NCBI GenBank assembly: GCA_021772055.1
Contig: JAETNR010000018.1
Location: 1 to 64,000 of the forward strand
Reading direction: 5' to 3'
Source of the DNA: Blautia sp.
Lineage (GTDB): Bacteria; Bacillota; Clostridia; Lachnospirales; Lachnospiraceae
Length of the DNA stretch: 64,000 bases
The notes beneath the pieces are model-generated. The model was not told where the DNA came from. It searched no databases and saw nothing but the letters and a program-made list of their open reading frames with translations. The translations under genes were made by a program, and so were the position numbers. Below, in pieces: positions 1 through 64,000 of the stretch. The first letter of the stretch is position 1. Each line of letters starts with the position of its first letter.

Positions 1-131
1 AGCCGTTTTATGGACGAAAAAGCATGGTTCTGGATTCATCTATTCCTTCACATTTACGTTCTATCATATGGCGTGAGCAGGAAGTGGCGGAGTATCAACC
101 AAGATTAAGAGAGCTTACTATGAAACAATAA
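1..131 (+). CDS. C-terminal fragment of an unidentified protein (cut by window edge)
   Basis: An open frame enters from the left edge and ends at the TAA at 129-131, giving about 42 codons ending in RELTMKQ. The tail is basic and probably helical. I do not recognise the family. It points away from the next gene and could be the end of an ordinary gene or of a mobile-element gene. Confidence 0.4.
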   Translation, partial: PFYGRKSMVLDSSIPSHLRSIIWREQEVAEYQPRLRELTMKQ

Positions 132-285
132 CTATCGGATAGCCAAAAAAGCGCAAACTATCCCATCCGACAGGTCTAAAGCAAAGCTCTAACGTAATTC
201 GTGTTAAATTTTCAAGGTACAAACAAAATCAAATATTTACAAACGTGTCTTTTGACACCCTAATTTTTCCAATAAAGTAAAAAGA

Positions 286-322
286 AAAGCAGTGACGCAA
301 TATGAAAGCGTCATTGCCTTTT
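286..322 (-). terminator. Bidirectional intrinsic terminator
   Basis: GCAGTGACGC at 289-298 pairs with GCGTCATTGC at 308-317 (one G-T pair) around a 9-nt loop. A-rich sequence lies on one side and T-rich on the other, so it can stop transcription from both directions. It lies just past the 3' end of the minus-strand PocR/AraC gene. Confidence 0.65.
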
Positions 323-374
323 AGCGGTAATAAAAACTAATATCTGCTCCCATTTTCTCAGGTTGCTTTTTAGG

Positions 375-1214
375 TTATTGATGATTTTGAATAAATCGTT
401 TGGGTGAGATACCTGTGGTTTGCCGAAAGACGGTAATAAAATAATTGTAATCTTTAAATCCACATTGAGAGGATATTTCACTCAGTGATAATTCAGGGCG
501 ATGGAGCAGAAGATCCTTGGCCTTTTCTATGCGCAGATTTCTAATATGTTCTGCAATTCCCACACCATAATTTTGCCTGGCGATTTCATACAGATGGGTT
601 TTTCCAATTTGAAATTCTTTGCACAGCAGAGCAGCACTTAATTTTTCTGTAAAGTGCGCTGAAATATATTGATCAATTTGTACCGGAAGTTCCTGCTGAT
701 GAAGTGACACCATACGTTCCATACAAAGGTAATAAGCAACCGCCTGAAGAATATGTGAAGCAGATTCAATATAGTCATGGGATATAATCGGTTGATTGAA
801 ACATGCTTCTTTCAGTTTTTCTTTATCAATCTGATAGGATTGACATAATTCTTTAATTTGTTCCCAACCTTCCTCATGTGTATGATAAGAGAATACATGT
901 CCGAATAGCAGATAACCAATCAGGAGGTTTCCCATAAAGAGGGGAGCAATGCTTTCTGTCATACCCGCATGACAGCGGTAATTGAATGTTTTTTTACAGC
1001 GTGCAGCTGCTATGCAGGCTTTTTCGTCACATTTCCTGCAGGCAAGTCTGGCTTTGGGGTCTATTCGGATGATCTGGCAAAAAGGTGCAATCTGCTCCGG
1101 ACATGATGCCAGTTCATGGAAGTTTTCATCAAACACGGTAATACGTATTTTTGTAAGCTTATGGAAATCCTCAAGGAGAGAGTTGAGTTTCATTAAGTTA
1201 AAAGTAGAAATCAT
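375..1214 (-). CDS. PocR-domain AraC-family transcriptional regulator
   Basis: 279 residues. Residues about 10-160 match the PocR ligand-sensing domain. The visible cues are the cysteine-rich stretch CRKCDEKACIAAARC, a further RCHAG and the hydrophobic segment LFMGNLLIGYLLFGHVF. Residues about 180-279 are a two-helix-turn-helix AraC DNA-binding domain ending in CGFKDYNYFITVFRQTTGIS, a typical second recognition helix. PocR domains are known to bind small diols or related metabolites; Salmonella PocR responds to 1,2-propanediol. The gene is divergent from the aldolase/isomerase/kinase operon and probably activates it. A propanediol-like signal would fit 6-deoxysugar breakdown, but that link is inference. 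Confidence 0.88.
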   Translation of the reverse strand: MISTFNLMKLNSLLEDFHKLTKIRITVFDENFHELASCPEQIAPFCQIIRIDPKARLACRKCDEKACIAAARCKKTFNYRCHAGMTESIAPLFMGNLLIGYLLFGHVFSYHTHEEGWEQIKELCQSYQIDKEKLKEACFNQPIISHDYIESASHILQAVAYYLCMERMVSLHQQELPVQIDQYISAHFTEKLSAALLCKEFQIGKTHLYEIARQNYGVGIAEHIRNLRIEKAKDLLLHRPELSLSEISSQCGFKDYNYFITVFRQTTGISPKRFIQNHQ

Positions 1215-1268
1215 AGTATTTCCTCATTTTCAATTTTTTATGTTATTTTATCATATTTCCGAACGATT

Positions 1269-1297
1269 TTGAAGTAAATAGTACATAATCCTATATA
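1269..1297 (+). promoter_or_regulatory. Candidate promoter of the sugar operon
   Basis: TTGAAG at 1269-1274, a 17-nt spacer, then TATATA at 1292-1297, about 70 nt before the aldolase start. It lies in the divergent region shared with the PocR/AraC regulator. The imperfect -35 box would suit an activator-dependent promoter. Confidence 0.45.
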
Positions 1298-1364
1298 AAT
1301 TATTCTTGAATATCTATAAAATAAAAGAATCAAGAAAAAATAAAAATCGGAAGGAAAAGTAATC

Positions 1365-2291
1365 ATGCTGGTAAATCTTAAAGAAATTCTGCAGATTGCA
1401 GAAGCAAGAAAAATTGCAATCGGTTCTTTTAATACTCCAAATCTGGAAAGTGTCCTGGCTGTTATCGGTGCCGCAGAAGAACTTGATGTTCCGGTAATTA
1501 TTATGCATGCAGAGGTACACGAAGAAATCTGCCCGATGAACATTATTGGCAAAGTAATGATACAGTGCGCGAAAGATGCGAAAGTACCGGTATGTGTCCA
1601 TCTGGATCACGGTGAACATCTGGATTACATCAACAGAGCTCTGGAAATAGGCTTTACTTCTGTTATGTATGATGGTTCTGCACTTTCCTATGAGGAAAAT
1701 GTTGCAAATACGTGTATTGCAGTCAGCCTTGCCAGAAAAAAAGGGGCTTCTGTCGAAGCGGAAATAGGTACGCTTGGAAAACGGGAACTTGGGTATCAGA
1801 CAGAAAATGGAAGCAGCGAGGATGAACCGAAACAGGTTTATACGAACCCTTATGATGCGGAACGCTTTGTGAAAGAAACCGGGATTGATGCCCTGGCCTG
1901 TTCCTTCGGCACAGCGCATGGCTTGTATCTTACAAAACCGAAACTGGATATGAAAGTACTGGATGAGATCAGAAAACGTGTGAATGTTCCACTTGTAATG
2001 CACGGTGGCAGTGGTGTCAGTAATGAAGATTATCGTACGGTGATTTCAAAAGGCATCCGAAAGATTAATTACTATACATATATGGCAAAAGCTGGTGGAG
2101 AAAATATTGAACATCATTTTCAAGTAAGTAGTTTTCCAATAGAAAAAGATGGAAAACAGTACAATGTGTATTACACAGTGATAGAGAAAGGAAAAGAAAA
2201 ACCGACTTATTACCATGAAATTGTAAGATGGGGAACCAAAGCAATGAAAGAAAACGTCCTGAAGGCATTAAAAGTCTTTTCAGGAAAATAA
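1365..2291 (+). CDS. Class II ketose-bisphosphate-type aldolase
   Basis: 308 residues, the normal length for the fructose-bisphosphate / tagatose-bisphosphate (GatY/KbaY-like) zinc aldolase family. The HLDHGEH motif (79-85) supplies catalytic Asp81 and zinc ligand His82. VEAEIGTLG follows at 130. FGTAHG supplies His185 and VMHGGSG supplies His213 as further zinc ligands. It probably cleaves a phosphorylated ketose into dihydroxyacetone phosphate and an aldehyde. The start has the AAGGAAAAG upstream sequence. It is the first gene of an operon with an isomerase, an FGGY kinase and a mutarotase-like gene, so it likely performs the last committed step. The exact substrate cannot be read from sequence. 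Confidence 0.88.
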   Translation: MLVNLKEILQIAEARKIAIGSFNTPNLESVLAVIGAAEELDVPVIIMHAEVHEEICPMNIIGKVMIQCAKDAKVPVCVHLDHGEHLDYINRALEIGFTSVMYDGSALSYEENVANTCIAVSLARKKGASVEAEIGTLGKRELGYQTENGSSEDEPKQVYTNPYDAERFVKETGIDALACSFGTAHGLYLTKPKLDMKVLDEIRKRVNVPLVMHGGSGVSNEDYRTVISKGIRKINYYTYMAKAGGENIEHHFQVSSFPIEKDGKQYNVYYTVIEKGKEKPTYYHEIVRWGTKAMKENVLKALKVFSGK

Positions 2292-2305
2292 AGGAGAAAA
2301 AGAAT

Positions 2306-3706
2306 ATGAAAAAAATGACTTTTGCATTAGCATTCTGCAATCGTGGCTTTATGCCGGGAGAACTGATCTATGGAGCAAGAGAAGATATGACTAAAGCTGT
2401 GACAGATGCAGGATATGATTATATTGCCATGGATGCAAACCTGACCAGATATGGCGGGATTGAGACAAGGGACGAGGGACTTCTTTACGCAAAATGGTTA
2501 AAAGAACATGAAGGAGAGTACGATGGCGTTATTTTTTCCATGCCGATTTTTGCAGATGAAAATGGTGCTATTACAGCGCTTCAGGATGCTGGTGTGCCGA
2601 TTTTGATGCAGGCATACCCGGATGAAATCGGTAAGATGGATTTTGCACACAGAAGAGATGCTTACTGTGGCAAATTTTCTGTAACCGATGTATTCACTCA
2701 GTATAACGTACCCTTTACGGTTATGAAACCCCATGTCGTACATCCGTTGTCCGAAGCGTTTGCTCAGAACTTAAGAGACTTTGCGGCAATCTGTCGTGTG
2801 GTAAACGGAATGAAACGATTTAATGTGGGCTGCATCGGTGCAAGAACCACAGCCTTTAAGACAGTACGTTTTGATGAGATCACCCTGCAGAAATACGGGA
2901 TCAATGTGGAATCCTTCGACTTGTCTGAATTGATTTATAAAGTAGAACACAAAGAGGATAATGACGCAGCGGTTGTGGAAAAAATCAAAGTTCTGGAAAA
3001 CTATACGGATTTTACAAGGGTTCCGGAAGCCAATAAATTAACACTGGCAAAGATCTCGGTTGTGATTGATGAATATATAGAAGAGTACCATCTGGACGCT
3101 CTGACTCTGCGCTGCTGGAATGAGATGGAAACATATATGCGTGTGTGTCCGTGCGTATTGTTAAGCGAATTGAATGACAGAGGAATTGTAGCTTCCTGTG
3201 AAATAGATATGTGTTCTGCATTGACTATGCGTGCCATGAGCCTGGCAAGTGAAGAGCCAACCGCCGTTCTGGACTGGAATAATAATTATGGTGAAGATGA
3301 GAATAAGGTGATTTTATTCCACTGCGGACCGGTTGCCCAGGGACTTATGACAGCAAAAGGAACTGTTACAGAGCATAAGATGTTTGCCAAGAACGATCCG
3401 GGTTCAGGATGGGGATGTAATGAAGGAAGAATCAAAGCTTTCCCGACTACCATTTCCAACTGCCAGACCAAAGACGGCAAAATTATTGTTTACGCCAGCG
3501 AGGCACAGTTTACAGACGATCCGATTGAGGAGGAATTCTTTGGCTGCGGCGGTGTCTGTGAAATCCCGGATCTGCAGAATAAGCTGATCAGGCTTGCACG
3601 GGGAGGTTTTAAGCATCATACTTCTGTAGGTGTTGGCCACATGAAGGAAATCTTAAAAGAGGCATTCACGACTTATCTTGGTTATGAATGGGTGGATATC
3701 GATTAG
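2306..3706 (+). CDS. L-fucose / L-arabinose isomerase family protein
   Basis: I start at 2306 (MKKMTFALAFCNRGFMPGE), 5 nt after AAGGAGAAAAA. The longer frame would run into the aldolase 3' end. 466 residues, with the overall plan of the COG2407 L-fucose-isomerase-like family: an N-terminal Rossmann-like region, a central region with GCIGARTTAFKTVRFDE, and a C-terminal part with HCGPVAQG and HHTSVGVGHM, whose His and Glu residues probably hold the metal. These enzymes interconvert aldose and ketose. It sits between aldolase and kinase genes, which fits an isomerase-kinase-aldolase route. Fucose specificity is not established, and some members act on other sugars. Confidence 0.82.
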   Translation: MKKMTFALAFCNRGFMPGELIYGAREDMTKAVTDAGYDYIAMDANLTRYGGIETRDEGLLYAKWLKEHEGEYDGVIFSMPIFADENGAITALQDAGVPILMQAYPDEIGKMDFAHRRDAYCGKFSVTDVFTQYNVPFTVMKPHVVHPLSEAFAQNLRDFAAICRVVNGMKRFNVGCIGARTTAFKTVRFDEITLQKYGINVESFDLSELIYKVEHKEDNDAAVVEKIKVLENYTDFTRVPEANKLTLAKISVVIDEYIEEYHLDALTLRCWNEMETYMRVCPCVLLSELNDRGIVASCEIDMCSALTMRAMSLASEEPTAVLDWNNNYGEDENKVILFHCGPVAQGLMTAKGTVTEHKMFAKNDPGSGWGCNEGRIKAFPTTISNCQTKDGKIIVYASEAQFTDDPIEEEFFGCGGVCEIPDLQNKLIRLARGGFKHHTSVGVGHMKEILKEAFTTYLGYEWVDID

Positions 3707-3718
3707 GAGGAATCCAAT

Positions 3719-5221
3719 ATGAAAATTGCAGGATTGGATATTGGAACCACTGGCTGCAAGTTTACAGTATTCGATGAACATGGAAAATATCTGGACAAAG
3801 CATATCGTGATTATCCGGTAAAGAGAACGGTAGGAGGTCATGAGATCGATATATCTGCTGTTATGGACGGGGTATATGATTCCATTCGTGAAATGGCGGA
3901 AAAATATCTGGATATTGCTGGAATCGGTGTTACCAGCTTTGGAGAAACCTTTGTCTGCGTGGATGAGGCGGGAGAGCCGCTTCATCCTGCCATGCTTTAT
4001 ACGGATCCGCGGGGAAAGGAAGAATGCCGGGAACTGGTTGAAAAACTTGGAGAAAAAGAGATCGCAAACATTACCGGCCTTCGCCCTCATGAAATGTACA
4101 GTATTTCCAAGATCATGTGGATGAAAAAGCATCAGCCGGAAGTATATGAATCAGCCCGCAGAATTTTACTGATGGAAGATTATGTAGTCTATCACCTGAC
4201 GGGAAATGCGCAGATTGATTATTCCCTTGCTTCCAGAACCATGGCATTTGACATCCGGAATCTTTGCTGGAGTCAGGAGATCTTTGAGGCGGCGGGAATT
4301 GACAGGAACCTTATGTCAGAACCGGTGCCGACCGGAAGTGTGGCAGGAACCATCAGTCTTGCGGCTGTACAGAAGACAGGGCTGAGTCTGGATACAAAAG
4401 TCATTTCTGTGAGCCATGATCAGGTGTCGGCAGCCGTAGGGGCAGGTGCTTTTGATGGTTCGGTAGCTGTGGATGGAGCCGGAACGGTAGAATGCCTCAC
4501 TCCCGTGTATGATCAGATACCGGATATCGATGTGATGTATCAGGGATATTTTTCCGTAGTGCCTTATGTGATACCGGGAAAATATGTAGCATATGCATTT
4601 TCTTATACCGGAGGGGCACTGATACAGTGGTGTACGGAGACACTGGCGAAACAAGAAAAGGAATTTGTGAAGGATTTGGAAATTTCGGTCAATGAATATC
4701 TGGAACAGGTTTATGAGGAGGAAAAAGAAGAGGAAACTCCAAGCGGACTTCTGGTACTGCCACATTTTGCGGGAGCAGCAACTCCTTATATGGATACTGG
4801 TTCCAAAGGAGCAATCCTGGGCCTTATAACGTCTACAACAACAGCTGATATTTACCGGGGATGCATGGAAGGTGTTGTCTATGAAATGTATCTGAATATG
4901 CAGGCGCTGCAAGGCTCCGGAATCCATTTTGAAAAGATTCATGCTACAGGTGGAGGTGCACGTTCAGAGCAGTGGATGCAGATGAAAGCAGATATGCTGA
5001 ATCTTCCAATCGTCGCGTTAAAGACTGTTGATGCGGGAACGGTGGGGAGTGCCATGCTGACCGGAATTGCCATAGGCCTTTTTAAAAATCTGCAGGACGC
5101 TGCAGATCATATGGTGGAAGAGATGAAAACTTACGAACCAAGACCTGAAATGCATGAGAAGTATATGAAACTTTATGAAAATTATAAAAGTGTTTATCAG
5201 GCGGTCAGGCCTCTGATGTAA
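3719..5221 (+). CDS. FGGY-family carbohydrate kinase
   Basis: 500 residues, the usual FGGY length. The N-terminal phosphate loop IAGLDIGTTGCKFTVFDEHG sits at residues 2-21. The C-terminal half carries HATGGGARSEQWMQMKAD, the family adenosine-binding signature. A GGAGG ribosome site lies 12 nt after the isomerase stop, so the two are co-translated. It should phosphorylate the ketose made by the preceding isomerase, giving the aldolase substrate. It resembles the xylulokinase branch but could equally be a fuculose- or rhamnulose-type kinase. Confidence 0.87.
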   Translation: MKIAGLDIGTTGCKFTVFDEHGKYLDKAYRDYPVKRTVGGHEIDISAVMDGVYDSIREMAEKYLDIAGIGVTSFGETFVCVDEAGEPLHPAMLYTDPRGKEECRELVEKLGEKEIANITGLRPHEMYSISKIMWMKKHQPEVYESARRILLMEDYVVYHLTGNAQIDYSLASRTMAFDIRNLCWSQEIFEAAGIDRNLMSEPVPTGSVAGTISLAAVQKTGLSLDTKVISVSHDQVSAAVGAGAFDGSVAVDGAGTVECLTPVYDQIPDIDVMYQGYFSVVPYVIPGKYVAYAFSYTGGALIQWCTETLAKQEKEFVKDLEISVNEYLEQVYEEEKEEETPSGLLVLPHFAGAATPYMDTGSKGAILGLITSTTTADIYRGCMEGVVYEMYLNMQALQGSGIHFEKIHATGGGARSEQWMQMKADMLNLPIVALKTVDAGTVGSAMLTGIAIGLFKNLQDAADHMVEEMKTYEPRPEMHEKYMKLYENYKSVYQAVRPLM

Positions 5222-5254
5222 TGAGATCAGACTGTCCGGGAAAGGTAGAAAAAG

Positions 5255-6238
5255 ATGAATCCATATATTGGACATGATACGCAGGCGTATGGCGTAGAAG
5301 AACATCGCCTGGTGGGCGGCAAAGGTGACGGTATGCGGCTCTATGAGGTAAATAACGGAAAGGGACTGATGCTTACCGTCTCTCCTGACCGGTGCGGCGA
5401 TATTACCAGACTGCGCTATAAGGGAATCAATATGAGTTACATGTCTCCCTGTGGATATGCTGCACCGGCTTACTATGACAGTATCGGAACAAACTGGCTG
5501 AAGACCTTTACGGCAGGGTTCCTTACCACCTGTGGTCTGCAGGCGGTGGGTTCTCCATGCTGTGATGAGGGAGAAGAGCTGACTCTTCATGGATCCATTG
5601 CGAATCAGCCCTGTGAGCAGGCATACTGGACAGAAGAAGATGGAAATCAGGTGGTTCATACTGTCGTGAAGGATGAAACCATCTTTGGGAGAAAACTTCG
5701 GATGGAGCGTAAGATTCGGGTTTCCACTGAGGAGAATAACTTCGAAATCTGTGACACGATCTGCAACACAGGAGACAGAACAGAGCCTTTCGAGATTCTG
5801 TATCATATGAATATGGGATATCCTTTGCTGGACGAGGACAGCATTATGAAAATACCGACGGCGGAGGTTCTGCCGAGGGATGACCACGCGGCAGAGGATA
5901 TCGAAAACTGGATGCATATGGAGAAACCGACGGCTGGATATCAGGAACGCTGTTATTACCATAAGTTTGCTGACGCGTCAGGAAGCGCTTCAATCTTTCA
6001 GCCGAAGCTAGGAATCGGACTGAACATTTCTTTTGATGCAAGGGAACTGGACGGGTTTGTGGAATGGAAGATGATGGGAGTCAGAGATTATGTGCTTGGT
6101 CTGGAGTGCGGCAACTGTTATCCTGACGGGCGCGATGTCATGAGAAAGGCTGGAATGCTGAAATTCTTAAATCCGGGAGAAAAGAAAACATATAAAGTAA
6201 AAATTACCATGATAGATTCATGTGAAAAGCAAAAGTGA
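5255..6238 (+). CDS. Aldose 1-epimerase-like protein (DUF4432 family)
   Basis: 327 residues with the galactose-mutarotase beta-sandwich character of DUF4432: VSPDRCGDITRLRYKGINM near the N-terminus, ELTLHGSIANQP in the middle, ILYHMNMGYPLLDE, and GLECGNCYPDGRD near the end. The conserved His in TLHG and HMNMGYP are candidate active-site residues. It probably equilibrates sugar anomers ahead of the isomerase. It is last in the operon, 33 nt after the kinase stop, and is followed by a hairpin at 6247-6290. Confidence 0.8.
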   Translation: MNPYIGHDTQAYGVEEHRLVGGKGDGMRLYEVNNGKGLMLTVSPDRCGDITRLRYKGINMSYMSPCGYAAPAYYDSIGTNWLKTFTAGFLTTCGLQAVGSPCCDEGEELTLHGSIANQPCEQAYWTEEDGNQVVHTVVKDETIFGRKLRMERKIRVSTEENNFEICDTICNTGDRTEPFEILYHMNMGYPLLDEDSIMKIPTAEVLPRDDHAAEDIENWMHMEKPTAGYQERCYYHKFADASGSASIFQPKLGIGLNISFDARELDGFVEWKMMGVRDYVLGLECGNCYPDGRDVMRKAGMLKFLNPGEKKTYKVKITMIDSCEKQK

Positions 6239-6246
6239 TGAGAGAT

Positions 6247-6290
6247 TGAAAAGCCATGTACAGGAATAAAAGTCCGTATATGGCTTTTCA
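6247..6290 (+). terminator. Operon-end hairpin
   Basis: A 15-nt arm (6247-6261) pairs with 6276-6290 with one mismatch, giving a strong stem just after the mutarotase gene. There is no clear T-run, so it may mainly protect the 3' end or terminate weakly. Confidence 0.5.
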
Positions 6291-6295
6291 GGTGT

Positions 6296-6470
6296 CATGA
6301 GGGCTGTTTCGCGGATTTTCCTGATATTGTTCGGCGTCATATGATAGTATAGGTCGAAGACCTTATAAAATGTCCGGTTGGAAAAATGAAGCTTTTCTGC
6401 AATGTGGAGATGCTCATTTCGGTGCTTCGCAGCATGACTCTAGTGGCTGCTATGGTATAAATGTCATGAT
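6296..6470 (-). pseudogene. Remnant of an AraC-family regulator C-terminus
   Basis: Read on the minus strand, this stretch encodes HLHIAEKLHFSNRTFYKVF followed by DLYYHMTPNNIRKIRE, an unmistakable second AraC helix-turn-helix. An in-frame TAG interrupts the frame upstream and no sensor domain is left. The original stop is also lost, and the frame runs on through the 6247-6290 hairpin into the mutarotase gene. It is not a copy of the PocR/AraC gene at 375-1214, whose second helix differs. Confidence 0.65.
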
Positions 6471-6694
6471 GTATATAAAAAAGCTTTTTCCAGTGTTTTT
6501 TTACAATCCTGCTGATGTATGAGCCTTCATAATTTAGGATTTGTACAAGCTCATGATTCGTAATATAGATAAAATGGAAATTAACTTACAGAACAATACC
6601 TGAAATTGGTAAGTCGTCCCATAAAATGGATTTAGAATAGTGTCAATCATTTGCTCAAATATATCATTAACCATCTTATGGTGAAAGTTAAAGG

Positions 6695-7087
6695 ATGAAA
6701 AGTATATCTGAAAAAATTGTGGTTATTTCGCATAATAAGAAGTTCAGAAAAGAAATTGTTGAGTATCTAAGACAGCAATATGAAGTTTTTTCTTTTATGA
6801 ACATGCAAGCAGTTGAGTGAATACGTAAACAAGGGAGCTGGGCCCATTAGCATGTGGAGCGGCAGTAGTAGGTAACTCGGAAATAGTTGACGATATGATT
6901 AAACAACATTCTAGAAAAACAATAGGATTAGATATGGAATCATACAGTATATTTTATGCTGCAAATTATGGATTAGATAATAAAACTATTCCTATTTGTT
7001 TAAAATCAATTAGTGATTTTGCTGACAAAAAAAGGAGATGGGTACCAAAAATATGCGTCATATACAAGTGCCTTAACTTCCAAATAA
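6695..7087 (+). pseudogene. Decayed nucleoside-phosphorylase-superfamily gene (MTA/SAH-nucleosidase-like)
   Basis: A start at 6695 with AAAGG opens a 41-residue frame (MKSISEKIVVISHNKKFRKE) that ends at TGA 6818. A second frame then encodes PLACGAAVVGN, a basic helix and GLDMESYSIFYAA, the conserved nucleosidase/phosphorylase core. Next come KSISDFAD and, after a frameshift in an A-run near 7027-7033, GDGYQKYASYTSA. The middle of the catalytic domain is missing. The normal C-terminal tail is cut at about 7072, where insertion-sequence DNA begins. Intact relatives often have an N-terminal signalling-like domain and are found in defence-type loci. This copy must be dead. Confidence 0.72.
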
Positions 7088-8319
7088 ATGTACCTAAAAT
7101 CGAGAGTTAAGATACCGGATGTACATGGTAAACTGACTCGTTTGAGACGTGGCAATGTTACATATATTAAGTATGAGTATGACCGTTACTATGATCCGGA
7201 AAAGAAATACACATACCCCCAGAGAGCAACGATAGGTAAACTATGTGTTGATGATGATACCATGATGATTCCAAACGAATCATTTCTGAAGTTTTTTCCG
7301 GATGCGGCTTTATCAGGCATGGAAGACCGGGCTGACCGTAGCAACTGCCTACGGATCGGTACATATGCTGTAATACATAAAATCATAAGGGATTACAAAT
7401 TGGATGAAATGCTGGGGAGATTCTTCTCTGAGAGGGATCTGGCATTACTGCTTGATCTTGCATCATATTCCATTGTGGAGGAAAGTAATGTAGCACAGCA
7501 TTATCCCGACTATGCGTACAATCATCCACTGTATAGTTCCCGTATGAAAATTTATAGCGATGCAACAGTAAGTGATTTCTTTAAGGGCATCACCAAAGAT
7601 AAAAGCACAGGTTTTCTGAATGAATGGAATGCAAAGAGAAATCGGAGGGAACGTATCTATATTTCTTATGACTCTACAAATAAGAACTGTCAGGCCGGAG
7701 ATATCGAACTGGCTGAATTCGGTCACGCTAAGACGGATATAGGTTCTGCCATCATAAACTATTCAGTCGGATACGATCTGAAGAATAAAGAACCTCTCTT
7801 TTACGAAGCTTATCCTGGAAGCATTAATGATGTTTCACAACTTAGAATAATGCTGGGTAAGATCACAGGGTATGGTTATAAGAGGATCGGTTTCATTCTG
7901 GACCGTGGTTATTTCAGCCGTGGAAATATACGCTATTTAGATGAGTGTGGATATAGTTTCGTAATCATGGCGAAAGGCATGGCCTCTTTTATCAGTGAAC
8001 TGGTCCTGGAGAACAGGGGATCTTTACGCAGTTCATTGCGTTAATTATTCGGAATAAAATATATACTTCATTACAGGAAGCCGGAGAACAATTCGAGAAA
8101 AAGCAGAACTATATGACAGTTCCGGCAGCAATCAAGGAACTGGAGAAAATAGAAATGACGCGGCAGACAGACAATGTGTACCGGTTAGATCATGCGGTGA
8201 CAGCAAAGCAAAAGAAAATTTTAAAAGCTTTTGGAATGAGTGAAGGATCGATTACCTATCGAGCCGGAGAAATAAGCAATACGCTCAGAGAAGCAAGCTT
8301 ACAGAATGAAAGGGGATAA
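7088..8319 (+). pseudogene. IS1634-family transposase with internal deletion
   Basis: The first 318-codon frame (7088-8044) begins MYLKSRVKIPDVHGKLTRL and carries IYISYDSTN (likely first DDE aspartate) and FILDRGYFSRGNI (second). It then runs into sequence that only makes sense in another frame: FTQFIALIIRNKIYTSLQ, followed by NYMTVPAAIKELEKIEM and LDHAVTAKQKKILKAFG through 8319. The junction lies near 8018-8025. The family is usually about 550-600 residues and only about 400 remain, so the part with the final acidic catalytic residue is probably gone. It cannot be active. Confidence 0.78.
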
Positions 8320-8321
8320 AC

Positions 8322-8486
8322 ATGGCACGTGAAATAAATGCAGAACTATTAGATGCTAAAATTGAAAAGGCACAAGCAGATTTGGTAAAAGCCAGGCATC
8401 GATATGATGCTGCGGCAGCGACCTTAAAAGATCTGCTGGATAAGCGGGATGCATTCCGCCAGAAAATATTCTCAGAGAAAGCGTAA
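8322..8486 (+). CDS. Small coiled-coil protein trailing the transposase
   Basis: 54 residues from an ATG at 8322 with AAAGGGGATAA upstream. The sequence MAREINAELLDAKIEKAQ continues as a charged alanine-rich helix and is very likely one coiled coil. It starts 2 nt after the transposase stop, as expected for a passenger frame of this insertion sequence type. Function unknown; it may no longer be expressed. Confidence 0.5.
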   Translation: MAREINAELLDAKIEKAQADLVKARHRYDAAAATLKDLLDKRDAFRQKIFSEKA

Positions 8487-8571
8487 GTTTTTCATTTTGC
8501 GCTGTACAAGAAGAGTGCTGCAAAGTATAATAAAAATCAATGGAGACAAATCGGATAAGGGAGAAAACGAT

Positions 8572-11511
8572 ATGGCAATGGCAAAAAAGATTCTACTGCT
8601 TGGATGTTTTAGCATTTTGCTGCTTCTGTGCAGTCTGCCGAAGCTGTGCAGTGCCCGGGAGTACAGAGATGAGGATTGGATACGAACCGTATATAATGAG
8701 GACAACGGCCTGCCGACTGGGGAAGCAAATGCAATTGTTCAGACATCGGACGGCTATATATGGATTGGAAGCTATGGCGGACTGATTCGTTATGACGGGA
8801 CGGAGTTTTTGAATTTCAGTGCACAGAAAAAACTGAATTCTTCCAGCATCCGTGCACTTTATGAAGGAAAAGATGGAAAGCTTTATGTTGGGACGAATGA
8901 TAAGGGCGTTTATTTATATGTGGATGGCGTGTTCTCCCATATAGGAGATGTGGACGGAGAGAACAGCTTTTACTCCGTGCGCTCTTTTGCTGAGATATCA
9001 GATGGTACGGTATATGTGGGGACATCATCCGGGCTCGCACGGATCGAGGATGGAAAGCTGATTGCGGTGCCGGATACACAGGGAAAGATTATCTATGATC
9101 TTACCTGTGATGTACAGGATCGTATTTGGGCCTGCGCAGATGACGGACAGATTCTGATCGTGTGCGGCGGTACTGTTTGTGCAGAGGTGGATGATTCAGC
9201 GTGGCTGAAGGATGAATGCTACTGTGTGCTCGCGGCTGCGGATGGGAGTGTGTATCTCGGGAGCAGCACGAATGAGGTGGCATGTGTGGAGCTGCTTGAC
9301 GATCAGTACGGGAAGGATTCGTTTGCAGGAAAACGCATGAGTACAGGTCAGCTTCAGACGATTAACCGGCTGTATGAGGATGCAGAAGGACGGATCTGGG
9401 TGCTGGCCGGCAACGGCATGGGATATCTTTCAGAAGACGGGAGCGTGTCCATTCCGTCTGCGATGCGGAATCAGGCGTCTGTGAGTGCAGTGATGCAGGA
9501 TTATGAAGGGAGCCTGTGGACTGCATCCACAAAGATGGGGGTTAGTTATTATTCCCATGGAAAATACTGGAATTTTAACGAGGCAGGCGGTCTTGACGGT
9601 GTTGTGGTGAACGCGGTGCTGCGCTGCGGCGATATCTGTTATATCGGGACAGACAGCGGCCTTGTTGTGCTTGGACCGGATTTTAGCCGAGAGGAAAATG
9701 AATTGACAAAGGTGACGGCCGGGAAACGTGTACGTCATATTACATACGGGGACGATGGTACACTCTGGCTGTGCCTGTACGGTGACGGACTTTTGCGGTA
9801 CGGGACAAAAGACGGATCCACACGATTGTATACGACCCGGGATGGCCTGTTGAGCAATCAGGTGAGGCAGACACTTTTTTTGTCAGACGGAACGCTTGCT
9901 GTGGCAGGAACTGACGGCATCAATCTTCTGAAGGACGGTGAGGCGGTAAAGAGCTATGGCGGGAAGGAACTTCCGTATCCGTTTATCCTGTGTATGTATG
10001 AGCTTAAGGATGGAACGTTGCTTGCGGGAAGTGACGGAATGGGGATTTATGCCATACGCGGCGATAAGGTGGAGCAGTTTTACCGGGAGGAAGGCCTTGA
10101 ATCAGGCGTTGTCATGCGTATGGTGCAGGATCCCCGGTCAGGGGAGGTATGGATCAGCGCGGGAGATGCTCTCTATTTATGGGACAGTGACGGAATCCGC
10201 AGAGTGATGTTTGAGAACGGAAGCGGAAGTGTGTTTGACATCTTTTTGGTTGGAGAAAAGTTGTGGCTGATGAAGAGCAACGGACCGGTGGTCGTGGACA
10301 AAAACGTACTTTATGAGGGCGAAGGAGAGGAAAGAGAGCTGTCGAAAAAGTGTGGACTTACGGGAACGCTCGTTGCGAATTCGTGGAATGATCTGAGTGA
10401 GGACGGAAACTTGTGGCTGTGTACAAACAACGGGGTTTCTGTTATTCCGACGGAAGATATTCCTGTTAATTCAACTGCACCGAAGGGGGCTGTGACGAGG
10501 GTAACTGTGGATGGAGAAGCAATTCCGGTAACCGAAGAGATCAGGCTTCCGGCATCTGCGAAACGTATCACTCTGAATTTTGCAGTGATGTCGTATACAT
10601 TAGGAGAAAAATCCGTGGAGTATCGTCTGGAAGGTTTTGATGAGGAGCTGGTACAGAGCAGCTTTTCTGATTTTTCGGGAATCAGTTATACGAATCTGAC
10701 CGGGGGCGATTATGTTTTCCGCATGACAGTGTTCAACGAGGATGGTGTGAAAGGTTCGGACTGTGTGATCCGGATTCATAAAGACTATCATTTCTGGGAG
10801 CTTGCCTGGGTAAAGGTTATGCTCGTGTTGGTTCTTATTGTGTTGATTTCCGGAGCGTTTCAGATGGTGTATCGTATGAAGATTCGAAGTTTGAAAAAAC
10901 GGCAGGCGGAGTATCAGTCAATCATCGAACAGTCACTGTCCACATTTGCAAACGCAATCGATGCGAAAGATAAAGATACAAACGGTCATTCAGGCCGTGT
11001 AGCTGTCTATGCACGGGAGATTGCCCGGCGTATGAAGCTATCGGATTCAGAACAGGAGACGGTCTATTATACGGCACTTCTGCATGACATCGGCAAGATC
11101 GGGATTCCGGACAGTATTTTGAAAAAAAGCGGAAAACTCACGGAGGAAGAATGGACTGTTGTCCGCAGCCACCCGGTGATTGGCGGAGAAATCCTGCGCG
11201 AGTTTACAGCAATTCCGGGAATCTCGGACGGTGCAAAATATCACCATGAATTCTACAACGGAAAAGGTTATTGTGAGGGATTAAAGGGAGAAGAAATCCC
11301 TCTTCAGGCAAGGATTATCGCAGTCGCAGACGCGTTTGACGCCATGTGCAGCACGCGTTACTATCATAGCGGAAATACGGCTGCGTATGCGCGTGAAGAG
11401 ATTCTCCGCTGCAGCGGCACGCAGTTTGACCCGAAGGCTGCGGACTGCATGATAAAAATGATTGATGAAGGCTTTATGGAAACTTACAACTGCTTCATGA
11501 GAAAACGGTAA
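8572..11511 (+). CDS. Extracellular propeller sensor with cytoplasmic HD-GYP domain
   Basis: 979 residues from the ATG at 8572 (AAGGGAG site; an upstream in-frame start lacks one). A signal-like helix KKILLLGCFSILLLLCSL opens it. About 650 residues of repeats follow with signatures such as IWIGSYGGLIRYDG and LYVGTNDKGVYLY, the two-component-regulator propeller. A Y_Y_Y-type sandwich (YRLEGFDEELVQSSFSD), one membrane helix near 760 and an HD-GYP domain complete it. The last shows HDIGKIGIPDSIL, HHEFYNGKGY and VADAFDAM, the metal and GYP residues of c-di-GMP phosphodiesterases. Probably it converts an external (sugar?) signal into c-di-GMP hydrolysis. Its 3' end overlaps the convergent response-regulator gene by 28 nt. 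Confidence 0.87.
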   Translation: MAMAKKILLLGCFSILLLLCSLPKLCSAREYRDEDWIRTVYNEDNGLPTGEANAIVQTSDGYIWIGSYGGLIRYDGTEFLNFSAQKKLNSSSIRALYEGKDGKLYVGTNDKGVYLYVDGVFSHIGDVDGENSFYSVRSFAEISDGTVYVGTSSGLARIEDGKLIAVPDTQGKIIYDLTCDVQDRIWACADDGQILIVCGGTVCAEVDDSAWLKDECYCVLAAADGSVYLGSSTNEVACVELLDDQYGKDSFAGKRMSTGQLQTINRLYEDAEGRIWVLAGNGMGYLSEDGSVSIPSAMRNQASVSAVMQDYEGSLWTASTKMGVSYYSHGKYWNFNEAGGLDGVVVNAVLRCGDICYIGTDSGLVVLGPDFSREENELTKVTAGKRVRHITYGDDGTLWLCLYGDGLLRYGTKDGSTRLYTTRDGLLSNQVRQTLFLSDGTLAVAGTDGINLLKDGEAVKSYGGKELPYPFILCMYELKDGTLLAGSDGMGIYAIRGDKVEQFYREEGLESGVVMRMVQDPRSGEVWISAGDALYLWDSDGIRRVMFENGSGSVFDIFLVGEKLWLMKSNGPVVVDKNVLYEGEGEERELSKKCGLTGTLVANSWNDLSEDGNLWLCTNNGVSVIPTEDIPVNSTAPKGAVTRVTVDGEAIPVTEEIRLPASAKRITLNFAVMSYTLGEKSVEYRLEGFDEELVQSSFSDFSGISYTNLTGGDYVFRMTVFNEDGVKGSDCVIRIHKDYHFWELAWVKVMLVLVLIVLISGAFQMVYRMKIRSLKKRQAEYQSIIEQSLSTFANAIDAKDKDTNGHSGRVAVYAREIARRMKLSDSEQETVYYTALLHDIGKIGIPDSILKKSGKLTEEEWTVVRSHPVIGGEILREFTAIPGISDGAKYHHEFYNGKGYCEGLKGEEIPLQARIIAVADAFDAMCSTRYYHSGNTAAYAREEILRCSGTQFDPKAADCMIKMIDEGFMETYNCFMRKR

Positions 11512-13073
11512 TCTGTGGGATTCATCTGGAAATTATGATAAAAGACCTGATTAAAATACTTAGTGGATGTATAACCGATCTTTTCGGAGATGTCCGAAAT
11601 CTTCATAGTAGTATGGATCAGCAGGTCTTTTGCAGCTTCCAGGCGCCGTTCTGTTAACAATTGTGAAAATCCCATGGAGAGTTCTTTTTTCAGTAAGCGC
11701 GAAATATAGGAACTGTTGCGGTTGATGTATTCGGCAGCGTCATTCAGGCCGATCTGCTTTTCATAGTTTTTGTTGATAAATTCTACGACAGCATTTACGA
11801 TGATACTGGTATTGCGGCTGGTGGCGCCGGAAAGTTCCTGTATAATGTTTTTGATACAGTTGGTAAATATAGTCTTGCTGTGCTCGCTGCAGGGATCCTC
11901 TATACAATGCTGTGTGATGGGATGAGTGAGATAGCTGCTGTCTAATGGGTTGTCCAGAAAATTCTTTATCTGTATGTGGAGGTTCATTTCTACAAGTTTT
12001 ATAGCATCCTGCTGTGTCAGAAGCGTTTCGTTTTTTATCAATGAGAAGTATTCATCAACAGTTTTCAGAGCTTCCGGAAGGTTTCTTGTCTGAATTGCAT
12101 TGATGAGGGTGGAAATCATTTCGTTGATCTCGATGATATTGGAGTTATAGTCATTTATTTCAATAAAAAACAGGATGTTGTTATCAGGAAGTGCGGCACC
12201 CGATGTACTGTAGGAAAAACAGTATGAAAGCTGTTTGTGCAGCTTTGGAAATTGCTGTATGGAAGTACTTGCCTCGCTGATCCCTATGGTAATGGAAGAA
12301 AAAAGTTTTTCCCTGGCATAACGAGTAAGAGATTGGGCGAAGTCAGTGACCTCTTCGGTATAATCCATGCCGGAAACAGGCATCAGGATATATACAATAT
12401 TTCCAATATAACAGGAAACAATGGATTCGTATTCCTTATTGAGTTTTTGGGATATGGAGTAGGAGATATAATATTCCTGATTCTGATGAATATTTACTCT
12501 GTTGCTGGCATTACACCGAACTCCCATAAGACAGAATTGCTGTGGATTTAATCCCAGGGAAATGCATTGATGCAGGAACTCAGGAGAAAAACCGGAAACC
12601 GGATTAAGCAGCAGTGTTTCCATATACTGTTTTTTTAGAAGAAGACGGTTTTCCTTGAAAAATTTCTCCAGCATTTCCTTTTGCATCTGTTCGTTTTCTT
12701 TTTCGTGTATAGCAGAGACTGCATTTTTCAGACAGCAAATGAATGTGTCATAGTTCAAAGGTTTTAGAAGATAATCAAATGCGTCATATCTCAGTGCGGA
12801 CTGGGCATAGGAAAACTCAGAATACCCGGATACAAGAATCAGGAGTGTATCCAATTGTGCTTCATGTATTTTTTGGAGCAGAGAAATTCCGCTCTCGCAG
12901 GGCATCTGGATATCTGTAAAAACAATGTCAGGATGCTTTTTTGTAATAATTTTCCATGCGTCTGTAGCATTGTCAGCAGTAAAGACGGATGAATGGCCGA
13001 ATTCTGACTGTCGGATGATATTCTCCATAGTTTTCACTGCAATCTGTTCATCGTCTACAAGCAATATTGTCAT
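11484..13073 (-). CDS. YesN-type response regulator (receiver + AraC DNA-binding domain)
   Basis: 529 residues. The receiver opens with ILLVDDEQ and has its phosphoacceptor at Asp54 in FTDIQMP, with the conserved Lys in LLKPLNYD. A long central region of about 270 residues, typical of YesN-like proteins, precedes the AraC domain (YINRNSSYISRLLKKELSM, then SEKIGYTSTKYFNQVFYHNF). The gene lies 18 nt downstream of the YesM-like kinase, with GAGAGGAG as its ribosome site. The pair is divergent from a sugar ABC operon and very probably controls it. Confidence 0.9.
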   Translation of the reverse strand: MTILLVDDEQIAVKTMENIIRQSEFGHSSVFTADNATDAWKIITKKHPDIVFTDIQMPCESGISLLQKIHEAQLDTLLILVSGYSEFSYAQSALRYDAFDYLLKPLNYDTFICCLKNAVSAIHEKENEQMQKEMLEKFFKENRLLLKKQYMETLLLNPVSGFSPEFLHQCISLGLNPQQFCLMGVRCNASNRVNIHQNQEYYISYSISQKLNKEYESIVSCYIGNIVYILMPVSGMDYTEEVTDFAQSLTRYAREKLFSSITIGISEASTSIQQFPKLHKQLSYCFSYSTSGAALPDNNILFFIEINDYNSNIIEINEMISTLINAIQTRNLPEALKTVDEYFSLIKNETLLTQQDAIKLVEMNLHIQIKNFLDNPLDSSYLTHPITQHCIEDPCSEHSKTIFTNCIKNIIQELSGATSRNTSIIVNAVVEFINKNYEKQIGLNDAAEYINRNSSYISRLLKKELSMGFSQLLTERRLEAAKDLLIHTTMKISDISEKIGYTSTKYFNQVFYHNFQMNPTDYRFLMKQL

Positions 13074-13091
13074 GATAGTACTCCTCTCTCT

Positions 13092-14828
13092 TTATACTTT
13101 TGGTTCATCATTGATGCATAGCGGAATCCGAATCGTTACACAGGCTCCATGGTTTTCATTGTTCTGTAATACCAGTCCATATTTGTTCCCATAATATAGT
13201 TTCAATCGTCTATCAATGTTATAAAGCCCATAGGAAGTGATCGGCTTTTGATCGAAAGCAGACGGAAATCCTGCAAGAAAATCTGTGGAAAAGCCTGGAC
13301 CGTTATCTTTAATCATAATTTGAAGATCCGTTCCATCTGTCTTGCCAAGGACTGCAATGATCCCTCGTCCGGAAATTTTTGAGGTTCCGTGAACAACAGA
13401 ATTTTCAATCAAAGGCTGGATCACCAGTTTGGGAATGCGGTAATGGGAAAGCCTTTTGGGAATATCGATTAAAATGGAGAGTTTTTCTCCAAACCGAAGC
13501 TTTTGAATATACGTATATTCTTTTACATAAAACAGAGCTTCTTCTACTGTACAAAAGGGTTTTCCTTTTAGTGACATTCGTTCAATATCAGCCAGTGCAG
13601 TCAGTGCACGATGACATTCTTCTTTTCGGTCCATATCTACAAGACCGGAAATGCAATTCAGTGTATTGTATAAAAAATGCGGATTGATCTGTGACTGCAG
13701 GTTTTCAATTTCTATATTCTTATTCAGAATTTCCTGTTCATGAACTTTTTCGGAGAGTGCATGAATGCGGGAAAGCGTTTGGTTATAAACGTTGGATAAT
13801 TCGGCAAATTCTGTGGAACTGTCCATGTAAATAAAGGCTTCATCTGTGATTTCTTTTGTATCGTTCAGCTTTTTCATAAAATAGGTAAATTCATTTGCAA
13901 TGCTCCTTGATATAAAACTGGTTGCCGATATAATTGCAATCAGCGAAAGTACAGAAGGAATCAGGAGCAGGATGATGACCGTTTTAGCATCTTTATAAAC
14001 CAGAGTCTCATTGGAAAGAAGAAACAGATTAAGGGTGCTGATGCTTAAAGGTATGGTGGTGACTGTATAGATAGATTGCCCGATGGGGAGCCTTTTTTCG
14101 GAAGCAAGCTGTGTTATTTTGTCATCCGGAATATCGGAATAGTTCAGGTAAATGTGATTTTTATTGTCTGCCAGTGCAAAATGATAGGAAGCACTGTTCA
14201 AAGAAAAAAATCTGTCAAAGACGGTTGTCTTGATCTCTACCACCAGTGTACCCAGAAGATTTTTTCCTGTGGTGGATGTTTTTCCGGTCCATTCATAAAT
14301 ATATCTGCAGGCATATAATCGGCCGGATTTATCGGGCGCTTTAAAGAAAAAGGGCAGACCATGGCTATTGCTTCCGTTTTCAGCCAGTTTGTCCAGGTAT
14401 GTCTGCGGAAGTGAAGGGATATTTTCCGGGGAGATGTTGGATTTGGAAAAAATGAATCCATTATTGGTAATAAAATAAATATTATCTGCGTAATTTGCGC
14501 TTAGTGAAGAATAATAGGATGCATCATTCCGGAAAAGCTGTTCTGCCTTTTTTTTATTATCAGAAGAGAGATTCTTCAGGGCGCTCTGCGTGGTAGGCTT
14601 ATAGAAGAAGATGCCGGAATCGGAGTCAAACTGTTCATAAAAGCTTTCCAGAGAAGCTGCTGCAGAGCTGGAATATGCGGTCTTTTCATTGGCGGAAGAT
14701 TCATGGATGGAACGGAAATAAAAAATAACATCCATCATCCCGATGATAAGAAAAGTAACAAGTAAAATAGGAATGATATAGCGAGTGTATTTAATCCGGA
14801 TACTGACCGGATGTCTGGAGTTCTTCAT
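13092..14828 (-). CDS. YesM-type sensor histidine kinase
   Basis: 578 residues. Membrane helix 1 (about 17-38) is followed by an extracellular sensing region of about 240 residues, then helix 2 (TVIILLLIPSVLSLIAII). A HAMP-like linker leads to the His_kinase domain, whose phosphoacceptor His lies in QINPHFLYNTLNCISG near residue 385. The ATPase domain shows IQPLIENSVVHG and IKDNGPGFS. This is the standard architecture of sugar-responsive YesM kinases. It is encoded upstream of its response regulator and divergent from the solute-binding protein. Confidence 0.92.
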   Translation of the reverse strand: MKNSRHPVSIRIKYTRYIIPILLVTFLIIGMMDVIFYFRSIHESSANEKTAYSSSAAASLESFYEQFDSDSGIFFYKPTTQSALKNLSSDNKKKAEQLFRNDASYYSSLSANYADNIYFITNNGFIFSKSNISPENIPSLPQTYLDKLAENGSNSHGLPFFFKAPDKSGRLYACRYIYEWTGKTSTTGKNLLGTLVVEIKTTVFDRFFSLNSASYHFALADNKNHIYLNYSDIPDDKITQLASEKRLPIGQSIYTVTTIPLSISTLNLFLLSNETLVYKDAKTVIILLLIPSVLSLIAIISATSFISRSIANEFTYFMKKLNDTKEITDEAFIYMDSSTEFAELSNVYNQTLSRIHALSEKVHEQEILNKNIEIENLQSQINPHFLYNTLNCISGLVDMDRKEECHRALTALADIERMSLKGKPFCTVEEALFYVKEYTYIQKLRFGEKLSILIDIPKRLSHYRIPKLVIQPLIENSVVHGTSKISGRGIIAVLGKTDGTDLQIMIKDNGPGFSTDFLAGFPSAFDQKPITSYGLYNIDRRLKLYYGNKYGLVLQNNENHGACVTIRIPLCINDEPKV

Positions 14829-15028
14829 AAACAGCCCCTCATTTCTTTGACAGATTAAAAAAAAAGCTTTTTTCTGGGTTATTTAAGGATATCATACAAG
14901 AGAGAGAAAAAAAAGAGGAGGTAAAAAAAATGGTAAGGAATGTCATTATTCTGGAATCGAAAAATACTTCTGTTAAGGATATAATAATAATATCAAAATT
15001 ATTAAAAAACACTCAAGGAGGTTCTTCA

Positions 15029-16360
15029 ATGAAAAAGAAAACAATCAGCGCGCTTATGGCTTTGGCGATGACAACAGGAATGATCGGCGGCGGAGCACCT
15101 GCCATATATGCAGAAGATCTTTCTTCCGGAGATTATGTATATCAGGAACTGGAAGATGCAGAAATTACTTATTTTAATTACTCTATTGAAAGCAAAGAAT
15201 TATATGAAAAAGAAATTGCAGCGTATAATGAAATTCATCCGAACATTAAGATCAATATGGAACTTGTTGGCGGAGGTACAGATTGGCATTCTACGTTAAA
15301 GGCTGAAATTTCCAGCGGACAGGCACCAGATATTATTGCTCTGGAAGGTGCTACAGATCTTGATACTTTTGGTGATATGCTGGAGGACTTAAGTGATCAG
15401 CCCTGGGTAGAACACATCTATGAAAGCAGTATCGAGGACTGCAAGATGGATGATAAAGTGGTAGCAATTCCCATTGGCGTTGTATGTTATGGACTGCTTT
15501 ATAACAAAGCGATTTTTGAAGCATGTGGTGTGGATGCGTCGGCGATTACAAGCTATGATGCTATGGATGAAGCCTTTGGAAAAGTGCAGGCAGCGATTGA
15601 CGCAGGAGAGCTTGCGGAAGAGTTCCCGGAACTTGAAGCAGTTGTATCGATTCCCGGAGCAGAAAAATGGGTACTTGGAAGTCATGCCTGCAATCCGGCA
15701 CTTCAATGTGAGTTTGGCAGTGCTTTTGATACCTACAAAGCGGAAACCCTTGATTTTACATATGCAGAAGCATTGAAAGATTATATAGATCTTCTGGTAA
15801 AATATTCTCCGGATGCAGATAAACCGGAAGCACTGGTCGGTGTGGACTATGACAGTGCTATGGGCGGTTCCTTCTGTATTGGAAGAACTGCAGTGATTCA
15901 GATGGGGCAGTGGGTTACTCCTGTGATCAAGGAAATCGAGCCGGAACTCCTCGAAAATATTGGGATACTTCCCATGCCCATGAAGGGTGTGGATGAAGAT
16001 AACATCTGCTATGGTGTTTCTTCTTATTGTACAGTAAATAAGAACGCTGATGATGCGAAGAAAGCTGCAGCAAAAGATTTTCTGAACTGGCTGTTTATGT
16101 CTGATGAAGGAAAGTCGCTGGTGACTTTAACTATGGGTATTCCAATGGACAACTATGCGGATTATCCTTCTGCTAATGTGATCAGTGTCGTATGTGAAGA
16201 ATATGCACAGGCAGGCAACATATTCCCCATAGTAGTTGGAGGATGCCCGGACGGTTGGAGTGATCTGCTTGGTGCCGGAATCCAGAGCTATATCTCCGGT
16301 GACAAAGAATGGGATGCAGTAGTAGAAGAGGCAAAAACAAACTGGGCAGATATGAGATAG
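15029..16360 (+). CDS. Carbohydrate ABC transporter substrate-binding protein
   Basis: 443 residues from the ATG at 15029, preceded by AAGGAGG. The signal peptide MKKKTISALMALAMTTGMIG ends near AIYA-ED; there is no lipobox cysteine. The mature part has the group-1 solute-binding fold, with YNEIHPNIKINMELVGGG, SSGQAPDIIALEG and WLFMSDEGKSLV. A second in-frame ATG at 14930 also has a strong GAGGAGG site and would add 33 residues before the signal peptide. I prefer 15029. The substrate is unknown, probably an oligosaccharide. Two permease genes follow, and the YesM/YesN pair is divergent. Confidence 0.9.
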   Translation: MKKKTISALMALAMTTGMIGGGAPAIYAEDLSSGDYVYQELEDAEITYFNYSIESKELYEKEIAAYNEIHPNIKINMELVGGGTDWHSTLKAEISSGQAPDIIALEGATDLDTFGDMLEDLSDQPWVEHIYESSIEDCKMDDKVVAIPIGVVCYGLLYNKAIFEACGVDASAITSYDAMDEAFGKVQAAIDAGELAEEFPELEAVVSIPGAEKWVLGSHACNPALQCEFGSAFDTYKAETLDFTYAEALKDYIDLLVKYSPDADKPEALVGVDYDSAMGGSFCIGRTAVIQMGQWVTPVIKEIEPELLENIGILPMPMKGVDEDNICYGVSSYCTVNKNADDAKKAAAKDFLNWLFMSDEGKSLVTLTMGIPMDNYADYPSANVISVVCEEYAQAGNIFPIVVGGCPDGWSDLLGAGIQSYISGDKEWDAVVEEAKTNWADMR

Positions 16361-16377
16361 CAGTATGAGCACTTTTC

Positions 16378-16410
16378 AGAACAGCCGGCTGTATTGTCCG
16401 GCTGTTTTCT
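16378..16410 (+). terminator. Intercistronic hairpin after the binding-protein gene
   Basis: AACAGCCGG (16380-16388) pairs perfectly with CCGGCTGTT (16398-16406), followed by a short T-rich run. It sits between binding protein and permease, where such hairpins commonly give partial termination or stabilise the upstream message, making binding protein more abundant than permeases. Confidence 0.6.
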
Positions 16411-16464
16411 GGTTGCGAAATATACGAAAAAAATGTCCGGCGGACGTTTTTATGGAGGTAGATT

Positions 16465-17328
16465 ATGAGAAAATCAAAAAAGGTCTTCTGGCTTTTCCTT
16501 GCCCCTTGCCTGGTCACATTCTGCATTGCGGCTGTTATTCCCACAATTACAGGATTTTATTATTCTTTAACAGACTGGGATGGGCTGCATGCTGGCTGTA
16601 AATTTGTTTTTCTGGATAATTATATGAATGCAATTCATGATATGTATTTCCGGCATGCGTTTATTTTTACTTTTCAATTTGTCATAGTAGCAGTGATTGC
16701 AGTCAATGTGGTTGGTTTTCTGGCTGCAATGCTCGTGACTGAGAACATTAAGGGAAGAAATTTCTTCAGAAGTGTATTTTTTATGCCGAATCTGGTGGGC
16801 GGTGTCCTTGTAGGCTTTGCATGGCAATTTATTTTATGCAATGTTTTTGACAGTATTGGAACAGCTTTGGGGATTGACGGGCTTTGCGACTGGCTTTCTA
16901 CACCCAAGACAGGCTTCTGGGGGATGGTTTTGGTGGTTGTATGGCAAATGAGCGGCTATATGATGCTGATTTATATTGCGCAGATTCAGAATGTTCCGGA
17001 AAATCTTCTGGAATCAGCAAAAATAGACGGGGCAAATTCTTTGCAATGTTTTGTAAAGATCAAACTGCCGCTGATGATGCCGGCATTTACCATTGGCCTT
17101 TTCCTGACGCTTACAAACTGCTTTAAGATGTATGACCAGAACCTGACACTGACAGGAGGAGGCCCTGCGAAAGCTACGGAAATGCTGACCATGGATATTT
17201 GTAATACGGCATTTTCCAGAAATATGTATGGCATGGCGCAGGCAAAAGGGATTATTTTTCTGATCGTGGTAGCCCTGATTACGGTTAGTCAGCTGATGTT
17301 TACCAAATCAAAGGAGGTAGAAATGTAG
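16465..17328 (+). CDS. Carbohydrate ABC transporter permease (MalF/UgpA-like)
   Basis: 287 residues with six predicted membrane helices; the first is VFWLFLAPCLVTFCIAAVIP. The cytoplasmic EAA loop reads ENLLESAKIDGANSLQCFVK, the ATPase-docking signature of binding-protein-dependent permeases. The ATG at 16465 follows a TGGAGG site. It forms the membrane pore with the next gene product. No ATPase gene is nearby, so a shared MsmX-type ATPase encoded elsewhere is likely. Confidence 0.93.
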   Translation: MRKSKKVFWLFLAPCLVTFCIAAVIPTITGFYYSLTDWDGLHAGCKFVFLDNYMNAIHDMYFRHAFIFTFQFVIVAVIAVNVVGFLAAMLVTENIKGRNFFRSVFFMPNLVGGVLVGFAWQFILCNVFDSIGTALGIDGLCDWLSTPKTGFWGMVLVVVWQMSGYMMLIYIAQIQNVPENLLESAKIDGANSLQCFVKIKLPLMMPAFTIGLFLTLTNCFKMYDQNLTLTGGGPAKATEMLTMDICNTAFSRNMYGMAQAKGIIFLIVVALITVSQLMFTKSKEVEM

Positions 17329-18155
17329 TGCAGAGAAAGAAAGTAATATCAAAAATGGGGATTACGATATGCTGTATTATCCTTGCATGTTTCTTTGTTT
17401 TTCCGGTTCTTCTTTTGTTCATTAATTCATTTAAATCATTAAAAGAAATTTATATCAGTGTTCTTCAGTTTCCCAAGATGCTGAATCTGGATAATTATAT
17501 TTCCGCATTTCATGAGCTGGATTATTTGAGTGCTATTAAAAACTCACTGATCGTGACATGTACGGTAACAGCAGCGAATGTTCTGTTCTGTTCCATGGCT
17601 GCATGGGTGCTGGTCCGCTATAAAACAAAAGTAAGTACGTTTATTTTTACTGTATTTTCTGTTTCCGTGCTGATTCCGTTCCAGTGTGTAATGCTTCCTC
17701 TTCTGGCAGAGATGGGCATGCTGAATATGATTAATATGCCGGGGCTTATGCTGGTGAATCTTGGGTTTGGATCCTCAATGTCCATTATCCTGTTTCATGG
17801 CTTTATAAAAAACGTGCCGGTGGAACTGGAAGAAGCTGCAGCGATTGACGGCGCAGGCCAGCCGAGGGTTTTCTTTACGATCGTACTTCCTCTGATTAAG
17901 GGCATTGCGGTAACAGTTGCTATCCTGAATGTGATGGCACTCTGGAATGACTATCTACTTCCTTCTTTGACGATCAATCGCAGAGGAACACAGACACTGC
18001 CCCTTAGAACGTATTTGTTTTTTGGTGCATATACCAAGAAATGGAATCTTGGCTCAGCCGCTCTTATAATGGCAATGATTCCCATAGTTATTTTTTATGT
18101 TTTTTGTCAGAAATATATTATCAAGGGTGTGACGGAAGGGGCAGTAAAAGGTTAG
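17328..18155 (+). CDS. Carbohydrate ABC transporter permease (MalG/UgpE-like)
   Basis: 275 residues starting at GTG 17328, which overlaps the last base of the previous stop. AAGGAGG lies about 10 nt upstream, inside the preceding gene, so the two permeases are translationally coupled. Six membrane helices are visible, and the EAA loop is VELEEAAAIDGAGQPRVFFT. It ends YIIKGVTEGAVKG, the usual C-terminus of this subfamily. Confidence 0.93.
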   Translation: MQRKKVISKMGITICCIILACFFVFPVLLLFINSFKSLKEIYISVLQFPKMLNLDNYISAFHELDYLSAIKNSLIVTCTVTAANVLFCSMAAWVLVRYKTKVSTFIFTVFSVSVLIPFQCVMLPLLAEMGMLNMINMPGLMLVNLGFGSSMSIILFHGFIKNVPVELEEAAAIDGAGQPRVFFTIVLPLIKGIAVTVAILNVMALWNDYLLPSLTINRRGTQTLPLRTYLFFGAYTKKWNLGSAALIMAMIPIVIFYVFCQKYIIKGVTEGAVKG

Positions 18156-18189
18156 GTACGATAAAGCAGAGGAAGGAAAATGCAGTAAT

Positions 18190-18232
18190 AAAGGGCCAGC
18201 CGGGATATGAAATCCTGGCTGGTCCTTTTCCT
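18190..18232 (+). terminator. Terminator of the ABC importer operon
   Basis: Arms AAGGGCCAGCCGGGAT (18191-18206) and ATCCTGGCTGGTCCTT pair around a 5-nt loop with two G-U pairs, followed by TTTCC. It also faces the convergent small gene at 18248-18424. Confidence 0.75.
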
Positions 18233-18247
18233 GTAATGCTGTTTTGT

Positions 18248-18424
18248 TTACCGAAAGATCGATTCCACATAATCCCGCATTTCATTTTTGGAGTTTACAT
18301 TCCGTGCACCGTCAATTACAGAGCTTTGTTCAGATTTGGAAAGCTGTGAAAAACGGTTCAAAATGTCAGAATGCATGGCAAGCTCCATGGTAAAGCCGAT
18401 GGGAAGTTCTTCATTATCAATCAT
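18248..18424 (-). CDS. Conserved-looking 58-residue small protein
   Basis: On the minus strand, ATG at 18424 lies 8 nt after GGAGG (18437-18433). The product starts MIDNEELPIGFTMELAMHSD and ends VNSKNEMRDYVESIFR. It resembles small clostridial proteins with an N-terminal LPxGFxMxLA motif, a central F-S-x-L-S segment and a C-terminal S-K-x-E-M-x-x-Y-V segment, recalled from memory. It is acidic, probably two short helices, and has no signal peptide. Function unknown. It is flanked by the importer terminator and a divergent thioesterase gene. Confidence 0.65.
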   Translation of the reverse strand: MIDNEELPIGFTMELAMHSDILNRFSQLSKSEQSSVIDGARNVNSKNEMRDYVESIFR

Positions 18425-18631
18425 CCCCATCACCTCCGAGGCCATTTTTGTTATCCAGCATAATAGCACCATCCTTTCTGTAATAGAATGGGCGGATTTG
18501 CAGCAAAATATGTGTGGAAGGACGAAAATACAGATACATTTTCCTTTGTTTGTGTTATGATGGATGTGGAAAATATCAGTGATGACCAGAAATATGAAAA
18601 AGAATAGATGAAGCAAAAGGAGAATAAAGAA

Positions 18632-19111
18632 ATGACGGATCGTAAAATGAAACGAGTGGAGGATTCCATTACAGAACAGTCCCATTTGATCATGCCGAAG
18701 TCTCTGAATTCTGCGGGCTATCTGTTTGGCGGGGAACTGCTGGCGTGGATCGATGAAACTGCCGGTATCGTAGGAAGGCGCCATGCAGAGGGAAATGTGG
18801 TGACAGTTGCCGTTGACAATATGTATTTTAAAGCAGGAGCAAAGGTTAATGACATGATCGTCCTGATCGGGCGTCTGACTTATGTGGGGCATTCCTCTAT
18901 GGAGGTGCGTATTGATACCTATCGGGAGGCCAGTGATGGGAAAAGGACTATGATAAACCGTGCATATTTTACAATGGTGGGAACAGATGAAAACCAAAGA
19001 CCTGTGGAAGTGCCCGGTCTGATTATAGAGGGGGTCACCCAGCAGATAGAGAATGAAGCTGCATTGAAACGAGCAGAGCTGTGGAAGAGAAGGCGCAGGG
19101 AAGGGTTCTAA
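18632..19111 (+). CDS. Acyl-CoA thioesterase (hotdog fold, YciA-like)
   Basis: 159 residues from the ATG at 18632, after AAAGGAG. The hotdog signature LNSAGYLFGGELLAWIDETA contains the catalytic Asp, followed by VAVDNMYFKAGAKVND and the RINRAYFTMVG-like strand. It hydrolyses acyl-CoA thioesters and is probably a hexamer of single hotdog domains. It is a single-gene unit between a divergent small gene and a bidirectional terminator at 19134-19166. Confidence 0.85.
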   Translation: MTDRKMKRVEDSITEQSHLIMPKSLNSAGYLFGGELLAWIDETAGIVGRRHAEGNVVTVAVDNMYFKAGAKVNDMIVLIGRLTYVGHSSMEVRIDTYREASDGKRTMINRAYFTMVGTDENQRPVEVPGLIIEGVTQQIENEAALKRAELWKRRRREGF

Positions 19112-19133
19112 AAGAATAAAAAGGGAAGAAAAA

Positions 19134-19166
19134 AGCGCAGTGCTTATGAGACTGCGCTTCTTTTTA
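19134..19166 (+). terminator. Bidirectional terminator between thioesterase and MATE genes
   Basis: AGCGCAGT (19134-19141) pairs perfectly with ACTGCGCT (19151-19158) over a 9-nt loop, with TCTTTTT after it and AAAAAA before it. The MATE stop codon (19144-19146) lies inside the loop. Confidence 0.85.
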
Positions 19167-20493
19167 ATGAAATAATTTTAAAGCAGATAATAAAAAATAC
19201 AATTCCGAATACAGAAGAGATTGGGGCGGCCAATCCCACCATGGTTAATGTTGTGTCCGGCAGTCTGGACATATAGAGGGAGACTGGTATCCTGATACAT
19301 AAAGCGGAGACCATCCCCTGCAGCATTACGGGAATAGAGATTCCACAGCCATTAAAGTATCCTATGAAGCTGAATAATACGCAGGTTAGAATACAATCGC
19401 TGCAAAATCCCTTTAAATATGCTGCGCTTTCTGTGATGACTGCTGTATCACTTGTAAAGATTCCGGAAAGAACAGATCCGCCGAAAAAACCAAGGCAAAA
19501 CATCAATAAGCCAACCACGCTGCCTCCGGCCATTGCTGTAAAAAATCCCTGTATGGCACGTTTTTTCTTTCCGGCTCCTATGTTTTGGGCAACAAAGGCG
19601 GACAGACTCTGCATCAGTGCGGAAGGAATCAGCATGATAAAGGTAACCACCTTCTGTGCAACTCCATAACCTGCGGAAGGCATAAGCCCCATTCCATTGA
19701 CAATGGAATTGATTACAAGGAAAGAAATCTGCACGGTAGTTTCCTGTAATGCAATAGGTATTCCTGTTCCCAAAATATGCGTTAACTCCTGTTTGTAAAT
19801 TCTTAATTGATTTTTCGTAAATGTGATTTCAAGTTTTTGGCGGGCTAATACAAATAAAGATATGATAACTGATACAAATTGGGCAAGCACTGTCGCAAGC
19901 GCCGCACCTGCAACATCCATTTTAAATACGCCTACAAACAGGAAATCGCCGATGATATTGACTACACAGGCAATTCCAACGAAAAGCAGCGGTAGATTTG
20001 AATTCCCAATGCCTCTGAGAATACTGCTGATCACATTATAAGCTATGATGACTATGATACCTCCGAAGCAGATATGGAGATACAGGATTGTCTTTTCGGC
20101 TGCCTGCGCAGGAACCTGCAGCGTTTCTACAAGAAAACCTGTGCATAATTCAAAAATAAGGGTAAATAAGAGTCCGATTACAGCAAAGAGAATGATCGTA
20201 GTTCCTATGGCATCACCGGCTTTTTTTGCATTGCGTTCTCCAATATGTTTTCCGATGGTGACGGTACTTCCCATGGCAAGACTTGTTATGATAAAGGTCA
20301 CCATTGCCATGAAGGAGCTCCCTGTTCCTACAGCAGAAATCCCGGATGCATCCGAAAACATTCCGATCACAAGCAAATCAACTGCTCCATAGGCCGCCTG
20401 CAGAATAAGAGCCCCCAGTACCGGAATAGAAAATCGGACAAGGGCTGCACCTACGGAGCCTTGTGTAAATGAAGTTTTTTTAGAGTTTTCCAT
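19144..20493 (-). CDS. MATE-family multidrug efflux transporter
   Basis: 449 residues with about twelve membrane helices in two similar halves. Typical pieces are LVRFSIPVLGALILQAAYGAVD at the N-terminus, SILRGIGNSNLPLLFVG in the first half and AFVAQNIGAGKKKRAIQG at the start of the second half. It exports cationic drugs or metabolites using an ion gradient. It lies 6 nt downstream of a MarR regulator in the same operon and is presumably repressed by it. Confidence 0.92.
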   Translation of the reverse strand: MENSKKTSFTQGSVGAALVRFSIPVLGALILQAAYGAVDLLVIGMFSDASGISAVGTGSSFMAMVTFIITSLAMGSTVTIGKHIGERNAKKAGDAIGTTIILFAVIGLLFTLIFELCTGFLVETLQVPAQAAEKTILYLHICFGGIIVIIAYNVISSILRGIGNSNLPLLFVGIACVVNIIGDFLFVGVFKMDVAGAALATVLAQFVSVIISLFVLARQKLEITFTKNQLRIYKQELTHILGTGIPIALQETTVQISFLVINSIVNGMGLMPSAGYGVAQKVVTFIMLIPSALMQSLSAFVAQNIGAGKKKRAIQGFFTAMAGGSVVGLLMFCLGFFGGSVLSGIFTSDTAVITESAAYLKGFCSDCILTCVLFSFIGYFNGCGISIPVMLQGMVSALCIRIPVSLYMSRLPDTTLTMVGLAAPISSVFGIVFFIICFKIISLKRSAVS

Positions 20494-20499
20494 TATGTT

Positions 20500-20961
20500 T
20501 CATCTTTCTTTATTAAGTGTTTTAGGCATTGCTTCTTTGAATTTTCTAATAATTTCAACCGTTTGTTTTATCTGGTCAGGAGATAGATCCTGCATATTTT
20601 CGGCCCATGTACTATGAAAATCCAAAACATATTTTTTTACATAACGATAGCCCAGATCTGTCAATTTCAATAAAATAACTCTGCCGTCTGCTTGATCCTG
20701 ATATTTCTCAATCAATTTTTGGTCTGAGAGTTCGTTTACCAGCTTCGTTATGCTGGGCATGGTGGTTCCCAGTTTATTGCTTACACTACTTACCCGGCAT
20801 CCTTCGGCATTATTTTGTAATTCGTATACTGCATGAAGAACATAGTTGTGCCGGGGCTTCATGCCTTTCGGAAGCTTCGGAAGCGTGTCGGTGATTCTTT
20901 TTGCTTCAAAACAACTGTCTAATAAAAGCTCTACCATGTGTGCATCCATATTTTGATTCAT
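20500..20961 (-). CDS. MarR-family transcriptional regulator
   Basis: 153 residues with the winged helix of the MarR family: VSSVSNKLGTTMPSITKLV is the recognition helix-turn-helix, and YQDQADGRVILLKLTDLG is the wing with its D-x-R-x-x-x-L pattern. It heads an operon with a MATE exporter. A 12-bp perfect palindrome lies 33 bp upstream at 20994-21005, a likely autoregulatory operator. Confidence 0.9.
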   Translation of the reverse strand: MNQNMDAHMVELLLDSCFEAKRITDTLPKLPKGMKPRHNYVLHAVYELQNNAEGCRVSSVSNKLGTTMPSITKLVNELSDQKLIEKYQDQADGRVILLKLTDLGYRYVKKYVLDFHSTWAENMQDLSPDQIKQTVEIIRKFKEAMPKTLNKER

Positions 20962-20993
20962 AAATGGATCCTTTCCTATATAGTATTTATCTA

Positions 20994-21005
20994 AGATAAT
21001 TATCT
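20994..21005. promoter_or_regulatory. Candidate MarR operator 1
   Basis: AGATAATTATCT is a perfect 12-bp palindrome upstream of the MarR gene. Its core GATAATTATC recurs at 21098-21107 before the cellulase gene. Confidence 0.55.
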
Positions 21006-21097
21006 TTGGTAAGCATATAACAGGACACTAAAAATGTCAATAGGAAAATGTTACTGTTTTTGAACTTGTGTTTTGTCAAATTTATTTATATAATATG

Positions 21098-21107
21098 GAT
21101 AATTATC
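21098..21107. promoter_or_regulatory. Candidate MarR operator 2
   Basis: GATAATTATC, identical to the core of the palindrome at 20994-21005, lies 54 bp before the GH5 start. It may place the cellulase gene under the same MarR protein. Confidence 0.45.
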
Positions 21108-21160
21108 GGAGCTGAAGATGTGGCAAGGGATGAAAGATGCGAAAGGGGAAGGAGCACATC

Positions 21161-22558
21161 ATGAATGAGTTGGATAAAAAGAATGGGTTGGGAAGATTGT
21201 GGCCGGTATTGTTCTGTATATTCCTCCTGGGAGGATTCATGGGAATCACGGTTCATGGGAAAGAGAGCCTGGCAGTAAATGCGCAGATGCATGAACAGTG
21301 GGAGAGCGAAGGGGCTTTTTGGGCAAAGATTACAATTACAATTTCTAACGAAACAGATGTTCCGGCAGAAAACTGGAAGCTTATGTTTCCTCTGCCTGAG
21401 GGCGGAGAAATTCAGGATATCTGGAATGGCGAGGAAAGTGTAACGGAAGAAAATATGATGATTACAGCCGTCAGTTATAATACTGTTATCTCTGAAGGGG
21501 AAAAGATAGAGGTGGGGTTTATTATCCGGACAGCAGAGAAAATGGAACTGCCCCAGGTAAAGGTGACGGCGGATATGGGAGAATGGACGGAGGAGGAAGT
21601 GAAAGTGATGTCACAGAGTGCAGAGAGCAAAACCGATAGCTGTGTTTATGACGGAAAAGGAGTGTCCGTTCACGGGCAGCTTCGGGTAGAGGGAACACAG
21701 CTTTTAGATGAACAGGGAAAGCAGGTTGTACTTCACGGTATGAGTTCTCATGGAATGGCCTGGTATCCCCAATTTACCGGTGAGCATACATTAGAAAGCA
21801 TTCGGGAAAAAGGGGGAAATATCTTTCGAGCAGCTATGTATACGGCAGAAACCGGAGGGTACTGCGAAGGAAATGCACAGGAAGCGAAACAATTAACTTT
21901 CGATGCAGTGGACAGAGCCATCGCTTTGGATCTGTATGTTGTGATTGACTGGCATATTTTAAGTGACCATACTCCACAGCTCCACAAAGAAGAGGCTCTG
22001 GAGTTTTTCAAAGAAGCATCTGAACGATATGCAGGGAACCCTGCAGTAATTTATGAAATCTGTAATGAGCCGAATGGTACGGACTGGAGCAGTGATATTA
22101 AACCCTATGCCATGGAGGTGATTCCCGTAATCCGGAAAAACTCGCCGGAAGCGGTGGTTTTGGTGGGATGCAATACCTGGAGCCAGGATGTGGATGTGGC
22201 GTCCATGGACAAACTGGATTTTGAAAACGTGATGTATACCTTCCATTTTTATGCAGGAACCCATATGCTGGATGCTTTCCGGGGAAAAATAGAAACGGCA
22301 TTAGGCAACGGCTGCGGTATCTTTGTTTCAGAATGGGGAACCAGCCGTGCTGACGGAAGCAACGGAGTATTTCCGGAAGAAAGCCGGAGATGGCTGGATT
22401 ACCTGGATGAAAAGGGAATGAGCTGGATTAACTGGTCGCTGTCAGATAAGGAGGAATCCTCTGCGGCTTTTTTGCCCGGTACAGACAGTGAGAACTTTGG
22501 GGAGGAGGATCTTAGTGAATCCGGAAGGTTTGTATTTGATGCTTTGAATGGTAATTAA
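21161..22558 (+). CDS. Secreted GH5 endoglucanase with N-terminal CBM2-like module
   Basis: 465 residues from the ATG at 21161, after AAGGAG. A signal or anchor helix (LWPVLFCIFLLGGFMGI) is followed by a module at 38-140 that looks like a CBM2-type cellulose-binding domain (FWAKITITISNETDVPAENW). The GH5 barrel spans about 170-455: the acid/base is Glu303 in YEICNEPNG, the nucleophile Glu391 in FVSEWGTS, with DWHILSD on an earlier strand. This fits the subfamily-2 endoglucanases. It probably cuts beta-1,4-glucan outside the cell, feeding the cellobiose genes 4-10 kb downstream. A terminator follows immediately. Confidence 0.9.
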   Translation: MNELDKKNGLGRLWPVLFCIFLLGGFMGITVHGKESLAVNAQMHEQWESEGAFWAKITITISNETDVPAENWKLMFPLPEGGEIQDIWNGEESVTEENMMITAVSYNTVISEGEKIEVGFIIRTAEKMELPQVKVTADMGEWTEEEVKVMSQSAESKTDSCVYDGKGVSVHGQLRVEGTQLLDEQGKQVVLHGMSSHGMAWYPQFTGEHTLESIREKGGNIFRAAMYTAETGGYCEGNAQEAKQLTFDAVDRAIALDLYVVIDWHILSDHTPQLHKEEALEFFKEASERYAGNPAVIYEICNEPNGTDWSSDIKPYAMEVIPVIRKNSPEAVVLVGCNTWSQDVDVASMDKLDFENVMYTFHFYAGTHMLDAFRGKIETALGNGCGIFVSEWGTSRADGSNGVFPEESRRWLDYLDEKGMSWINWSLSDKEESSAAFLPGTDSENFGEEDLSESGRFVFDALNGN

Positions 22559-22585
22559 GAAGCTGCTGCGGCAGCTTCTTTTTTT
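22557..22585 (+). terminator. Terminator of the cellulase gene
   Basis: AAGAAGCTGC pairs perfectly with GCAGCTTCTT over a TGCG loop, followed by five more T. It begins inside the stop codon of the cellulase gene. Confidence 0.92.
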
Positions 22586-22689
22586 ACGAACATTTTACAG
22601 ATTCATGGTTTTAGATTTAACCTTGCCCTCCTATAATCAGGCTTGTCAATGAGGTAATAAGAAAAAAGAAGATAAAGGAGAAAAAAATA

Positions 22690-23550
22690 ATGAAGAAAAA
22701 AATCGCAGTAATGTTATGTACAGCAATTATGGGAGTTACAGTATTGGCAGGTACAGTAAGTGCAGCAAGCGGAACGATTAATGTTGTTTCTCGTGAGGAG
22801 GGCTCCGGTACCCGCGGTGCTTTTATTGAGCTGTTCGGCGTGCAGGAAGAGCAGGACGGCAAAAAGGTGGATATGACCACATTGGATGCAAGCATTACCA
22901 ACAGCACTTCGGTAATGATGACTACCGTAGCAGGGGATGAAAACGCCCTTGGCTACATTTCCCTTGGCTCCCTGAATGATACCGTAAAGGCTCTGAAAAT
23001 CGACGGCGTAGAGGCAAATGCTGAGAACGTATCCAACGATACTTATAAGGTTTCACGTCCTTTCAATATTGTGACGGGAAAAGAGGTAAGCGACAGTGCC
23101 CAGGATTTCATTAACTTTATCATGAGTGCTGAGGGCCAGCAGGTGATCGAGGATAACGGTTACATCAAAAAGGACGCAGAGGCTCCTGCATATGAGGGAG
23201 GAAACGCTTCCGGCACCATCACGGTTGCAGGCTCATCCTCTGTAGCACCTGTGATGGAGAAACTGAAAGAGGCCTATGAGAAACTGAATGCTGATGTGAC
23301 AGTAGAAGTACAGCAGAGCGATTCCACCACAGGAGTAACTTCTGCAATTGAGGGTGTGTGTGATATCGGGATGGCTTCCCGTGAACTGAAGCCGGAAGAG
23401 GAAGAACAGGGAGTAACCGGCCAGGTGATTGCAATCGACGGAATCGCAGTGATCGTAAACAATACCAACGAACTGGAAGATATGACAAGCGAACAGGTTA
23501 AGGCAATCTTTACCGGTGAGACCACAGAGTGGGAAGAACTTGCAGAGTAA
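22690..23550 (+). CDS. pstS: Phosphate-binding protein PstS with circularly permuted order
   Basis: 286 residues with a signal peptide (MKKKIAVMLC to about Ala26) and no lipobox. The two PstS halves are in reverse order. Residues 30-160 carry VVSREEGSGTRGAF, LGYISLGSLN and EGQQVIEDNGYI, which normally end the protein. Residues 174-286 carry GTITVAGSSSVAPVMEKL, GVCDIGMASRELK and IAVIVNN, which normally begin it, and then stop at FTGETTEWEELAE. Both phosphate-contacting loops (SREEGSGTR and GSSSV) are present, so binding is plausible. It heads pstSCAB-phoU. A TATAAT at 22632-22637 without a good -35 box suggests an activator-dependent promoter. Confidence 0.9.
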   Translation: MKKKIAVMLCTAIMGVTVLAGTVSAASGTINVVSREEGSGTRGAFIELFGVQEEQDGKKVDMTTLDASITNSTSVMMTTVAGDENALGYISLGSLNDTVKALKIDGVEANAENVSNDTYKVSRPFNIVTGKEVSDSAQDFINFIMSAEGQQVIEDNGYIKKDAEAPAYEGGNASGTITVAGSSSVAPVMEKLKEAYEKLNADVTVEVQQSDSTTGVTSAIEGVCDIGMASRELKPEEEEQGVTGQVIAIDGIAVIVNNTNELEDMTSEQVKAIFTGETTEWEELAE

Positions 23551-23572
23551 ATGCAAAGGAAAGGATAGTATT

Positions 23573-24430
23573 ATGAGCCATATCAAAGAAAAGGGGATGA
23601 AGCTCATATTTATGATTGCCGCCTGTACTTCAGTACTGGCGGTATTCCTTATCTGCTTCTTCCTGTTTGCAAACGGGCTTCCGGCCATTGGAAAGATTGG
23701 GCCGCTGAAGTTTTTATTTGGAAAAGTGTGGCGGCCTTCGAATGGAATTTACGGAATCTTTCCTATGATCGTGGCCAGTATTTATGTCACCGGCGGAGCA
23801 ATTCTTATGGGGGTTCCCATTGCGCTGTTTACCTCAGTATTCATGGCACGATACTGTCCAAAGAAGATTTACGGACCATTAAAATCCGGCATTGAATTGA
23901 TGGCAGGAGTTCCTTCTATCGTATACGGCTTCTTTGGTTTGATTCTTTTGGTGCCTTTGATCCGGAGGATTTTCGGAGGAACGGGAACCAGTATGTTGGC
24001 GGCTTCCCTGCTTTTGGGCATGATGATTCTGCCGACCATTATCGGTGTAACAGAGTCTGCGATTCGAAGTGTGCCGGAAAGCTACTACGAGGGATCTCTT
24101 GCTTTGGGAGCTACCAGGGAACGGAGCATTTTTTTCGTAGTACTTCCTGCAGCAAAATCGGGAATTCTGGCAGGGGTGGTCCTGGGAATCGGCCGCGCTA
24201 TCGGAGAAACCATGGCGGTGATCATGGTGGCGGGAAACCAGCCGAGAATGCCGCAGGGCCTTTTAAAGGGAGTCCGGACCATGACGGCAAATATTGTAAC
24301 AGAGATGGGCTATGCGTCCGGCCTTCACAGAGAAAGTCTGATTGCGACGGCAGTAGTGCTGTTTATTTTCATTCTGATCATAAACCTGAGCCTTTCTCTG
24401 CTGAACAGGAGGAACGAACATGCAGATTGA
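23573..24430 (+). CDS. pstC: Phosphate ABC transporter permease PstC
   Basis: 285 residues from the ATG at 23573 (AAAGGATAG site). Six membrane helices are visible. Family marks include GIYGIFPMIVASIYVTGGAI, GVPSIVYGFFGLILLV and the EAA-type loop ESYYEGSLALGATRERSIFF. It pairs with PstA to form the phosphate channel. Its end overlaps the start of pstA by 11 nt. Confidence 0.95.
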   Translation: MSHIKEKGMKLIFMIAACTSVLAVFLICFFLFANGLPAIGKIGPLKFLFGKVWRPSNGIYGIFPMIVASIYVTGGAILMGVPIALFTSVFMARYCPKKIYGPLKSGIELMAGVPSIVYGFFGLILLVPLIRRIFGGTGTSMLAASLLLGMMILPTIIGVTESAIRSVPESYYEGSLALGATRERSIFFVVLPAAKSGILAGVVLGIGRAIGETMAVIMVAGNQPRMPQGLLKGVRTMTANIVTEMGYASGLHRESLIATAVVLFIFILIINLSLSLLNRRNEHAD

Positions 24431-25328
24431 GACAAGTGCAGTTTGGGAAGGAAAGAAAGAGGAGAAAAAGAAAAATGCGTTTTCCATGGGCATCCGGCTG
24501 AAATCCTATCAGGGACATCCCGGCTCCGGATTACTGGCGCTGATGGTGGTGCTTGCGGCTGTGCTGACCTTTGCGATGCTGGCGTTTTTGATCATTTATA
24601 TCCTTGTAAAAGGAATTCCCTATTTGAGCGCAGATTTGTTCAGCCCGGTATATACCTCGGAAAATGTATCCCTGGTACCCTCGCTGATCAATACTTTTAT
24701 CATGACGGAGGTTTCTGTTTTGATTGCGGCACCCCTTGGGATTTTCGCGGCGATCTATCTGGTGGAATATGCAAAAAGAGGGAGCCGTTTTGTGAAAGTG
24801 ATACGTATTACTGCGGAAACTCTTTCCGGCATTCCATCCATCGTATACGGACTTTTCGGCATGCTGTTTTTTGTGGTGACGCTGCAATGGGGACTGAGTC
24901 TTCTGTCAGGGGCTTTTACCATGGTCATCATGGTGCTTCCGCTGATTATGCGTACTGCGGAGGAGGCGCTGAAATCCGTGCCGGATTCTTACAGGGAGGC
25001 AAGCTTCGGCCTGGGGGCAGGCAAGCTTCGCACTATTTTTACCATTGTGCTTCCATCGGCAGTGCCGGGAATTCTGGCAGGTGTGATTCTGGCTATCGGA
25101 CGGGTGGTGGGAGAGACGGCGGCCCTGATCTACACAGCAGGCACGGTGACTGCGGTACCAAAAAGTCTTATGGGGTCCGGGCGAACCCTGGCTCTCCATA
25201 TGTATGTGCTATCCAGTGAGGGCCTTCATATGAACCAGGCATCTGCTACCGCTGTTGTGATCCTGCTGTTTGTACTTCTGATCAACGGGATTTCCGGAAT
25301 GATTGCCAGAAAAATTGGGAAAGGATGA
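24420..25328 (+). CDS. pstA: Phosphate ABC transporter permease PstA
   Basis: 302 residues from the ATG at 24420, after AGGAGG, overlapping pstC by 11 nt. The N-terminus has a hydrophilic extension (about 35 residues, Glu/Lys-rich) before the first helix. Typical parts are GIFAAIYLVEYAKRGSRFVK, LSGIPSIVYGLFGMLFFV and the loop DSYREASFGLGAGKLRTIFT. Confidence 0.95.
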   Translation: MQIETSAVWEGKKEEKKKNAFSMGIRLKSYQGHPGSGLLALMVVLAAVLTFAMLAFLIIYILVKGIPYLSADLFSPVYTSENVSLVPSLINTFIMTEVSVLIAAPLGIFAAIYLVEYAKRGSRFVKVIRITAETLSGIPSIVYGLFGMLFFVVTLQWGLSLLSGAFTMVIMVLPLIMRTAEEALKSVPDSYREASFGLGAGKLRTIFTIVLPSAVPGILAGVILAIGRVVGETAALIYTAGTVTAVPKSLMGSGRTLALHMYVLSSEGLHMNQASATAVVILLFVLLINGISGMIARKIGKG

Positions 25329-25334
25329 TCCATT

Positions 25335-26093
25335 ATGAGCGAGACGACAAAGATTACTGTGGAAAATATGGACCTCCATTACGGTTCTCTCCACGCTTTG
25401 AAAAATATCAACATCAATATTCCGGAGAAGGAGATTACAGCTTTTATCGGGCCAAGCGGCTGTGGAAAATCGACTCTTCTAAAATCTCTGAACCGTATGA
25501 ATGATCTGGTGGAAGGCTGCGTGATTACAGGTAAGGTTCTTCTGGATGGAGAGGATATTTACGGTGATATGGATGTGAACCTGCTTCGGAAGAGAGTGGG
25601 GATGGTGTTTCAGAAACCGAATCCTTTTCCTATGAGCATTTATGACAACATTGCATATGGTCCCAGGACACATGGAATTCGTTCCAAAGCCCGTCTGGAT
25701 GAAATTGTGGAAAAATCTCTGCGGGACGCAGCGATATGGGATGAGGTGAAAGATCGCTTGAAAAAGAGTGCACTGGGGATGTCCGGAGGGCAGCAGCAGA
25801 GACTATGCATTGCCCGGGCACTGGCTGTGCAGCCGGAGGTTTTACTTATGGATGAGCCTACCTCTGCTCTGGACCCCATTTCTACTTCCAAAATTGAAGA
25901 GCTGGCGCTGGAACTGAAGAAAAACTACACCATTGTCATGGTGACGCACAATATGCAGCAGGCCACCCGTATTTCTGACAAAACCGCTTTCTTCCTGCTG
26001 GGAGAGATTGTGGAGTTTGACAATACAGATAAGCTGTTTTCCATGCCTCGGGATAGACGTACAGAGGATTACATTACAGGGAGGTTTGGCTAA
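25335..26093 (+). CDS. pstB: Phosphate ABC transporter ATP-binding protein PstB
   Basis: 252 residues, standard for PstB. Walker A is GPSGCGKST near residue 36, the Q-loop is [11 protein letters not shown], the signature is [15 protein letters not shown], and Walker B is [13 protein letters not shown], followed by the switch His in VTHNM. It powers PstC/PstA. Only 6 nt separate it from pstA, and phoU starts 1 nt after its stop. Confidence 0.97.
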
Positions 26094-26094
26094 T

Positions 26095-26754
26095 ATGGCA
26101 ACACATTTTGAACTTCAGCTGGAAGAGTTAAAAAGACAGCTGATTACGATGGGAAGCCTTTGCGAAAAGGCCATTTCTTTTTCCGCAAAAGCTGTGCAGG
26201 GCTCTGCAAAAGAGTATGCACCTCAGGTGTTTGAAACGGATAAGATGATAGACAGCAAGGAACGGGAAATTGAAAATCTCTGCATAAGGCTGCTGCTCCA
26301 TCAGCATCCGGTAGCACGGGATTTGCGGGAGGTTTCCGCTGCCCTGAAAATGGTGTCGGATATGGAACGGATCGGGGATCAGGCAGCAGATATTGCGGAC
26401 CTGTCCGTATATATTGAAAAAAATCCTGCAGCCGGTCAGCTGGGCATTGGACAGATGGCAGATATCACAGTGCGCATGGTGACGGAAAGCATTGACTCCT
26501 TTGTGAAAAACGATCTGATCCTTTGCCAGAAGGTGATCCGCGACGATGATCTGGTGGACGAAAGGTTCAACAGTATAAAAGAGAAACTGGCAGAGCTGAT
26601 TTACGGAGGAAATCTGGAAGCCAAGACCGGCCTGGATTTTCTTATGACAGCAAAGTATTTGGAACGGATCGGAGATCACGCGGTGAATATTGCTGAGTGG
26701 GTAGAATATTCCCTTACCGGAGTGCACAAAAGTAATGAACATCATTTGACTTAA
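26095..26754 (+). CDS. phoU: Phosphate signalling protein PhoU
   Basis: 219 residues from the ATG at 26095, immediately after the pstB stop, with GGGAGG inside pstB as its ribosome site. Two three-helix repeats each carry the metal-binding pattern (KMVSDMERIGDQAADIADL and AKYLERIGDHAVNIAEWV). It links Pst transport status to the PhoR/PhoB-type phosphate response; no PhoR or PhoB gene is in the window. A terminator follows at 26786. Confidence 0.95.
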   Translation: MATHFELQLEELKRQLITMGSLCEKAISFSAKAVQGSAKEYAPQVFETDKMIDSKEREIENLCIRLLLHQHPVARDLREVSAALKMVSDMERIGDQAADIADLSVYIEKNPAAGQLGIGQMADITVRMVTESIDSFVKNDLILCQKVIRDDDLVDERFNSIKEKLAELIYGGNLEAKTGLDFLMTAKYLERIGDHAVNIAEWVEYSLTGVHKSNEHHLT

Positions 26755-26785
26755 CTGAAGAAAAAATAGGAGGGAAGAAAGATGC

Positions 26786-26828
26786 AGGGCTTCCGCTGAC
26801 CTGTAAAGTCGGCAGAAGCCCTTCTTTG
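26786..26828 (+). terminator. Terminator of the pst operon
   Basis: AGGGCTTC (26786 on) pairs with GAAGCCCT, and the stem extends inward through GC/GC and GAC/GTC with minor mismatches. TCTTTG follows. It faces the convergent cellobiose phosphorylase gene. Confidence 0.75.
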
Positions 26829-26844
26829 TATATTCTTTCAGGAT

Positions 26845-29280
26845 TTATCCCATATAAACAGTGACGTGATATTCTGTTTTGCCTGCTTCCAATGGAATGA
26901 GGCTGCCTTCCATTTCTTTTCCGTCTACGGAAATCCTGGAAACACCTTTCTGCACACCGTCAGGTTTCTTTACATCAATGTAATAAACTGCGCCCCGGAA
27001 TTTTCGGGTCAACTGGAAATCGCCGAAATCAGAAGGAACACATGGATCGATTCGTAATCCGTCATAGTCTGGCTGAACGCCCAGGATCGCCTGAGATACA
27101 TTGACAAAGGTCCATGCAGCAGTACCGGTGAGCCAGCTGTTCTTCGCTTCGCCGTGATAGAAAGCATCTGCTCCTGCGATCATCTGAGAATAAACGTAAG
27201 GTTCTGTCCTGTGGATCTCACTGATGTTTTCGATATAGGACGGACAGGTTTTCCGGTAAATCTCAAAGGCTCTGTCGCCCCGGCCGATGGTGGTTTCCGC
27301 AATGGAGATCCATGGATTGTTGTGGCAGAAGATACCGGCATTTTCTTTGTATCCCGGAGGATAAGAAGAAATTTCTCCAAGGTTGAGATAATACCGGGTA
27401 TAAGCAGGCTGCAGGATCATGATGCCGTATTTGGTATCCAGACGTTCTTTTACGGAATCCAGCGCTTTTTTGGCAAGCCCTTCCTCTACGCCGATGCCGG
27501 CCATGACACAGAAGCCCTGAGGCTCAATGTAAATCTGGCCTTCCCTGCATTCTTTCGAACCAACCTTTTGGGACTGGGCATCATAAGCACGGAGGAACCA
27601 TTCCCCGTCCCAGCCGGCATCCAGGACTGCCTGGTACATGCTGTCTACGGCATCCAGAGCCTCTTTTTCCAGGTGATCTTTTCCAAGACGGCGGCAGATT
27701 TCTGCAAATTCTTTTCCGTATTTGACGAACATACCTGCAATGAATACAGATTCAGCAACAGGACCTTCGGATGGACCTGTGGTCTGAAAAGGTTCCCCGG
27801 GCTCTTTGGAGAAGCAGTTCAAATTCAGGCAGTCGTTCCAGTCTGCACGGCCGATAAGGGGAAGTTTGTGCGGTCCTAAATGGGTGCAGATATAATGGAA
27901 GGAACGGTACAAATGCTCAAACAGAGGCTGTGCTTTTTCTATCTGATTGTCAAAGGGAACCATTGCATCCAGGATGGAGAAATCGCCGGATTCCTTGATG
28001 TAGGCAGCCACAGCGGCAATGAGCCACAGGGGGTCATCGTTAAATCCGCTTCCGATATCCAAATTTCCTTTTTTGGTCAAAGGCTGATATTGATGATAGG
28101 CGCTTCCGTCCTCAAACTGGGTGGCAGCAATGTCCAGAATCCTTTCTCTTGCACGCTCCGGAATCAGATGAACGAAGCCCAGAAGATCCTGACAGGAATC
28201 CCGGAATCCCATCCCGCGGCCTGTACCGGACTCATAATAGGATGCGGAACGGGACATATTAAAGGTAACCATGCACTGATACTGGTTCCAGATATTTGCC
28301 ATGCGGTTGATATGGCTGTCCATGCTTTTGACGATGTATTTGGAAAGAAGTCCGTCCCAGTATTCATTTAACCTGGCAAAAGCAGCTTCCACCTGCGCTG
28401 AGGAAGAGAAGCGGCTTAAAATATCATGGGCACCGTCCTTGCGGATAATGCCTGGAGCCTCCCATTTCTGATCCTCCGGATTTTCACTGTAGCCCAGCAC
28501 GAATACAAAGTCTTTTTCTTCATCCGGAGCAAGGGTGATATCGATCTGGTGACTTGCAATAGGGTACCATCCGCTGGCAACAGAGCCGCGGCATTTTTTC
28601 TCTTTGACTGCTTCCGGGAAAGCGTTTCCGTTGTTGTAGCCAAGGAAAATATCACGGCTTGTGTCAAAGCCATCCACAGGGGTATTTACGCTGAAAAAGC
28701 TGTAGTGCTTTCTGCGTTCACGGTATTCGGTCTTGTGGTAAATGGTGCTGCCTTCGATTTCTACCTCACCAATGCTTAAGTTACGCTGGAAGTTGTTCAT
28801 ATCGTCTACCGCATTCCAGAGACAGAATTCTACATAGGAGAAAAGGGAAATGCTTTTCGTCTCTGCAGAAGTATTTTTCAGTTTTAAGTGATTGATTTCG
28901 CATGTAGTGTCTACCGGAACAAAAGCCAGCAGATCTGCATGAAGTCCATTTTTGGAAGAACAGAAGCGGCTGTATCCGAGACCGTGACGACATTCATAAG
29001 AATCTACTTCTGTCTTGGACGGCATGGTTCCGGGATTCCAGATTGTACCGTTGTCGTTTATATAGTAGTATTTTCCATTGGAATCCAGCGGAATAGAGTT
29101 ATAGCGGTAACGGGTGATGCGCAGAAGCTTGGCATCTTTGTAAAAGCTATATCCGCCGCAGGTATTGGAAATCAGAGTAAAAAAGTCCTGCGTTCCTAAA
29201 TAATTGATCCAAGGAAGGGGAGTATTAGGAGTAGTGATCACATATTCTTTTGCTGTATCATCAAAATGACCGAAGTTCAT
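26845..29280 (-). CDS. Cellobiose phosphorylase (GH94)
   Basis: 811 residues from the ATG at 29280, which follows CAGGAGG; the longer open frame would only add leader sequence. The length equals known clostridial cellobiose phosphorylases. The N-terminal sandwich has [13 protein letters not shown]-like sequence ([19 protein letters not shown]). The catalytic (alpha/alpha)6 barrel has [18 protein letters not shown], and [17 protein letters not shown], where the motif Asp is the general acid. It splits cellobiose with phosphate into glucose 1-phosphate and glucose in the cytoplasm. It is divergent from lacI and a sugar ABC importer, which fits cello-oligosaccharide uptake. Confidence 0.9.
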
Positions 29281-29345
29281 AGCGTAACCTCCTGAATTGT
29301 TGTATAATAAAATGGTAATCTGGGAAAATACAGAAAACTTATATA

Positions 29346-29355
29346 ACGAAAACGA
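29346..29355. promoter_or_regulatory. Candidate LacI-family operator (phosphorylase side)
   Basis: ACGAAAACGA lies in the leader of the minus-strand phosphorylase gene, about 56 nt downstream of its -10 box. The same 10-mer occurs at 29726-29735 beside the lacI promoter. Confidence 0.5.
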
Positions 29356-29410
29356 ATGAGTTAAGATAAAACAAAAGGAAAGTGAGTAAACGAAGCATCT
29401 GCTTGCACAT

Positions 29411-29439
29411 AGTATATAGGAAAAAAAGCGAAAAATCAA
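29411..29439 (-). promoter_or_regulatory. Promoter of cellobiose phosphorylase
   Basis: On the minus strand, TTGATT (29439-29434), a 17-nt spacer and TATACT (29416-29411). It is the only good sigma-A match upstream of the gene and leaves a leader of about 125 nt. Confidence 0.75.
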
Positions 29440-29561
29440 TAATTAATTCTTATATTTATTAAGGAAAAAATGAACGACAGAGAGAAAAAACAAAAAAGTA
29501 TGACCGCTTTTCTGCGGCTATGGCGGTACAGAAAATCCTCCTGCGAAAATGTTTAGATATG

Positions 29562-29581
29562 TTTACGAAAAGTTTCGTAAA
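29562..29581. promoter_or_regulatory. Perfect palindrome, candidate LacI-family operator
   Basis: TTTACGAAA-AG-TTTCGTAAA is a 9+2+9 inverted repeat (the central AG is the only asymmetry) in the middle of the 493-bp divergent region. It shares the ACGAAA half-site with the two flanking 10-mers at 29346 and 29726. Apart from the promoters and these sites I see nothing else in this intergenic region. Confidence 0.55.
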
Positions 29582-29690
29582 ATAATAGAAAATTTCCACG
29601 CCTAAGATGTTAAAATAGAAAAAAGGGACAATATGGTTTTGTGCATTTAATCCAAAATATCCAAAATGCATAAAAAAGTGAAAAAAATAC

Positions 29691-29719
29691 TTGATTTTTT
29701 GTGCGGAAAAGGATAAGAT
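29691..29719 (+). promoter_or_regulatory. Promoter of lacI-type gene
   Basis: TTGATT (29691-29696), 17-nt spacer, TAAGAT (29714-29719), 55 nt before the start codon. The -35 box and spacing match the divergent phosphorylase promoter. Confidence 0.7.
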
Positions 29720-29725
29720 AAAACT

Positions 29726-29735
29726 ACGAAAACGA
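29726..29735. promoter_or_regulatory. Candidate LacI-family operator (regulator side)
   Basis: ACGAAAACGA, followed by TTT, lies at the likely transcription start of the regulator gene. Binding here would block transcription, suggesting autorepression. Confidence 0.5.
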
Positions 29736-29773
29736 TTTAGAAAAGACAAATAAAGAAAGAGTGAGGCAGGCTT

Positions 29774-30790
29774 ATGGTTTCCATGAAAGAAATTGCCAAA
29801 AAATGCAATGTTTCCATAGCCAGCGTCAGCAAAGCTTTAAATGGATACTCAGACATTGGAGAAGAGACCAGAAACTACATAGTAAAGACAGCATCTGAAA
29901 TGGGATATCTTCCGAATTCTTCTGCAAGATCCCTGAAAACAAAACGAAGCCACAATCTAGGAGTCCTTTTTATGGATGAGGCTATGAGCGGCTTGACACA
30001 TGATTTTTTTAGTCCTGTGTTGGAAAGTTTTAAGAGAACTGCAGAAGAGAAAGGGTATGATATTACTTTTGCCAGCGGAAATATTTCAGGTCAGAAGATG
30101 AGCTACTATGAGCACTGCCGTTTTCGAGGTGTAGATGGTGTGGTAGTTGCCTGTGTGGATTTCTATTCAGAAGAAGTACAGGAACTGGTCAGGTCAGAAC
30201 TTCCCGTAGTAACTATTGACCATGTGTTTGATGGAAGAATCGCTGTCGTATCTAATAATGTCCAGGGAATGGAGGAACTTGTTTCCTATATATATAGTAT
30301 GGGACACAGAAAGATCGCTTACATTCACGGAGAGGATTCGTCGGTAACCAGAAGCCGTCTGAATACATTTTATAGAACACTTCAGAGAGAAGGGCTGGAG
30401 ATTCCGGATGATTATATGCCTATGGTTCCGTACAGAGATGCCGATGCGGCTGCTCTGGCCACCGGGCAGCTTCTGGAATTGAAAAACCCGCCGACCTGTA
30501 TTTTGTATCCGGATGATTTTTCAGCCTTGGGAGGAATTAATGAAATCCGGGAAAGAGGGCTTAGGATTCCCCAGGATATTTCCATTGCCGGATATGACGG
30601 AATTACGGTTGCAAGAGTTCTTGAGCCGAAGCTGACCACAATTTGCCAGGATACAGCGGCTATTGGAAGGATTGCAGCAGAGAAACTGGTGGATTTAATC
30701 GAAAATCCCAAAACCACACTGATTGATAAATTTACAGTAAACGGTACCCTTTTTAAAGGTGCTTCTGTAAAGAAGATCGATCCACGATAG
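29774..30790 (+). CDS. LacI-family transcriptional regulator
   Basis: 338 residues. The N-terminal DNA-binding domain reads MKEIAKKCNVSIASVSKALN with hinge helix NSSARSLKTKRSHNLG. The periplasmic-binding-like effector domain follows (NLGVLFMDEAMSGLTHDFFS through GYDGITVARVLEPKLTTI). It lies between cellobiose phosphorylase (divergent) and the ABC importer (same direction, 75 nt downstream), so it probably represses both until a cello-oligosaccharide-type inducer is present. Confidence 0.92.
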   Translation: MVSMKEIAKKCNVSIASVSKALNGYSDIGEETRNYIVKTASEMGYLPNSSARSLKTKRSHNLGVLFMDEAMSGLTHDFFSPVLESFKRTAEEKGYDITFASGNISGQKMSYYEHCRFRGVDGVVVACVDFYSEEVQELVRSELPVVTIDHVFDGRIAVVSNNVQGMEELVSYIYSMGHRKIAYIHGEDSSVTRSRLNTFYRTLQREGLEIPDDYMPMVPYRDADAAALATGQLLELKNPPTCILYPDDFSALGGINEIRERGLRIPQDISIAGYDGITVARVLEPKLTTICQDTAAIGRIAAEKLVDLIENPKTTLIDKFTVNGTLFKGASVKKIDPR

Positions 30791-30828
30791 GCATTTCTAT
30801 TACACTAGCTGTAATATGAGATAAATGC
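30791..30828 (+). repeat. Inverted repeat between regulator and binding-protein genes
   Basis: ATTACA-CTAGC-TGTAAT forms an inner 6-bp stem, bracketed by GCATTT and AAATGC. It could be a weak attenuator or an operator. No separate promoter is obvious after it. Confidence 0.45.
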
Positions 30829-30865
30829 ACTTGCAAAAAGCATAATTTTAAGGAGGTAGCATCAA

Positions 30866-32206
30866 ATGAAGAAAAAAATGATCAGTGCTGTATTGACAGC
30901 AGCCATGTTGGCAGGAATGACAGTAGGTAGTGTATTACCGGTATCTGCAGAAGAAGCAGCAGAAGGAAAAGTATTTAATATTTACTGCTGGAATGAAGAA
31001 TTTAAGAGCCGTATTACAGATCACTATCCGGGATATGAGGAAGTTGACGCTACACATGGTAAGATTGGTGATGTAGATGTTGTTTGGAACATTACTCCGA
31101 ATGATGACAATGCATACCAGAATAATCTGGATGAAAAACTTCTTGCTCAGGCAGATGCTGCAGCAGATGACAAGATTGACCTGTTCCTGATTGAAGCAGA
31201 CTATGCTTTGAAATATGTTGATACAGAGTATACTATGAGTGTGGAAGATCTTGGGGTTACCGCTGATGACCTTGCTCAGCAGTTTGGTTATACACAGGAT
31301 ATCGTAACAGATTCCAACGGCGTTCTCAAAGGTGTATCATGGCAGGGCTGCCCAGGACTTTTGATCTACAATCGTGAAATTGCAAAAGAAGTTCTTGGAT
31401 CTGATGATCCTGCAGAAGTACAGAAAGCAGTAGCTGACTGGGATACCTTCAGCGCAACGGCAGCAACCATGAAAGAAAAAGGATACTTTATGACATCTAC
31501 AGTAAATGATGCATATCGTGTATTCTCCAATAACGTAACAAGCAAATGGGTAGACGGAACAACGATTAATGTTGATGAAAATCTGAAAGCATGGGTTGAC
31601 ATGTCTAAGGCAATGGTAGATGCAGGCCAGACCAACACCTACGAACTGTGGAGTGATGACTGGAGCAAAGGCTTCTATCCGGACGGCAAGGTATTCTGCT
31701 ACTTTGGACCGGCTTGGTTCTATGATTTCTCTATGGCAGGAGATACCGAAGGCTCTATCGCTAACCAGGGCGGATGGGCAACAACCGAAGGTCCTCAGGG
31801 CTTCTTCTGGGGCGGCACATGGCTTTGCGGTGCAGCAGGAACAGACAATGCTTCTCTTGTAAAAGATATCATGCTTCAGATGACCTGCAATGCAGACGTT
31901 ATGACAGAAATCGCAAAAGCTGACGGCGACTTCGTAAACAACAAAGGCGCTATGGAAGCTCTTGCAACAGATGAAAGCTTCGGCGATGCAATCCTTGGCG
32001 GACAGAACCCGATCGAGAAATTCCTTGCAGGAATCGATTCCATCGATCTGAGCAACCTTTCCAACTATGACCAGGGCTGCAACGAAGAGTTCCAGGCAGC
32101 TATGAAGAACTACTTCGAAGGAAATGCTACTTATGAAGAAGCATTAGAGCAGTTCTACACAGCAGTTATCGAGAAATATCCGGAACTGACAAAACCTGAA
32201 GCATAA
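30866..32206 (+). CDS. Carbohydrate ABC transporter substrate-binding protein (probably cello-oligosaccharide)
   Basis: 446 residues after AAGGAGG. The signal peptide MKKKMISAVLTAAMLAGMTV ends near VSA-EE, again without a lipobox cysteine. The mature protein starts VFNIYCWNEEFKSRI and has the aromatic-rich pocket sequences of oligosaccharide binders (SWQGCPGLLIYNREIAKEVL, FGPAWFYDFSM, FFWGGTWLCGA). The neighbouring GH94 gene suggests cellobiose or longer cellodextrins as ligand. Codon choice is strongly biased and regular, suggesting high expression. Confidence 0.88.
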   Translation: MKKKMISAVLTAAMLAGMTVGSVLPVSAEEAAEGKVFNIYCWNEEFKSRITDHYPGYEEVDATHGKIGDVDVVWNITPNDDNAYQNNLDEKLLAQADAAADDKIDLFLIEADYALKYVDTEYTMSVEDLGVTADDLAQQFGYTQDIVTDSNGVLKGVSWQGCPGLLIYNREIAKEVLGSDDPAEVQKAVADWDTFSATAATMKEKGYFMTSTVNDAYRVFSNNVTSKWVDGTTINVDENLKAWVDMSKAMVDAGQTNTYELWSDDWSKGFYPDGKVFCYFGPAWFYDFSMAGDTEGSIANQGGWATTEGPQGFFWGGTWLCGAAGTDNASLVKDIMLQMTCNADVMTEIAKADGDFVNNKGAMEALATDESFGDAILGGQNPIEKFLAGIDSIDLSNLSNYDQGCNEEFQAAMKNYFEGNATYEEALEQFYTAVIEKYPELTKPEA

Positions 32207-32243
32207 TCTTGTACATGGATTATTGCCAGAACCAGTAATTTGG

Positions 32244-32271
32244 CGCCATGCCTGCCTAGGCAGGCATGGCG
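32244..32271 (+). terminator. Perfect intercistronic hairpin after the binding-protein gene
   Basis: CGCCATGCCTGCC-TA-GGCAGGCATGGCG is a perfect 13-bp stem inside a 213-nt gap between binding protein and permease. It lacks a strong T-run, so a stabilising or partial-termination role is more likely than a full stop. Confidence 0.7.
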
Positions 32272-32419
32272 TTCATTTCGCGATCTCGATATGTAGGGCT
32301 GGCATCAGTTTTTTACATTTCATAGAATTGTGAAGTTTAAAGATTTGCTGCGAACTTTGCATAGCTTGGAAGCGGTAGACTGCGTATGCAGCGGTTATTA
32401 AGAAAGGAGGAGACTGCTT

Positions 32420-33334
32420 ATGAATCAGAAGATGAACAATAGAAAAGCAGTTAGTTATAATAAGTGGGGATACATATTTCTGATTCCCTTTGTTGTAGTA
32501 TACGTTATTTTTCAGTTAGTTCCGCTTATTACAACCATATATAACAGCTTTTTCGAAAATTATCGTTCCGGTCTTACCCAGATTGGGCCTAATTTTATTG
32601 GCCTGCAAAATTATAAGGCTCTTTTGTCACAGGGGGATTTGCTGACCTATTTCCAGAATACCATGATTATGTGGATTATGGGATTTGTTCCCCAGATTAT
32701 TGTTTCTCTTTTGCTTGGAGCATGGTTTTCAGATCCGCAGCTTAGATTAAAATTTACCAACTTCTTTAAAACAGTCATTTACCTGCCGAACCTGATCATG
32801 GCTTCTGCGTTTGCAATGTTGTTTTTTACGCTGTTCTCTGACAGCGGTCCGATGAATTCCATTCTGATGAATCTTGGAATTTTAAATCAGCCATTTAAAT
32901 TCCTCTCCAATACCTGGAGTGCAAGATCCCTGGTGGCGATGATGAATTTCCTGATGTGGTTTGGAAATACCACTATTTTGCTGATGGCAGGTATGCTGGG
33001 AATCGATACTGCGCTGTTTGAAGCAGCCGAAGTGGACGGAGCAACTTCTACGCAGATATTCTTTAAGATTACGCTGCCTCTCTTAAGACCGATTCTGATT
33101 TATGTGATGGTTACATCCCTGATCGGCGGCCTGCAGATGTTCGATGTTCCTCAGATTTTGACCAATGGCTCCGGTGATCCTATGAGATCTACCATGACGC
33201 TGATCATGTATTTGAATAAGCATTTGTTCAGCAAGAACTATGGTATGGCAGGTGCACTTTCCGTATTAATGTTTATTGTAACCGGTGCACTGAGCCTGCT
33301 GATCTTTAAGTTTACAAATTCTGAGAACGAGTAG
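32420..33334 (+). CDS. Carbohydrate ABC transporter permease (MalF-like)
   Basis: 304 residues after AAGGAGGAG. Six membrane helices; the first is IFLIPFVVVYVIFQLVPLIT. The EAA loop is ALFEAAEVDGATSTQIFFKI. It follows the hairpin and long gap after the binding-protein gene, and is coupled to the next permease (13-nt gap). Confidence 0.93.
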   Translation: MNQKMNNRKAVSYNKWGYIFLIPFVVVYVIFQLVPLITTIYNSFFENYRSGLTQIGPNFIGLQNYKALLSQGDLLTYFQNTMIMWIMGFVPQIIVSLLLGAWFSDPQLRLKFTNFFKTVIYLPNLIMASAFAMLFFTLFSDSGPMNSILMNLGILNQPFKFLSNTWSARSLVAMMNFLMWFGNTTILLMAGMLGIDTALFEAAEVDGATSTQIFFKITLPLLRPILIYVMVTSLIGGLQMFDVPQILTNGSGDPMRSTMTLIMYLNKHLFSKNYGMAGALSVLMFIVTGALSLLIFKFTNSENE

Positions 33335-33347
33335 GAGGCGGACAGAT

Positions 33348-34202
33348 ATGAAGAATAAAAAAGCAAAAGGTCTTGGTATCGGTCCAAGAAGGGTAATCGC
33401 ATATGTAGTACTGGTATTCATGGTATTCCTGTGTTTGTTCTGGTTTTACGTCCTGTTTGTAAACTCCACAAGATCTAATGGAGAATTGACAAAAGGATTT
33501 TCGCCCATACCAAGTGATCATTTTATTACAAACTGGAAAAACCTGATGGCAGGAACACTTCCTGTATGGAGCGGTCTTATCAACAGTGCAATTGTTGCAT
33601 GCTTAAGCGCTCTGCTCAGCACTTATTTTTCTACAATGACTGCTTATGCGATCCATGCATATAATTTCCGGTTTAAAAACGCGATGTTTACTTTTATCCT
33701 GATGGTAATGATGATTCCTACCCAGGTTACAGCCCTTGGTTTTGTTCAGTTGGTAACAAAACTGAAACTGGAGGATTCCTTTATTCCGCTGGTGGTTCCT
33801 ACCATTGCTGCTCCCATTACCTTCTACTATCTGAAGCAGTATATGCAGAGCAACCTTCCTCTTTCTCTGGTAGAGGCAGCGAGAATTGACGGTTCCGGTG
33901 AACTGCATACCTTTAACCGGATCGTACTTCCTCTGATGAAGCCGGCGATCGCAGTGCAGATGATTTTTACCTTTGTATCAAGCTGGAATAATTACTTTAT
34001 TCCTGCCTTGGTTCTTCATAAGGATAATAAGAAAACACTGCCGATCTTGATCGCACAGCTTCGTTCCGCAGACTTCCTGAAGTTTGATATGGGTCAGGTT
34101 TATATCATGATCGTATTCTCTATTCTTCCGGTTATCGTGGTATATCTTTTCTTATCCAGAAGTATCGTCGGCGGCGTTGCAGCAGGCGGTGTAAAGGGCT
34201 GA
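33348..34202 (+). CDS. Carbohydrate ABC transporter permease (MalG-like)
   Basis: 284 residues after TAGGAGG. Six membrane helices; the EAA loop is LSLVEAARIDGSGELHTFNR, and the C-terminus GGVAAGGVKG is usual for this subfamily. It completes an importer lacking an ATPase gene; a shared MsmX-like ATPase elsewhere is expected. A terminator follows at 34239. Confidence 0.93.
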   Translation: MKNKKAKGLGIGPRRVIAYVVLVFMVFLCLFWFYVLFVNSTRSNGELTKGFSPIPSDHFITNWKNLMAGTLPVWSGLINSAIVACLSALLSTYFSTMTAYAIHAYNFRFKNAMFTFILMVMMIPTQVTALGFVQLVTKLKLEDSFIPLVVPTIAAPITFYYLKQYMQSNLPLSLVEAARIDGSGELHTFNRIVLPLMKPAIAVQMIFTFVSSWNNYFIPALVLHKDNKKTLPILIAQLRSADFLKFDMGQVYIMIVFSILPVIVVYLFLSRSIVGGVAAGGVKG

Positions 34203-34238
34203 TTGCTTTTTTGCAAGGCATGAAATAATGATTACAAA

Positions 34239-34286
34239 CAGAAAAGCTCCGCATAAGATTTAAAAAATCTGTGCGGGGCTTTTCTG
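34239..34286 (+). terminator. Terminator of the cellobiose importer operon
   Basis: CAGAAAAGC (34239 on) pairs with GCTTTTCTG, and inner arms CCGCA / TGCGG extend the stem, with minor bulges and an A-rich loop. T-rich sequence lies on the 3' arm. Confidence 0.75.
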
Positions 34287-34358
34287 TTGGAAAAAAGGGT
34301 GATATAATAGTGAAAACATTGAATTTGCACAGAAGAAGTGCAGGGGGAAAGACAAAAG

Positions 34359-35027
34359 ATGGGGTATCAGGAGATCATTATTTTTATTATGGAGATGTTG
34401 GGAACCGTGGCTTTTGCAGCCTCGGGTGCCATGGTGGGCGTTGGAAGAGGAATGGATATTTTTGGCGTCTGTGTGCTGGGAGTGGTGACTTCCGTGGGAG
34501 GTGGGATGACCAGAGACATTATTCTGGGAATTACTCCGCCGGGGGTATTCCAGAATCCTATTTATGCGGCTGTGGCTACGCTTACTTCCTGTATTGTATT
34601 TGGAGTCTTATATACCAAAAAAGAACTTCTGGAGGGACATTTCAGAGAAACCTATGACAGAGCCATGCTTGTGATGGACTCCATCGGACTGGGAATCTTT
34701 ACGGTGGTGGGGGTGAATACGGGAATCGGACAGGGATACCTGGACAACACCTTCCTGCTGGTTTTTCTGGGAACCATTACGGGCGTAGGAGGCGGCCTGC
34801 TGCGTGATATGATGGCAGGGGTTCCGCCCTATATATTTGTCCGGCATATCTATGCGTGTGCCTCTATTGTGGGGGCAATTTCCTGTGTGCATATCTACCG
34901 GAATTTTGGGGCAGTTGAGGCAATGGTAGTGTCCTCCGCAGTTGTGGTGCTGATCCGCTATCTGGCTGCACATTACCATTGGAATCTTCCAAGGCTGGAT
35001 GAAAAGAAACGGCCGGGCGGCTGCTGA
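34359..35027 (+). CDS. TRIC-type cation channel family protein (UPF0126, YicG-like)
   Basis: 222 residues from the ATG at 34359, 12 nt after AGGGGG. Two repeats of three membrane helices each carry the glycine-rich family motif: SVGGGMTRDIILG in the first and GVGGGLLRDMMAG in the second. Bacterial TRIC relatives form trimeric cation channels; the prokaryotic role is unclear. It stands alone between two terminators. Confidence 0.85.
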   Translation: MGYQEIIIFIMEMLGTVAFAASGAMVGVGRGMDIFGVCVLGVVTSVGGGMTRDIILGITPPGVFQNPIYAAVATLTSCIVFGVLYTKKELLEGHFRETYDRAMLVMDSIGLGIFTVVGVNTGIGQGYLDNTFLLVFLGTITGVGGGLLRDMMAGVPPYIFVRHIYACASIVGAISCVHIYRNFGAVEAMVVSSAVVVLIRYLAAHYHWNLPRLDEKKRPGGC

Positions 35028-35045
35028 ATATAGCTCCTATCCAAT

Positions 35046-35083
35046 AAAAAGAGAGACAGAAGATTTCTTCCGTCTCTCTTTTT
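35046..35083 (+). terminator. Bidirectional terminator
   Basis: AAAAAGAGAGAC pairs with GTCTCTCTTTTT, and the stem continues inward with one mismatch. It serves both the TRIC gene and the convergent amt gene. Confidence 0.85.
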
Positions 35084-35119
35084 GTTACTGTGTGTTTTTT
35101 AGACTACTATGCCGATGTC

Positions 35120-36859
35120 TTAATCAAGGGGATGGGTATCCTGAAGTGCCATGAAACCTTCTTCCCCTGTTCGGATTTTCACTACATTTTCAATATCGTA
35201 TACAAATACCTTGCCGTCTCCGTACTGTCCTGTGTGGAGGATTGCTTTTGCTGTTTCTACCACCTTCTGTACAGGTACCAGGCTGACAACGATCTCAATT
35301 TTGATCTTGGGAAGAAGATTCATATCCATTTCAACGCCACGGTAGAAGGAACGAGCACCCTTCTGAACGCCGCAGCCCATGACGTTTGTGATGGTGATTC
35401 CGGTAACACCGATATCATTCATGGCATGCATAAATTCTTCCAGCTTGCTCTGGCGGGTGATGATGACGACTTTTGTAAGCTTGTGAACCCCTTCTTTCGG
35501 AATCTCCGGGATAAATTCTGCAGGAGCAGAGGCAGCAGCATAAGTATCGGAAACCGGAGCTGACTTGGCAACACCCATAGGAGTGGGGACGGTTGTCATG
35601 GTATCGTGAACTACAAAACCGTCATATGCACTGGTAAGACCATGTTCTTTGCCGTCCAGACCTGCGATTTCTTCTTCAGGAGCTACGCGAAGCCCGATGG
35701 TATGTTTGATCAGCTGGAAAATGATGGTCATAGTAACAGCTACCCATGCGATGGTGATGATCATGCCAAGAAACTGTACGCCAAAGCCGTGGAAGCCGCC
35801 TCCAACCAGAAGACCTTTCCATCCGGTGCCGGTTCCGTCTGAAAAGAGCCCTGTTGCAAGCGTACCAAAAGCACCGTTTAAGCCGTGAACACCTACGGCA
35901 CCTACAGGATCATCTACTTTCAGAACTTTATCAATAAATTCAATACCAAATACCACGATAAATCCGGAAAGAATACCGATTACTGCAGCGGAAGCAGGAG
36001 AGACCGTGTCACAGCCCGCGGTAATGGCAACCAGGCCGGCGAGAGAACCGTTCAGGGACATGGAGACATCCGGCTTTTTGTAACGGATCCATGTGATGGC
36101 CATCACCGTTACAGTGGCAACAGCAGCGGCCAGGTTGGTGGTAACGAAGATTTTTCCGGCGCTTACAATGGCATCTCCCTCCATACTTACGGTAGAAGCA
36201 CCGTTAAACCCAAACCAGCAGAACCAGAGGATGAAAACTCCTAAAGCGCCTACAGTCAGGTTATGGCCGGGAATTGCTTTTGATTTGCCGTCTTTGGTGT
36301 ATTTGCCGATACGGGATCCAAGAACAATCGCACCGATAAAGGCTGCAACGCCGCCTACCATATGGACTGCACAGGAACCTGCAAAATCGTGAAAGCCCAT
36401 CTGGCTTATAAAACCGCCGCCCCAGATCCAGTGGCCGGATACCGGGTATACGATGAGGCTGATCAAAAAACTGTATACACAGTATGAGGAGAACTTGGTA
36501 CGTTCTGCCATGGCACCGGAGACGATGGTAGCAGAAGTTGCACAAAAAACTGTCTGGAAGATTAAAAATGCCCAGAAAGGAACTCCGTCAGGGAGCATTC
36601 CGCTTCCGTAATTAGCTTCTGATGCCAGACCATGGATTGAGCCGAAAAAGCCGTTTCCTGTACCAAACATGATTCCGAAACCAACGATCCAGAAAGTGGG
36701 TGTTCCGATACAGAAATCCATCAGGTTTTTCATGATAATGTTGCCTGCATTTTTTGCTCTGGTAAATCCGGTTTCTACCATTGCAAAACCCGCCTGCATA
36801 AAGAAGACCAGGGCGGCACCCAGAAGCACCCAGATTGTGTTTACAGATGAAAATTCCAT
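35120..36859 (-). CDS. amt: Ammonium transporter fused to a P-II signalling domain
   Basis: 579 residues after GGGAGGAAAG. Residues 1-400 are an Amt channel with eleven predicted helices and both pore histidines (SCAVHMVGG and [13 protein letters not shown]). A roughly 55-residue Ala/Pro-rich linker follows. Residues 459-579 are a complete P-II (GlnB/GlnK) domain: [20 protein letters not shown], a T-loop region with [17 protein letters not shown], and [23 protein letters not shown] normally binds Amt in trans and blocks it, sensing ATP/ADP and 2-oxoglutarate; here it is tethered. The leader carries an ANTAR-type hexaloop overlapping a terminator. Confidence 0.95.
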
Positions 36860-36898
36860 AATACTTTCCTCCCTAAAAAACTAGATTTATCGAAAAAT

Positions 36899-36924
36899 GC
36901 GGAGGACTGATTTTCGTCCTCCGC
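36899..36924 (-). terminator. Leader terminator upstream of amt
   Basis: GCGGAGGAC pairs perfectly with GTCCTCCGC over an 8-nt loop. On the minus strand it is followed by ATTTTT, 40 nt before the amt start. Its 5' arm overlaps the hexaloop hairpin at 36920-36935, so the two cannot form together. Confidence 0.75.
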
Positions 36925-36935
36925 ATCTTTGCGAA
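36920..36935 (-). promoter_or_regulatory. ANTAR-type hexaloop hairpin, amt leader
   Basis: Minus strand: TTCGC-AAAGAT-GCGGA, a 5-bp stem (one U-G) closing on C-G, with A at loop position 1 and G at position 4. It shares five bases with the leader terminator. Confidence 0.6.
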
Positions 36936-36986
36936 CTGAATGGGTTACTATCCGCACTGTGCTGTGAACAGTACGTATATGTAAAA

Positions 36987-37070
36987 CAGGGGATACCCGT
37001 ATCGTGTGATTAATGGATGAGGAAATCGATAATGAATTATGAAGTGGATGTTCATAACTGATATCCCCTG
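36987..37070 (-). repeat. Inverted-repeat region between glnN and amt
   Basis: CAGGGGATA (36987-36995) is the reverse complement of TATCCCCTG (37062-37070). Inside lies a second stem, TTATGAA/TTCATAA near 37038-37058. Together they could fold into an 84-nt branched structure in the 260-bp gap. It may be part of the amt control region or the glnN 3' end; I found no clear promoter for amt. Confidence 0.45.
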
Positions 37071-37119
37071 ATTTTACCTTATAAAATTGTTTGATGGCTG
37101 CGTCGGCAGTCATGATCAT

Positions 37120-39219
37120 TTAGATCGAGAACAGAAGTCTGCCGTAGGTAGGATACGGAAGGACACTTTCAGGAAGCATTGCTTCTGCCTCGTCAGCAGA
37201 TTTCCGAAGGGTTTCCATATCCGTCAGCACGGTGGATTCGTATGCTTTTGCACTGGCGAGGATATCCTCACAGCTTTCCGCTTTGGCAGTATCTGCCTTT
37301 AAGGCGGTAAGTCCGGTAGCCATGGCTTCGGAAAGCCCGGTAAGTTTGGTCAGGACAGAAGTTTCCAGGGAAACGGAAATGTCCGGAACTACGGATTTTT
37401 TCAGGCTTGCGGTACGTGCAACCTGTTCCATGTAAGCTGTGATGCTGGGAAGAAGATCCTTCTGAATGATCTCCGCCATGGTATTGGACTCAATATGCAG
37501 GGTCTTTACATAGTTCTCAAGCTTGATCTCATAACGGGAATAAAGCTCGCCTTTTGTAAAGATGTTATGCTCTGTAAGCAGCGCTTCGTTCTTCGGACTG
37601 ATGAACATTTCGAGGGCTTCCGGGGTGGCTTTCAGATTGTAAAGTCCGCGCTTCTTTGCCTCTTCTATCCATTCTTCCGTGTATCCGTTTCCGTTGAAGA
37701 TGATGCGTTTATGGGCCGTGATGGTTTCTTTCAAAAGGTTATGAACCGCATGGTCCATTTCATCCGAAGGAACATCCTTCAGCTTATCGGCAAACTGGCG
37801 CAGAACCTCTGCAACAGCCGTGTTCAGGATGATGTTCGGATTGGCTACGGAAGAAGAGGAACCCAGCATACGGAATTCAAATTTATTTCCTGTAAATGCA
37901 AAGGGAGAAGTCCGGTTTCTGTCCGTATTGTCCTTTACAAAGTGAGGAAGGACCTTAGCTCCGATATCCATCTGGATGACGCCGTGACCTGCGAAGAATT
38001 CGTCCTTCTCAATGGATTGCAGAACTTCGGTCAGTTCATCTCCAAGGAAGATGGATACGATTGCAGGGGGTGCTTCATTTGCACCAAGCCTGTGGTCATT
38101 TCCTGCACTTGCAACAGAGATACGCAGAAGGTCTGCGTAATCATCCACAGCCTTGATGACGGCTACCAGAAATACCAGGAACTGGATGTTTTCTGCAGGA
38201 GTTTTGCCCGGATCCAGAAGGTTCACACCAGTATCGGTACTCATGGACCAGTTGTTGTGCTTGCCGCTTCCGTTGATGCCCTCAAATGGTTTTTCATGAA
38301 GGAGGCAGACCATTCCATGTTTGTCTGCTACTTTTTTCATGATTTCCATGGTGAGCTGATTATGGTCAACTGCAACATTGGTGGTATCAAAAACAGGTGC
38401 AAGCTCGTGCTGGGCAGGTGCAACCTCGTTATGTTTCGTTTTGGCCGGAATCCCCAGCTTCCAGAGCTCTTCATCCAGGTCATGCATATAAGCGGCAACT
38501 CTTGGATTCAGTGTTCCGAAATAGTGATCTTCCATTTCCTGGCCTTTGGGAGCAGGAGCACCGATCAGAGTGCGTCCGCAGAAAATCAGGTCTTTTCTCT
38601 GGTCATACAGTTCTTTGTCAACCAGGAAGTATTCCTGCTCCGGGCCTACTGTGGTAGTGATATGCCGTACCTCTGTGTTGCCCAGAATGCGGAGCAGTTT
38701 CAGTGCTTCCACATTTAATGCATCCATGGAGCGGAGAAGAGGTGTTTTCTTATCCAGAGCTTCACCGCTGTAGGAACAGAATGCGGTTGGAATATAAAGG
38801 GTACGATCTTTAATGAAGGCCGGGGAGGTAGGATCCCATGCGGTATATCCTCTTGCTTCGAAAGTAGCGCGAAGTCCTCCTGACGGGAAACTGGATGCAT
38901 CCGGTTCCCCTTTTATAAGCTCCTTGCCGGAGAAGTCCATGATCACCTGGCCGTCGTTGGTGGGGGAAATGAAGCTGTCATGCTTTTCCGCAGTGAAATT
39001 GGTCATCGGCTGGAACCAGTGGGTATAGTGGGTGGCACCGTTTTCGATTGCCCATTCTTTCATGGCGACTGCTACGGAATTGGCAACATCCAGTTCCAGG
39101 TGGGAGCCGTTTTGAATGGTTTTCTTCAGTGCTTTGTACATGTCTTTTGGTAATTTGGTACGCATGATCTTGTCGTTGAAAACAAGGCTGCCGTATAATT
39201 CAGGAATATTTTGTGACAT
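37120..39219 (-). CDS. glnN: Type III glutamine synthetase
   Basis: 699 residues, the length of the large GSIII enzymes of anaerobes. Recognisable segments include SSFPSGGLRATFEARGYTAW, TVGPEQEYFLVDKELY, NEVAPAQHELAPVFDTTNVA and GSGKHNNWSMSTD (metal and substrate residues). It converts glutamate, ammonia and ATP to glutamine as a dodecamer. It is a separate unit from the downstream amt gene (260-bp gap), but both leaders carry the same regulatory hairpin type. The start at 39219 follows AAAGGAGC. A second, GSI-type synthetase is encoded at 50510. Confidence 0.94.
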   Translation of the reverse strand: MSQNIPELYGSLVFNDKIMRTKLPKDMYKALKKTIQNGSHLELDVANSVAVAMKEWAIENGATHYTHWFQPMTNFTAEKHDSFISPTNDGQVIMDFSGKELIKGEPDASSFPSGGLRATFEARGYTAWDPTSPAFIKDRTLYIPTAFCSYSGEALDKKTPLLRSMDALNVEALKLLRILGNTEVRHITTTVGPEQEYFLVDKELYDQRKDLIFCGRTLIGAPAPKGQEMEDHYFGTLNPRVAAYMHDLDEELWKLGIPAKTKHNEVAPAQHELAPVFDTTNVAVDHNQLTMEIMKKVADKHGMVCLLHEKPFEGINGSGKHNNWSMSTDTGVNLLDPGKTPAENIQFLVFLVAVIKAVDDYADLLRISVASAGNDHRLGANEAPPAIVSIFLGDELTEVLQSIEKDEFFAGHGVIQMDIGAKVLPHFVKDNTDRNRTSPFAFTGNKFEFRMLGSSSSVANPNIILNTAVAEVLRQFADKLKDVPSDEMDHAVHNLLKETITAHKRIIFNGNGYTEEWIEEAKKRGLYNLKATPEALEMFISPKNEALLTEHNIFTKGELYSRYEIKLENYVKTLHIESNTMAEIIQKDLLPSITAYMEQVARTASLKKSVVPDISVSLETSVLTKLTGLSEAMATGLTALKADTAKAESCEDILASAKAYESTVLTDMETLRKSADEAEAMLPESVLPYPTYGRLLFSI

Positions 39220-39250
39220 ATGGGTATGCTCCTTTCTTTGCTAACAGAAA

Positions 39251-39281
39251 AAGGCGCCTTGGATATGCTCCAAAGCGCCTT
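39251..39281 (-). terminator. Leader terminator upstream of glnN
   Basis: On the minus strand, AAGGCGCTTTGGA pairs with TCCAAGGCGCCTT over a 5-nt loop (one mismatch), followed by TTTCTG. It lies about 30 nt before the start codon and shares its 5' arm with the hexaloop hairpin. Confidence 0.8.
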
Positions 39282-39286
39282 TGCTT
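39273..39286 (-). promoter_or_regulatory. ANTAR-type hexaloop hairpin, glnN leader
   Basis: Minus strand: AAGC-AAAGGC-GCTT. The loop is identical to those in the pyrG and aspS leaders. It overlaps the terminator's 5' arm over 39273-39281, so it could act as antiterminator. Confidence 0.65.
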
Positions 39287-39295
39287 ATGTGTGGT

Positions 39296-39323
39296 AGTAT
39301 ACACGAAAAATTGGAAATGTCAA
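39296..39323 (-). promoter_or_regulatory. Promoter of glnN
   Basis: Minus strand: TTGACA (39323-39318), 16-nt spacer, TATACT (39301-39296). Transcription should begin about 5 nt before the hexaloop hairpin. Confidence 0.8.
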
Positions 39324-39370
39324 TGGGGTTTTGGAAAAAAATTGTGGGAGGGGGACGCCGCCCCCCCCAT

Positions 39371-39602
39371 GCAGCCCGTCCGGGAGAAGGGGAAAGGGAG
39401 TGATGGGGCTGCGGTTTCGGAGCCGTAAGAAACAGTAAGTTTGCCGGGTTTCTGCTAAATGCGTTCCAAAAAATTGTGAACTCGCTTCGCTCAGACAGCA
39501 CAATTTTTTTGAACAACGCAGAAATCCGGCAAACGAACTGTTTCTAAGGCTCCTGCAAATGCAGCCCCATCACTCCCTTTCCCCTTCTCCCGGACGGGCT
39601 GC
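39371..39602. repeat. Large 232-nt inverted repeat with 42-bp perfect outer arms
   Basis: Bases 39371-39412 are the exact reverse complement of 39561-39602. Between them the pairing resumes repeatedly (GGAGCC/GGCTCC, AGAAACAGT/ACTGTTTCT, GTTTGCCGG/CCGGCAAAC, TTTCTGC/GCAGAAA, GTTC and an A-rich/T-rich arm) down to an apical CGCTTCGCTC. The whole piece could fold as one long hairpin or extrude as a cruciform. There is no supportable reading frame. Flanks are G/C-rich on the left and repetitive GGGAAGTGG on the right (39640-39650). It lies just upstream of the glnN promoter. Confidence 0.85.
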
Positions 39603-39796
39603 ACGGGGCTTCGGCTACGCCTGGTGAACTGGGAAGTGGGAAGTGGTGAAATGGGAAAGAAATAACAAAAAAAGAAATAATAAAAAATAGTATTTGATTT
39701 TGTGGTATTAAAAAGACTTGAACTATGAAAAGCCTTGAAAATACTGACTTCCTTGTTGATTAAGACACTCAAAACAGCAATGATTTTTACCGCTTT

Positions 39797-39813
39797 GGTG
39801 CTCAAATGGTGCC
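39797..39813 (+). repeat. Direct repeat, copy 1
   Basis: GGTGCTCAAATGGTGCC; 16 of 17 bases match the copy at 40814-40830. It could be a relic attachment site bounding the segment that carries the small gene at 40111. Confidence 0.5.
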
Positions 39814-39873
39814 TGGATTTCCTATGGTGATATAAAACGACACGGGCAGATATAAGAAAACCATACTATGCGA

Positions 39874-39900
39874 GGGCGAAAGCACTCGATGCTTTCGCCC
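39874..39900. repeat. Perfect 11-bp stem-loop in the accessory patch
   Basis: GGGCGAAAGCA-CTCGA-TGCTTTCGCCC. It lies in a non-coding stretch (39800-40070) with no open frame I can support. A second short stem GGCGGGCGAAGCCCG lies near 39940-39956. Such structures are common near the ends of integrative elements. Confidence 0.45.
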
Positions 39901-40110
39901 CCTTGGCTACCATGTAAGCAGGGGCAGACGCACTTGTCAATGGCGGGCGAAGCCCGTTTATCTCGACCGTTGATGAGGGCGGCTGGCTTTGCCACTTGTA
40001 CAAATGCAGGAAAATGGTAGAAAAATTAATATGTGTGTGTTAAACTACAGACATTATAAAACCAGAATTTATTGAGCAGATTATTTATATTAACGTTGGA
40101 GGTTATTAAT

Positions 40111-40446
40111 ATGCAAAAATGGTGTACTGAAGATTGGCAATTTGAATTAACAGCAATAGAGGGAAAAGCAGGACATTGTCGGCTTGGATTGGAAAAAGGA
40201 GATAAATTTATCTTTTCATATGAATGTCCTGCTGGAATGTGTCCCAAAACAATGATACAAGTATACACATGGTGTGAAGTTATCCGATGTGGTGGTGATT
40301 TTACATATAGAGGCGAAAAAGAAAAATATGAAATGAATATACCATGCGCTGATGGATGTATACAATTTCATCTTAAAGCGACTCCTATTAACCGAGATAA
40401 AAATGGAAAACCACTGCCAAATGGTCCCAGACCAAAAGATGAGTAA
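40111..40446 (+). CDS. TIGR04076-like small cysteine-containing protein
   Basis: 111 residues from the ATG at 40111 after GGAGG. The order of features (GHCRLGLEKGDKFIF, YECPAGMCPKTM, a GG-containing turn, then IPCADGCIQFHLKATP) fits what I recall of the uncharacterised TIGR04076 family, which has conserved Cys and Gly positions. Five or six cysteines could bind metal; no signal peptide. Its base composition is more A-rich than its neighbours, and it sits alone between two direct repeats, suggesting acquisition. Function unknown. Confidence 0.65.
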   Translation: MQKWCTEDWQFELTAIEGKAGHCRLGLEKGDKFIFSYECPAGMCPKTMIQVYTWCEVIRCGGDFTYRGEKEKYEMNIPCADGCIQFHLKATPINRDKNGKPLPNGPRPKDE

Positions 40447-40980
40447 CTTCCAATTATGAATATAATCCTTATCTAGATAAAATCCAATATACACAAGGGG
40501 TTGGGATTTTCCCAAAAAGCAAAAATATCTCTGCTTGTCACAGACGGGAAAGAGTGATTTTTACAGAAAGGGTACCCCTTTCCTATGCTTGCTACGGAAC
40601 TTTTTACAAAGGAACGGAAAGGATAATCTAAACAGATAGCTACTTACTTTGAAATATTACGCAGTTAAAGGGCATTTTTAAGGGAAAAGATAAAAACCTT
40701 ACCCTATTAGTTTTAGTGCCTGTAATGCCTTTTGGCAAGGATTATTGAGCCTCTAATGCGTACCTTTGTGCGTAATAACACTGCTCTATGCTTGTGTGTA
40801 TCGTTTTATTCGTGGTGCTAAAATGGTGCCCAACTTTACAAAATCAACTTATACGGCGATATGAGAGGATACAAGCAAGAACGGGAAAATCATTGAAAAT
40901 ACAGAATTTTTCCTTACTTCTATAAACACTTGTAAGAAGTTATAAGACGATTTTCGTCTATATAATCAATAAAAAATAAG
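40447..40980. other. Non-coding accessory stretch
   Basis: I see no convincing gene here. The A/T-rich sequence looks like debris from an integrated element. It includes the second direct-repeat copy at 40814-40830, after which normal operon DNA resumes with the purF promoter. Confidence 0.4.
40814..40830 (+). repeat. Direct repeat, copy 2
   Basis: GGTGCTAAAATGGTGCC; one mismatch to 39797-39813. A GATATGAGAGG-type sequence follows within about 30 nt, comparable with GATATAAAACG after copy 1. Confidence 0.5.
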
Positions 40981-40982
40981 GG

Positions 40983-41010
40983 TTGACAAATTTTTGGGGG
41001 GAATTATAAT
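40983..41010 (+). promoter_or_regulatory. Promoter of purF
   Basis: TTGACA (40983-40988), 16-nt spacer containing a run of six G, TATAAT (41005-41010). No guanine riboswitch or hexaloop hairpin is evident in the 70-nt leader. Confidence 0.8.
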
Positions 41011-41080
41011 GCAAAAAGTGTAATGACGTTTAAAGAGTGTTAAATGGGACTTGAAAAATATCAGGATGGAGGTTGGTTTG

Positions 41081-42463
41081 ATGGCCGGGATTAAGGAAGA
41101 GTGCGGGGTTTTTGGGATTTATGATCTGTATGGGGGGAATGTGGTTCCTTCGATTTATTACGGGCTGACTTCTTTGCAGCATAGGGGGCAGGAGTCTTGC
41201 GGACTGGCGGTTTCCAGAACGGATGGGGCGATCGGGAATGTGCAGTTTCATAAAGATCTGGGGCTTGTGAGTGAGGTTTTGCGGGAGGATACGCTGAATC
41301 GGATGGAAGGGGATATTGGCGTGGGGCATGTGCGGTATTCTACTACGGGGGCTTCAGTGGCGGAGAATGCGCAGCCTTTGGTTTTAACTTATGTGAAGGG
41401 GACGCTTGCACTTGCACATAATGGGAATCTGGTGAATACGGAGGAACTGAAATGGGAGCTGATTCAGACAGGAGCGATTTTTCATACCACGACGGATTCG
41501 GAGGTGATCGCGTTTCATATTGCACGGGAGCGGGTGCATTCCAGGACAGTGGAAGAGGCGGTGCAGAAAACAGCAGAGAAGATCAGAGGGGCCTATGCGC
41601 TGGTTGTGATGAGTCCGCGTAAGCTGATCGGGGTTCGCGATCCTTATGGATTGAAGCCTTTGTGTATTGGAAAAAGGGAAAATACCTATGTGCTGGCTTC
41701 TGAGAGCTGCGCCCTTACCTCTGTGGGGGCGGAATTTGTGAGGGATGTGGAGCCGGGAGAGATTGTTGCCATTACCAGGAACGGGATTTGTTCGGATAAG
41801 AGTATGGCAGTAAAAAAGCATGCACATTGTGTATTTGAATATATTTATTTTGCAAGGCTGGACAGCACCATGGATGGTGTCAGGATTTATGATGCCCGCA
41901 TCCGCGGAGGAAAATCCCTGGCAAAATCTTATCCTGTGGATGCGGATCTTGTAACAGGGGTTCCGGAATCCGGAATTCCCGCGGCTAAGGGGTATTCGGA
42001 GGAGTCGGGGATTCCCTTTGGGTTTGCGTTTTATAAAAACAGTTATATTGGCAGAACTTTTATTAAACCCACCCAGAAGGAGAGGGAATCCAGCGTGCAT
42101 CTGAAATTAAGCGTTCTGGAATCTGCTGTCAGGGGAAAACGGATCGTTTTAGTGGATGATTCCATTGTCAGAGGAACTACGATCAAAAATCTGATCCGTA
42201 TGCTGAAGGAAGCCGGAGCACTGGAAGTCCATGTACGGATCTCCTCACCGCCGTTTTTGTATCCCTGTTATTTTGGAACGGATGTTCCGTCCAACAATGA
42301 GCTGATCGCAAGTACAAACAGTACGGAAGAAATCTGCGGTCTTATCGGAGCGGACTCCCTGGGATACATGAAGATTGATTATCTGGAAGGAATGGCAGGC
42401 GGCCTGCCCCTGTGCAAAGCTTGCTTTACAGGAGATTATCCGATGGAGATTCCGGGAAAATGA
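41081..42463 (+). CDS. purF: Amidophosphoribosyltransferase
   Basis: 460 residues from the ATG at 41081, 9 nt after GGAGG. The short propeptide MAGIKEE should be cleaved to expose Cys8 in ECGVFGIYD, the glutaminase nucleophile. The PRPP-binding loop is IVLVDDSIVRGTT. It transfers glutamine amide nitrogen to PRPP in the first step of purine synthesis. Other purine genes are absent, so its location among glutamine genes is notable. It is followed by a separate promoter for pyrG. Confidence 0.95.
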   Translation: MAGIKEECGVFGIYDLYGGNVVPSIYYGLTSLQHRGQESCGLAVSRTDGAIGNVQFHKDLGLVSEVLREDTLNRMEGDIGVGHVRYSTTGASVAENAQPLVLTYVKGTLALAHNGNLVNTEELKWELIQTGAIFHTTTDSEVIAFHIARERVHSRTVEEAVQKTAEKIRGAYALVVMSPRKLIGVRDPYGLKPLCIGKRENTYVLASESCALTSVGAEFVRDVEPGEIVAITRNGICSDKSMAVKKHAHCVFEYIYFARLDSTMDGVRIYDARIRGGKSLAKSYPVDADLVTGVPESGIPAAKGYSEESGIPFGFAFYKNSYIGRTFIKPTQKERESSVHLKLSVLESAVRGKRIVLVDDSIVRGTTIKNLIRMLKEAGALEVHVRISSPPFLYPCYFGTDVPSNNELIASTNSTEEICGLIGADSLGYMKIDYLEGMAGGLPLCKACFTGDYPMEIPGK

Positions 42464-42473
42464 AAATAAGATA

Positions 42474-42502
42474 TTTACAAACGAAAAAAAATAGGTTATA
42501 GT
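42474..42502 (+). promoter_or_regulatory. Promoter of the pyrG-gltB-gltD operon
   Basis: TTTACA (42474-42479), 17-nt spacer, TATAGT (42497-42502), starting 11 nt after the purF stop. Confidence 0.7.
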
Positions 42503-42534
42503 AATGCACATATTTAAAAAACAGTAGAACAGAC

Positions 42535-42550
42535 CTGACAAAGGCGTCAG
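42535..42550 (+). promoter_or_regulatory. ANTAR-type hexaloop hairpin, pyrG leader
   Basis: CTGAC-AAAGGC-GTCAG, a perfect 5-bp stem. Its loop and 3' arm lie within the 5' arm of the terminator at 42540-42599. Confidence 0.65.
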
Positions 42551-42599
42551 AAACAGAATGGGATGATGCAGCCCCTTTTCTGTTTCCGGCGTCTTTTTT
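42540..42599 (+). terminator. Leader terminator upstream of pyrG
   Basis: A 17-nt arm (42540-42556) pairs with 42580-42596 with one mismatch and two G-U pairs, ending in a run of T. It lies 30 nt before the pyrG start, so it must be overcome for expression. Confidence 0.85.
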
Positions 42600-42629
42600 A
42601 TTTCACGGTGATAGAGGAGGAAATCACAG

Positions 42630-44288
42630 ATGGCAGTAAAATATGTGTTTGTCACAGGCGGAGTGGTATCCGGACTTGGAAAGGGCATTACTGCAGCATC
42701 CCTTGGAAGACTGCTGAAGGCCAGAGGATATCAGGTAACTATGCAGAAGTTCGACCCGTATATTAATATCGACCCCGGGACCATGAATCCCATTCAGCAT
42801 GGGGAAGTATTTGTGACAGATGACGGAACAGAGACAGACCTGGACCTTGGACATTATGAGCGGTTCATTAATGAATCCCTGGATAAAAATTCCAATGTGA
42901 CTACAGGAAAGATTTACTGGTCTGTTCTCCAGAAGGAGCGCAGGGGAGATTTCGGCGGAGGGACAGTGCAGGTGATCCCCCATATCACCAATGAGATCAA
43001 AAGCAGATTTTACAGAGGAAAAAACCCGGAAGAAGAAAGAATCGCAATCATCGAAGTGGGAGGAACCGTAGGAGATATTGAAAGCCAGCCCTTTCTGGAA
43101 TCCATCCGGCAGTTTCAGCATGAGGTGGGGCGGGAGAATGCGGTACTGATTCATGTAACGCTGATTCCTTACCTGAAAGCATCCGGAGAGATGAAAACGA
43201 AGCCCACCCAGGCCAGTGTGAAGGAACTGCAGGGAATGGGCATCCAGCCGGATATTCTGGTGTGCAGAAGCGAGTATCCCCTCACAGAAGAGATCAAAGA
43301 AAAAATTGCCCTGTTCTGTAATGTTCCGGTGAGTCATGTATTACAGAACCTGGACGTAGAATATTTGTATGAGGCTCCTCTGGCTATGGAGAAAGAAAAG
43401 CTGGCGGATGTTGTCCTTAAGAGCCTTCATCTGGAAAACAGGGAGCCGGATCTGAGAGCCTGGGAAGCCATGGTCAGCAGCCTGAGACATCCAAAGGGAA
43501 CGGTAAAAATTGCGATGGTTGGAAAATATACCCAGCTCCATGATGCGTATTTAAGCGTTGTGGAAGCGCTGAAGCATGGAGGAATCGCATGCAGGGTAAA
43601 ACCGGAAATCCTATGGGTGGACTCGGAGGAACTGAATGGAAAGAATCTGGACCGGAGCCTTCATGATGCGGATGGAATCCTGGTTCCGGGCGGATTCGGA
43701 AACAGAGGCACGGAAGGGATGATCCTTGCAGCCTGGTATGCAAGAACCCACAGGATCCCTTATCTTGGCATTTGCCTTGGAATGCAGATGGCAATCGTGG
43801 AGTATGCCCGCCATGTTCTGGGATATGAGAATGCTAACAGCATCGAGCTGGATCGGGAGACACCGTATCCGGTCATTGCCCTGATGCCGGATCAGGAAAG
43901 CGTGGAGAATCTGGGAGGAACGCTGCGGCTTGGCAGTTACCCCTGCGTTCTTGCAGAGGACACGGTATCCATTGGACTTTTTGGCAAAAAAGAAATTGAG
44001 GAACGGCACAGACATCGTTATGAAGTAAATAATGCTTACAGGGCAGAGCTGGCGGAAAAGGGCATGATCATTGCCGGAACCTCCCCGGATGGCCGTATCG
44101 TAGAAATGATCGAGATAAAAAAACATCCGTTTTTTGTGGGAACCCAGGGGCATCCGGAATTTAAATCCCGACCGGACCAGGCACATCCTTTATTTGAGGG
44201 ATTTGTGCGTGCCGCATTAAATGATGCAAATACAAAAATCAGTCATGATTCAGCCGGTTCTGCAGGAAAATCTGCAGAGCTTCCGTGA
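42630..44288 (+). CDS. pyrG: CTP synthase
   Basis: 552 residues after GAGGAGG. The synthetase domain opens [20 protein letters not shown] and has [20 protein letters not shown]. The glutaminase domain (about 290-540) has its Cys nucleophile in [21 protein letters not shown] and the His/Glu pair in [12 protein letters not shown]. It aminates UTP using glutamine. It leads an operon with glutamate synthase, 45 nt ahead of gltB with no terminator between. The unusual pairing implies control by nitrogen or glutamine status. Confidence 0.97.
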
Positions 44289-44333
44289 TTCAGGACTGTT
44301 CCTATAGAATAACAGAGAGAAAGGATGAGGAGT

Positions 44334-47300
44334 ATGAGAGAAGCGAGAAAGGAAGAACCGGGGCTGTATCGCCGACAATTTGAACATGACAACTGCGGGA
44401 TCGGGGCAGTAGTCAACATCAAGGGAAAGAAAACCCATGATACAGTGGCCGATGCTCTGAAAATTGTGGAGAATCTGGAGCATAGGGCAGGAAAAGATGC
44501 AGAAGGAAAGACAGGGGACGGCGTAGGAATTTTGCTGCAGATCTCCCACAGGTTTTTCAAAAAGGCATGTAAAAAAGAGGGAATTGAAATCGGACAGGAG
44601 AGGGAATACGGGATAGCACAGTTCTTTTTTCCGCAGCATGAGATCAAACGCGCCCAGGCAAAGAAAATGTTTGAAATCATTATCCGGAAGGAGGGGCTGA
44701 AGCTTCTGGGCTGGAGAATGGTTCCTGTAATTCCAGAAGTGCTGGGACATAAGGCAAAGGAATGTATGCCCTGTATTATGCAGGCATTCATTGAGAAGCC
44801 ACAGGATGTGGAAGCAGGACTTCCCTTTGACAGAATGCTGTATATTGCCCGCAGGGAGTTTGAACAGAGTAATGACAATACCTATGTGGTTTCCATGAGC
44901 AGCAGGACGATCGTTTATAAGGGAATGTTCCTTGTGGGCCAGCTTCGTACATTTTTTCCGGATCTGCAAAGCCCTGATTATGAATCCGCCATTGCCATGG
45001 TGCATTCACGGTTCAGCACCAATACCAATCCAAGCTGGGAAAGGGCTCATCCCAACCGTTTTATGGTACATAACGGAGAAATCAATACGATCCGCGGCAA
45101 TGCGGACAAAATGTTGGCGAGGGAAGAAAACATGGAATCTCCCTACCTGAAAGGGGAACTGCACAAAATTCTTCCGGTAGTCAACCGTTCCGGTTCGGAC
45201 TCTGCCATGTTGGATAACACCCTGGAATTTCTGGTAATGAGCGGTATGGAACTGCCTCTTGCCGTGATGATCACCATTCCGGAGCCATGGGCAAATAATG
45301 ATACCATTTCCCAGGAGAAGAGAGATTTTTACCAGTATTATGCAACCATGATGGAACCCTGGGACGGTCCGGCTTCCATTCTGTTTTCGGATGGAGATGT
45401 GATGGGTGCGGTACTTGACAGGAATGGACTTCGTCCGTCAAGATATTATGTTACCTCTGACGGCTATGTGATCCTTTCCTCTGAAGTAGGGGTAATGCCG
45501 GTTCCGGAAGAGAAGATCATACTGAAAGAGCGCCTGCATCCCGGAAAGATGCTTCTGGTGGATACTATTCAGGGGAGGATCATTGATGACAATGAATTAA
45601 AAGAAACCTATGCCAGAATGCATCCCTACGGAGAATGGCTGAACAGTCATCTTGTTCAGTTAAAAGATATTAAAATACCGAACCAGAGAGTGGAGGAATA
45701 TACGGAGGAGCAGAGGGCGCGTCTGCAGAAGGCATTTGGATATACCTATGAGCAGTACCGTACTTCCATCCGGAACATGGCTCTGAACGGCAGTGAAAGC
45801 ATTGGAGCCATGGGCGTGGATACCCCTCTGGCTGTTTTGTCAAAAGAACACCGCCCTCTGTTTGATTACTTTAAACAGATTTTTGCTCAGGTTACCAATC
45901 CTCCCATTGATTCCATCCGTGAGGAAATCGTGACATCCACAACAGTTTATGTGGGGAAGGATGGAAATCTTCTGGTGCAGCAGCCGGAAAACTGCCAGGT
46001 GCTTAAAATCGCCCATCCGATCCTGACCAATACGGATATGCTGAAGATCAAGACCCTGAAACAGGAAGGCTTCCAGGCAGCGGTCGTTTCTACGCTTTAT
46101 TATAAAAGCACAAAGCTTGAGCGTGCCATCGACAGGCTGTTTGTGGAGGTAGATAAAGCCTTTCGGGAAGGGGCAAATATTCTGGTGCTTTCTGACAGAG
46201 GCGTAGATGAAAACCATATGCCCATCCCGTCCCTTCTGGCAGTATCTGCGGTACACCAGCACCTTGTAAAAACAAAAAAGAGCACCTCTCTGGCCATTAT
46301 CGTGGAGTCCGGTGAGCCCAGAGAAGTGCACCATTTTGCCACCCTCCTGGGATACGGGGCAAGTGCGGTCAATCCTTACCTTGCGCAGGAAACCATCCGG
46401 GAGCTGATTGATAATCATATGCTGGATAAGGATTATTATGCCGCTGTGGATGATTACAATTACGCAGTTTTAAACGGTATTGTAAAAATTGCTTCGAAAA
46501 TGGGAATTTCTACGCTGCAGTCCTATCAGGGTGCGCAGATTTTTGAAGCCATTGGTATTTCCGGAGAAGTAATTGACAAATATTTTACCGGTACGGTCAG
46601 TCGTGTGGGCGGTATTACGCTGGAAGATATTGAGGACAATGTGGAGAAGCTTCATTCAGAAGCATTTGATCCCCTGGGGCTGACCACGGATCTGACTTTG
46701 GACAGTGTGGGAGCCCATAAGATGAGAAGCCAGGGGGAGGATCACCGGTATAATCCAAAAACCATCCATCTTCTGCAGCAGTCAACCAAATGCGGCGACT
46801 ACCAGATGTTTAAGGAATATACGTCTCTGGTGAATCAGGAGAGCCACGGGAACTTAAGAGGACTGATGGAATTTAAATATGCGGATACCCCCCTTCCCCT
46901 GGAAGAAGTAGAGAGCGTGGAGGAAATCGTGAAACGCTTTAAAACAGGTGCCATGTCTTACGGCTCGATTTCCAAGGAGGCTCATGAGACACTGGCTATA
47001 GCCATGAATCGTCTCCACGGAAAGTCCAATACAGGAGAGGGGGGAGAGAGCGACGAACGGATTGATTCTGCAGGCTCCGAAGATGACCGCTGTTCTGCAA
47101 TCAAACAGGTTGCCAGCGGACGGTTCGGTGTTACCAGCAGGTATCTTGTTTCCGCAAAAGAAATACAGATTAAAATGGCCCAGGGCGCAAAACCGGGAGA
47201 AGGAGGGCATCTTCCTGCAAAAAAAGTGTATCCCTGGATTGCAAAAACACGTCACTCTACACCGGGTGTCAGCCTGATTTCTCCGCCGCCGCATCACGAT

Positions 47301-48881
47301 ATTTATTCTATTGAGGATTTGGCACAATTGATCTACGATCTGAAAAATGCCAACAAATATGCGGATATTTCCGTAAAACTGGTTTCGGAGGCAGGTGTGG
47401 GTACAGTAGCAGCAGGCGTTGCAAAAGCCGGCGCCCAGACAATCCTGATTTCCGGTTATGACGGAGGTACAGGCGCTGCGCCCAGAAGTTCCATTCACAA
47501 TGCAGGCCTTCCCTGGGAGCTTGGACTTGCGGAAACCCATCAGACCCTTCTGCGGAACGGGCTGAGAAACCGGGTGCGGATTGAGACGGACGGCAAGCTG
47601 ATGAGCGGGCGTGATGTAGCCATCGCTGCGCTTTTAGGGGCAGAGGAATTTGGTTTTGCCACAGGCCCCCTTGTGACCATGGGCTGTGTGATGATGCGCG
47701 TCTGCAATCTGGATACCTGCCCGGTAGGGGTAGCTACCCAGAATCCGGAACTTCGCAAGAGATTCCGGGGCAAACCGGAATATGTGGAAAAATTTATGCG
47801 GTTTATCGCACAGGAGCTGCGGGAATATATGGCTCGTCTGGGAGTCCGCACTCTGGATGAAATGGTGGGAAGGACCGATCTTCTGGTTCCAAAAGAAAAC
47901 GTGGAGGAACCCCATAAGGGAAAGGTGGATTTGAGTTCGATCCTGTACAATCCGTATGCAGGAAGTAAGGAAAAGGTTACCTTTGACCCGAAAGCAGAAT
48001 ATAATTTTGAACTGGAGAAAACCTTAGATGAAAAGGTTCTGCTGAAAAAGTGCGCAGCATCCATTTCTTCAGGCGAACCGGTGGAGATCAACGTAGAAGT
48101 AACGAACACGGACCGTGCATTTGGTACGATCCTGGGCGCAGAGATTACCAGGCAGAAGAAAGACGGGCTTGCAGAAGATACGATCGTGGTCAACTGTACT
48201 GGGGCAGGAGGACAGAGCTTTGGTGCATTTATTCCCAAAGGACTGACCTTGAATCTTACCGGTGACAGCAATGACTACTTTGGCAAGGGACTTTCCGGCG
48301 GGAAGCTGATCGTGAAGGTTCCGGAGAAAGCTGCCTATAAAGCAGAAGAAAATATCATCATAGGAAACGTGGCTCTTTACGGCGCTACAAGCGGAACTGC
48401 ATTTATCAACGGTGTTGCGGGAGAACGGTTTGCAGTTCGCAACTCCGGTGCCTGTGCGGTTGTGGAGGGTGTTGGAGAGCACGGATGTGAATATATGACA
48501 GGTGGCCGCGTAGTGGTTCTCGGGAAAACAGGCAAAAACTTTGCGGCAGGTATGAGCGGCGGGATTGCTTACGTTCTGGATATGCACAGCGAGCTTTATA
48601 AAAATATCAACAAAGCGATGATTTCCATTGAAAAAGTGGAGAATAAATATGATAAGAAGGAACTGTATGATCTGATCGAGGCCCATGTGAAGGCAACCGG
48701 CTCCAGCCTTGGTGCCGGGATTCTGGCGGATTTTGAATCCTATCTGCCTTATTTTAAGAAACTGATTCCTGGTGAATATAAGAGAATGCTCACTCTCAGC
48801 GCAAAACTTGAGGAAAAGGGGCTTACAGGCGAACAAGCACAGATGGAAGCATTCTATGAAAGTATTGGTGTGAAACATTAA
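44334..48881 (+). CDS. gltB: Glutamate synthase large subunit
   Basis: 1515 residues from the ATG at 44334, about 9 nt after AAAGG (an ATG at 44325 would sit on the ribosome site). A 20-residue propeptide precedes Cys21 in HDNCGIGAVV, the glutaminase nucleophile. The FMN domain shows KPGEGGHLPAKKVYPWIAKT and SGYDGGTGAAPRSSIHNAG; the 3Fe-4S cluster cysteines lie in MGCVMMRVCNLDTCPVG; the C-terminal GXGXG beta-helix follows (GERFAVRNSGACAVVEGVG). It makes glutamate from glutamine and 2-oxoglutarate with GltD. Confidence 0.96.
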   Translation: MREARKEEPGLYRRQFEHDNCGIGAVVNIKGKKTHDTVADALKIVENLEHRAGKDAEGKTGDGVGILLQISHRFFKKACKKEGIEIGQEREYGIAQFFFPQHEIKRAQAKKMFEIIIRKEGLKLLGWRMVPVIPEVLGHKAKECMPCIMQAFIEKPQDVEAGLPFDRMLYIARREFEQSNDNTYVVSMSSRTIVYKGMFLVGQLRTFFPDLQSPDYESAIAMVHSRFSTNTNPSWERAHPNRFMVHNGEINTIRGNADKMLAREENMESPYLKGELHKILPVVNRSGSDSAMLDNTLEFLVMSGMELPLAVMITIPEPWANNDTISQEKRDFYQYYATMMEPWDGPASILFSDGDVMGAVLDRNGLRPSRYYVTSDGYVILSSEVGVMPVPEEKIILKERLHPGKMLLVDTIQGRIIDDNELKETYARMHPYGEWLNSHLVQLKDIKIPNQRVEEYTEEQRARLQKAFGYTYEQYRTSIRNMALNGSESIGAMGVDTPLAVLSKEHRPLFDYFKQIFAQVTNPPIDSIREEIVTSTTVYVGKDGNLLVQQPENCQVLKIAHPILTNTDMLKIKTLKQEGFQAAVVSTLYYKSTKLERAIDRLFVEVDKAFREGANILVLSDRGVDENHMPIPSLLAVSAVHQHLVKTKKSTSLAIIVESGEPREVHHFATLLGYGASAVNPYLAQETIRELIDNHMLDKDYYAAVDDYNYAVLNGIVKIASKMGISTLQSYQGAQIFEAIGISGEVIDKYFTGTVSRVGGITLEDIEDNVEKLHSEAFDPLGLTTDLTLDSVGAHKMRSQGEDHRYNPKTIHLLQQSTKCGDYQMFKEYTSLVNQESHGNLRGLMEFKYADTPLPLEEVESVEEIVKRFKTGAMSYGSISKEAHETLAIAMNRLHGKSNTGEGGESDERIDSAGSEDDRCSAIKQVASGRFGVTSRYLVSAKEIQIKMAQGAKPGEGGHLPAKKVYPWIAKTRHSTPGVSLISPPPHHDIYSIEDLAQLIYDLKNANKYADISVKLVSEAGVGTVAAGVAKAGAQTILISGYDGGTGAAPRSSIHNAGLPWELGLAETHQTLLRNGLRNRVRIETDGKLMSGRDVAIAALLGAEEFGFATGPLVTMGCVMMRVCNLDTCPVGVATQNPELRKRFRGKPEYVEKFMRFIAQELREYMARLGVRTLDEMVGRTDLLVPKENVEEPHKGKVDLSSILYNPYAGSKEKVTFDPKAEYNFELEKTLDEKVLLKKCAASISSGEPVEINVEVTNTDRAFGTILGAEITRQKKDGLAEDTIVVNCTGAGGQSFGAFIPKGLTLNLTGDSNDYFGKGLSGGKLIVKVPEKAAYKAEENIIIGNVALYGATSGTAFINGVAGERFAVRNSGACAVVEGVGEHGCEYMTGGRVVVLGKTGKNFAAGMSGGIAYVLDMHSELYKNINKAMISIEKVENKYDKKELYDLIEAHVKATGSSLGAGILADFESYLPYFKKLIPGEYKRMLTLSAKLEEKGLTGEQAQMEAFYESIGVKH

Positions 48882-48895
48882 GGGAGGAAAAATAC

Positions 48896-50380
48896 ATGGG
48901 AAAACCAACAGGCTTTTTGGAGTATCATAGAGAAACGGCGAAGGTGCTGCCGCCTAAGGTTCGGATTTCCAATTTTCATGAGTTCCGGATTCCGCTGAAT
49001 AAAGAAAAGCAAATGTTACAGGGAGCACGCTGTATGGCCTGCGGCGTCCCTTTTTGCCAGTCCGGTGCTATGATTGCAGGAATGGCTTCCGGATGTCCCC
49101 TTCATAATCTGGTTCCGGAAACAAATGACCTGGTATATACAGGCAACTGGAAACAGGCATATAATCGTCTCAGCAAGACCCACAGCTTTCCGGAATTTAC
49201 CTCAAGGGTCTGCCCCGCTCTCTGTGAGGCTGCCTGTACCTGCAATCTGAACGGAGAGCCGGTGGCAACCAAGGAAAATGAGAGGGCAATCATAGAAACA
49301 GCTTTTGAAGAGGGCTGGGTGATGCCCAAGAAACCCAAGGTACGTACAGGAAAGACCATTGCTGTTGTGGGAAGCGGACCAGCTGGGCTTGCCGCAGCGC
49401 AGCAGCTGAACAGAAGAGGCCATCAGGTGACTGTTTATGAGAGAAGTGACAGGATCGGCGGCCTTCTCCGTTATGGGATCCCTAATATGAAACTGGAAAA
49501 ATGGGTGATTGACAGACGGGTTTATCTTATGGAAGAAGAAGGGGTGACATTTGTTACCAATACCAATATTGGGGTGGATATTTCCGCAAAAGAGCTTCAG
49601 AAAAAATTTGACAGGGTGGTTCTTGCCTGCGGAGCTTCCAATCCAAGGGATATCAAAGTTCCGGGAAGAGAAGCGAAGGGAATATACTTTGCCGTGGACT
49701 TCTTAAAGAAGGTAACGAAATCCCTTCTGGACAGTGATTTTGGAAAGGTCCCTTATGAACTTGCCAGAGGAAAGCATGTCCTGGTTATCGGCGGCGGAGA
49801 TACGGGGAACGACTGTGTAGGAACTGCTATCCGCCTGGGAGCAAAATCCGTGAAACAACTGGAGATGATGCCTAAACCGCCGGTGGAAAGGATGGAGAGC
49901 AATCCATGGCCTCAGTGGCCGAAAGTGCTGAAAACGGATTATGGCCAGGAAGAGGCCATTGCCGTATTTGGCAGTGATCCCAGAATCTATCAGACCACCG
50001 TAACAGAATTTATTCCTGATAAAAAAGGAAATGTATGCAAAGCAAAGATCGTGAAGCTGGCAGGCCAAAAGGATGAAAAGACAGGCAGAATGGTGATGGT
50101 TCCTCTGGAAGGAACAGAGGAAGTGATCCCTGTGGACCTGGTGCTGATTGCAGCCGGATTTCTGGGAAGCGAAAAATATGTGACAGAGGCTTTTGGCGTG
50201 GCTGTAAATACCCGCACCAATGTGGACACAAAGCCGGACTGCTATGATACTTCCGTTCCTGGGGTATTTACTGCAGGAGATATGCACAGAGGCCAGTCTC
50301 TGGTGGTATGGGCGATCCGGGAAGGCAGAGAGGCTGCAAAGATGGTCGATGAATCTTTGATGGGATACACAAACCTTTAA
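48896..50380 (+). CDS. gltD: Glutamate synthase small subunit
   Basis: 494 residues after GGGAGG, 14 nt after gltB. N-terminal cysteines for two 4Fe-4S clusters are in ARCMACGVPFCQSG and RVCPALCEAACTCNLNG. The FAD site is IAVVGSGPAGLAAAQQL, the NAD(P)H site VLVIGGGDTGNDCVG, and the C-terminal FAD motif is VPGVFTAGDMHRGQSLVVWA. It passes electrons from NAD(P)H to GltB. Confidence 0.96.
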   Translation: MGKPTGFLEYHRETAKVLPPKVRISNFHEFRIPLNKEKQMLQGARCMACGVPFCQSGAMIAGMASGCPLHNLVPETNDLVYTGNWKQAYNRLSKTHSFPEFTSRVCPALCEAACTCNLNGEPVATKENERAIIETAFEEGWVMPKKPKVRTGKTIAVVGSGPAGLAAAQQLNRRGHQVTVYERSDRIGGLLRYGIPNMKLEKWVIDRRVYLMEEEGVTFVTNTNIGVDISAKELQKKFDRVVLACGASNPRDIKVPGREAKGIYFAVDFLKKVTKSLLDSDFGKVPYELARGKHVLVIGGGDTGNDCVGTAIRLGAKSVKQLEMMPKPPVERMESNPWPQWPKVLKTDYGQEEAIAVFGSDPRIYQTTVTEFIPDKKGNVCKAKIVKLAGQKDEKTGRMVMVPLEGTEEVIPVDLVLIAAGFLGSEKYVTEAFGVAVNTRTNVDTKPDCYDTSVPGVFTAGDMHRGQSLVVWAIREGREAAKMVDESLMGYTNL

Positions 50381-50389
50381 AAAAGGTAG

Positions 50390-50418
50390 TTGACAAAGAG
50401 GGATGCGATTGTTATAAT
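50390..50418 (+). promoter_or_regulatory. Strong promoter of glnA
   Basis: TTGACA (50390-50395), exactly 17 nt, TATAAT (50413-50418): consensus boxes. The start point should be near 50425, placing the hexaloop hairpin at the very 5' end of the RNA. Confidence 0.9.
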
Positions 50419-50426
50419 ACGTGCAT

Positions 50427-50440
50427 GAACAAGGGCGTTC
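50427..50440 (+). promoter_or_regulatory. ANTAR-type hexaloop hairpin, glnA leader
   Basis: GAAC-AAGGGC-GTTC: 4-bp stem closing on C-G, A1 and G4 in the loop. Its loop overlaps the terminator's 5' arm (50431-50437). Confidence 0.6.
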
Positions 50441-50481
50441 TTTTGATGGGGAAACCAGTCAGAAGTGCGCCCTTTATTTGA
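50431..50481 (+). terminator. Leader terminator upstream of glnA
   Basis: AAGGGCG (50431-50437) pairs with CGCCCTT (50468-50474), with an inner stem (CTTTTGA / GTCAGAAG-type pairing) and TTTATTTGATTT following. It lies about 30 nt before the glnA start. Confidence 0.7.
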
Positions 50482-50509
50482 TTTGATTGAATGATAAGGA
50501 GAGAATAGA

Positions 50510-51832
50510 ATGGGGAATTATACCAGAGAGGAAGTCCTGCAGATGGCTGAAGAGGAGGATGTGGAATTTATCCGCCTTCAGTTTACTGATATGTTTGGTG
50601 CTTTGAAAAATATTGCGATCACTTCGCGGGAACTTCCCCGGGTGCTTAGGGATGGGTATATTATTGACGGAAGTTCTATTGCCGGAGTAGCAGAGGAAAC
50701 AGAGCCTGATCTGTATTTGTATCCGGATCCGAATACATTTACTATTCTGCCGTGGAGACCCCAGCAGGGAAAGGTGGCGCGGCTTTTGTGCGATCTGTAC
50801 AAAGCAGATGGAACAGCCTGTACAAACAGCGCCAGATATATCCTGAAAAGAATTTCTAAAAAAGCAGAAGCAGAGGGTTATATCTGTTTTATTGACCCGG
50901 AATGTGAGTTTTTCCTGTTTCATTCGGATGACAATGGCATGCCGACTACATTGACCCATGAGAAAGCAGGATATCTTGACATGAGTCCCCTGGATCTTGG
51001 GGAAAATGCAAGAAGGGATATGGTGCTGAATCTGGAAGATATGGGAATTGAAGTAGAGTCCTCCCATCATGAGATTGCACCTGCACAGCATGAGATTGTC
51101 TTTAAGAACGGGGAAGTAAATGAAATGGCTGACCGTATTATGACCTTTAAAATGGCTGTGCGTACCATTGCCAAGCGCCACGGACTTCATGCCACCTTTA
51201 TGCCGAAGCCAAGAACCGATGTGGATGGTTCCGGTATGCACATCAGCTTTTCTGTTTTTAAAGACGGAGAAAATATTTTTGAGTGCCAGAAGGAACCAAA
51301 AGGGCTCAGTGATGAGGCGTATTACTTTATAGGAGGCCTTCTTGCACACAGCAGAGAGATGGCACTGGTCACCAATCCTCTGGTAAATTCCTATAAACGT
51401 CTGGTGCCGGGATATAAGGCGCCTACGGAGCTGACCTGGACCAGGAATAATCAGAACTCTCTGGTAAGGATTCCGGTTGCCAGAAAAGGAAATACGAAGA
51501 TCGAACTGAGAAGTCCGGATGCAGCATCCAATCCATACCTGGTATTTGCAGTTTGTCTTGCAGCGGGGCTGGATGGAATTCATAAGAAGATTTTCCCTAC
51601 GGAAGCTTCTGACCGTTCGGAAAGAGGTTCTTCTGAACAGTCACAGCCGGTGGAGAATCTTCCGGAAAATCTGAAAGAAGCCATTGAACTTTTTGAAGGA
51701 AGTTCCTGGATAAAAGATGTTCTGGGAAAAGCTTTCTGTGAGAAATATGCAGCTTCCAAGAAAAGGGAATGGCTGAAGTATACAAGACAGGTAACAGACT
51801 GGGAAATAGAAAATTATCTTTATCGTATCTAA
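50510..51832 (+). CDS. glnA: Glutamine synthetase type I
   Basis: 440 residues after AAGGAG. Key segments: IIDGSSIAGVAEETEPDLYL (N-terminal latch), FIDPECEFFLF, SSHHEIAPAQHEIVF and GSGMHISFSVF (metal and ATP), and NSYKRLVPGYKAPTELTW (substrate). The short length and the lack of an obvious adenylylation-type insertion suggest the GSI-alpha class. It duplicates the reaction of glnN at 37120. It is followed at 46 nt by an ANTAR regulator, an arrangement I recall from other clostridia. Confidence 0.96.
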   Translation: MGNYTREEVLQMAEEEDVEFIRLQFTDMFGALKNIAITSRELPRVLRDGYIIDGSSIAGVAEETEPDLYLYPDPNTFTILPWRPQQGKVARLLCDLYKADGTACTNSARYILKRISKKAEAEGYICFIDPECEFFLFHSDDNGMPTTLTHEKAGYLDMSPLDLGENARRDMVLNLEDMGIEVESSHHEIAPAQHEIVFKNGEVNEMADRIMTFKMAVRTIAKRHGLHATFMPKPRTDVDGSGMHISFSVFKDGENIFECQKEPKGLSDEAYYFIGGLLAHSREMALVTNPLVNSYKRLVPGYKAPTELTWTRNNQNSLVRIPVARKGNTKIELRSPDAASNPYLVFAVCLAAGLDGIHKKIFPTEASDRSERGSSEQSQPVENLPENLKEAIELFEGSSWIKDVLGKAFCEKYAASKKREWLKYTRQVTDWEIENYLYRI

Positions 51833-51877
51833 AGTTCTAAGGTTTGTCGGAAATAGAAAAATGAGGAGTCGTATTGT

Positions 51878-52432
51878 ATGAGTGGCAGCATCGTAATCGC
51901 TTTACCGAAAATTGAAGATGCAAAAAAGATCCGTACGATATTGGTAAGACACGGATTTTCAGTAGCTGCAGTATGCAATACGGCTTCCCATGCACTTTCC
52001 AGTATCTCCGAGCTGGAGAGCGGCGTCCTGATCTGTGGTTACCGCCTGCCGGATATGTATTACCACAATCTGAAGGAATGCCTGCCGGAAGGTTTTGAAA
52101 TGCTTCTTCTTGCGTCTGCAAGAATCATCCAGGAGGTTCCTGCATCCGTGCTTACTGTGGAACTGCCCATGAAGGCAGGAGACTTTTTAAACACTGTAAA
52201 TATGGTTCTGGCTCAGATTGAACGCCGCAGCAGAAAAGATAAGAAAAAGCCAAAGCCCCGCACATGGAAGGAACAGAATTATATTTCCAATGCGAAGATG
52301 CTGCTGATGCAGCGGAACCACCTCAGTGAGGAAGAAGCATATCGCTATATCCAGAAGTGCAGTATGGACTCCGGCACGAATATGGTGGAAACGGCGCAGA
52401 TGCTTTTGATGCTGTTTTATGATGAACTTTAA
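51878..52432 (+). CDS. ANTAR-domain antiterminator with degenerate receiver (NasT/AmiR-like)
   Basis: 184 residues. Residues 1-115 have a receiver fold, but the phosphoacceptor position is Gly54 (LICGYRLPDM) and the N-terminal acidic pair is missing (IVIALPKIEDA), so phosphorylation is unlikely. A basic linker (RRSRKDKKKPKPR) leads to the C-terminal ANTAR domain: AKMLLMQRNHLSEEEAYRYI then MVETAQMLLMLF. ANTAR proteins bind paired hexaloop hairpins in leader RNAs and prevent termination. It is co-directional with glnA, and five matching hairpins lie in this window. What it senses is unknown. Confidence 0.9.
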   Translation: MSGSIVIALPKIEDAKKIRTILVRHGFSVAAVCNTASHALSSISELESGVLICGYRLPDMYYHNLKECLPEGFEMLLLASARIIQEVPASVLTVELPMKAGDFLNTVNMVLAQIERRSRKDKKKPKPRTWKEQNYISNAKMLLMQRNHLSEEEAYRYIQKCSMDSGTNMVETAQMLLMLFYDEL

Positions 52433-52453
52433 CAGAAATGAAATATTGAATTC

Positions 52454-52473
52454 TGATCACAAAGGCGTGATCA
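52454..52473 (+). promoter_or_regulatory. ANTAR-type hexaloop hairpin, aspS-gatCAB leader
   Basis: TGATCAC-AAAGGC-GTGATCA: perfect 7-bp stem, starting 22 nt after the ANTAR gene stop and 9 nt before the terminator at 52482. It is the best-formed of the five. Confidence 0.65.
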
Positions 52474-52481
52474 AAATATCC

Positions 52482-52526
52482 AATCCTGGCATACTACGGG
52501 TGATTACGGGTATGCCGGGATTTTTT
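52482..52526 (+). terminator. Terminator between ANTAR gene and aspS
   Basis: AATCCTGGCATAC (52482 on) pairs with GTATGCCGGGATT (one G-T pair), followed by a T-run to 52526. It lies 45 nt before the aspS start, so readthrough or antitermination is needed for aspS-gatCAB to be expressed from glnA. Confidence 0.85.
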
Positions 52527-52571
52527 ATCATAGGAAAGAGATTCTTTCTTATTAAAATGGAGGATGAGGAA

Positions 52572-53903
52572 ATGGAGTTTTTGGATGGAATCTGGAAAAA
52601 AGAAGTATGCGACTGGGAGATTCTTATGAGCAATCAGATATTAAACCAGAGTGTCACAGTGGAAGGGATGATTCACAGTATTCGCCATATGGGAGATATC
52701 GCTTTTGTGATTCTGAGGAAACGGGAAGGGCTTTTTCAGACTGTTTTGGAAAATACGAAGGCAAATGTTTCAATCCATGATATGAAGGAAGGAATGGCGG
52801 TACGTGTCCGGGGTGTGATACAGGAAGAAGCGAGAGCACCTCATGGGAGAGAGATTTGCATTACAAACGCTGAAATTTTGTCCGCTCCGGCAGAACCACT
52901 TCCCATGGCCATTGACAAATGGAAGCTGAACACATCCCTGGAAACGAAATTGAATCTTCGCCCCATTGCTCTGCGCAATATGCAGGAGCGGGCGAAGTTT
53001 AAAATGCAGGAGGCACTGGTAAGAGCATTTCGGGATTATCTCTATACACAGGGATTTACAGAAATCCATACGCCTAAGATCGGGGCAAGAGGCGCAGAGG
53101 GCGGTGCCAATATGTTCCGTCTCAGTTACTTCCACAAACCTGCAGTGCTGGCACAGAGCCCACAGTTTTATAAACAGATGATGGTGGGAGTGTTTGAACG
53201 TGTATTTGAAACCGGTCCGGTATTCCGTGCAGAGAAGCATAATACGAAGCGCCATTTGAATGAATATACCAGCCTGGATCTGGAGATGGGATATATTGAC
53301 GGTTTTGAAGAGCTTATGGCTATGGAGACAGGATATCTTCAATATGCCATGGAGCTTCTTGCGAAGGAGTATGGGAAGGAACTTTCCATCCTGGACATAA
53401 CGCTTCCGGAGGTCTCGAAGATTCCGTCTGTTCGTTTTGATAAAGCAAAACAGCTTGTGGCAAAGAAGTACGACAGAAGGATCCGCAATCCTTATGATCT
53501 GGAACCGGAAGAGGAAGCACTTATCGGCCGGTATTTTAAAGAAGAATACAATGCAGATTTTGTTTTTGTTACCCATTATCCTTCCAAGAAGAGACCTTTC
53601 TATGCAATGGATGATCCTGCAGATGAGAAATTTACTTTGAGCTTTGACCTTTTGTTTCATGGACTGGAGGTAACGACAGGAGGCCAGAGAATCCATGATT
53701 ACCATTCCCTTAAAGAAAAGATAGCAGCCAGAGGGATGGAAGAAGAGGGAATGGAGCAGTATCTGGACACCTTTAAATATGGAATGCCTCCTCATGGCGG
53801 TCTTGGCATCGGCCTGGAGCGGCTGACCATGCAGCTTGTGGGAGAAGATAATGTAAGAGAGACGTGCCTGTTTCCGAGAGATCTGAACAGGCTGGAACCA
53901 TAA
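52572..53903 (+). CDS. aspS: Archaeal-type (non-discriminating) aspartate--tRNA ligase
   Basis: 443 residues from the ATG at 52572, 8 nt after GGAGG; the longer open frame would run through the terminator. An OB-fold tRNA-anticodon domain (VTVEGMIHSIRHMGDIAFV) is followed by the class II core: motif 2 in VFETGPVFRAEKHNTKRHL, and motif 3 in GGLGIGLERLTMQLVG. FHGLEVTTGGQRIHDY fits AspRS rather than AsnRS. It lies directly before gatC-gatA-gatB, so it probably charges tRNA-Asn with Asp for amidation. Confidence 0.88.
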   Translation: MEFLDGIWKKEVCDWEILMSNQILNQSVTVEGMIHSIRHMGDIAFVILRKREGLFQTVLENTKANVSIHDMKEGMAVRVRGVIQEEARAPHGREICITNAEILSAPAEPLPMAIDKWKLNTSLETKLNLRPIALRNMQERAKFKMQEALVRAFRDYLYTQGFTEIHTPKIGARGAEGGANMFRLSYFHKPAVLAQSPQFYKQMMVGVFERVFETGPVFRAEKHNTKRHLNEYTSLDLEMGYIDGFEELMAMETGYLQYAMELLAKEYGKELSILDITLPEVSKIPSVRFDKAKQLVAKKYDRRIRNPYDLEPEEEALIGRYFKEEYNADFVFVTHYPSKKRPFYAMDDPADEKFTLSFDLLFHGLEVTTGGQRIHDYHSLKEKIAARGMEEEGMEQYLDTFKYGMPPHGGLGIGLERLTMQLVGEDNVRETCLFPRDLNRLEP

Positions 53904-53927
53904 GGCTGATAAGGAGGAGACCGAAGC

Positions 53928-54221
53928 ATGGCACAATTCATTGATGAAGAAACTATAGAAGATGTCTGCATTCTTGCAAAGCTTTCCTTGAGCAGTGAAG
54001 AAAAGGAAAAGGCCAGGGAAGAGATGCAGAGGATGCTGGATTATGTAGAAAAGCTGAAAGAACTGGATACGGAAAATACAGAACCCCTGTCCCATATTTT
54101 TGGAGAACATAATGTTTTCCGGGAAGATGTTGTTACAAACGGGGACGCCAGGGAAGAGATGCTTAAGAATGCTCCCAAGACAAAAGAATGGCAGTACCAG
54201 GTTCCTAAGACAATTATTTAG
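53928..54221 (+). CDS. gatC: Asp-tRNA(Asn)/Glu-tRNA(Gln) amidotransferase subunit C
   Basis: 97 residues after AAGGAGG. Family features are DVCILAKLSLSSEEKEKARE near the start and NTEPLSHIFGEHNVFREDVV in the second half. GatC wraps around GatA and GatB to hold the complex. It lies between aspS and gatA. Confidence 0.93.
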   Translation: MAQFIDEETIEDVCILAKLSLSSEEKEKAREEMQRMLDYVEKLKELDTENTEPLSHIFGEHNVFREDVVTNGDAREEMLKNAPKTKEWQYQVPKTII

Positions 54222-54265
54222 GAAGCTTTTGCATTGCGATGAAGAATGATGAGGAGATGGAAGCA

Positions 54266-55738
54266 ATGGATTTGGAGAAGCTTACCGCACTGCAGCTTGC
54301 GGAAAAAATAAAACAGAAACAGATCAGTGTTCTGGATGGTGTCGGGCAGGTATTTGACCGGATTGAGAAAAAGGAGCCGAAGCTTCATGCTTATCTGGAT
54401 ACCTATAAAAAAGATGCTTATGCAAAAGCAAAGCAGGTAGAAAAGGGAATTGCCGACGGGACTTATACAGGTCCCCTTGCCGGTGTTCCCATTGCCGTTA
54501 AAGATAATATCTGTATCAAAGGGAAAAAGACCACATGTGCGTCCAGAATACTGGAGAATTTCGTTCCCCAGTATGATGCAGAGGTCATTTCTCGTCTGGA
54601 GCGTGCGGGGCTTATTATCATCGGTAAGACCAATATGGATGAGTTTGCAATGGGAAGTACCACAGAAACATCCGCCTATGGTATTACCAGAAATCCCTGG
54701 AATTCTGACCATGTTCCCGGGGGATCTTCCGGTGGCTCCTGTGCGGCTGTAGCTGCAGGAGAAGCTTACCTGGCTCTTGGATCAGATACAGGCGGATCGA
54801 TCCGGCAGCCAAGTTCCTACTGCGGCGTTACAGGAATCAAGCCTACTTATGGGACAGTATCCCGTTATGGTTTGATTGCCTATGCCTCTTCTCTGGACCA
54901 GATCGGCCCTGTGGGAAAGGACACGGCAGACTGTGCAGCCCTTCTGGAAATTATCGCAGGACATGACAAAAAGGACAGTACCTCCCTGGAGAGAACGGAT
55001 CTGGATTTCTCCAATGCGTTAAGCGGCAGTGTGATGGGAATGAAGTTCGGTGTTCCAAAGGAGTACCTTGCAGAGGGACTTGATCCGGATGTGAAGGAAG
55101 CCTTTATGGAAACATTGAAAACATTAACCGGGCAGGGGGCTATTGTAGAATTCTTTTCCATGAAAACAACGGAATATATGATTCCGGCCTACTATATTAT
55201 CGCCAGCGCGGAGGCAAGCTCCAATCTGGAACGTTTTGACGGAGTGAAGTACGGTTATCGCGCTGAAGATTATGAAGGACTTCACGACATGTACAAAAAG
55301 ACCAGGACGGAAGGATTCGGGGAGGAAGTAAAGCGCAGGATCATGCTTGGCTCCTTTGTATTAAGCTCCGGCTATTATGATGCCTACTATCTGAAAGCAT
55401 TAAAGACAAAAGCGCTGATCAAGAAAGAGTTTGACCAGGCATTTGAAAAATACGATGTGCTTCTTGCCCCTGCAGCACCTTATACAGCACCCAAAATCGG
55501 GGAAAGCTTAAAGGATCCTCTTGCCATGTATCTGGGAGATATTTATACGGTAGCTGTAAACCTCTGCGGTCTTCCGGGAATTACGGTTCCCTGCGGTCTG
55601 GATCATGCAGGACTTCCGATTGGAATCCAGATGATCGGGGATTGCTTTATGGAAAAGAAAATTCTCCGTGCAGCAAAATGTTATGAAATGGCACGGGGAG
55701 TATTTCCCGCACCCGGGGAAGGAGGCAGAATGTTATGA
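54266..55738 (+). CDS. gatA: Asp-tRNA(Asn)/Glu-tRNA(Gln) amidotransferase subunit A
   Basis: 490 residues from the ATG at 54266, 9 nt after GAGGAG (an in-frame ATG at 54239 has a poorer site). The amidase-signature catalytic triad is visible: Lys in VPIAVKDNIC, the two serines in PGGSSGGSCAAVAAGE and GSDTGGSIRQPSSYCG. It releases ammonia from glutamine and passes it to GatB. Its end overlaps gatB by 4 nt. Confidence 0.96.
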   Translation: MDLEKLTALQLAEKIKQKQISVLDGVGQVFDRIEKKEPKLHAYLDTYKKDAYAKAKQVEKGIADGTYTGPLAGVPIAVKDNICIKGKKTTCASRILENFVPQYDAEVISRLERAGLIIIGKTNMDEFAMGSTTETSAYGITRNPWNSDHVPGGSSGGSCAAVAAGEAYLALGSDTGGSIRQPSSYCGVTGIKPTYGTVSRYGLIAYASSLDQIGPVGKDTADCAALLEIIAGHDKKDSTSLERTDLDFSNALSGSVMGMKFGVPKEYLAEGLDPDVKEAFMETLKTLTGQGAIVEFFSMKTTEYMIPAYYIIASAEASSNLERFDGVKYGYRAEDYEGLHDMYKKTRTEGFGEEVKRRIMLGSFVLSSGYYDAYYLKALKTKALIKKEFDQAFEKYDVLLAPAAPYTAPKIGESLKDPLAMYLGDIYTVAVNLCGLPGITVPCGLDHAGLPIGIQMIGDCFMEKKILRAAKCYEMARGVFPAPGEGGRML

Positions 55739-57174
55739 AACAATATGAGACAGTGATCGGGCTGGAGGTTCACGTGGAGCTTGCCACGAAGACAAAGATT
55801 TTCTGCGGCTGTTCCACAGAGTTTGGAGGGGTCCCCAATACACATACCTGCCCGGTCTGCACCGGCATGCCGGGATCCCTGCCTGTATTGAATAAACAGG
55901 TGGTGGAATTGGCCCTAAAGGCAGGAATTGCGGCAAACTGTAAGATTAACCAGTATTGTAAATTTGACAGGAAGAATTATTTTTATCCGGATAATCCGCA
56001 GAATTATCAGATTTCCCAGTTGTATCTGCCCATCTGTCATGATGGCTGGGTAGAGATTGAAACTTCTGCGGGAAAGAAAAAAATCCGTATCCATGAAATG
56101 CATATGGAGGAGGATGCCGGAAAACTGATCCATGATGAATGGGAGGATTGCTCTCTGGTAGATTATAACCGAAGCGGTGTACCTCTGATTGAAATTGTTT
56201 CGGAACCGGATATGAGAAGCACAGAGGAAGTAATTGCTTATCTGGAGAAGCTTCGCTGTATGATGCAGTATCTGGGAGTTTCTGACTGCAAGCTTCAGGA
56301 AGGGTCCATGCGTGCAGATGTAAACCTTTCTGTGCGGGAGTCAGGCACCGTGGAAATGGGAACAAGAACAGAAATGAAGAATCTGAACTCCTTTAAAGCG
56401 ATTGGCAGAGCCATTGAAGGGGAGCGGGAGCGCCAGATCGAGCTCCTGGAAATGGGCAGAGAAGTGACACAGGAAACACGGCGCTGGGATGACAACAAAG
56501 AATCCTCCCATGCCATGCGCTCGAAAGAGGACGCTAAGGATTACCGCTATTTTCCGGACCCGGATCTTCCGCCTGTTCATATCAGCGATTCCTGGATCAA
56601 TGCCATTCGTGTCTCCATGCCGGAACTTCGGGAGGAGAAGCGGGAACGCTATCAGAAGGAATATGGACTTCCGGCATATGATACAGAGCTTCTTACAGAG
56701 TCAAGAGCTCTCTCAGAGCTTTTTGAAAAAACGGCAGAAGCCTGCGGGAATGCAAAAAAGGCGGCAAACTGGTTTATGGTGGAAGTGCTTCGCCTTATGA
56801 AGGAAAAGCTTCTGGAGCCGGAACAGGTGCATTTTTCTCCCGGGTATCTGGCTGATCTGATCCTGATGGTGGAGAAAAAGGAAGTCAGTGCACAAAATGC
56901 CAAGAAGGTATTTGAAAAAGTGTTTGAGGAAGACATTGATCCGACTGTTTACATTGAGGAACAGGGATTGAAGATCGTGGAGGATACCAGCCTTCTTGAG
57001 GATGCGGTAAATCATATCCTTGATGAGAATCCGGGGCCTCTCTCAGAGTTTCTGGGAGGCAAGGAGAAAGTATTCGGTTTCTTTGTTGGAAAACTTATGA
57101 AAGAGTTAAAAGGCAAGGCAAGCCCTGATGCGGTTCGGGAAGCTCTGATAAAAGAAATAAATAAACGAAGATGA
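55735..57174 (+). CDS. gatB: Asp-tRNA(Asn)/Glu-tRNA(Gln) amidotransferase subunit B
   Basis: 479 residues. The start ATG overlaps the gatA stop by 4 nt; AAGGAGG lies inside gatA. The kinase-like domain has GLEVHVELATKTKIFCGCS, the paired zinc cysteines in THTCPVCTGMPGSLP, and DYNRSGVPLIEIVSEPD. The helical and tail (YqeY-like) domains follow. It phosphorylates and amidates the mischarged tRNA. Confidence 0.97.
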   Translation: MKQYETVIGLEVHVELATKTKIFCGCSTEFGGVPNTHTCPVCTGMPGSLPVLNKQVVELALKAGIAANCKINQYCKFDRKNYFYPDNPQNYQISQLYLPICHDGWVEIETSAGKKKIRIHEMHMEEDAGKLIHDEWEDCSLVDYNRSGVPLIEIVSEPDMRSTEEVIAYLEKLRCMMQYLGVSDCKLQEGSMRADVNLSVRESGTVEMGTRTEMKNLNSFKAIGRAIEGERERQIELLEMGREVTQETRRWDDNKESSHAMRSKEDAKDYRYFPDPDLPPVHISDSWINAIRVSMPELREEKRERYQKEYGLPAYDTELLTESRALSELFEKTAEACGNAKKAANWFMVEVLRLMKEKLLEPEQVHFSPGYLADLILMVEKKEVSAQNAKKVFEKVFEEDIDPTVYIEEQGLKIVEDTSLLEDAVNHILDENPGPLSEFLGGKEKVFGFFVGKLMKELKGKASPDAVREALIKEINKRR

Positions 57175-57225
57175 AGCAAATACAAATTGGAGAAAAATAT
57201 AAGAAAAGGCAGGAAATTGGAAAAT

Positions 57226-58440
57226 ATGGTTACAGTGAATAGAAATTACCTGAAATTACCGGGAAGTTATCTTTTTTCAACAGTTGCCCGGAAAGTTGCG
57301 GAATATCAAAGCGCCAATCCGGGTGCAGAGATGATTCGCCTTGGAATCGGGGATGTAACGCAGCCTCTGGCTCCGGCAATCATCGATTCCCTTCATAAAG
57401 CTGTGGATGAGATGGCAGGAAAGGAGACCTTTCGGGGATATGCTCCTGATCTCGGGTATGAGTTTCTCCGCAGCACCATTGCGAAAAATGATTACCAGGA
57501 CCGGGGCTGCGGAATCGGTGCAGATGAGATTTTTGTTTCTGACGGTGCCAAAAGTGATTCCGGAAATATTCAGGAAATTTTCGGACTGGATAATAAAGTG
57601 GCAGTGTGTGATCCTGTTTATCCGGTATATGTGGACACGAATGTCATGGCCGGACGTACAGGCGCGTATAATCCGGAACATGATAATTTTGACGGTGTAA
57701 TCTATATGCCCTGCAAAGAAGAGAACGGGTTTCTTCCGGAGCTTCCAAAGGAAACTCCGGATCTGATTTACCTGTGTTTTCCCAATAATCCAAGCGGTGC
57801 GGCAATTACCAGGGATCGTCTTCAGGAATGGGTAGACTACGCAAACAAAACAGGTGCAGTGATTATTTATGATGCAGCATACGAAGCCTATATTACCGAG
57901 GAGAATGTTCCGCATTCCATTTACGAATGCCAGGGGGCAGAGAACTGTGCAATCGAACTTCGAAGCTTTTCCAAAAATGCGGGATTTACCGGTGTCCGGC
58001 TGGGATTTACGGTAGTGCCAAAGGCTTTGGAGAGAGACGGGGTGAAGCTTCATACTCTTTGGGCAAGGCGGCACGGGACAAAGTTTAACGGAGCCCCTTA
58101 TATTGTGCAGCGGGCAGGGGAAGCGGTTTATTCCGCGGAAGGAAAGGCGCAGTTAAAAGAGCAGATTTCCTATTACATGCGTAATGCAAAAGTGATTTAT
58201 GAAGGGCTGAAAAACGCCGGCTATTCCGTATCCGGCGGTGTGAATGCTCCCTACATCTGGCTGAAGACAACAGATGGGATGAGTTCCTGGGAATTTTTCG
58301 ATTATCTTTTGGATAAGGCTCATGTGGTGGGAACTCCGGGATCCGGTTTCGGTGCCCAGGGGGAGGGATTTTTCCGCCTGACTGCGTTCGGAACCTATGA
58401 AAATACGGTAGAGGCAATTGAGAGAATGAAAAAACTTTAA
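57226..58440 (+). CDS. dapL: LL-diaminopimelate aminotransferase
   Basis: 404 residues from the ATG at 57226; family members are about 400-411 residues. The fold type I pattern includes NPGAEMIRLGIGDVTQPL, FVSDGAKSDSGNIQEIFG, CFPNNPSGAAITRDRL, and PLP-lysine in LRSFSKNAGFTGVRLGFTVV. It makes LL-diaminopimelate from tetrahydrodipicolinate for lysine and cell wall synthesis. It is 51 nt from gatB and followed by a terminator. Confidence 0.93.
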   Translation: MVTVNRNYLKLPGSYLFSTVARKVAEYQSANPGAEMIRLGIGDVTQPLAPAIIDSLHKAVDEMAGKETFRGYAPDLGYEFLRSTIAKNDYQDRGCGIGADEIFVSDGAKSDSGNIQEIFGLDNKVAVCDPVYPVYVDTNVMAGRTGAYNPEHDNFDGVIYMPCKEENGFLPELPKETPDLIYLCFPNNPSGAAITRDRLQEWVDYANKTGAVIIYDAAYEAYITEENVPHSIYECQGAENCAIELRSFSKNAGFTGVRLGFTVVPKALERDGVKLHTLWARRHGTKFNGAPYIVQRAGEAVYSAEGKAQLKEQISYYMRNAKVIYEGLKNAGYSVSGGVNAPYIWLKTTDGMSSWEFFDYLLDKAHVVGTPGSGFGAQGEGFFRLTAFGTYENTVEAIERMKKL

Positions 58441-58444
58441 TTAT

Positions 58445-58490
58445 AAAAAAGGCGTCCGGCAATACGAAATGTACTGTCGGCGCCTTTTTT
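58445..58490 (+). terminator. Terminator after dapL
   Basis: AAAAAAGGCG-T-CCG pairs with CGG-C-GCCTTTTTT over a loop of about 19 nt, beginning 5 nt after the dapL stop. Confidence 0.82.
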
Positions 58491-58571
58491 ACTGGATTTT
58501 GAGAGCAGAGAGGGTTATAATAAAAAAACTGGATAAAAAATCCTGGAAATCAGGAATATGGAGGAACAGAG

Positions 58572-59597
58572 ATGTTATCATTTGAGTGTGATTATACAGA
58601 GGGCGCCCATGAAACGATTCTGGCACGTCTTCTTGAAACAAATATGGAGCAGCTTCCCGGATATGGAAGCGATCACTATTGCCAGCAGGCAAAGGAAAAG
58701 ATCCGCAGAGCGTGCGGCTGCCCGGATGCGGAAATCTTTTTCCTGACAGGAGGCACCCAGACAAATGATGTGGTGATCGATTCCATGCTTCGTACATATG
58801 AGGGTGTTGTGGCAGCGCAAACAGGACACATCAATGCTCATGAAGCAGGCGCGATCGAACATAGCGGGCATAAGGTGCTGGCCCTGCCGGAACACCAGGG
58901 AAAAATGGATGCAGGGGAACTGGAATCGCTTCTGGAGGATTTTTTTGGAGACGAAAACCATGAACATATGGTATTTCCGGGAATGGTTTATATTTCCCAC
59001 CCTACGGAATATGGGACTCTGTATTCCAGGGAAGAATTGAGAAGGCTTTCCGAGATCTGCAGAAAGTACCAAATTCCTCTTTACATGGACGGAGCCCGTC
59101 TGGGGTACGGCCTGATGAGCAGCGAGACAGATGTTACCCTTCCTGACATCGGGGAATTGTGTGATGTTTTCTACATCGGAGGGACCAAAGTGGGAGCGCT
59201 GTGCGGAGAGGCAGTGGTATTTACCAAACAGAATATGCCAGCCCATTTTCTGACCATAGTGAAACAGCATGGAGCACTTCTGGCTAAGGGCAGGGTTCTT
59301 GGAATTCAATTTGACACATTATTTACAGATGATCTGTATTTCAGAATCAGCAGGCATGCGATTGAAATGGCTGATTATATGAAAGAGGGATTCCGGAAAA
59401 AAGGGGCAGAATTTTATCTGGAATCTCCCACAAATCAGCAGTTTGTGATTCTGGAAAATCACAGGATGCAGGAACTCCAGAAAGAAGTATCTTTCAGCTT
59501 TTGGGAAAAGCTGGATGAGGATCATACGGTTGTTCGTTTTGCCACAAGCTGGGCAACGAAAAAAGAAAATATTGACAGACTACTGGAATTATTTTAG
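58572..59597 (+). CDS. ltaE: Threonine-aldolase-like PLP enzyme (low-specificity L-threonine aldolase family)
   Basis: 341 residues after AGGAACAG. Beta-eliminating-lyase fold: LTGGTQTNDVVIDSML binds cofactor, HINAHEAGAIEHSGHKV contains the stacking His, YMDGARLGYGL the cofactor Asp/Arg, and FYIGGTKVGALCGEAVVF the PLP lysine. It would split L-threonine or allo-threonine to glycine and acetaldehyde. It opens a tight four-gene string with a HAD phosphatase, an M20 peptidase and a protein phosphatase. Confidence 0.87.
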   Translation: MLSFECDYTEGAHETILARLLETNMEQLPGYGSDHYCQQAKEKIRRACGCPDAEIFFLTGGTQTNDVVIDSMLRTYEGVVAAQTGHINAHEAGAIEHSGHKVLALPEHQGKMDAGELESLLEDFFGDENHEHMVFPGMVYISHPTEYGTLYSREELRRLSEICRKYQIPLYMDGARLGYGLMSSETDVTLPDIGELCDVFYIGGTKVGALCGEAVVFTKQNMPAHFLTIVKQHGALLAKGRVLGIQFDTLFTDDLYFRISRHAIEMADYMKEGFRKKGAEFYLESPTNQQFVILENHRMQELQKEVSFSFWEKLDEDHTVVRFATSWATKKENIDRLLELF

Positions 59598-59610
59598 CAT
59601 GGGAGTAAGC

Positions 59611-60417
59611 ATGAAGAAAAAAGCAGTGTTTTTTGATGCAGACGGCACCGTCTGTGATATTGAAAAGGGGGTACCCCAAAGTGCAAAGGAGGCGATTCGC
59701 CGCCTTCGGGAAAACGGCCATGAGGCATGGCTGTGTACAGGGCGGAGCAGAGCTTTTGTGCCCGGGTATCTGGAGGAAATTCCCTTCACCGGCATGATCA
59801 GTGCCTGCGGAGCTACGATTGAAAAGGACGGAGTACGCCTGTTTAACAGGGAGATGCCCTGCGAAACAGCAAGGCATTCTGTGGAGGTCCTTCGAAAATA
59901 CGGCCTCATCCCGGTGATGGAAGGTGCAGACTTTATGTACTATGATAAAGAGGAATATACCAATCAGATCAACTGGTACTGTGATCTGATTACGGAGGCT
60001 CTGGGAGAGAAATGGAGACCGATTCGAGGAAATGAAGATCAGATGTATATCAACAAGATCAGCGCCAAAATGACGGAGGGATGTAATGCCCGGAAGGCCT
60101 GTGAAGAGTTGTCTGCATATTATGATATCATTCGCCATGAGAGCGGTTCTTTTGCAGGCACGACTATTGAAATGGTGCCCAAGGGGCTGAACAAGGCCGT
60201 GGGGATTGCGGCAGTGTGTAGGCTCTATGATATTCCGTGGGAGGATACGGTGGTTTTTGGAGACAGCAATAACGACCTGTCCATGTTTGAATATGCGGCA
60301 ACCAAAGTAGCGATGGGAAATGGTTCCAGGAAAATCCGGGAACTTGCTGACTATGTTACTACGGATATGTTTCATTACGGAATCCGGAATGGGCTTGAAA
60401 AGCTTGGACTGATTTAA
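59611..60417 (+). CDS. Cof-type HAD-IIB phosphatase
   Basis: 268 residues from the ATG at 59611, after GGGAG; an earlier in-frame ATG at 59599 adds four residues. HAD motif I is FFDADGTVCD, motif II is in WLCTGRSRAF, and motifs III/IV are KGLNKAVGI and VVFGDSNNDLSMFEYA. The cap is type IIB. It probably dephosphorylates a small sugar phosphate or cofactor; the substrate is unknown. Confidence 0.9.
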   Translation: MKKKAVFFDADGTVCDIEKGVPQSAKEAIRRLRENGHEAWLCTGRSRAFVPGYLEEIPFTGMISACGATIEKDGVRLFNREMPCETARHSVEVLRKYGLIPVMEGADFMYYDKEEYTNQINWYCDLITEALGEKWRPIRGNEDQMYINKISAKMTEGCNARKACEELSAYYDIIRHESGSFAGTTIEMVPKGLNKAVGIAAVCRLYDIPWEDTVVFGDSNNDLSMFEYAATKVAMGNGSRKIRELADYVTTDMFHYGIRNGLEKLGLI

Positions 60418-60447
60418 GAAGAAACTGTTGGAAGGTTTTGGTAAGTG

Positions 60448-61638
60448 ATGAGAAATAGGGAAGAATACAGAGAAGAATTGATCCGGCTTCGGAGGCATTT
60501 TCACCGTTATCCGGAACTGGCACTGAAAGAAGAAAAAACGTCTGCTTTTATCCGGGATTATCTGAAAGAACTGGGGTATCGCCTGACTGCGGTGCCTCCC
60601 ACCGGATGGATTGCGGAGTTTCCGAATCTGGCAGAGAAAAAATGTATGGTGGTGCTGCGGGCCGAGATGGATGCGCTTCCTATGAAGGAGCAGACAGGGC
60701 TTGCATTTGCATCGGAGCATGAGGGATGTATGCACGCCTGCGGACATGATGCCATTTTGGCTGTGGCTCTTACGATGGCAAAGGTTCTGGCAGAGGAAGG
60801 CGCGTCCTTTCCTGTAAATGTGAGATTCCTGTTTGAGCCGGCAGAGGAGATCGGAGAGGGAGCTTCAAGGATGATCGCAGCAGGAGCTCTTGCTGATCCG
60901 GTGCCGGATGCTTTTCTGATGTTTCATTTTGCTACGGATATGAAGTTTGGGGTGGCGGTGCATGAAGGGCAGGCATCTGCAATGATCGGCGGTGTCCGTA
61001 TTGTGGTACACGGAAAATCCAGCCACTGGAGTGAGGCAAAAAAAGGAATTGACAGTATTTATGCCGCTTCCCTGGCGGGAACGGCCATTCATGATCTGAA
61101 TGAAAAATACAGGGGAAGTGCGCCATGCCTTGTGGGAATTGGTACCATACATGGGGGAGAATATGCCAACATTATTGCAGACCGCGTAGAGATGAATGTC
61201 AATATCCGGGCAGTAAAGGAAGCAGATTTTTATGAACTTTACAGACGTCTTGGCCTGATCCTTAAAGAAATTGAGGAAAAAACAGGAACGGTGATAGAAA
61301 TGGAATTTACCAAAGATCCTGTGCTGGCCTTTGCAAATGATCCGGAGCTTACCAGAATCGGAGTTTCTGTGGGAAAAGAGGTTTTCGGGGAGCGTTTTGT
61401 GCTGGAAGGGGAAGATGAGGTGTTTTTATCCGGGGATAATGCTTACCGGTATTTTCAACGTGCAAAAGGTCTTTTTGTTGTGTTTCTTGCCGGAACAAAA
61501 GAAAAAAGCTTTCCCCTTCATCATCCGAAGTTTGTGATGGATGAGAACATTCTTCCGCATAGTCTGGAGTCATTGTATGAAATCATTTGGGAAATCGGCG
61601 AAGAAAAAGAGAGAAAAGAAAGGGAGGACTGTCTGTGA
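60448..61638 (+). CDS. M20-family amidohydrolase / peptidase
   Basis: 396 residues from the ATG at 60448 after GGAAGG. Metal site pieces are RAEMDALPMKEQTG, MHACGHDAILAV and FEPAEEIGEGASRM; the dimerisation domain has HGKSSHWSEAKKGIDSIYAA. It resembles N-acyl-amino-acid / hippurate-type amidohydrolases, which cleave an acyl group from an amino acid. Its stop overlaps the GTG start of the next gene. Confidence 0.9.
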   Translation: MRNREEYREELIRLRRHFHRYPELALKEEKTSAFIRDYLKELGYRLTAVPPTGWIAEFPNLAEKKCMVVLRAEMDALPMKEQTGLAFASEHEGCMHACGHDAILAVALTMAKVLAEEGASFPVNVRFLFEPAEEIGEGASRMIAAGALADPVPDAFLMFHFATDMKFGVAVHEGQASAMIGGVRIVVHGKSSHWSEAKKGIDSIYAASLAGTAIHDLNEKYRGSAPCLVGIGTIHGGEYANIIADRVEMNVNIRAVKEADFYELYRRLGLILKEIEEKTGTVIEMEFTKDPVLAFANDPELTRIGVSVGKEVFGERFVLEGEDEVFLSGDNAYRYFQRAKGLFVVFLAGTKEKSFPLHHPKFVMDENILPHSLESLYEIIWEIGEEKERKEREDCL

Positions 61639-62687
61639 AATACGGAAAAATTCGAATAGAGGATGGCTATCTTATTTTTACGAAGCATATGAGGATCAAC
61701 AGTCTGCCCTGTAGGGATATTCTGTGGGCATATATGCGCAGGGAAGGAAACGAAGAGGAAGCAGGAAGACAGATTATTACCAATTATCTGGTGATCGTGA
61801 CAAGGAGAAGGAAACGTTATAAATTTGACATGACAGAAAAAGAAGTACATGAATGTATGACACTTCTGCGTGTTCTGAACCCGGAAATGGCAGTGGGCTT
61901 TCCGAAAGGCGGCCGTGTGGTGCTGCAGGGCCTTCCCAATACCAGGGATCTGGGAGCAATCGCCGTAGAGGACGGGCGTCATATTATGCCGAGAAAACTG
62001 CTTCGAAGCGGCACCCTTTATCATATGTCACTTATGGATCAGGTGGTTCTGAAAAATGAATATCATTTGTCAACGGTGATCGATCTTCGAAATAGAATGG
62101 AACGGGAGCAGAAGCCGGATACGGTCTTAGAGGGCGTAAAGTATTATGAGATTCCTATTGTGGATGAGGAGGCATTGATGATTTCCAGAGAGAGGGATAT
62201 TTTGGAAATTATCATGAACCTGGAGGGAGATCCGGACGAATTTATGATCCGGCAGTATCAGAATTTTATTCTGGATCAATTCTCCGTAAAGCAGTATGCA
62301 AGATTTCTGGATCTGCTCCTTCACCAGGATGAAGGGGCGGTTTTGTGGCACTGCAGTATGGGGAAAGACCGGGTAGGCGTGGGAACGGCCCTTCTCCTAT
62401 GTGCTCTTGGCGTTTCCCGGGAGGACGTGCTTGCAGATTTTATGAAAACCAATGCCTGTCTGGAGGGCGAGCAGGAGTATATGATCCGGCTGATGGAAAC
62501 AAAGACAATCGTGGATCCGAAGATCATGGACAGGATCAGCTGCTTCTACAGGGTAAAGGAAGAATATTTGGAAGCGGTATTTGACGCCATTGAACAGCAT
62601 TACGGCACTGTAGAACGTTTCTTAAGAAGAGCCCTGTACCTGACTCCAAAAGCCATTGAAGATCTCCGGGAAAAATATCTGGTGTGA
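61635..62687 (+). CDS. Tyrosine phosphatase family protein (Y_phosphatase3)
   Basis: 350 residues from the GTG at 61635, 8 nt after GGGAGG; its start overlaps the M20 stop (GTGA), a coupled arrangement. An N-terminal region of about 95 residues is followed by the phosphatase domain: LQGLPNTRDLGAI, LLRSGTLYHMS, and the active-site loop LWHCSMGKDRVGVGTAL with the Cys nucleophile and Arg. It may act on phosphotyrosine or phosphoinositide-like substrates. Confidence 0.88.
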   Translation: MKYGKIRIEDGYLIFTKHMRINSLPCRDILWAYMRREGNEEEAGRQIITNYLVIVTRRRKRYKFDMTEKEVHECMTLLRVLNPEMAVGFPKGGRVVLQGLPNTRDLGAIAVEDGRHIMPRKLLRSGTLYHMSLMDQVVLKNEYHLSTVIDLRNRMEREQKPDTVLEGVKYYEIPIVDEEALMISRERDILEIIMNLEGDPDEFMIRQYQNFILDQFSVKQYARFLDLLLHQDEGAVLWHCSMGKDRVGVGTALLLCALGVSREDVLADFMKTNACLEGEQEYMIRLMETKTIVDPKIMDRISCFYRVKEEYLEAVFDAIEQHYGTVERFLRRALYLTPKAIEDLREKYLV

Positions 62688-62707
62688 GGGGACGGAGCAA
62701 TTTTTGA

Positions 62708-62735
62708 TTGACAAAACCAGGATTCTTGTTATAAT
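62708..62735 (+). promoter_or_regulatory. Promoter of the ilv genes
   Basis: TTGACA (62708-62713), 16-nt spacer, TATAAT (62730-62735). The 60-nt leader shows no T-box or leucine/isoleucine-rich leader peptide. Confidence 0.8.
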
Positions 62736-62797
62736 TAAGGACAGGTGTTTATTATATTAAATATTTAAAAGTTTAAAGTGCTGAAAGCAGGTGGAGT

Positions 62798-63295
62798 ATG
62801 CAAAAGAGAATTTTGTCCTTGCTGGTAGACAATACCGCAGGTGTACTTAGCCGGATTGCCGGACTATTCAGCCGCCGGGGCTATAATATTGACAGTCTTA
62901 CGGTTGGTGTGACAGCAGATGAGCGATTCTCCAGAATGACGGTTGTCTGCAGCGGAGATGAACAGATTCTGGAACAAATCACGAAGCAGCTTGCCAAGCT
63001 GGTGGATGTAAGGACTATTAAGGTACTGGATCCTGCCAATTGCGTAAGCCATGAACTGGTGATGATTAAAGTAGCAGCGAAGCCGGAACAGAGGCAGGGC
63101 ATCATTGCAGTTGCTGATATTTTCCGTGCGAAGGTTGTGGATGTAAGTAAAGAATCCCTGATCATTGAGATGACGGGAAGTAAGACAAAGTTAGAGGCAT
63201 TTATCGATCTCCTTGGGGATTATGAGATCCTGGAGCTGGCACGTACCGGTGTTACCGGACTTTCCAGAGGTTCGGATGATGTAACGTTCCTGTAA
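62798..63295 (+). CDS. ilvN: Acetolactate synthase small (regulatory) subunit
   Basis: 165 residues. An N-terminal ACT domain begins KRILSLLVDNTAGVLSRIAG and has RRGYNIDSLTVGVTADERFS, the valine-sensing region; the C-terminal half is the usual second domain (IIAVADIFRAKVVDVSKESL). It confers feedback control on the catalytic subunit, which is not in this window. It precedes ilvC by 84 nt in the same direction. Confidence 0.94.
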   Translation: MQKRILSLLVDNTAGVLSRIAGLFSRRGYNIDSLTVGVTADERFSRMTVVCSGDEQILEQITKQLAKLVDVRTIKVLDPANCVSHELVMIKVAAKPEQRQGIIAVADIFRAKVVDVSKESLIIEMTGSKTKLEAFIDLLGDYEILELARTGVTGLSRGSDDVTFL

Positions 63296-63310
63296 GGGGA
63301 AGCCGCGCGA

Positions 63311-63342
63311 ATCGTTTGCTAGGGGAGGAGTCCCTTAACGAT
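63311..63342 (+). repeat. Hairpin between ilvN and ilvC
   Basis: ATCGTT (63311-63316) pairs with AACGAT (63337-63342), with an inner GGG/CCC contact. It lies in the 84-nt gap and could tune the ilvC level. Confidence 0.4.
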
Positions 63343-63349
63343 ATTATGA

Positions 63350-64000
<651 letters not shown>

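Follow-up and report, generated by a model that had tools for sequence, protein, structure and literature searches.

We found that the window, the whole 64,000-nucleotide stretch of Blautia sp. DNA analysed here, probably carries a NitR-type antitermination regulon for nitrogen control, in which a pseudo-receiver ANTAR protein would act on leaders that hold one hexaloop each. The genes concerned are as follows.

35120..36859, minus strand: amt, ammonium transporter with a fused C-terminal P-II domain (PF00909, 1.3e-119; PF00543, 1.6e-22)
37120..39219, minus strand: glnN, type III glutamine synthetase (PF12437, PF18318, PF00120)
42630..50380, plus strand: pyrG-gltB-gltD, probable operon for CTP synthase and the glutamate synthase subunits (open reading frames 42630-44288, 44325-48881 and 48896-50380)
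50510..51832, plus strand: glnA, type I glutamine synthetase (PF00120, PF03951)
51878..52432, plus strand: NitR-like pseudo-receiver and ANTAR protein, presumed antiterminator (PF03861, 1.3e-15)
52572..57174, plus strand: aspS-(gatC)-gatA-gatB, aspartyl-tRNA synthetase and tRNA amidotransferase

We named pyrG and aspS by Pfam match and gltB, gltD, gatA and gatB from their own sequence; the aspS start was judged from its ribosome-binding site, and gatC is assumed to lie in the gap. Gene spacing, together with two relatives (L051 and L054) in which a site stands directly before gltB, suggests that pyrG-gltB-gltD form one operon, and only if they do does the site in the pyrG leader count for gltBD. 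On the other strand, amt starts 260 nt downstream of glnN in the same orientation, and no promoter was found in this gap, so the hexaloop there may be an internal attenuator. A paralogous glnN of the same genome has no hexaloop.

Leader hairpins and terminators

The leader elements, with promoters where recognised, are listed by position.

36890..36930 (limits approximate), minus strand: amt terminator, sharing the hexaloop's loop and 3' strand
36920..36935, minus strand: amt hexaloop hairpin UUCGC-AAAGAU-GCGGA, loop first base 36930
39250..39282, minus strand: glnN terminator, sharing the hexaloop's loop and 3' strand
39273..39286, minus strand: glnN hexaloop hairpin AAGC-AAAGGC-GCUU, loop first base 39282
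39296..39323, minus strand: glnN promoter TTGACA-16-TATACT, its -10 element 9 nt from the hexaloop stem start
42474..42502, plus strand: pyrG promoter TTTACA-17-TATAGT, -10 to stem start 32 nt
42535..42550, plus strand: pyrG hexaloop hairpin CUGAC-AAAGGC-GUCAG, loop first base 42540
42540..42596 (limits approximate), plus strand: pyrG terminator, sharing the hexaloop's loop and 3' strand
50390..50418, plus strand: glnA promoter TTGACA-17-TATAAT, -10 to hexaloop stem start 8 nt
50427..50440, plus strand: glnA hexaloop hairpin GAAC-AAGGGC-GUUC, loop first base 50431
50431..50474, plus strand: glnA terminator AAGGGCG...CGCCCUU, then a U-rich tract (folding and pattern match)
52454..52473, plus strand: aspS hexaloop hairpin UGAUCAC-AAAGGC-GUGAUCA, loop first base 52461
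52482..52522, plus strand: aspS terminator, not overlapping the hexaloop

A script recovered A1/G4 hexaloops in all five leaders (amt, glnN, pyrG, glnA and aspS), where an earlier sequence-only reading had described them. Also as described there, the amt, glnN, pyrG and glnA hairpins share bases with a terminator, the 5' arm of which contains the loop and the 3' stem strand. Minimum free energies were -28.9 kcal/mol for the terminator versus -5.0 for the hexaloop alone at amt, -23.5 versus -2.5 at glnN, -27.8 versus -6.4 at pyrG and -27.1 versus -2.8 at glnA, and by folding the two structures are mutually exclusive in these four of the five window leaders. At aspS, the spacing is 8 nt rather than the 9 nt first given, and the 7-bp hexaloop hairpin and the terminator fold together, so that the terminator is not excluded. 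An Rfam scan of the whole window returned no family (riboswitch, T-box or glutamine motifs) at gathering score.

Conservation in relatives

Leaders of relatives carried a site with a terminator before glnA (50/79), pyrG (18/25), gltB (2/26) and aspS (6/30), the counts for three more genes being glnN 2/3, amt 0/1 and purF 1/3. Here and in the count of second hexaloops below, we used only genes whose match starts by residue 40 and whose upstream sequence is long enough. The control leaders had none (ANTAR 0/80, gatA 0/35, gatB 0/33, gltD 0/33). In a set of other genomes, the site was present in 27 of 30 glnN leaders and 10 of 29 amt leaders, each count including the window's own and leaving out one partial amt locus. 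Two relatives (L152 and L153) have an amt hexaloop with AAAGGC and AAAGAC loops, and it is absent from 12 near relatives (L154-L165); single relatives have further sites before asparagine synthase and P-II. Among the 29 of 79 glnA leaders that fail the site criteria, 28 were inspected (all except L054): ten lie within 105 nt after gltD or pyrG, four have sub-threshold hexaloops, and the rest are unexplained.

In total, 121 sites, of which the window supplies two, were selected on A1, A2, G4 and a C-G closing pair; G5 (114/121) and C6 (110/121), neither a selection criterion, were nearly as constant. The stems vary in matched pairs across genes and genomes, which is the covariation whose failure the sequence-only reading had said would count against it. 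The leaders of relatives point to a nitrogen regulon of this kind in many Lachnospiraceae, which are common gut bacteria.

The aspS site

That reading had placed all five leaders in a single regulon under one ANTAR protein, and this proposal is supported: no other ANTAR was found, and the sites are kept and covary. One limit to it is aspS, where the hairpin does not exclude the terminator. The hexaloop there, which ends the glnA-ANTAR message, could be a decoy or autoregulatory site rather than an antiterminator, a possibility to which we give appreciable though minority weight. Joint folding of hairpin and terminator fits this role, the gap measuring 9-11 nt in five relatives by scan, and a sequestering ANTAR RNA has a precedent in EutX/Rli55 (PMC8934654); in L049 and L082, moreover, the hairpin is found where a dapL-like gene ends, at a distance from ANTAR. 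Set against this, the aspS hexaloop sequence of L046 can pair, by eye, into its terminator, and L111 has an overlapping hexaloop of the glnA type at the head of aspS-gatA-gatB-glnA-ANTAR; aspS can therefore be a true target. The constant gap between hexaloop and terminator suggests a mechanical role. By eye, we also looked in aspS leaders for another hairpin and for base pairing between the hexaloop arm and the terminator loop; neither is conserved, and both ideas were rejected.

One hexaloop or two

Two hexaloops are held to be necessary in published work (PMC3369931, PMC8934654). The 2022 paper on the structure of EutV with RNA names a single hexaloop as the minimal motif for binding but states that antitermination needs contact with both; it also calls for bioinformatics on single-hexaloop sites (PMC8934654). 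NasR is reported to bind a single hairpin poorly, at about 12 uM (PMC7496416). What had been a caveat, that each leader showed one clear hexaloop, is now a positive finding. We saw no second upstream hexaloop in the five window leaders, and only 2 of the 121 hexaloop-terminator sites had one, versus 4.5 expected from shuffles. The same scan near EutV genes detected pairs at five sites, in 4 of 10 EutV regions, with no pair in the other 6; these class-level regions were taken as the positive control because the eut region of this family (L218) has no canonical pair by the scan rules.

At glnA and glnN, predicted promoters lie close to the single hairpin. A promoter was predicted for 56 of 57 glnA sites, with 5-12 nt from the -10 element to the hairpin in 51 of the 57, and for 27 of 30 glnN sites, with 7-10 nt in 26. 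Since these predicted promoters end 5-12 nt before the hairpin, there would be no upstream transcript from which a second could fold. Recognisable promoters were found at 5 of 13 amt sites, the window's being among those without one. It is quite unlikely that these leaders are an ordinary two-hairpin system whose first hairpin is non-canonical or further upstream. Such a hairpin could escape a scan that recognises A1/G4 hexaloops only, the two upstream hexaloops are not above chance, and 13 of 16 promoter-bearing pyrG sites leave at least 16 nt between the -10 element and the hairpin, room for something small; against it stand the short glnA and glnN spacings and the pairs that the identical scan does detect near EutV genes. 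The one-hairpin form, against the published two-hexaloop requirement, is thus supported by the sequences of these leaders.

The ANTAR protein and its neighbourhood

The protein at 51878, read earlier as an ANTAR protein, is a true one: its C-terminal domain matched PF03861 at 57.3 bits (cut-off 27.3), and it is the sole ANTAR found in this draft genome. With an offset of 2 deduced between chain and paper numbering, the EutV hexaloop contacts Tyr164 and Met172 (PMC8934654) align to Y155, where relatives have Y, H or F, and M163, which is invariant; EutV R142, K143 and K147 align to Q133, N134 and N138, so such contacts are not kept. The phospho-acceptor Asp is absent in the window (GVLICGYR) and in 17 relatives compared by eye, and the receiver-like fold is retained. 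EutV-type proteins have DLVLMD or a close variant at this position, in a rough choice of segment that was usable in 9 of 11 open reading frames.

In all 80 named loci, ANTAR is directly preceded by a glnA match in the same orientation. Of the class matches, 20 regions were taken in, and 19 of them show this arrangement as well (16 directly and three from positions); a second, divergent ANTAR group is also beside glnA (19/19). This near-constant adjacency makes glutamine synthetase a candidate sensor. The glnN leader site occurs in 1 of 16 genomes without ANTAR versus 27 of 30, a comparison that ignores kinship and in which identity is no more than 52-57% for most ANTAR-less glnN, a level like that of the unregulated paralogue; of 28 ANTAR-negative genomes, eight were left out of the follow-up. 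No glnA was found at E 1e-60 in 17 ANTAR-less genomes, a threshold that a divergent GlnA could escape. Two 50-residue fragments had no Pfam match and are too short for one.

The link between ANTAR and RNA is drawn here by inference, and the conserved hairpin could be read by another factor, such as an RNA-stability or RNA-binding protein, with the glnA-adjacent ANTAR doing something else. One ANTAR-less genome (G062) still has the glnN leader site, and the loop-plus-terminator pattern (see below) occurs in 3 of 17 ANTAR-less genomes, about its backward control (4/17). We nevertheless judge this very unlikely: published work on EutV and NasR names loop A1/G4 and the closing pairs as the ANTAR determinants, sites are missing in most ANTAR-less genomes tested, and the nearest solved protein is EutV, itself solved with hexaloop RNA.

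Chance and specificity

We scanned both strands of the 64 kb for A..G.. hexaloops that are closed by C-G, have a stem of at least 4 bp and overlap a terminator, which gave five sites: amt, glnN, pyrG, glnA and a weak one at 10429. Shuffled sequence (20 dinucleotide shuffles in 2-kb blocks) gave a mean of 1.05 sites and a maximum of 3, or 0.30 and 2 when restricted to AA.G.. loops. In a covariance-model search of the whole genome, aspS (top, E 0.13), pyrG and glnA ranked first (E 0.13-0.39), the model having been built partly from these same sites. Of 1095 candidates, 150 were scored in this search, and its output lacked the sites at amt and glnN; its other six matches, outside the window, all lie within open frames of at least 305 codons. 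We rejected the 18-nt model as a genome-wide finder, being too short for specificity. One of those six matches (L119) has a terminator-like hairpin 7 nt away.

A loop-plus-terminator pattern fits only glnN and glnA in this genome, and neither model nor pattern, both insensitive, found further regulon members elsewhere in it. Applied without regard to gene, the pattern preceded nitrogen genes in 16 of the 30 matches listed, one being the window's glnN. It occurred in 125 of 200 genomes versus about 70 of 200 (hand count) for its backward control, so it is only moderately specific. The octamer CAANG[AG][CT]G, taken without stem selection, is flanked by all four next pairs in 33/62 glnA, 15/17 pyrG, 3/3 gltB and 7/13 aspS cases, and in 5/232 in coding sequence. 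Among terminators with the same 5' arm, the hexaloop stem (at least 3 bp) is present in 39 of 40 nitrogen leaders versus 1 of 14 others (Fisher p 1.7e-10, related sequences treated as independent); the stem is specific to nitrogen leaders. These stem frequencies largely refute the extremely improbable view that common AAAGGC...GCCUUU terminator arms yield the loop by themselves and the stem by chance: the loop does belong to the terminator arm, an arm shared by 14 terminators elsewhere in 80 loci, but the terminator does not include the 5' stem strand, which changes with its partner between genes.

Comparison with known systems

The eut leaders of Enterococcus, Listeria and Clostridium share with ours an ANTAR protein (EutV), the A1/G4 hexaloop, the C-G closing pair and the hairpin-terminator overlap, and the EutV structures 6ww6 and 6wsh are the nearest solved to the window's ANTAR by sequence and fold. 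The EutV-region sites found here have two hexaloops a few nt apart, whereas the nitrogen leaders have one; the window's protein lacks both the phospho-acceptor Asp of EutV-type proteins and their near-neutral stretch ahead of ANTAR.

NitR of Clostridium saccharobutylicum is likewise an ANTAR protein, inducing GS/GOGAT genes on nitrogen limitation (PMC6316151), and a nitR antiterminator is mentioned for C. acetobutylicum (PMC4676874). Our name "NitR-like" rests on that review's description (PMC6316151) and on position beside glnA. The single-hexaloop layout and the glnN, amt, pyrG and aspS-gat targets do not appear in the passages of these two sources that describe NitR.

NasR/nasF and AmiR/amiE are also ANTAR antitermination systems for nitrogen genes with hexaloop recognition, and NasR selects the C:G closing pair and A1/G4 (PMC7496416). 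Unlike our leaders, nasF has a two-hairpin motif, single hairpins being weakly bound (PMC7496416), and NasR senses nitrate via a NIT domain (PMC3369936). The dual-hairpin regulons of Ramesh 2012 (e.g. Desulfotomaculum acetoxidans) resemble ours in that more than one nitrogen operon is covered in each genome, with ammonium transporters, P-II and glutamate and glutamine synthases among the products (PMC3369931). The search behind them, however, used a two-hairpin model; such a model inherently passes over one-hairpin leaders and would miss this regulon.

Proposed mechanism and significance

In the NitR-type regulon that we favour, the gene immediately following glnA would encode the antiterminator. 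Messages for glnA and glnN would start at a single C-AANGGC-G hexaloop hairpin and the pyrG message soon before its own, while the amt and aspS sites would attenuate internally, within the glnN-amt and glnA-ANTAR-aspS units. With no protein bound, the loop and 3' strand would enter the 5' arm of the far stronger intrinsic terminator, halting transcription ahead of the gene. When nitrogen is limiting, the ANTAR protein would grip the single hexaloop and make that arm unavailable, allowing amt, glnN, pyrG-gltBD and glnA-ANTAR to be transcribed. We infer that the ANTAR protein binds these RNAs and so causes readthrough, that the signal is nitrogen, and how the internal sites at amt and aspS operate; the sensor may be GlnA.

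A wider reading, which we offer tentatively and consider doubtful, is that this is a Clostridia-wide ANTAR form for which one 5'-end hexaloop suffices, against the two-hexaloop rule. In this form, the job of the recruiting first hairpin would fall to a conserved basic stretch that precedes the ANTAR bundle. The unphosphorylated pseudo-receiver would be gated by the glutamine synthetase encoded beside it, so that GlnA would serve as nitrogen sensor for a regulon working through RNA.

The regulon proposed here would span ammonium uptake, two kinds of glutamine synthetase, glutamate synthase and CTP synthase. The analysis also found more than 100 natural one-hexaloop terminators, many without room for a second hexaloop, in which the sufficiency of a single hexaloop is directly testable.

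Hexaloops and terminators in the window

All five C–G-closed hexaloops (first base A, fourth base G) that the sequence-only reading had placed in the amt, glnN, pyrG, glnA and aspS leaders were recovered by reading and by a script scan. The base sharing proposed for four of them also stood: at amt, glnN, pyrG and glnA the loop and the 3' stem strand lie within the 5' arm of a terminator whose predicted fold greatly exceeds the hexaloop hairpin in stability. At aspS the hairpin and terminator coexist, separated by 8 nt where 9 had been read. The hexaloop–terminator combination occurs at five sites in the whole window (shuffled mean 1.05), four of which are those already read. Because amt follows glnN at a distance of 260 nt, on the same strand, and the promoter scan found none before its site, that site, like the one at aspS, may be an internal attenuator.

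At 10429 (+) the window scan also returned AAAC-AACGGG-GUUU, a weak hexaloop accompanied by a terminator-like hairpin and probably due to chance; its surroundings look coding. Just upstream of the glnN promoter is a 91-nt inverted repeat (39365-39455 and 39518-39608; arms 86% complementary and 62 nt apart) that may be left over from a small mobile element, and at 35120-36859 (-) a C-terminal P-II signalling domain is fused to an ammonium transporter (PF00909 and PF00543).

The ANTAR protein

The presumed antiterminator is encoded directly after glnA:

51878-52432, (+), ANTAR-domain ORF (PF03861, 1.3e-15)

This was the sole ANTAR found in the 4.64-Mb draft genome (192 contigs; completeness 99.7, contamination 5.6), and its protein had no NCBIfam match. 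The AlphaFold2 model (mean pLDDT 91) comprises a receiver-like part and an ANTAR helical bundle, and the nearest PDB structure, by fold and by sequence, is EutV bound to RNA. Compared by eye, the receiver lacks the phospho-acceptor Asp, which argues against kinase input. The stretch before the ANTAR bundle, a roughly chosen segment, is basic, with a mean net charge of +6.4 in 80 relatives as against +0.2 in 9 EutV-type proteins, and of +2.6 in 19 proteins of a second family group; our guess is that it stands in for the first hairpin.

Sites in relatives and covariation

Homologues (E 0.001 or better, weak matches included) were detected in 172 of 200 Lachnospiraceae genomes, the window's own included. 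We fetched 80 named loci with flanks of up to 10 kb (the organisms named are Blautia and other Lachnospiraceae), and a glnA match lay just before the ANTAR gene in all 80. Under fixed rules (C–G closing pair, AANG[AG][CTA] loop, stem of at least 4 bp, terminator overlapping or 5-12 nt away), sites preceded glnA (50/79), pyrG (18/25), gltB (2/26), aspS (6/30), glnN (2/3), amt (0/1) and purF (1/3), and none was found before the control genes ANTAR (0/80), gatA (0/35), gatB (0/33) and gltD (0/33). In separate searches, counting the window's own leader each time, the site preceded glnN in 27 of 30 cases and amt in 10 of 29. The two loci with a gltB site (L051, L054) gave no pyrG match. Twenty-nine glnA leaders failed the rules; among the 28 inspected, ten lie no more than 105 nt after gltD or pyrG, and for five of these a site heads the gene group in question (L051, L058, L066, L082, L100).

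The stems vary by gene and change in matched pairs, as the sequence-only reading would have them do in relatives (GAAC/GUUC, CUGAC/GUCAG, UUUGAC/GUCAAA, AAGC/GCUU, GAUCAC/GUGAUC, GAUUAC/GUAAUC, GGCUGC/GCAGCC). The pair-count score was 0.727 versus 0.234 in shuffles for 42 distinct 18-mers, rows preselected for a stem; without stem preselection, the octamer CAANG[AG][CT]G was extended by all four adjoining base pairs in 58 of 95 leader cases versus 5 of 232 in coding sequence. In L049 and L082, read by eye, the hairpin upstream of aspS overlaps the stop codon at which a dapL-like gene ends; where the Ile codon differs (ATC/ATT), the stop codon differs to match (TGA/TAA). Terminator consensus is a potential confounder, as terminators with an AAnGG[CT] 5' arm occur outside nitrogen leaders too; across the 80 loci, a hexaloop stem of at least 3 bp accompanied such terminators in 39 of 40 cases within nitrogen leaders versus 1 of 14 elsewhere (Fisher p 1.7e-10, related sequences taken as independent).

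One hairpin rather than two

The suggestion of a one-hairpin variant gained support from 121 terminator-overlapping sites (114 distinct 36-mers; class-level relatives and two sites of the window's own included), of which two had another A1/G4 hexaloop in the preceding 25 nt, versus 4.5 expected from shuffles. In ten EutV regions, the dual-hexaloop positive control, the same rules recovered the first hairpin at four of 13 terminator-overlapping hexaloops and a direct pair search added one more, placing pairs in four regions (L237, twice, L239, L242 and L243; linkers 3-11 nt where given); the same rules found no pair in the other six, nor in L218. The variant also fits the sigma-A-like promoters at 56 of 57 glnA, 27 of 30 glnN and 5 of 13 amt sites (shuffled counts 7.4, 5.5 and 1.1): between the end of the -10 and the stem there are 5-12 nt at 51 glnA sites and 7-10 nt at 26 glnN sites, so few that the predicted start of the glnA and glnN transcripts falls roughly at the hairpin. 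In L145, L173 and L174 the leader has a tandem pair of separate hexaloop–terminator units that do not share a terminator, as if one hexaloop and one terminator made a working unit.

Distribution with and without ANTAR

Twenty family genomes were listed without a homologue, 17 of them without ANTAR by the Pfam model, and none of the 17 had a glnA match at E 1e-60, though a divergent glnA could escape. The glnN-leader site was present in 1 of 16 cases in ANTAR-less genomes versus 27 of 30 relatives searched (kinship uncorrected); identity to the window's glnN is only 52-57% for most of these 16, much as for the unregulated paralogue in the window's genome (L277, contig 69; 55% identical), which also encodes a type III glutamine synthetase and has no hexaloop in its leader. 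The one exception, L195 (genome G062, no detected ANTAR), has two adjacent hexaloops, roughly 160 and 135 nt upstream of glnN, with an overlapping terminator; the pair resembles the canonical dual motif.

At class level, where two of the 20 ANTAR regions come from the family itself, glnA adjoins ANTAR in 19 (16 by gene search, three from match positions) and its leader carries the site in seven. A second, divergent pseudo-receiver ANTAR group within the family adjoins a glnA of 37-42% identity in all 19 of its regions (L217, L219-L236); its genomes hold no strong match to the window's protein, and none of the 14 hexaloop–terminator sites in its regions has a second hexaloop.

A loop-plus-terminator pattern that ignores gene identity matched 125 of the 200 family genomes versus about 70 for the backward control (hand count), and 3 of 17 ANTAR-less genomes (backward control 4 of 17) versus 122 of 183 others, kinship uncorrected. 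In the window's genome it matched only the window's glnN and glnA. Nitrogen genes lay downstream at 16 of the 30 loci listed (amt 3, glnN 4 including the window's, glnA 3, gltB 2, pyrG 2, P-II 1, asnB 1); Pfam served to check seven of these, and nine were identified by eye from sequence. The pattern also precedes genes starting like circularly permuted ATP-grasp proteins in L254 (Pfam match) and L263 (by eye).

A proposed model for nitrogen control

Our best reading is a terminator–antiterminator competition in which the terminator would be the default fold and the ANTAR protein would stabilise the single hairpin against it. The constant glnA–ANTAR neighbourhood and the joint absence of the two genes make GlnA a candidate nitrogen sensor, on the model of the Bacillus pair of glutamine synthetase and TnrA (PMC6316151). 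In some near relatives aspS closely follows ANTAR (24 nt in L032, 25 nt in L036) and would be transcribed along with glnA–ANTAR; in the window's lineage the two genes are separated by a terminator with a hexaloop, and that hexaloop could act as an antiterminator or, somewhat less probably, as a decoy or autoregulatory site.

ANTAR control of nitrogen genes is itself known, from predicted regulons with ammonium transporters and glutamine synthetase (PMC3369931) and from NitR of C. saccharobutylicum (via the review PMC6316151). We recognised no description of one-hexaloop antitermination leaders among the open-access papers that our search covered; the one-hexaloop leaders thus appear to be a new form of this known ANTAR nitrogen control.
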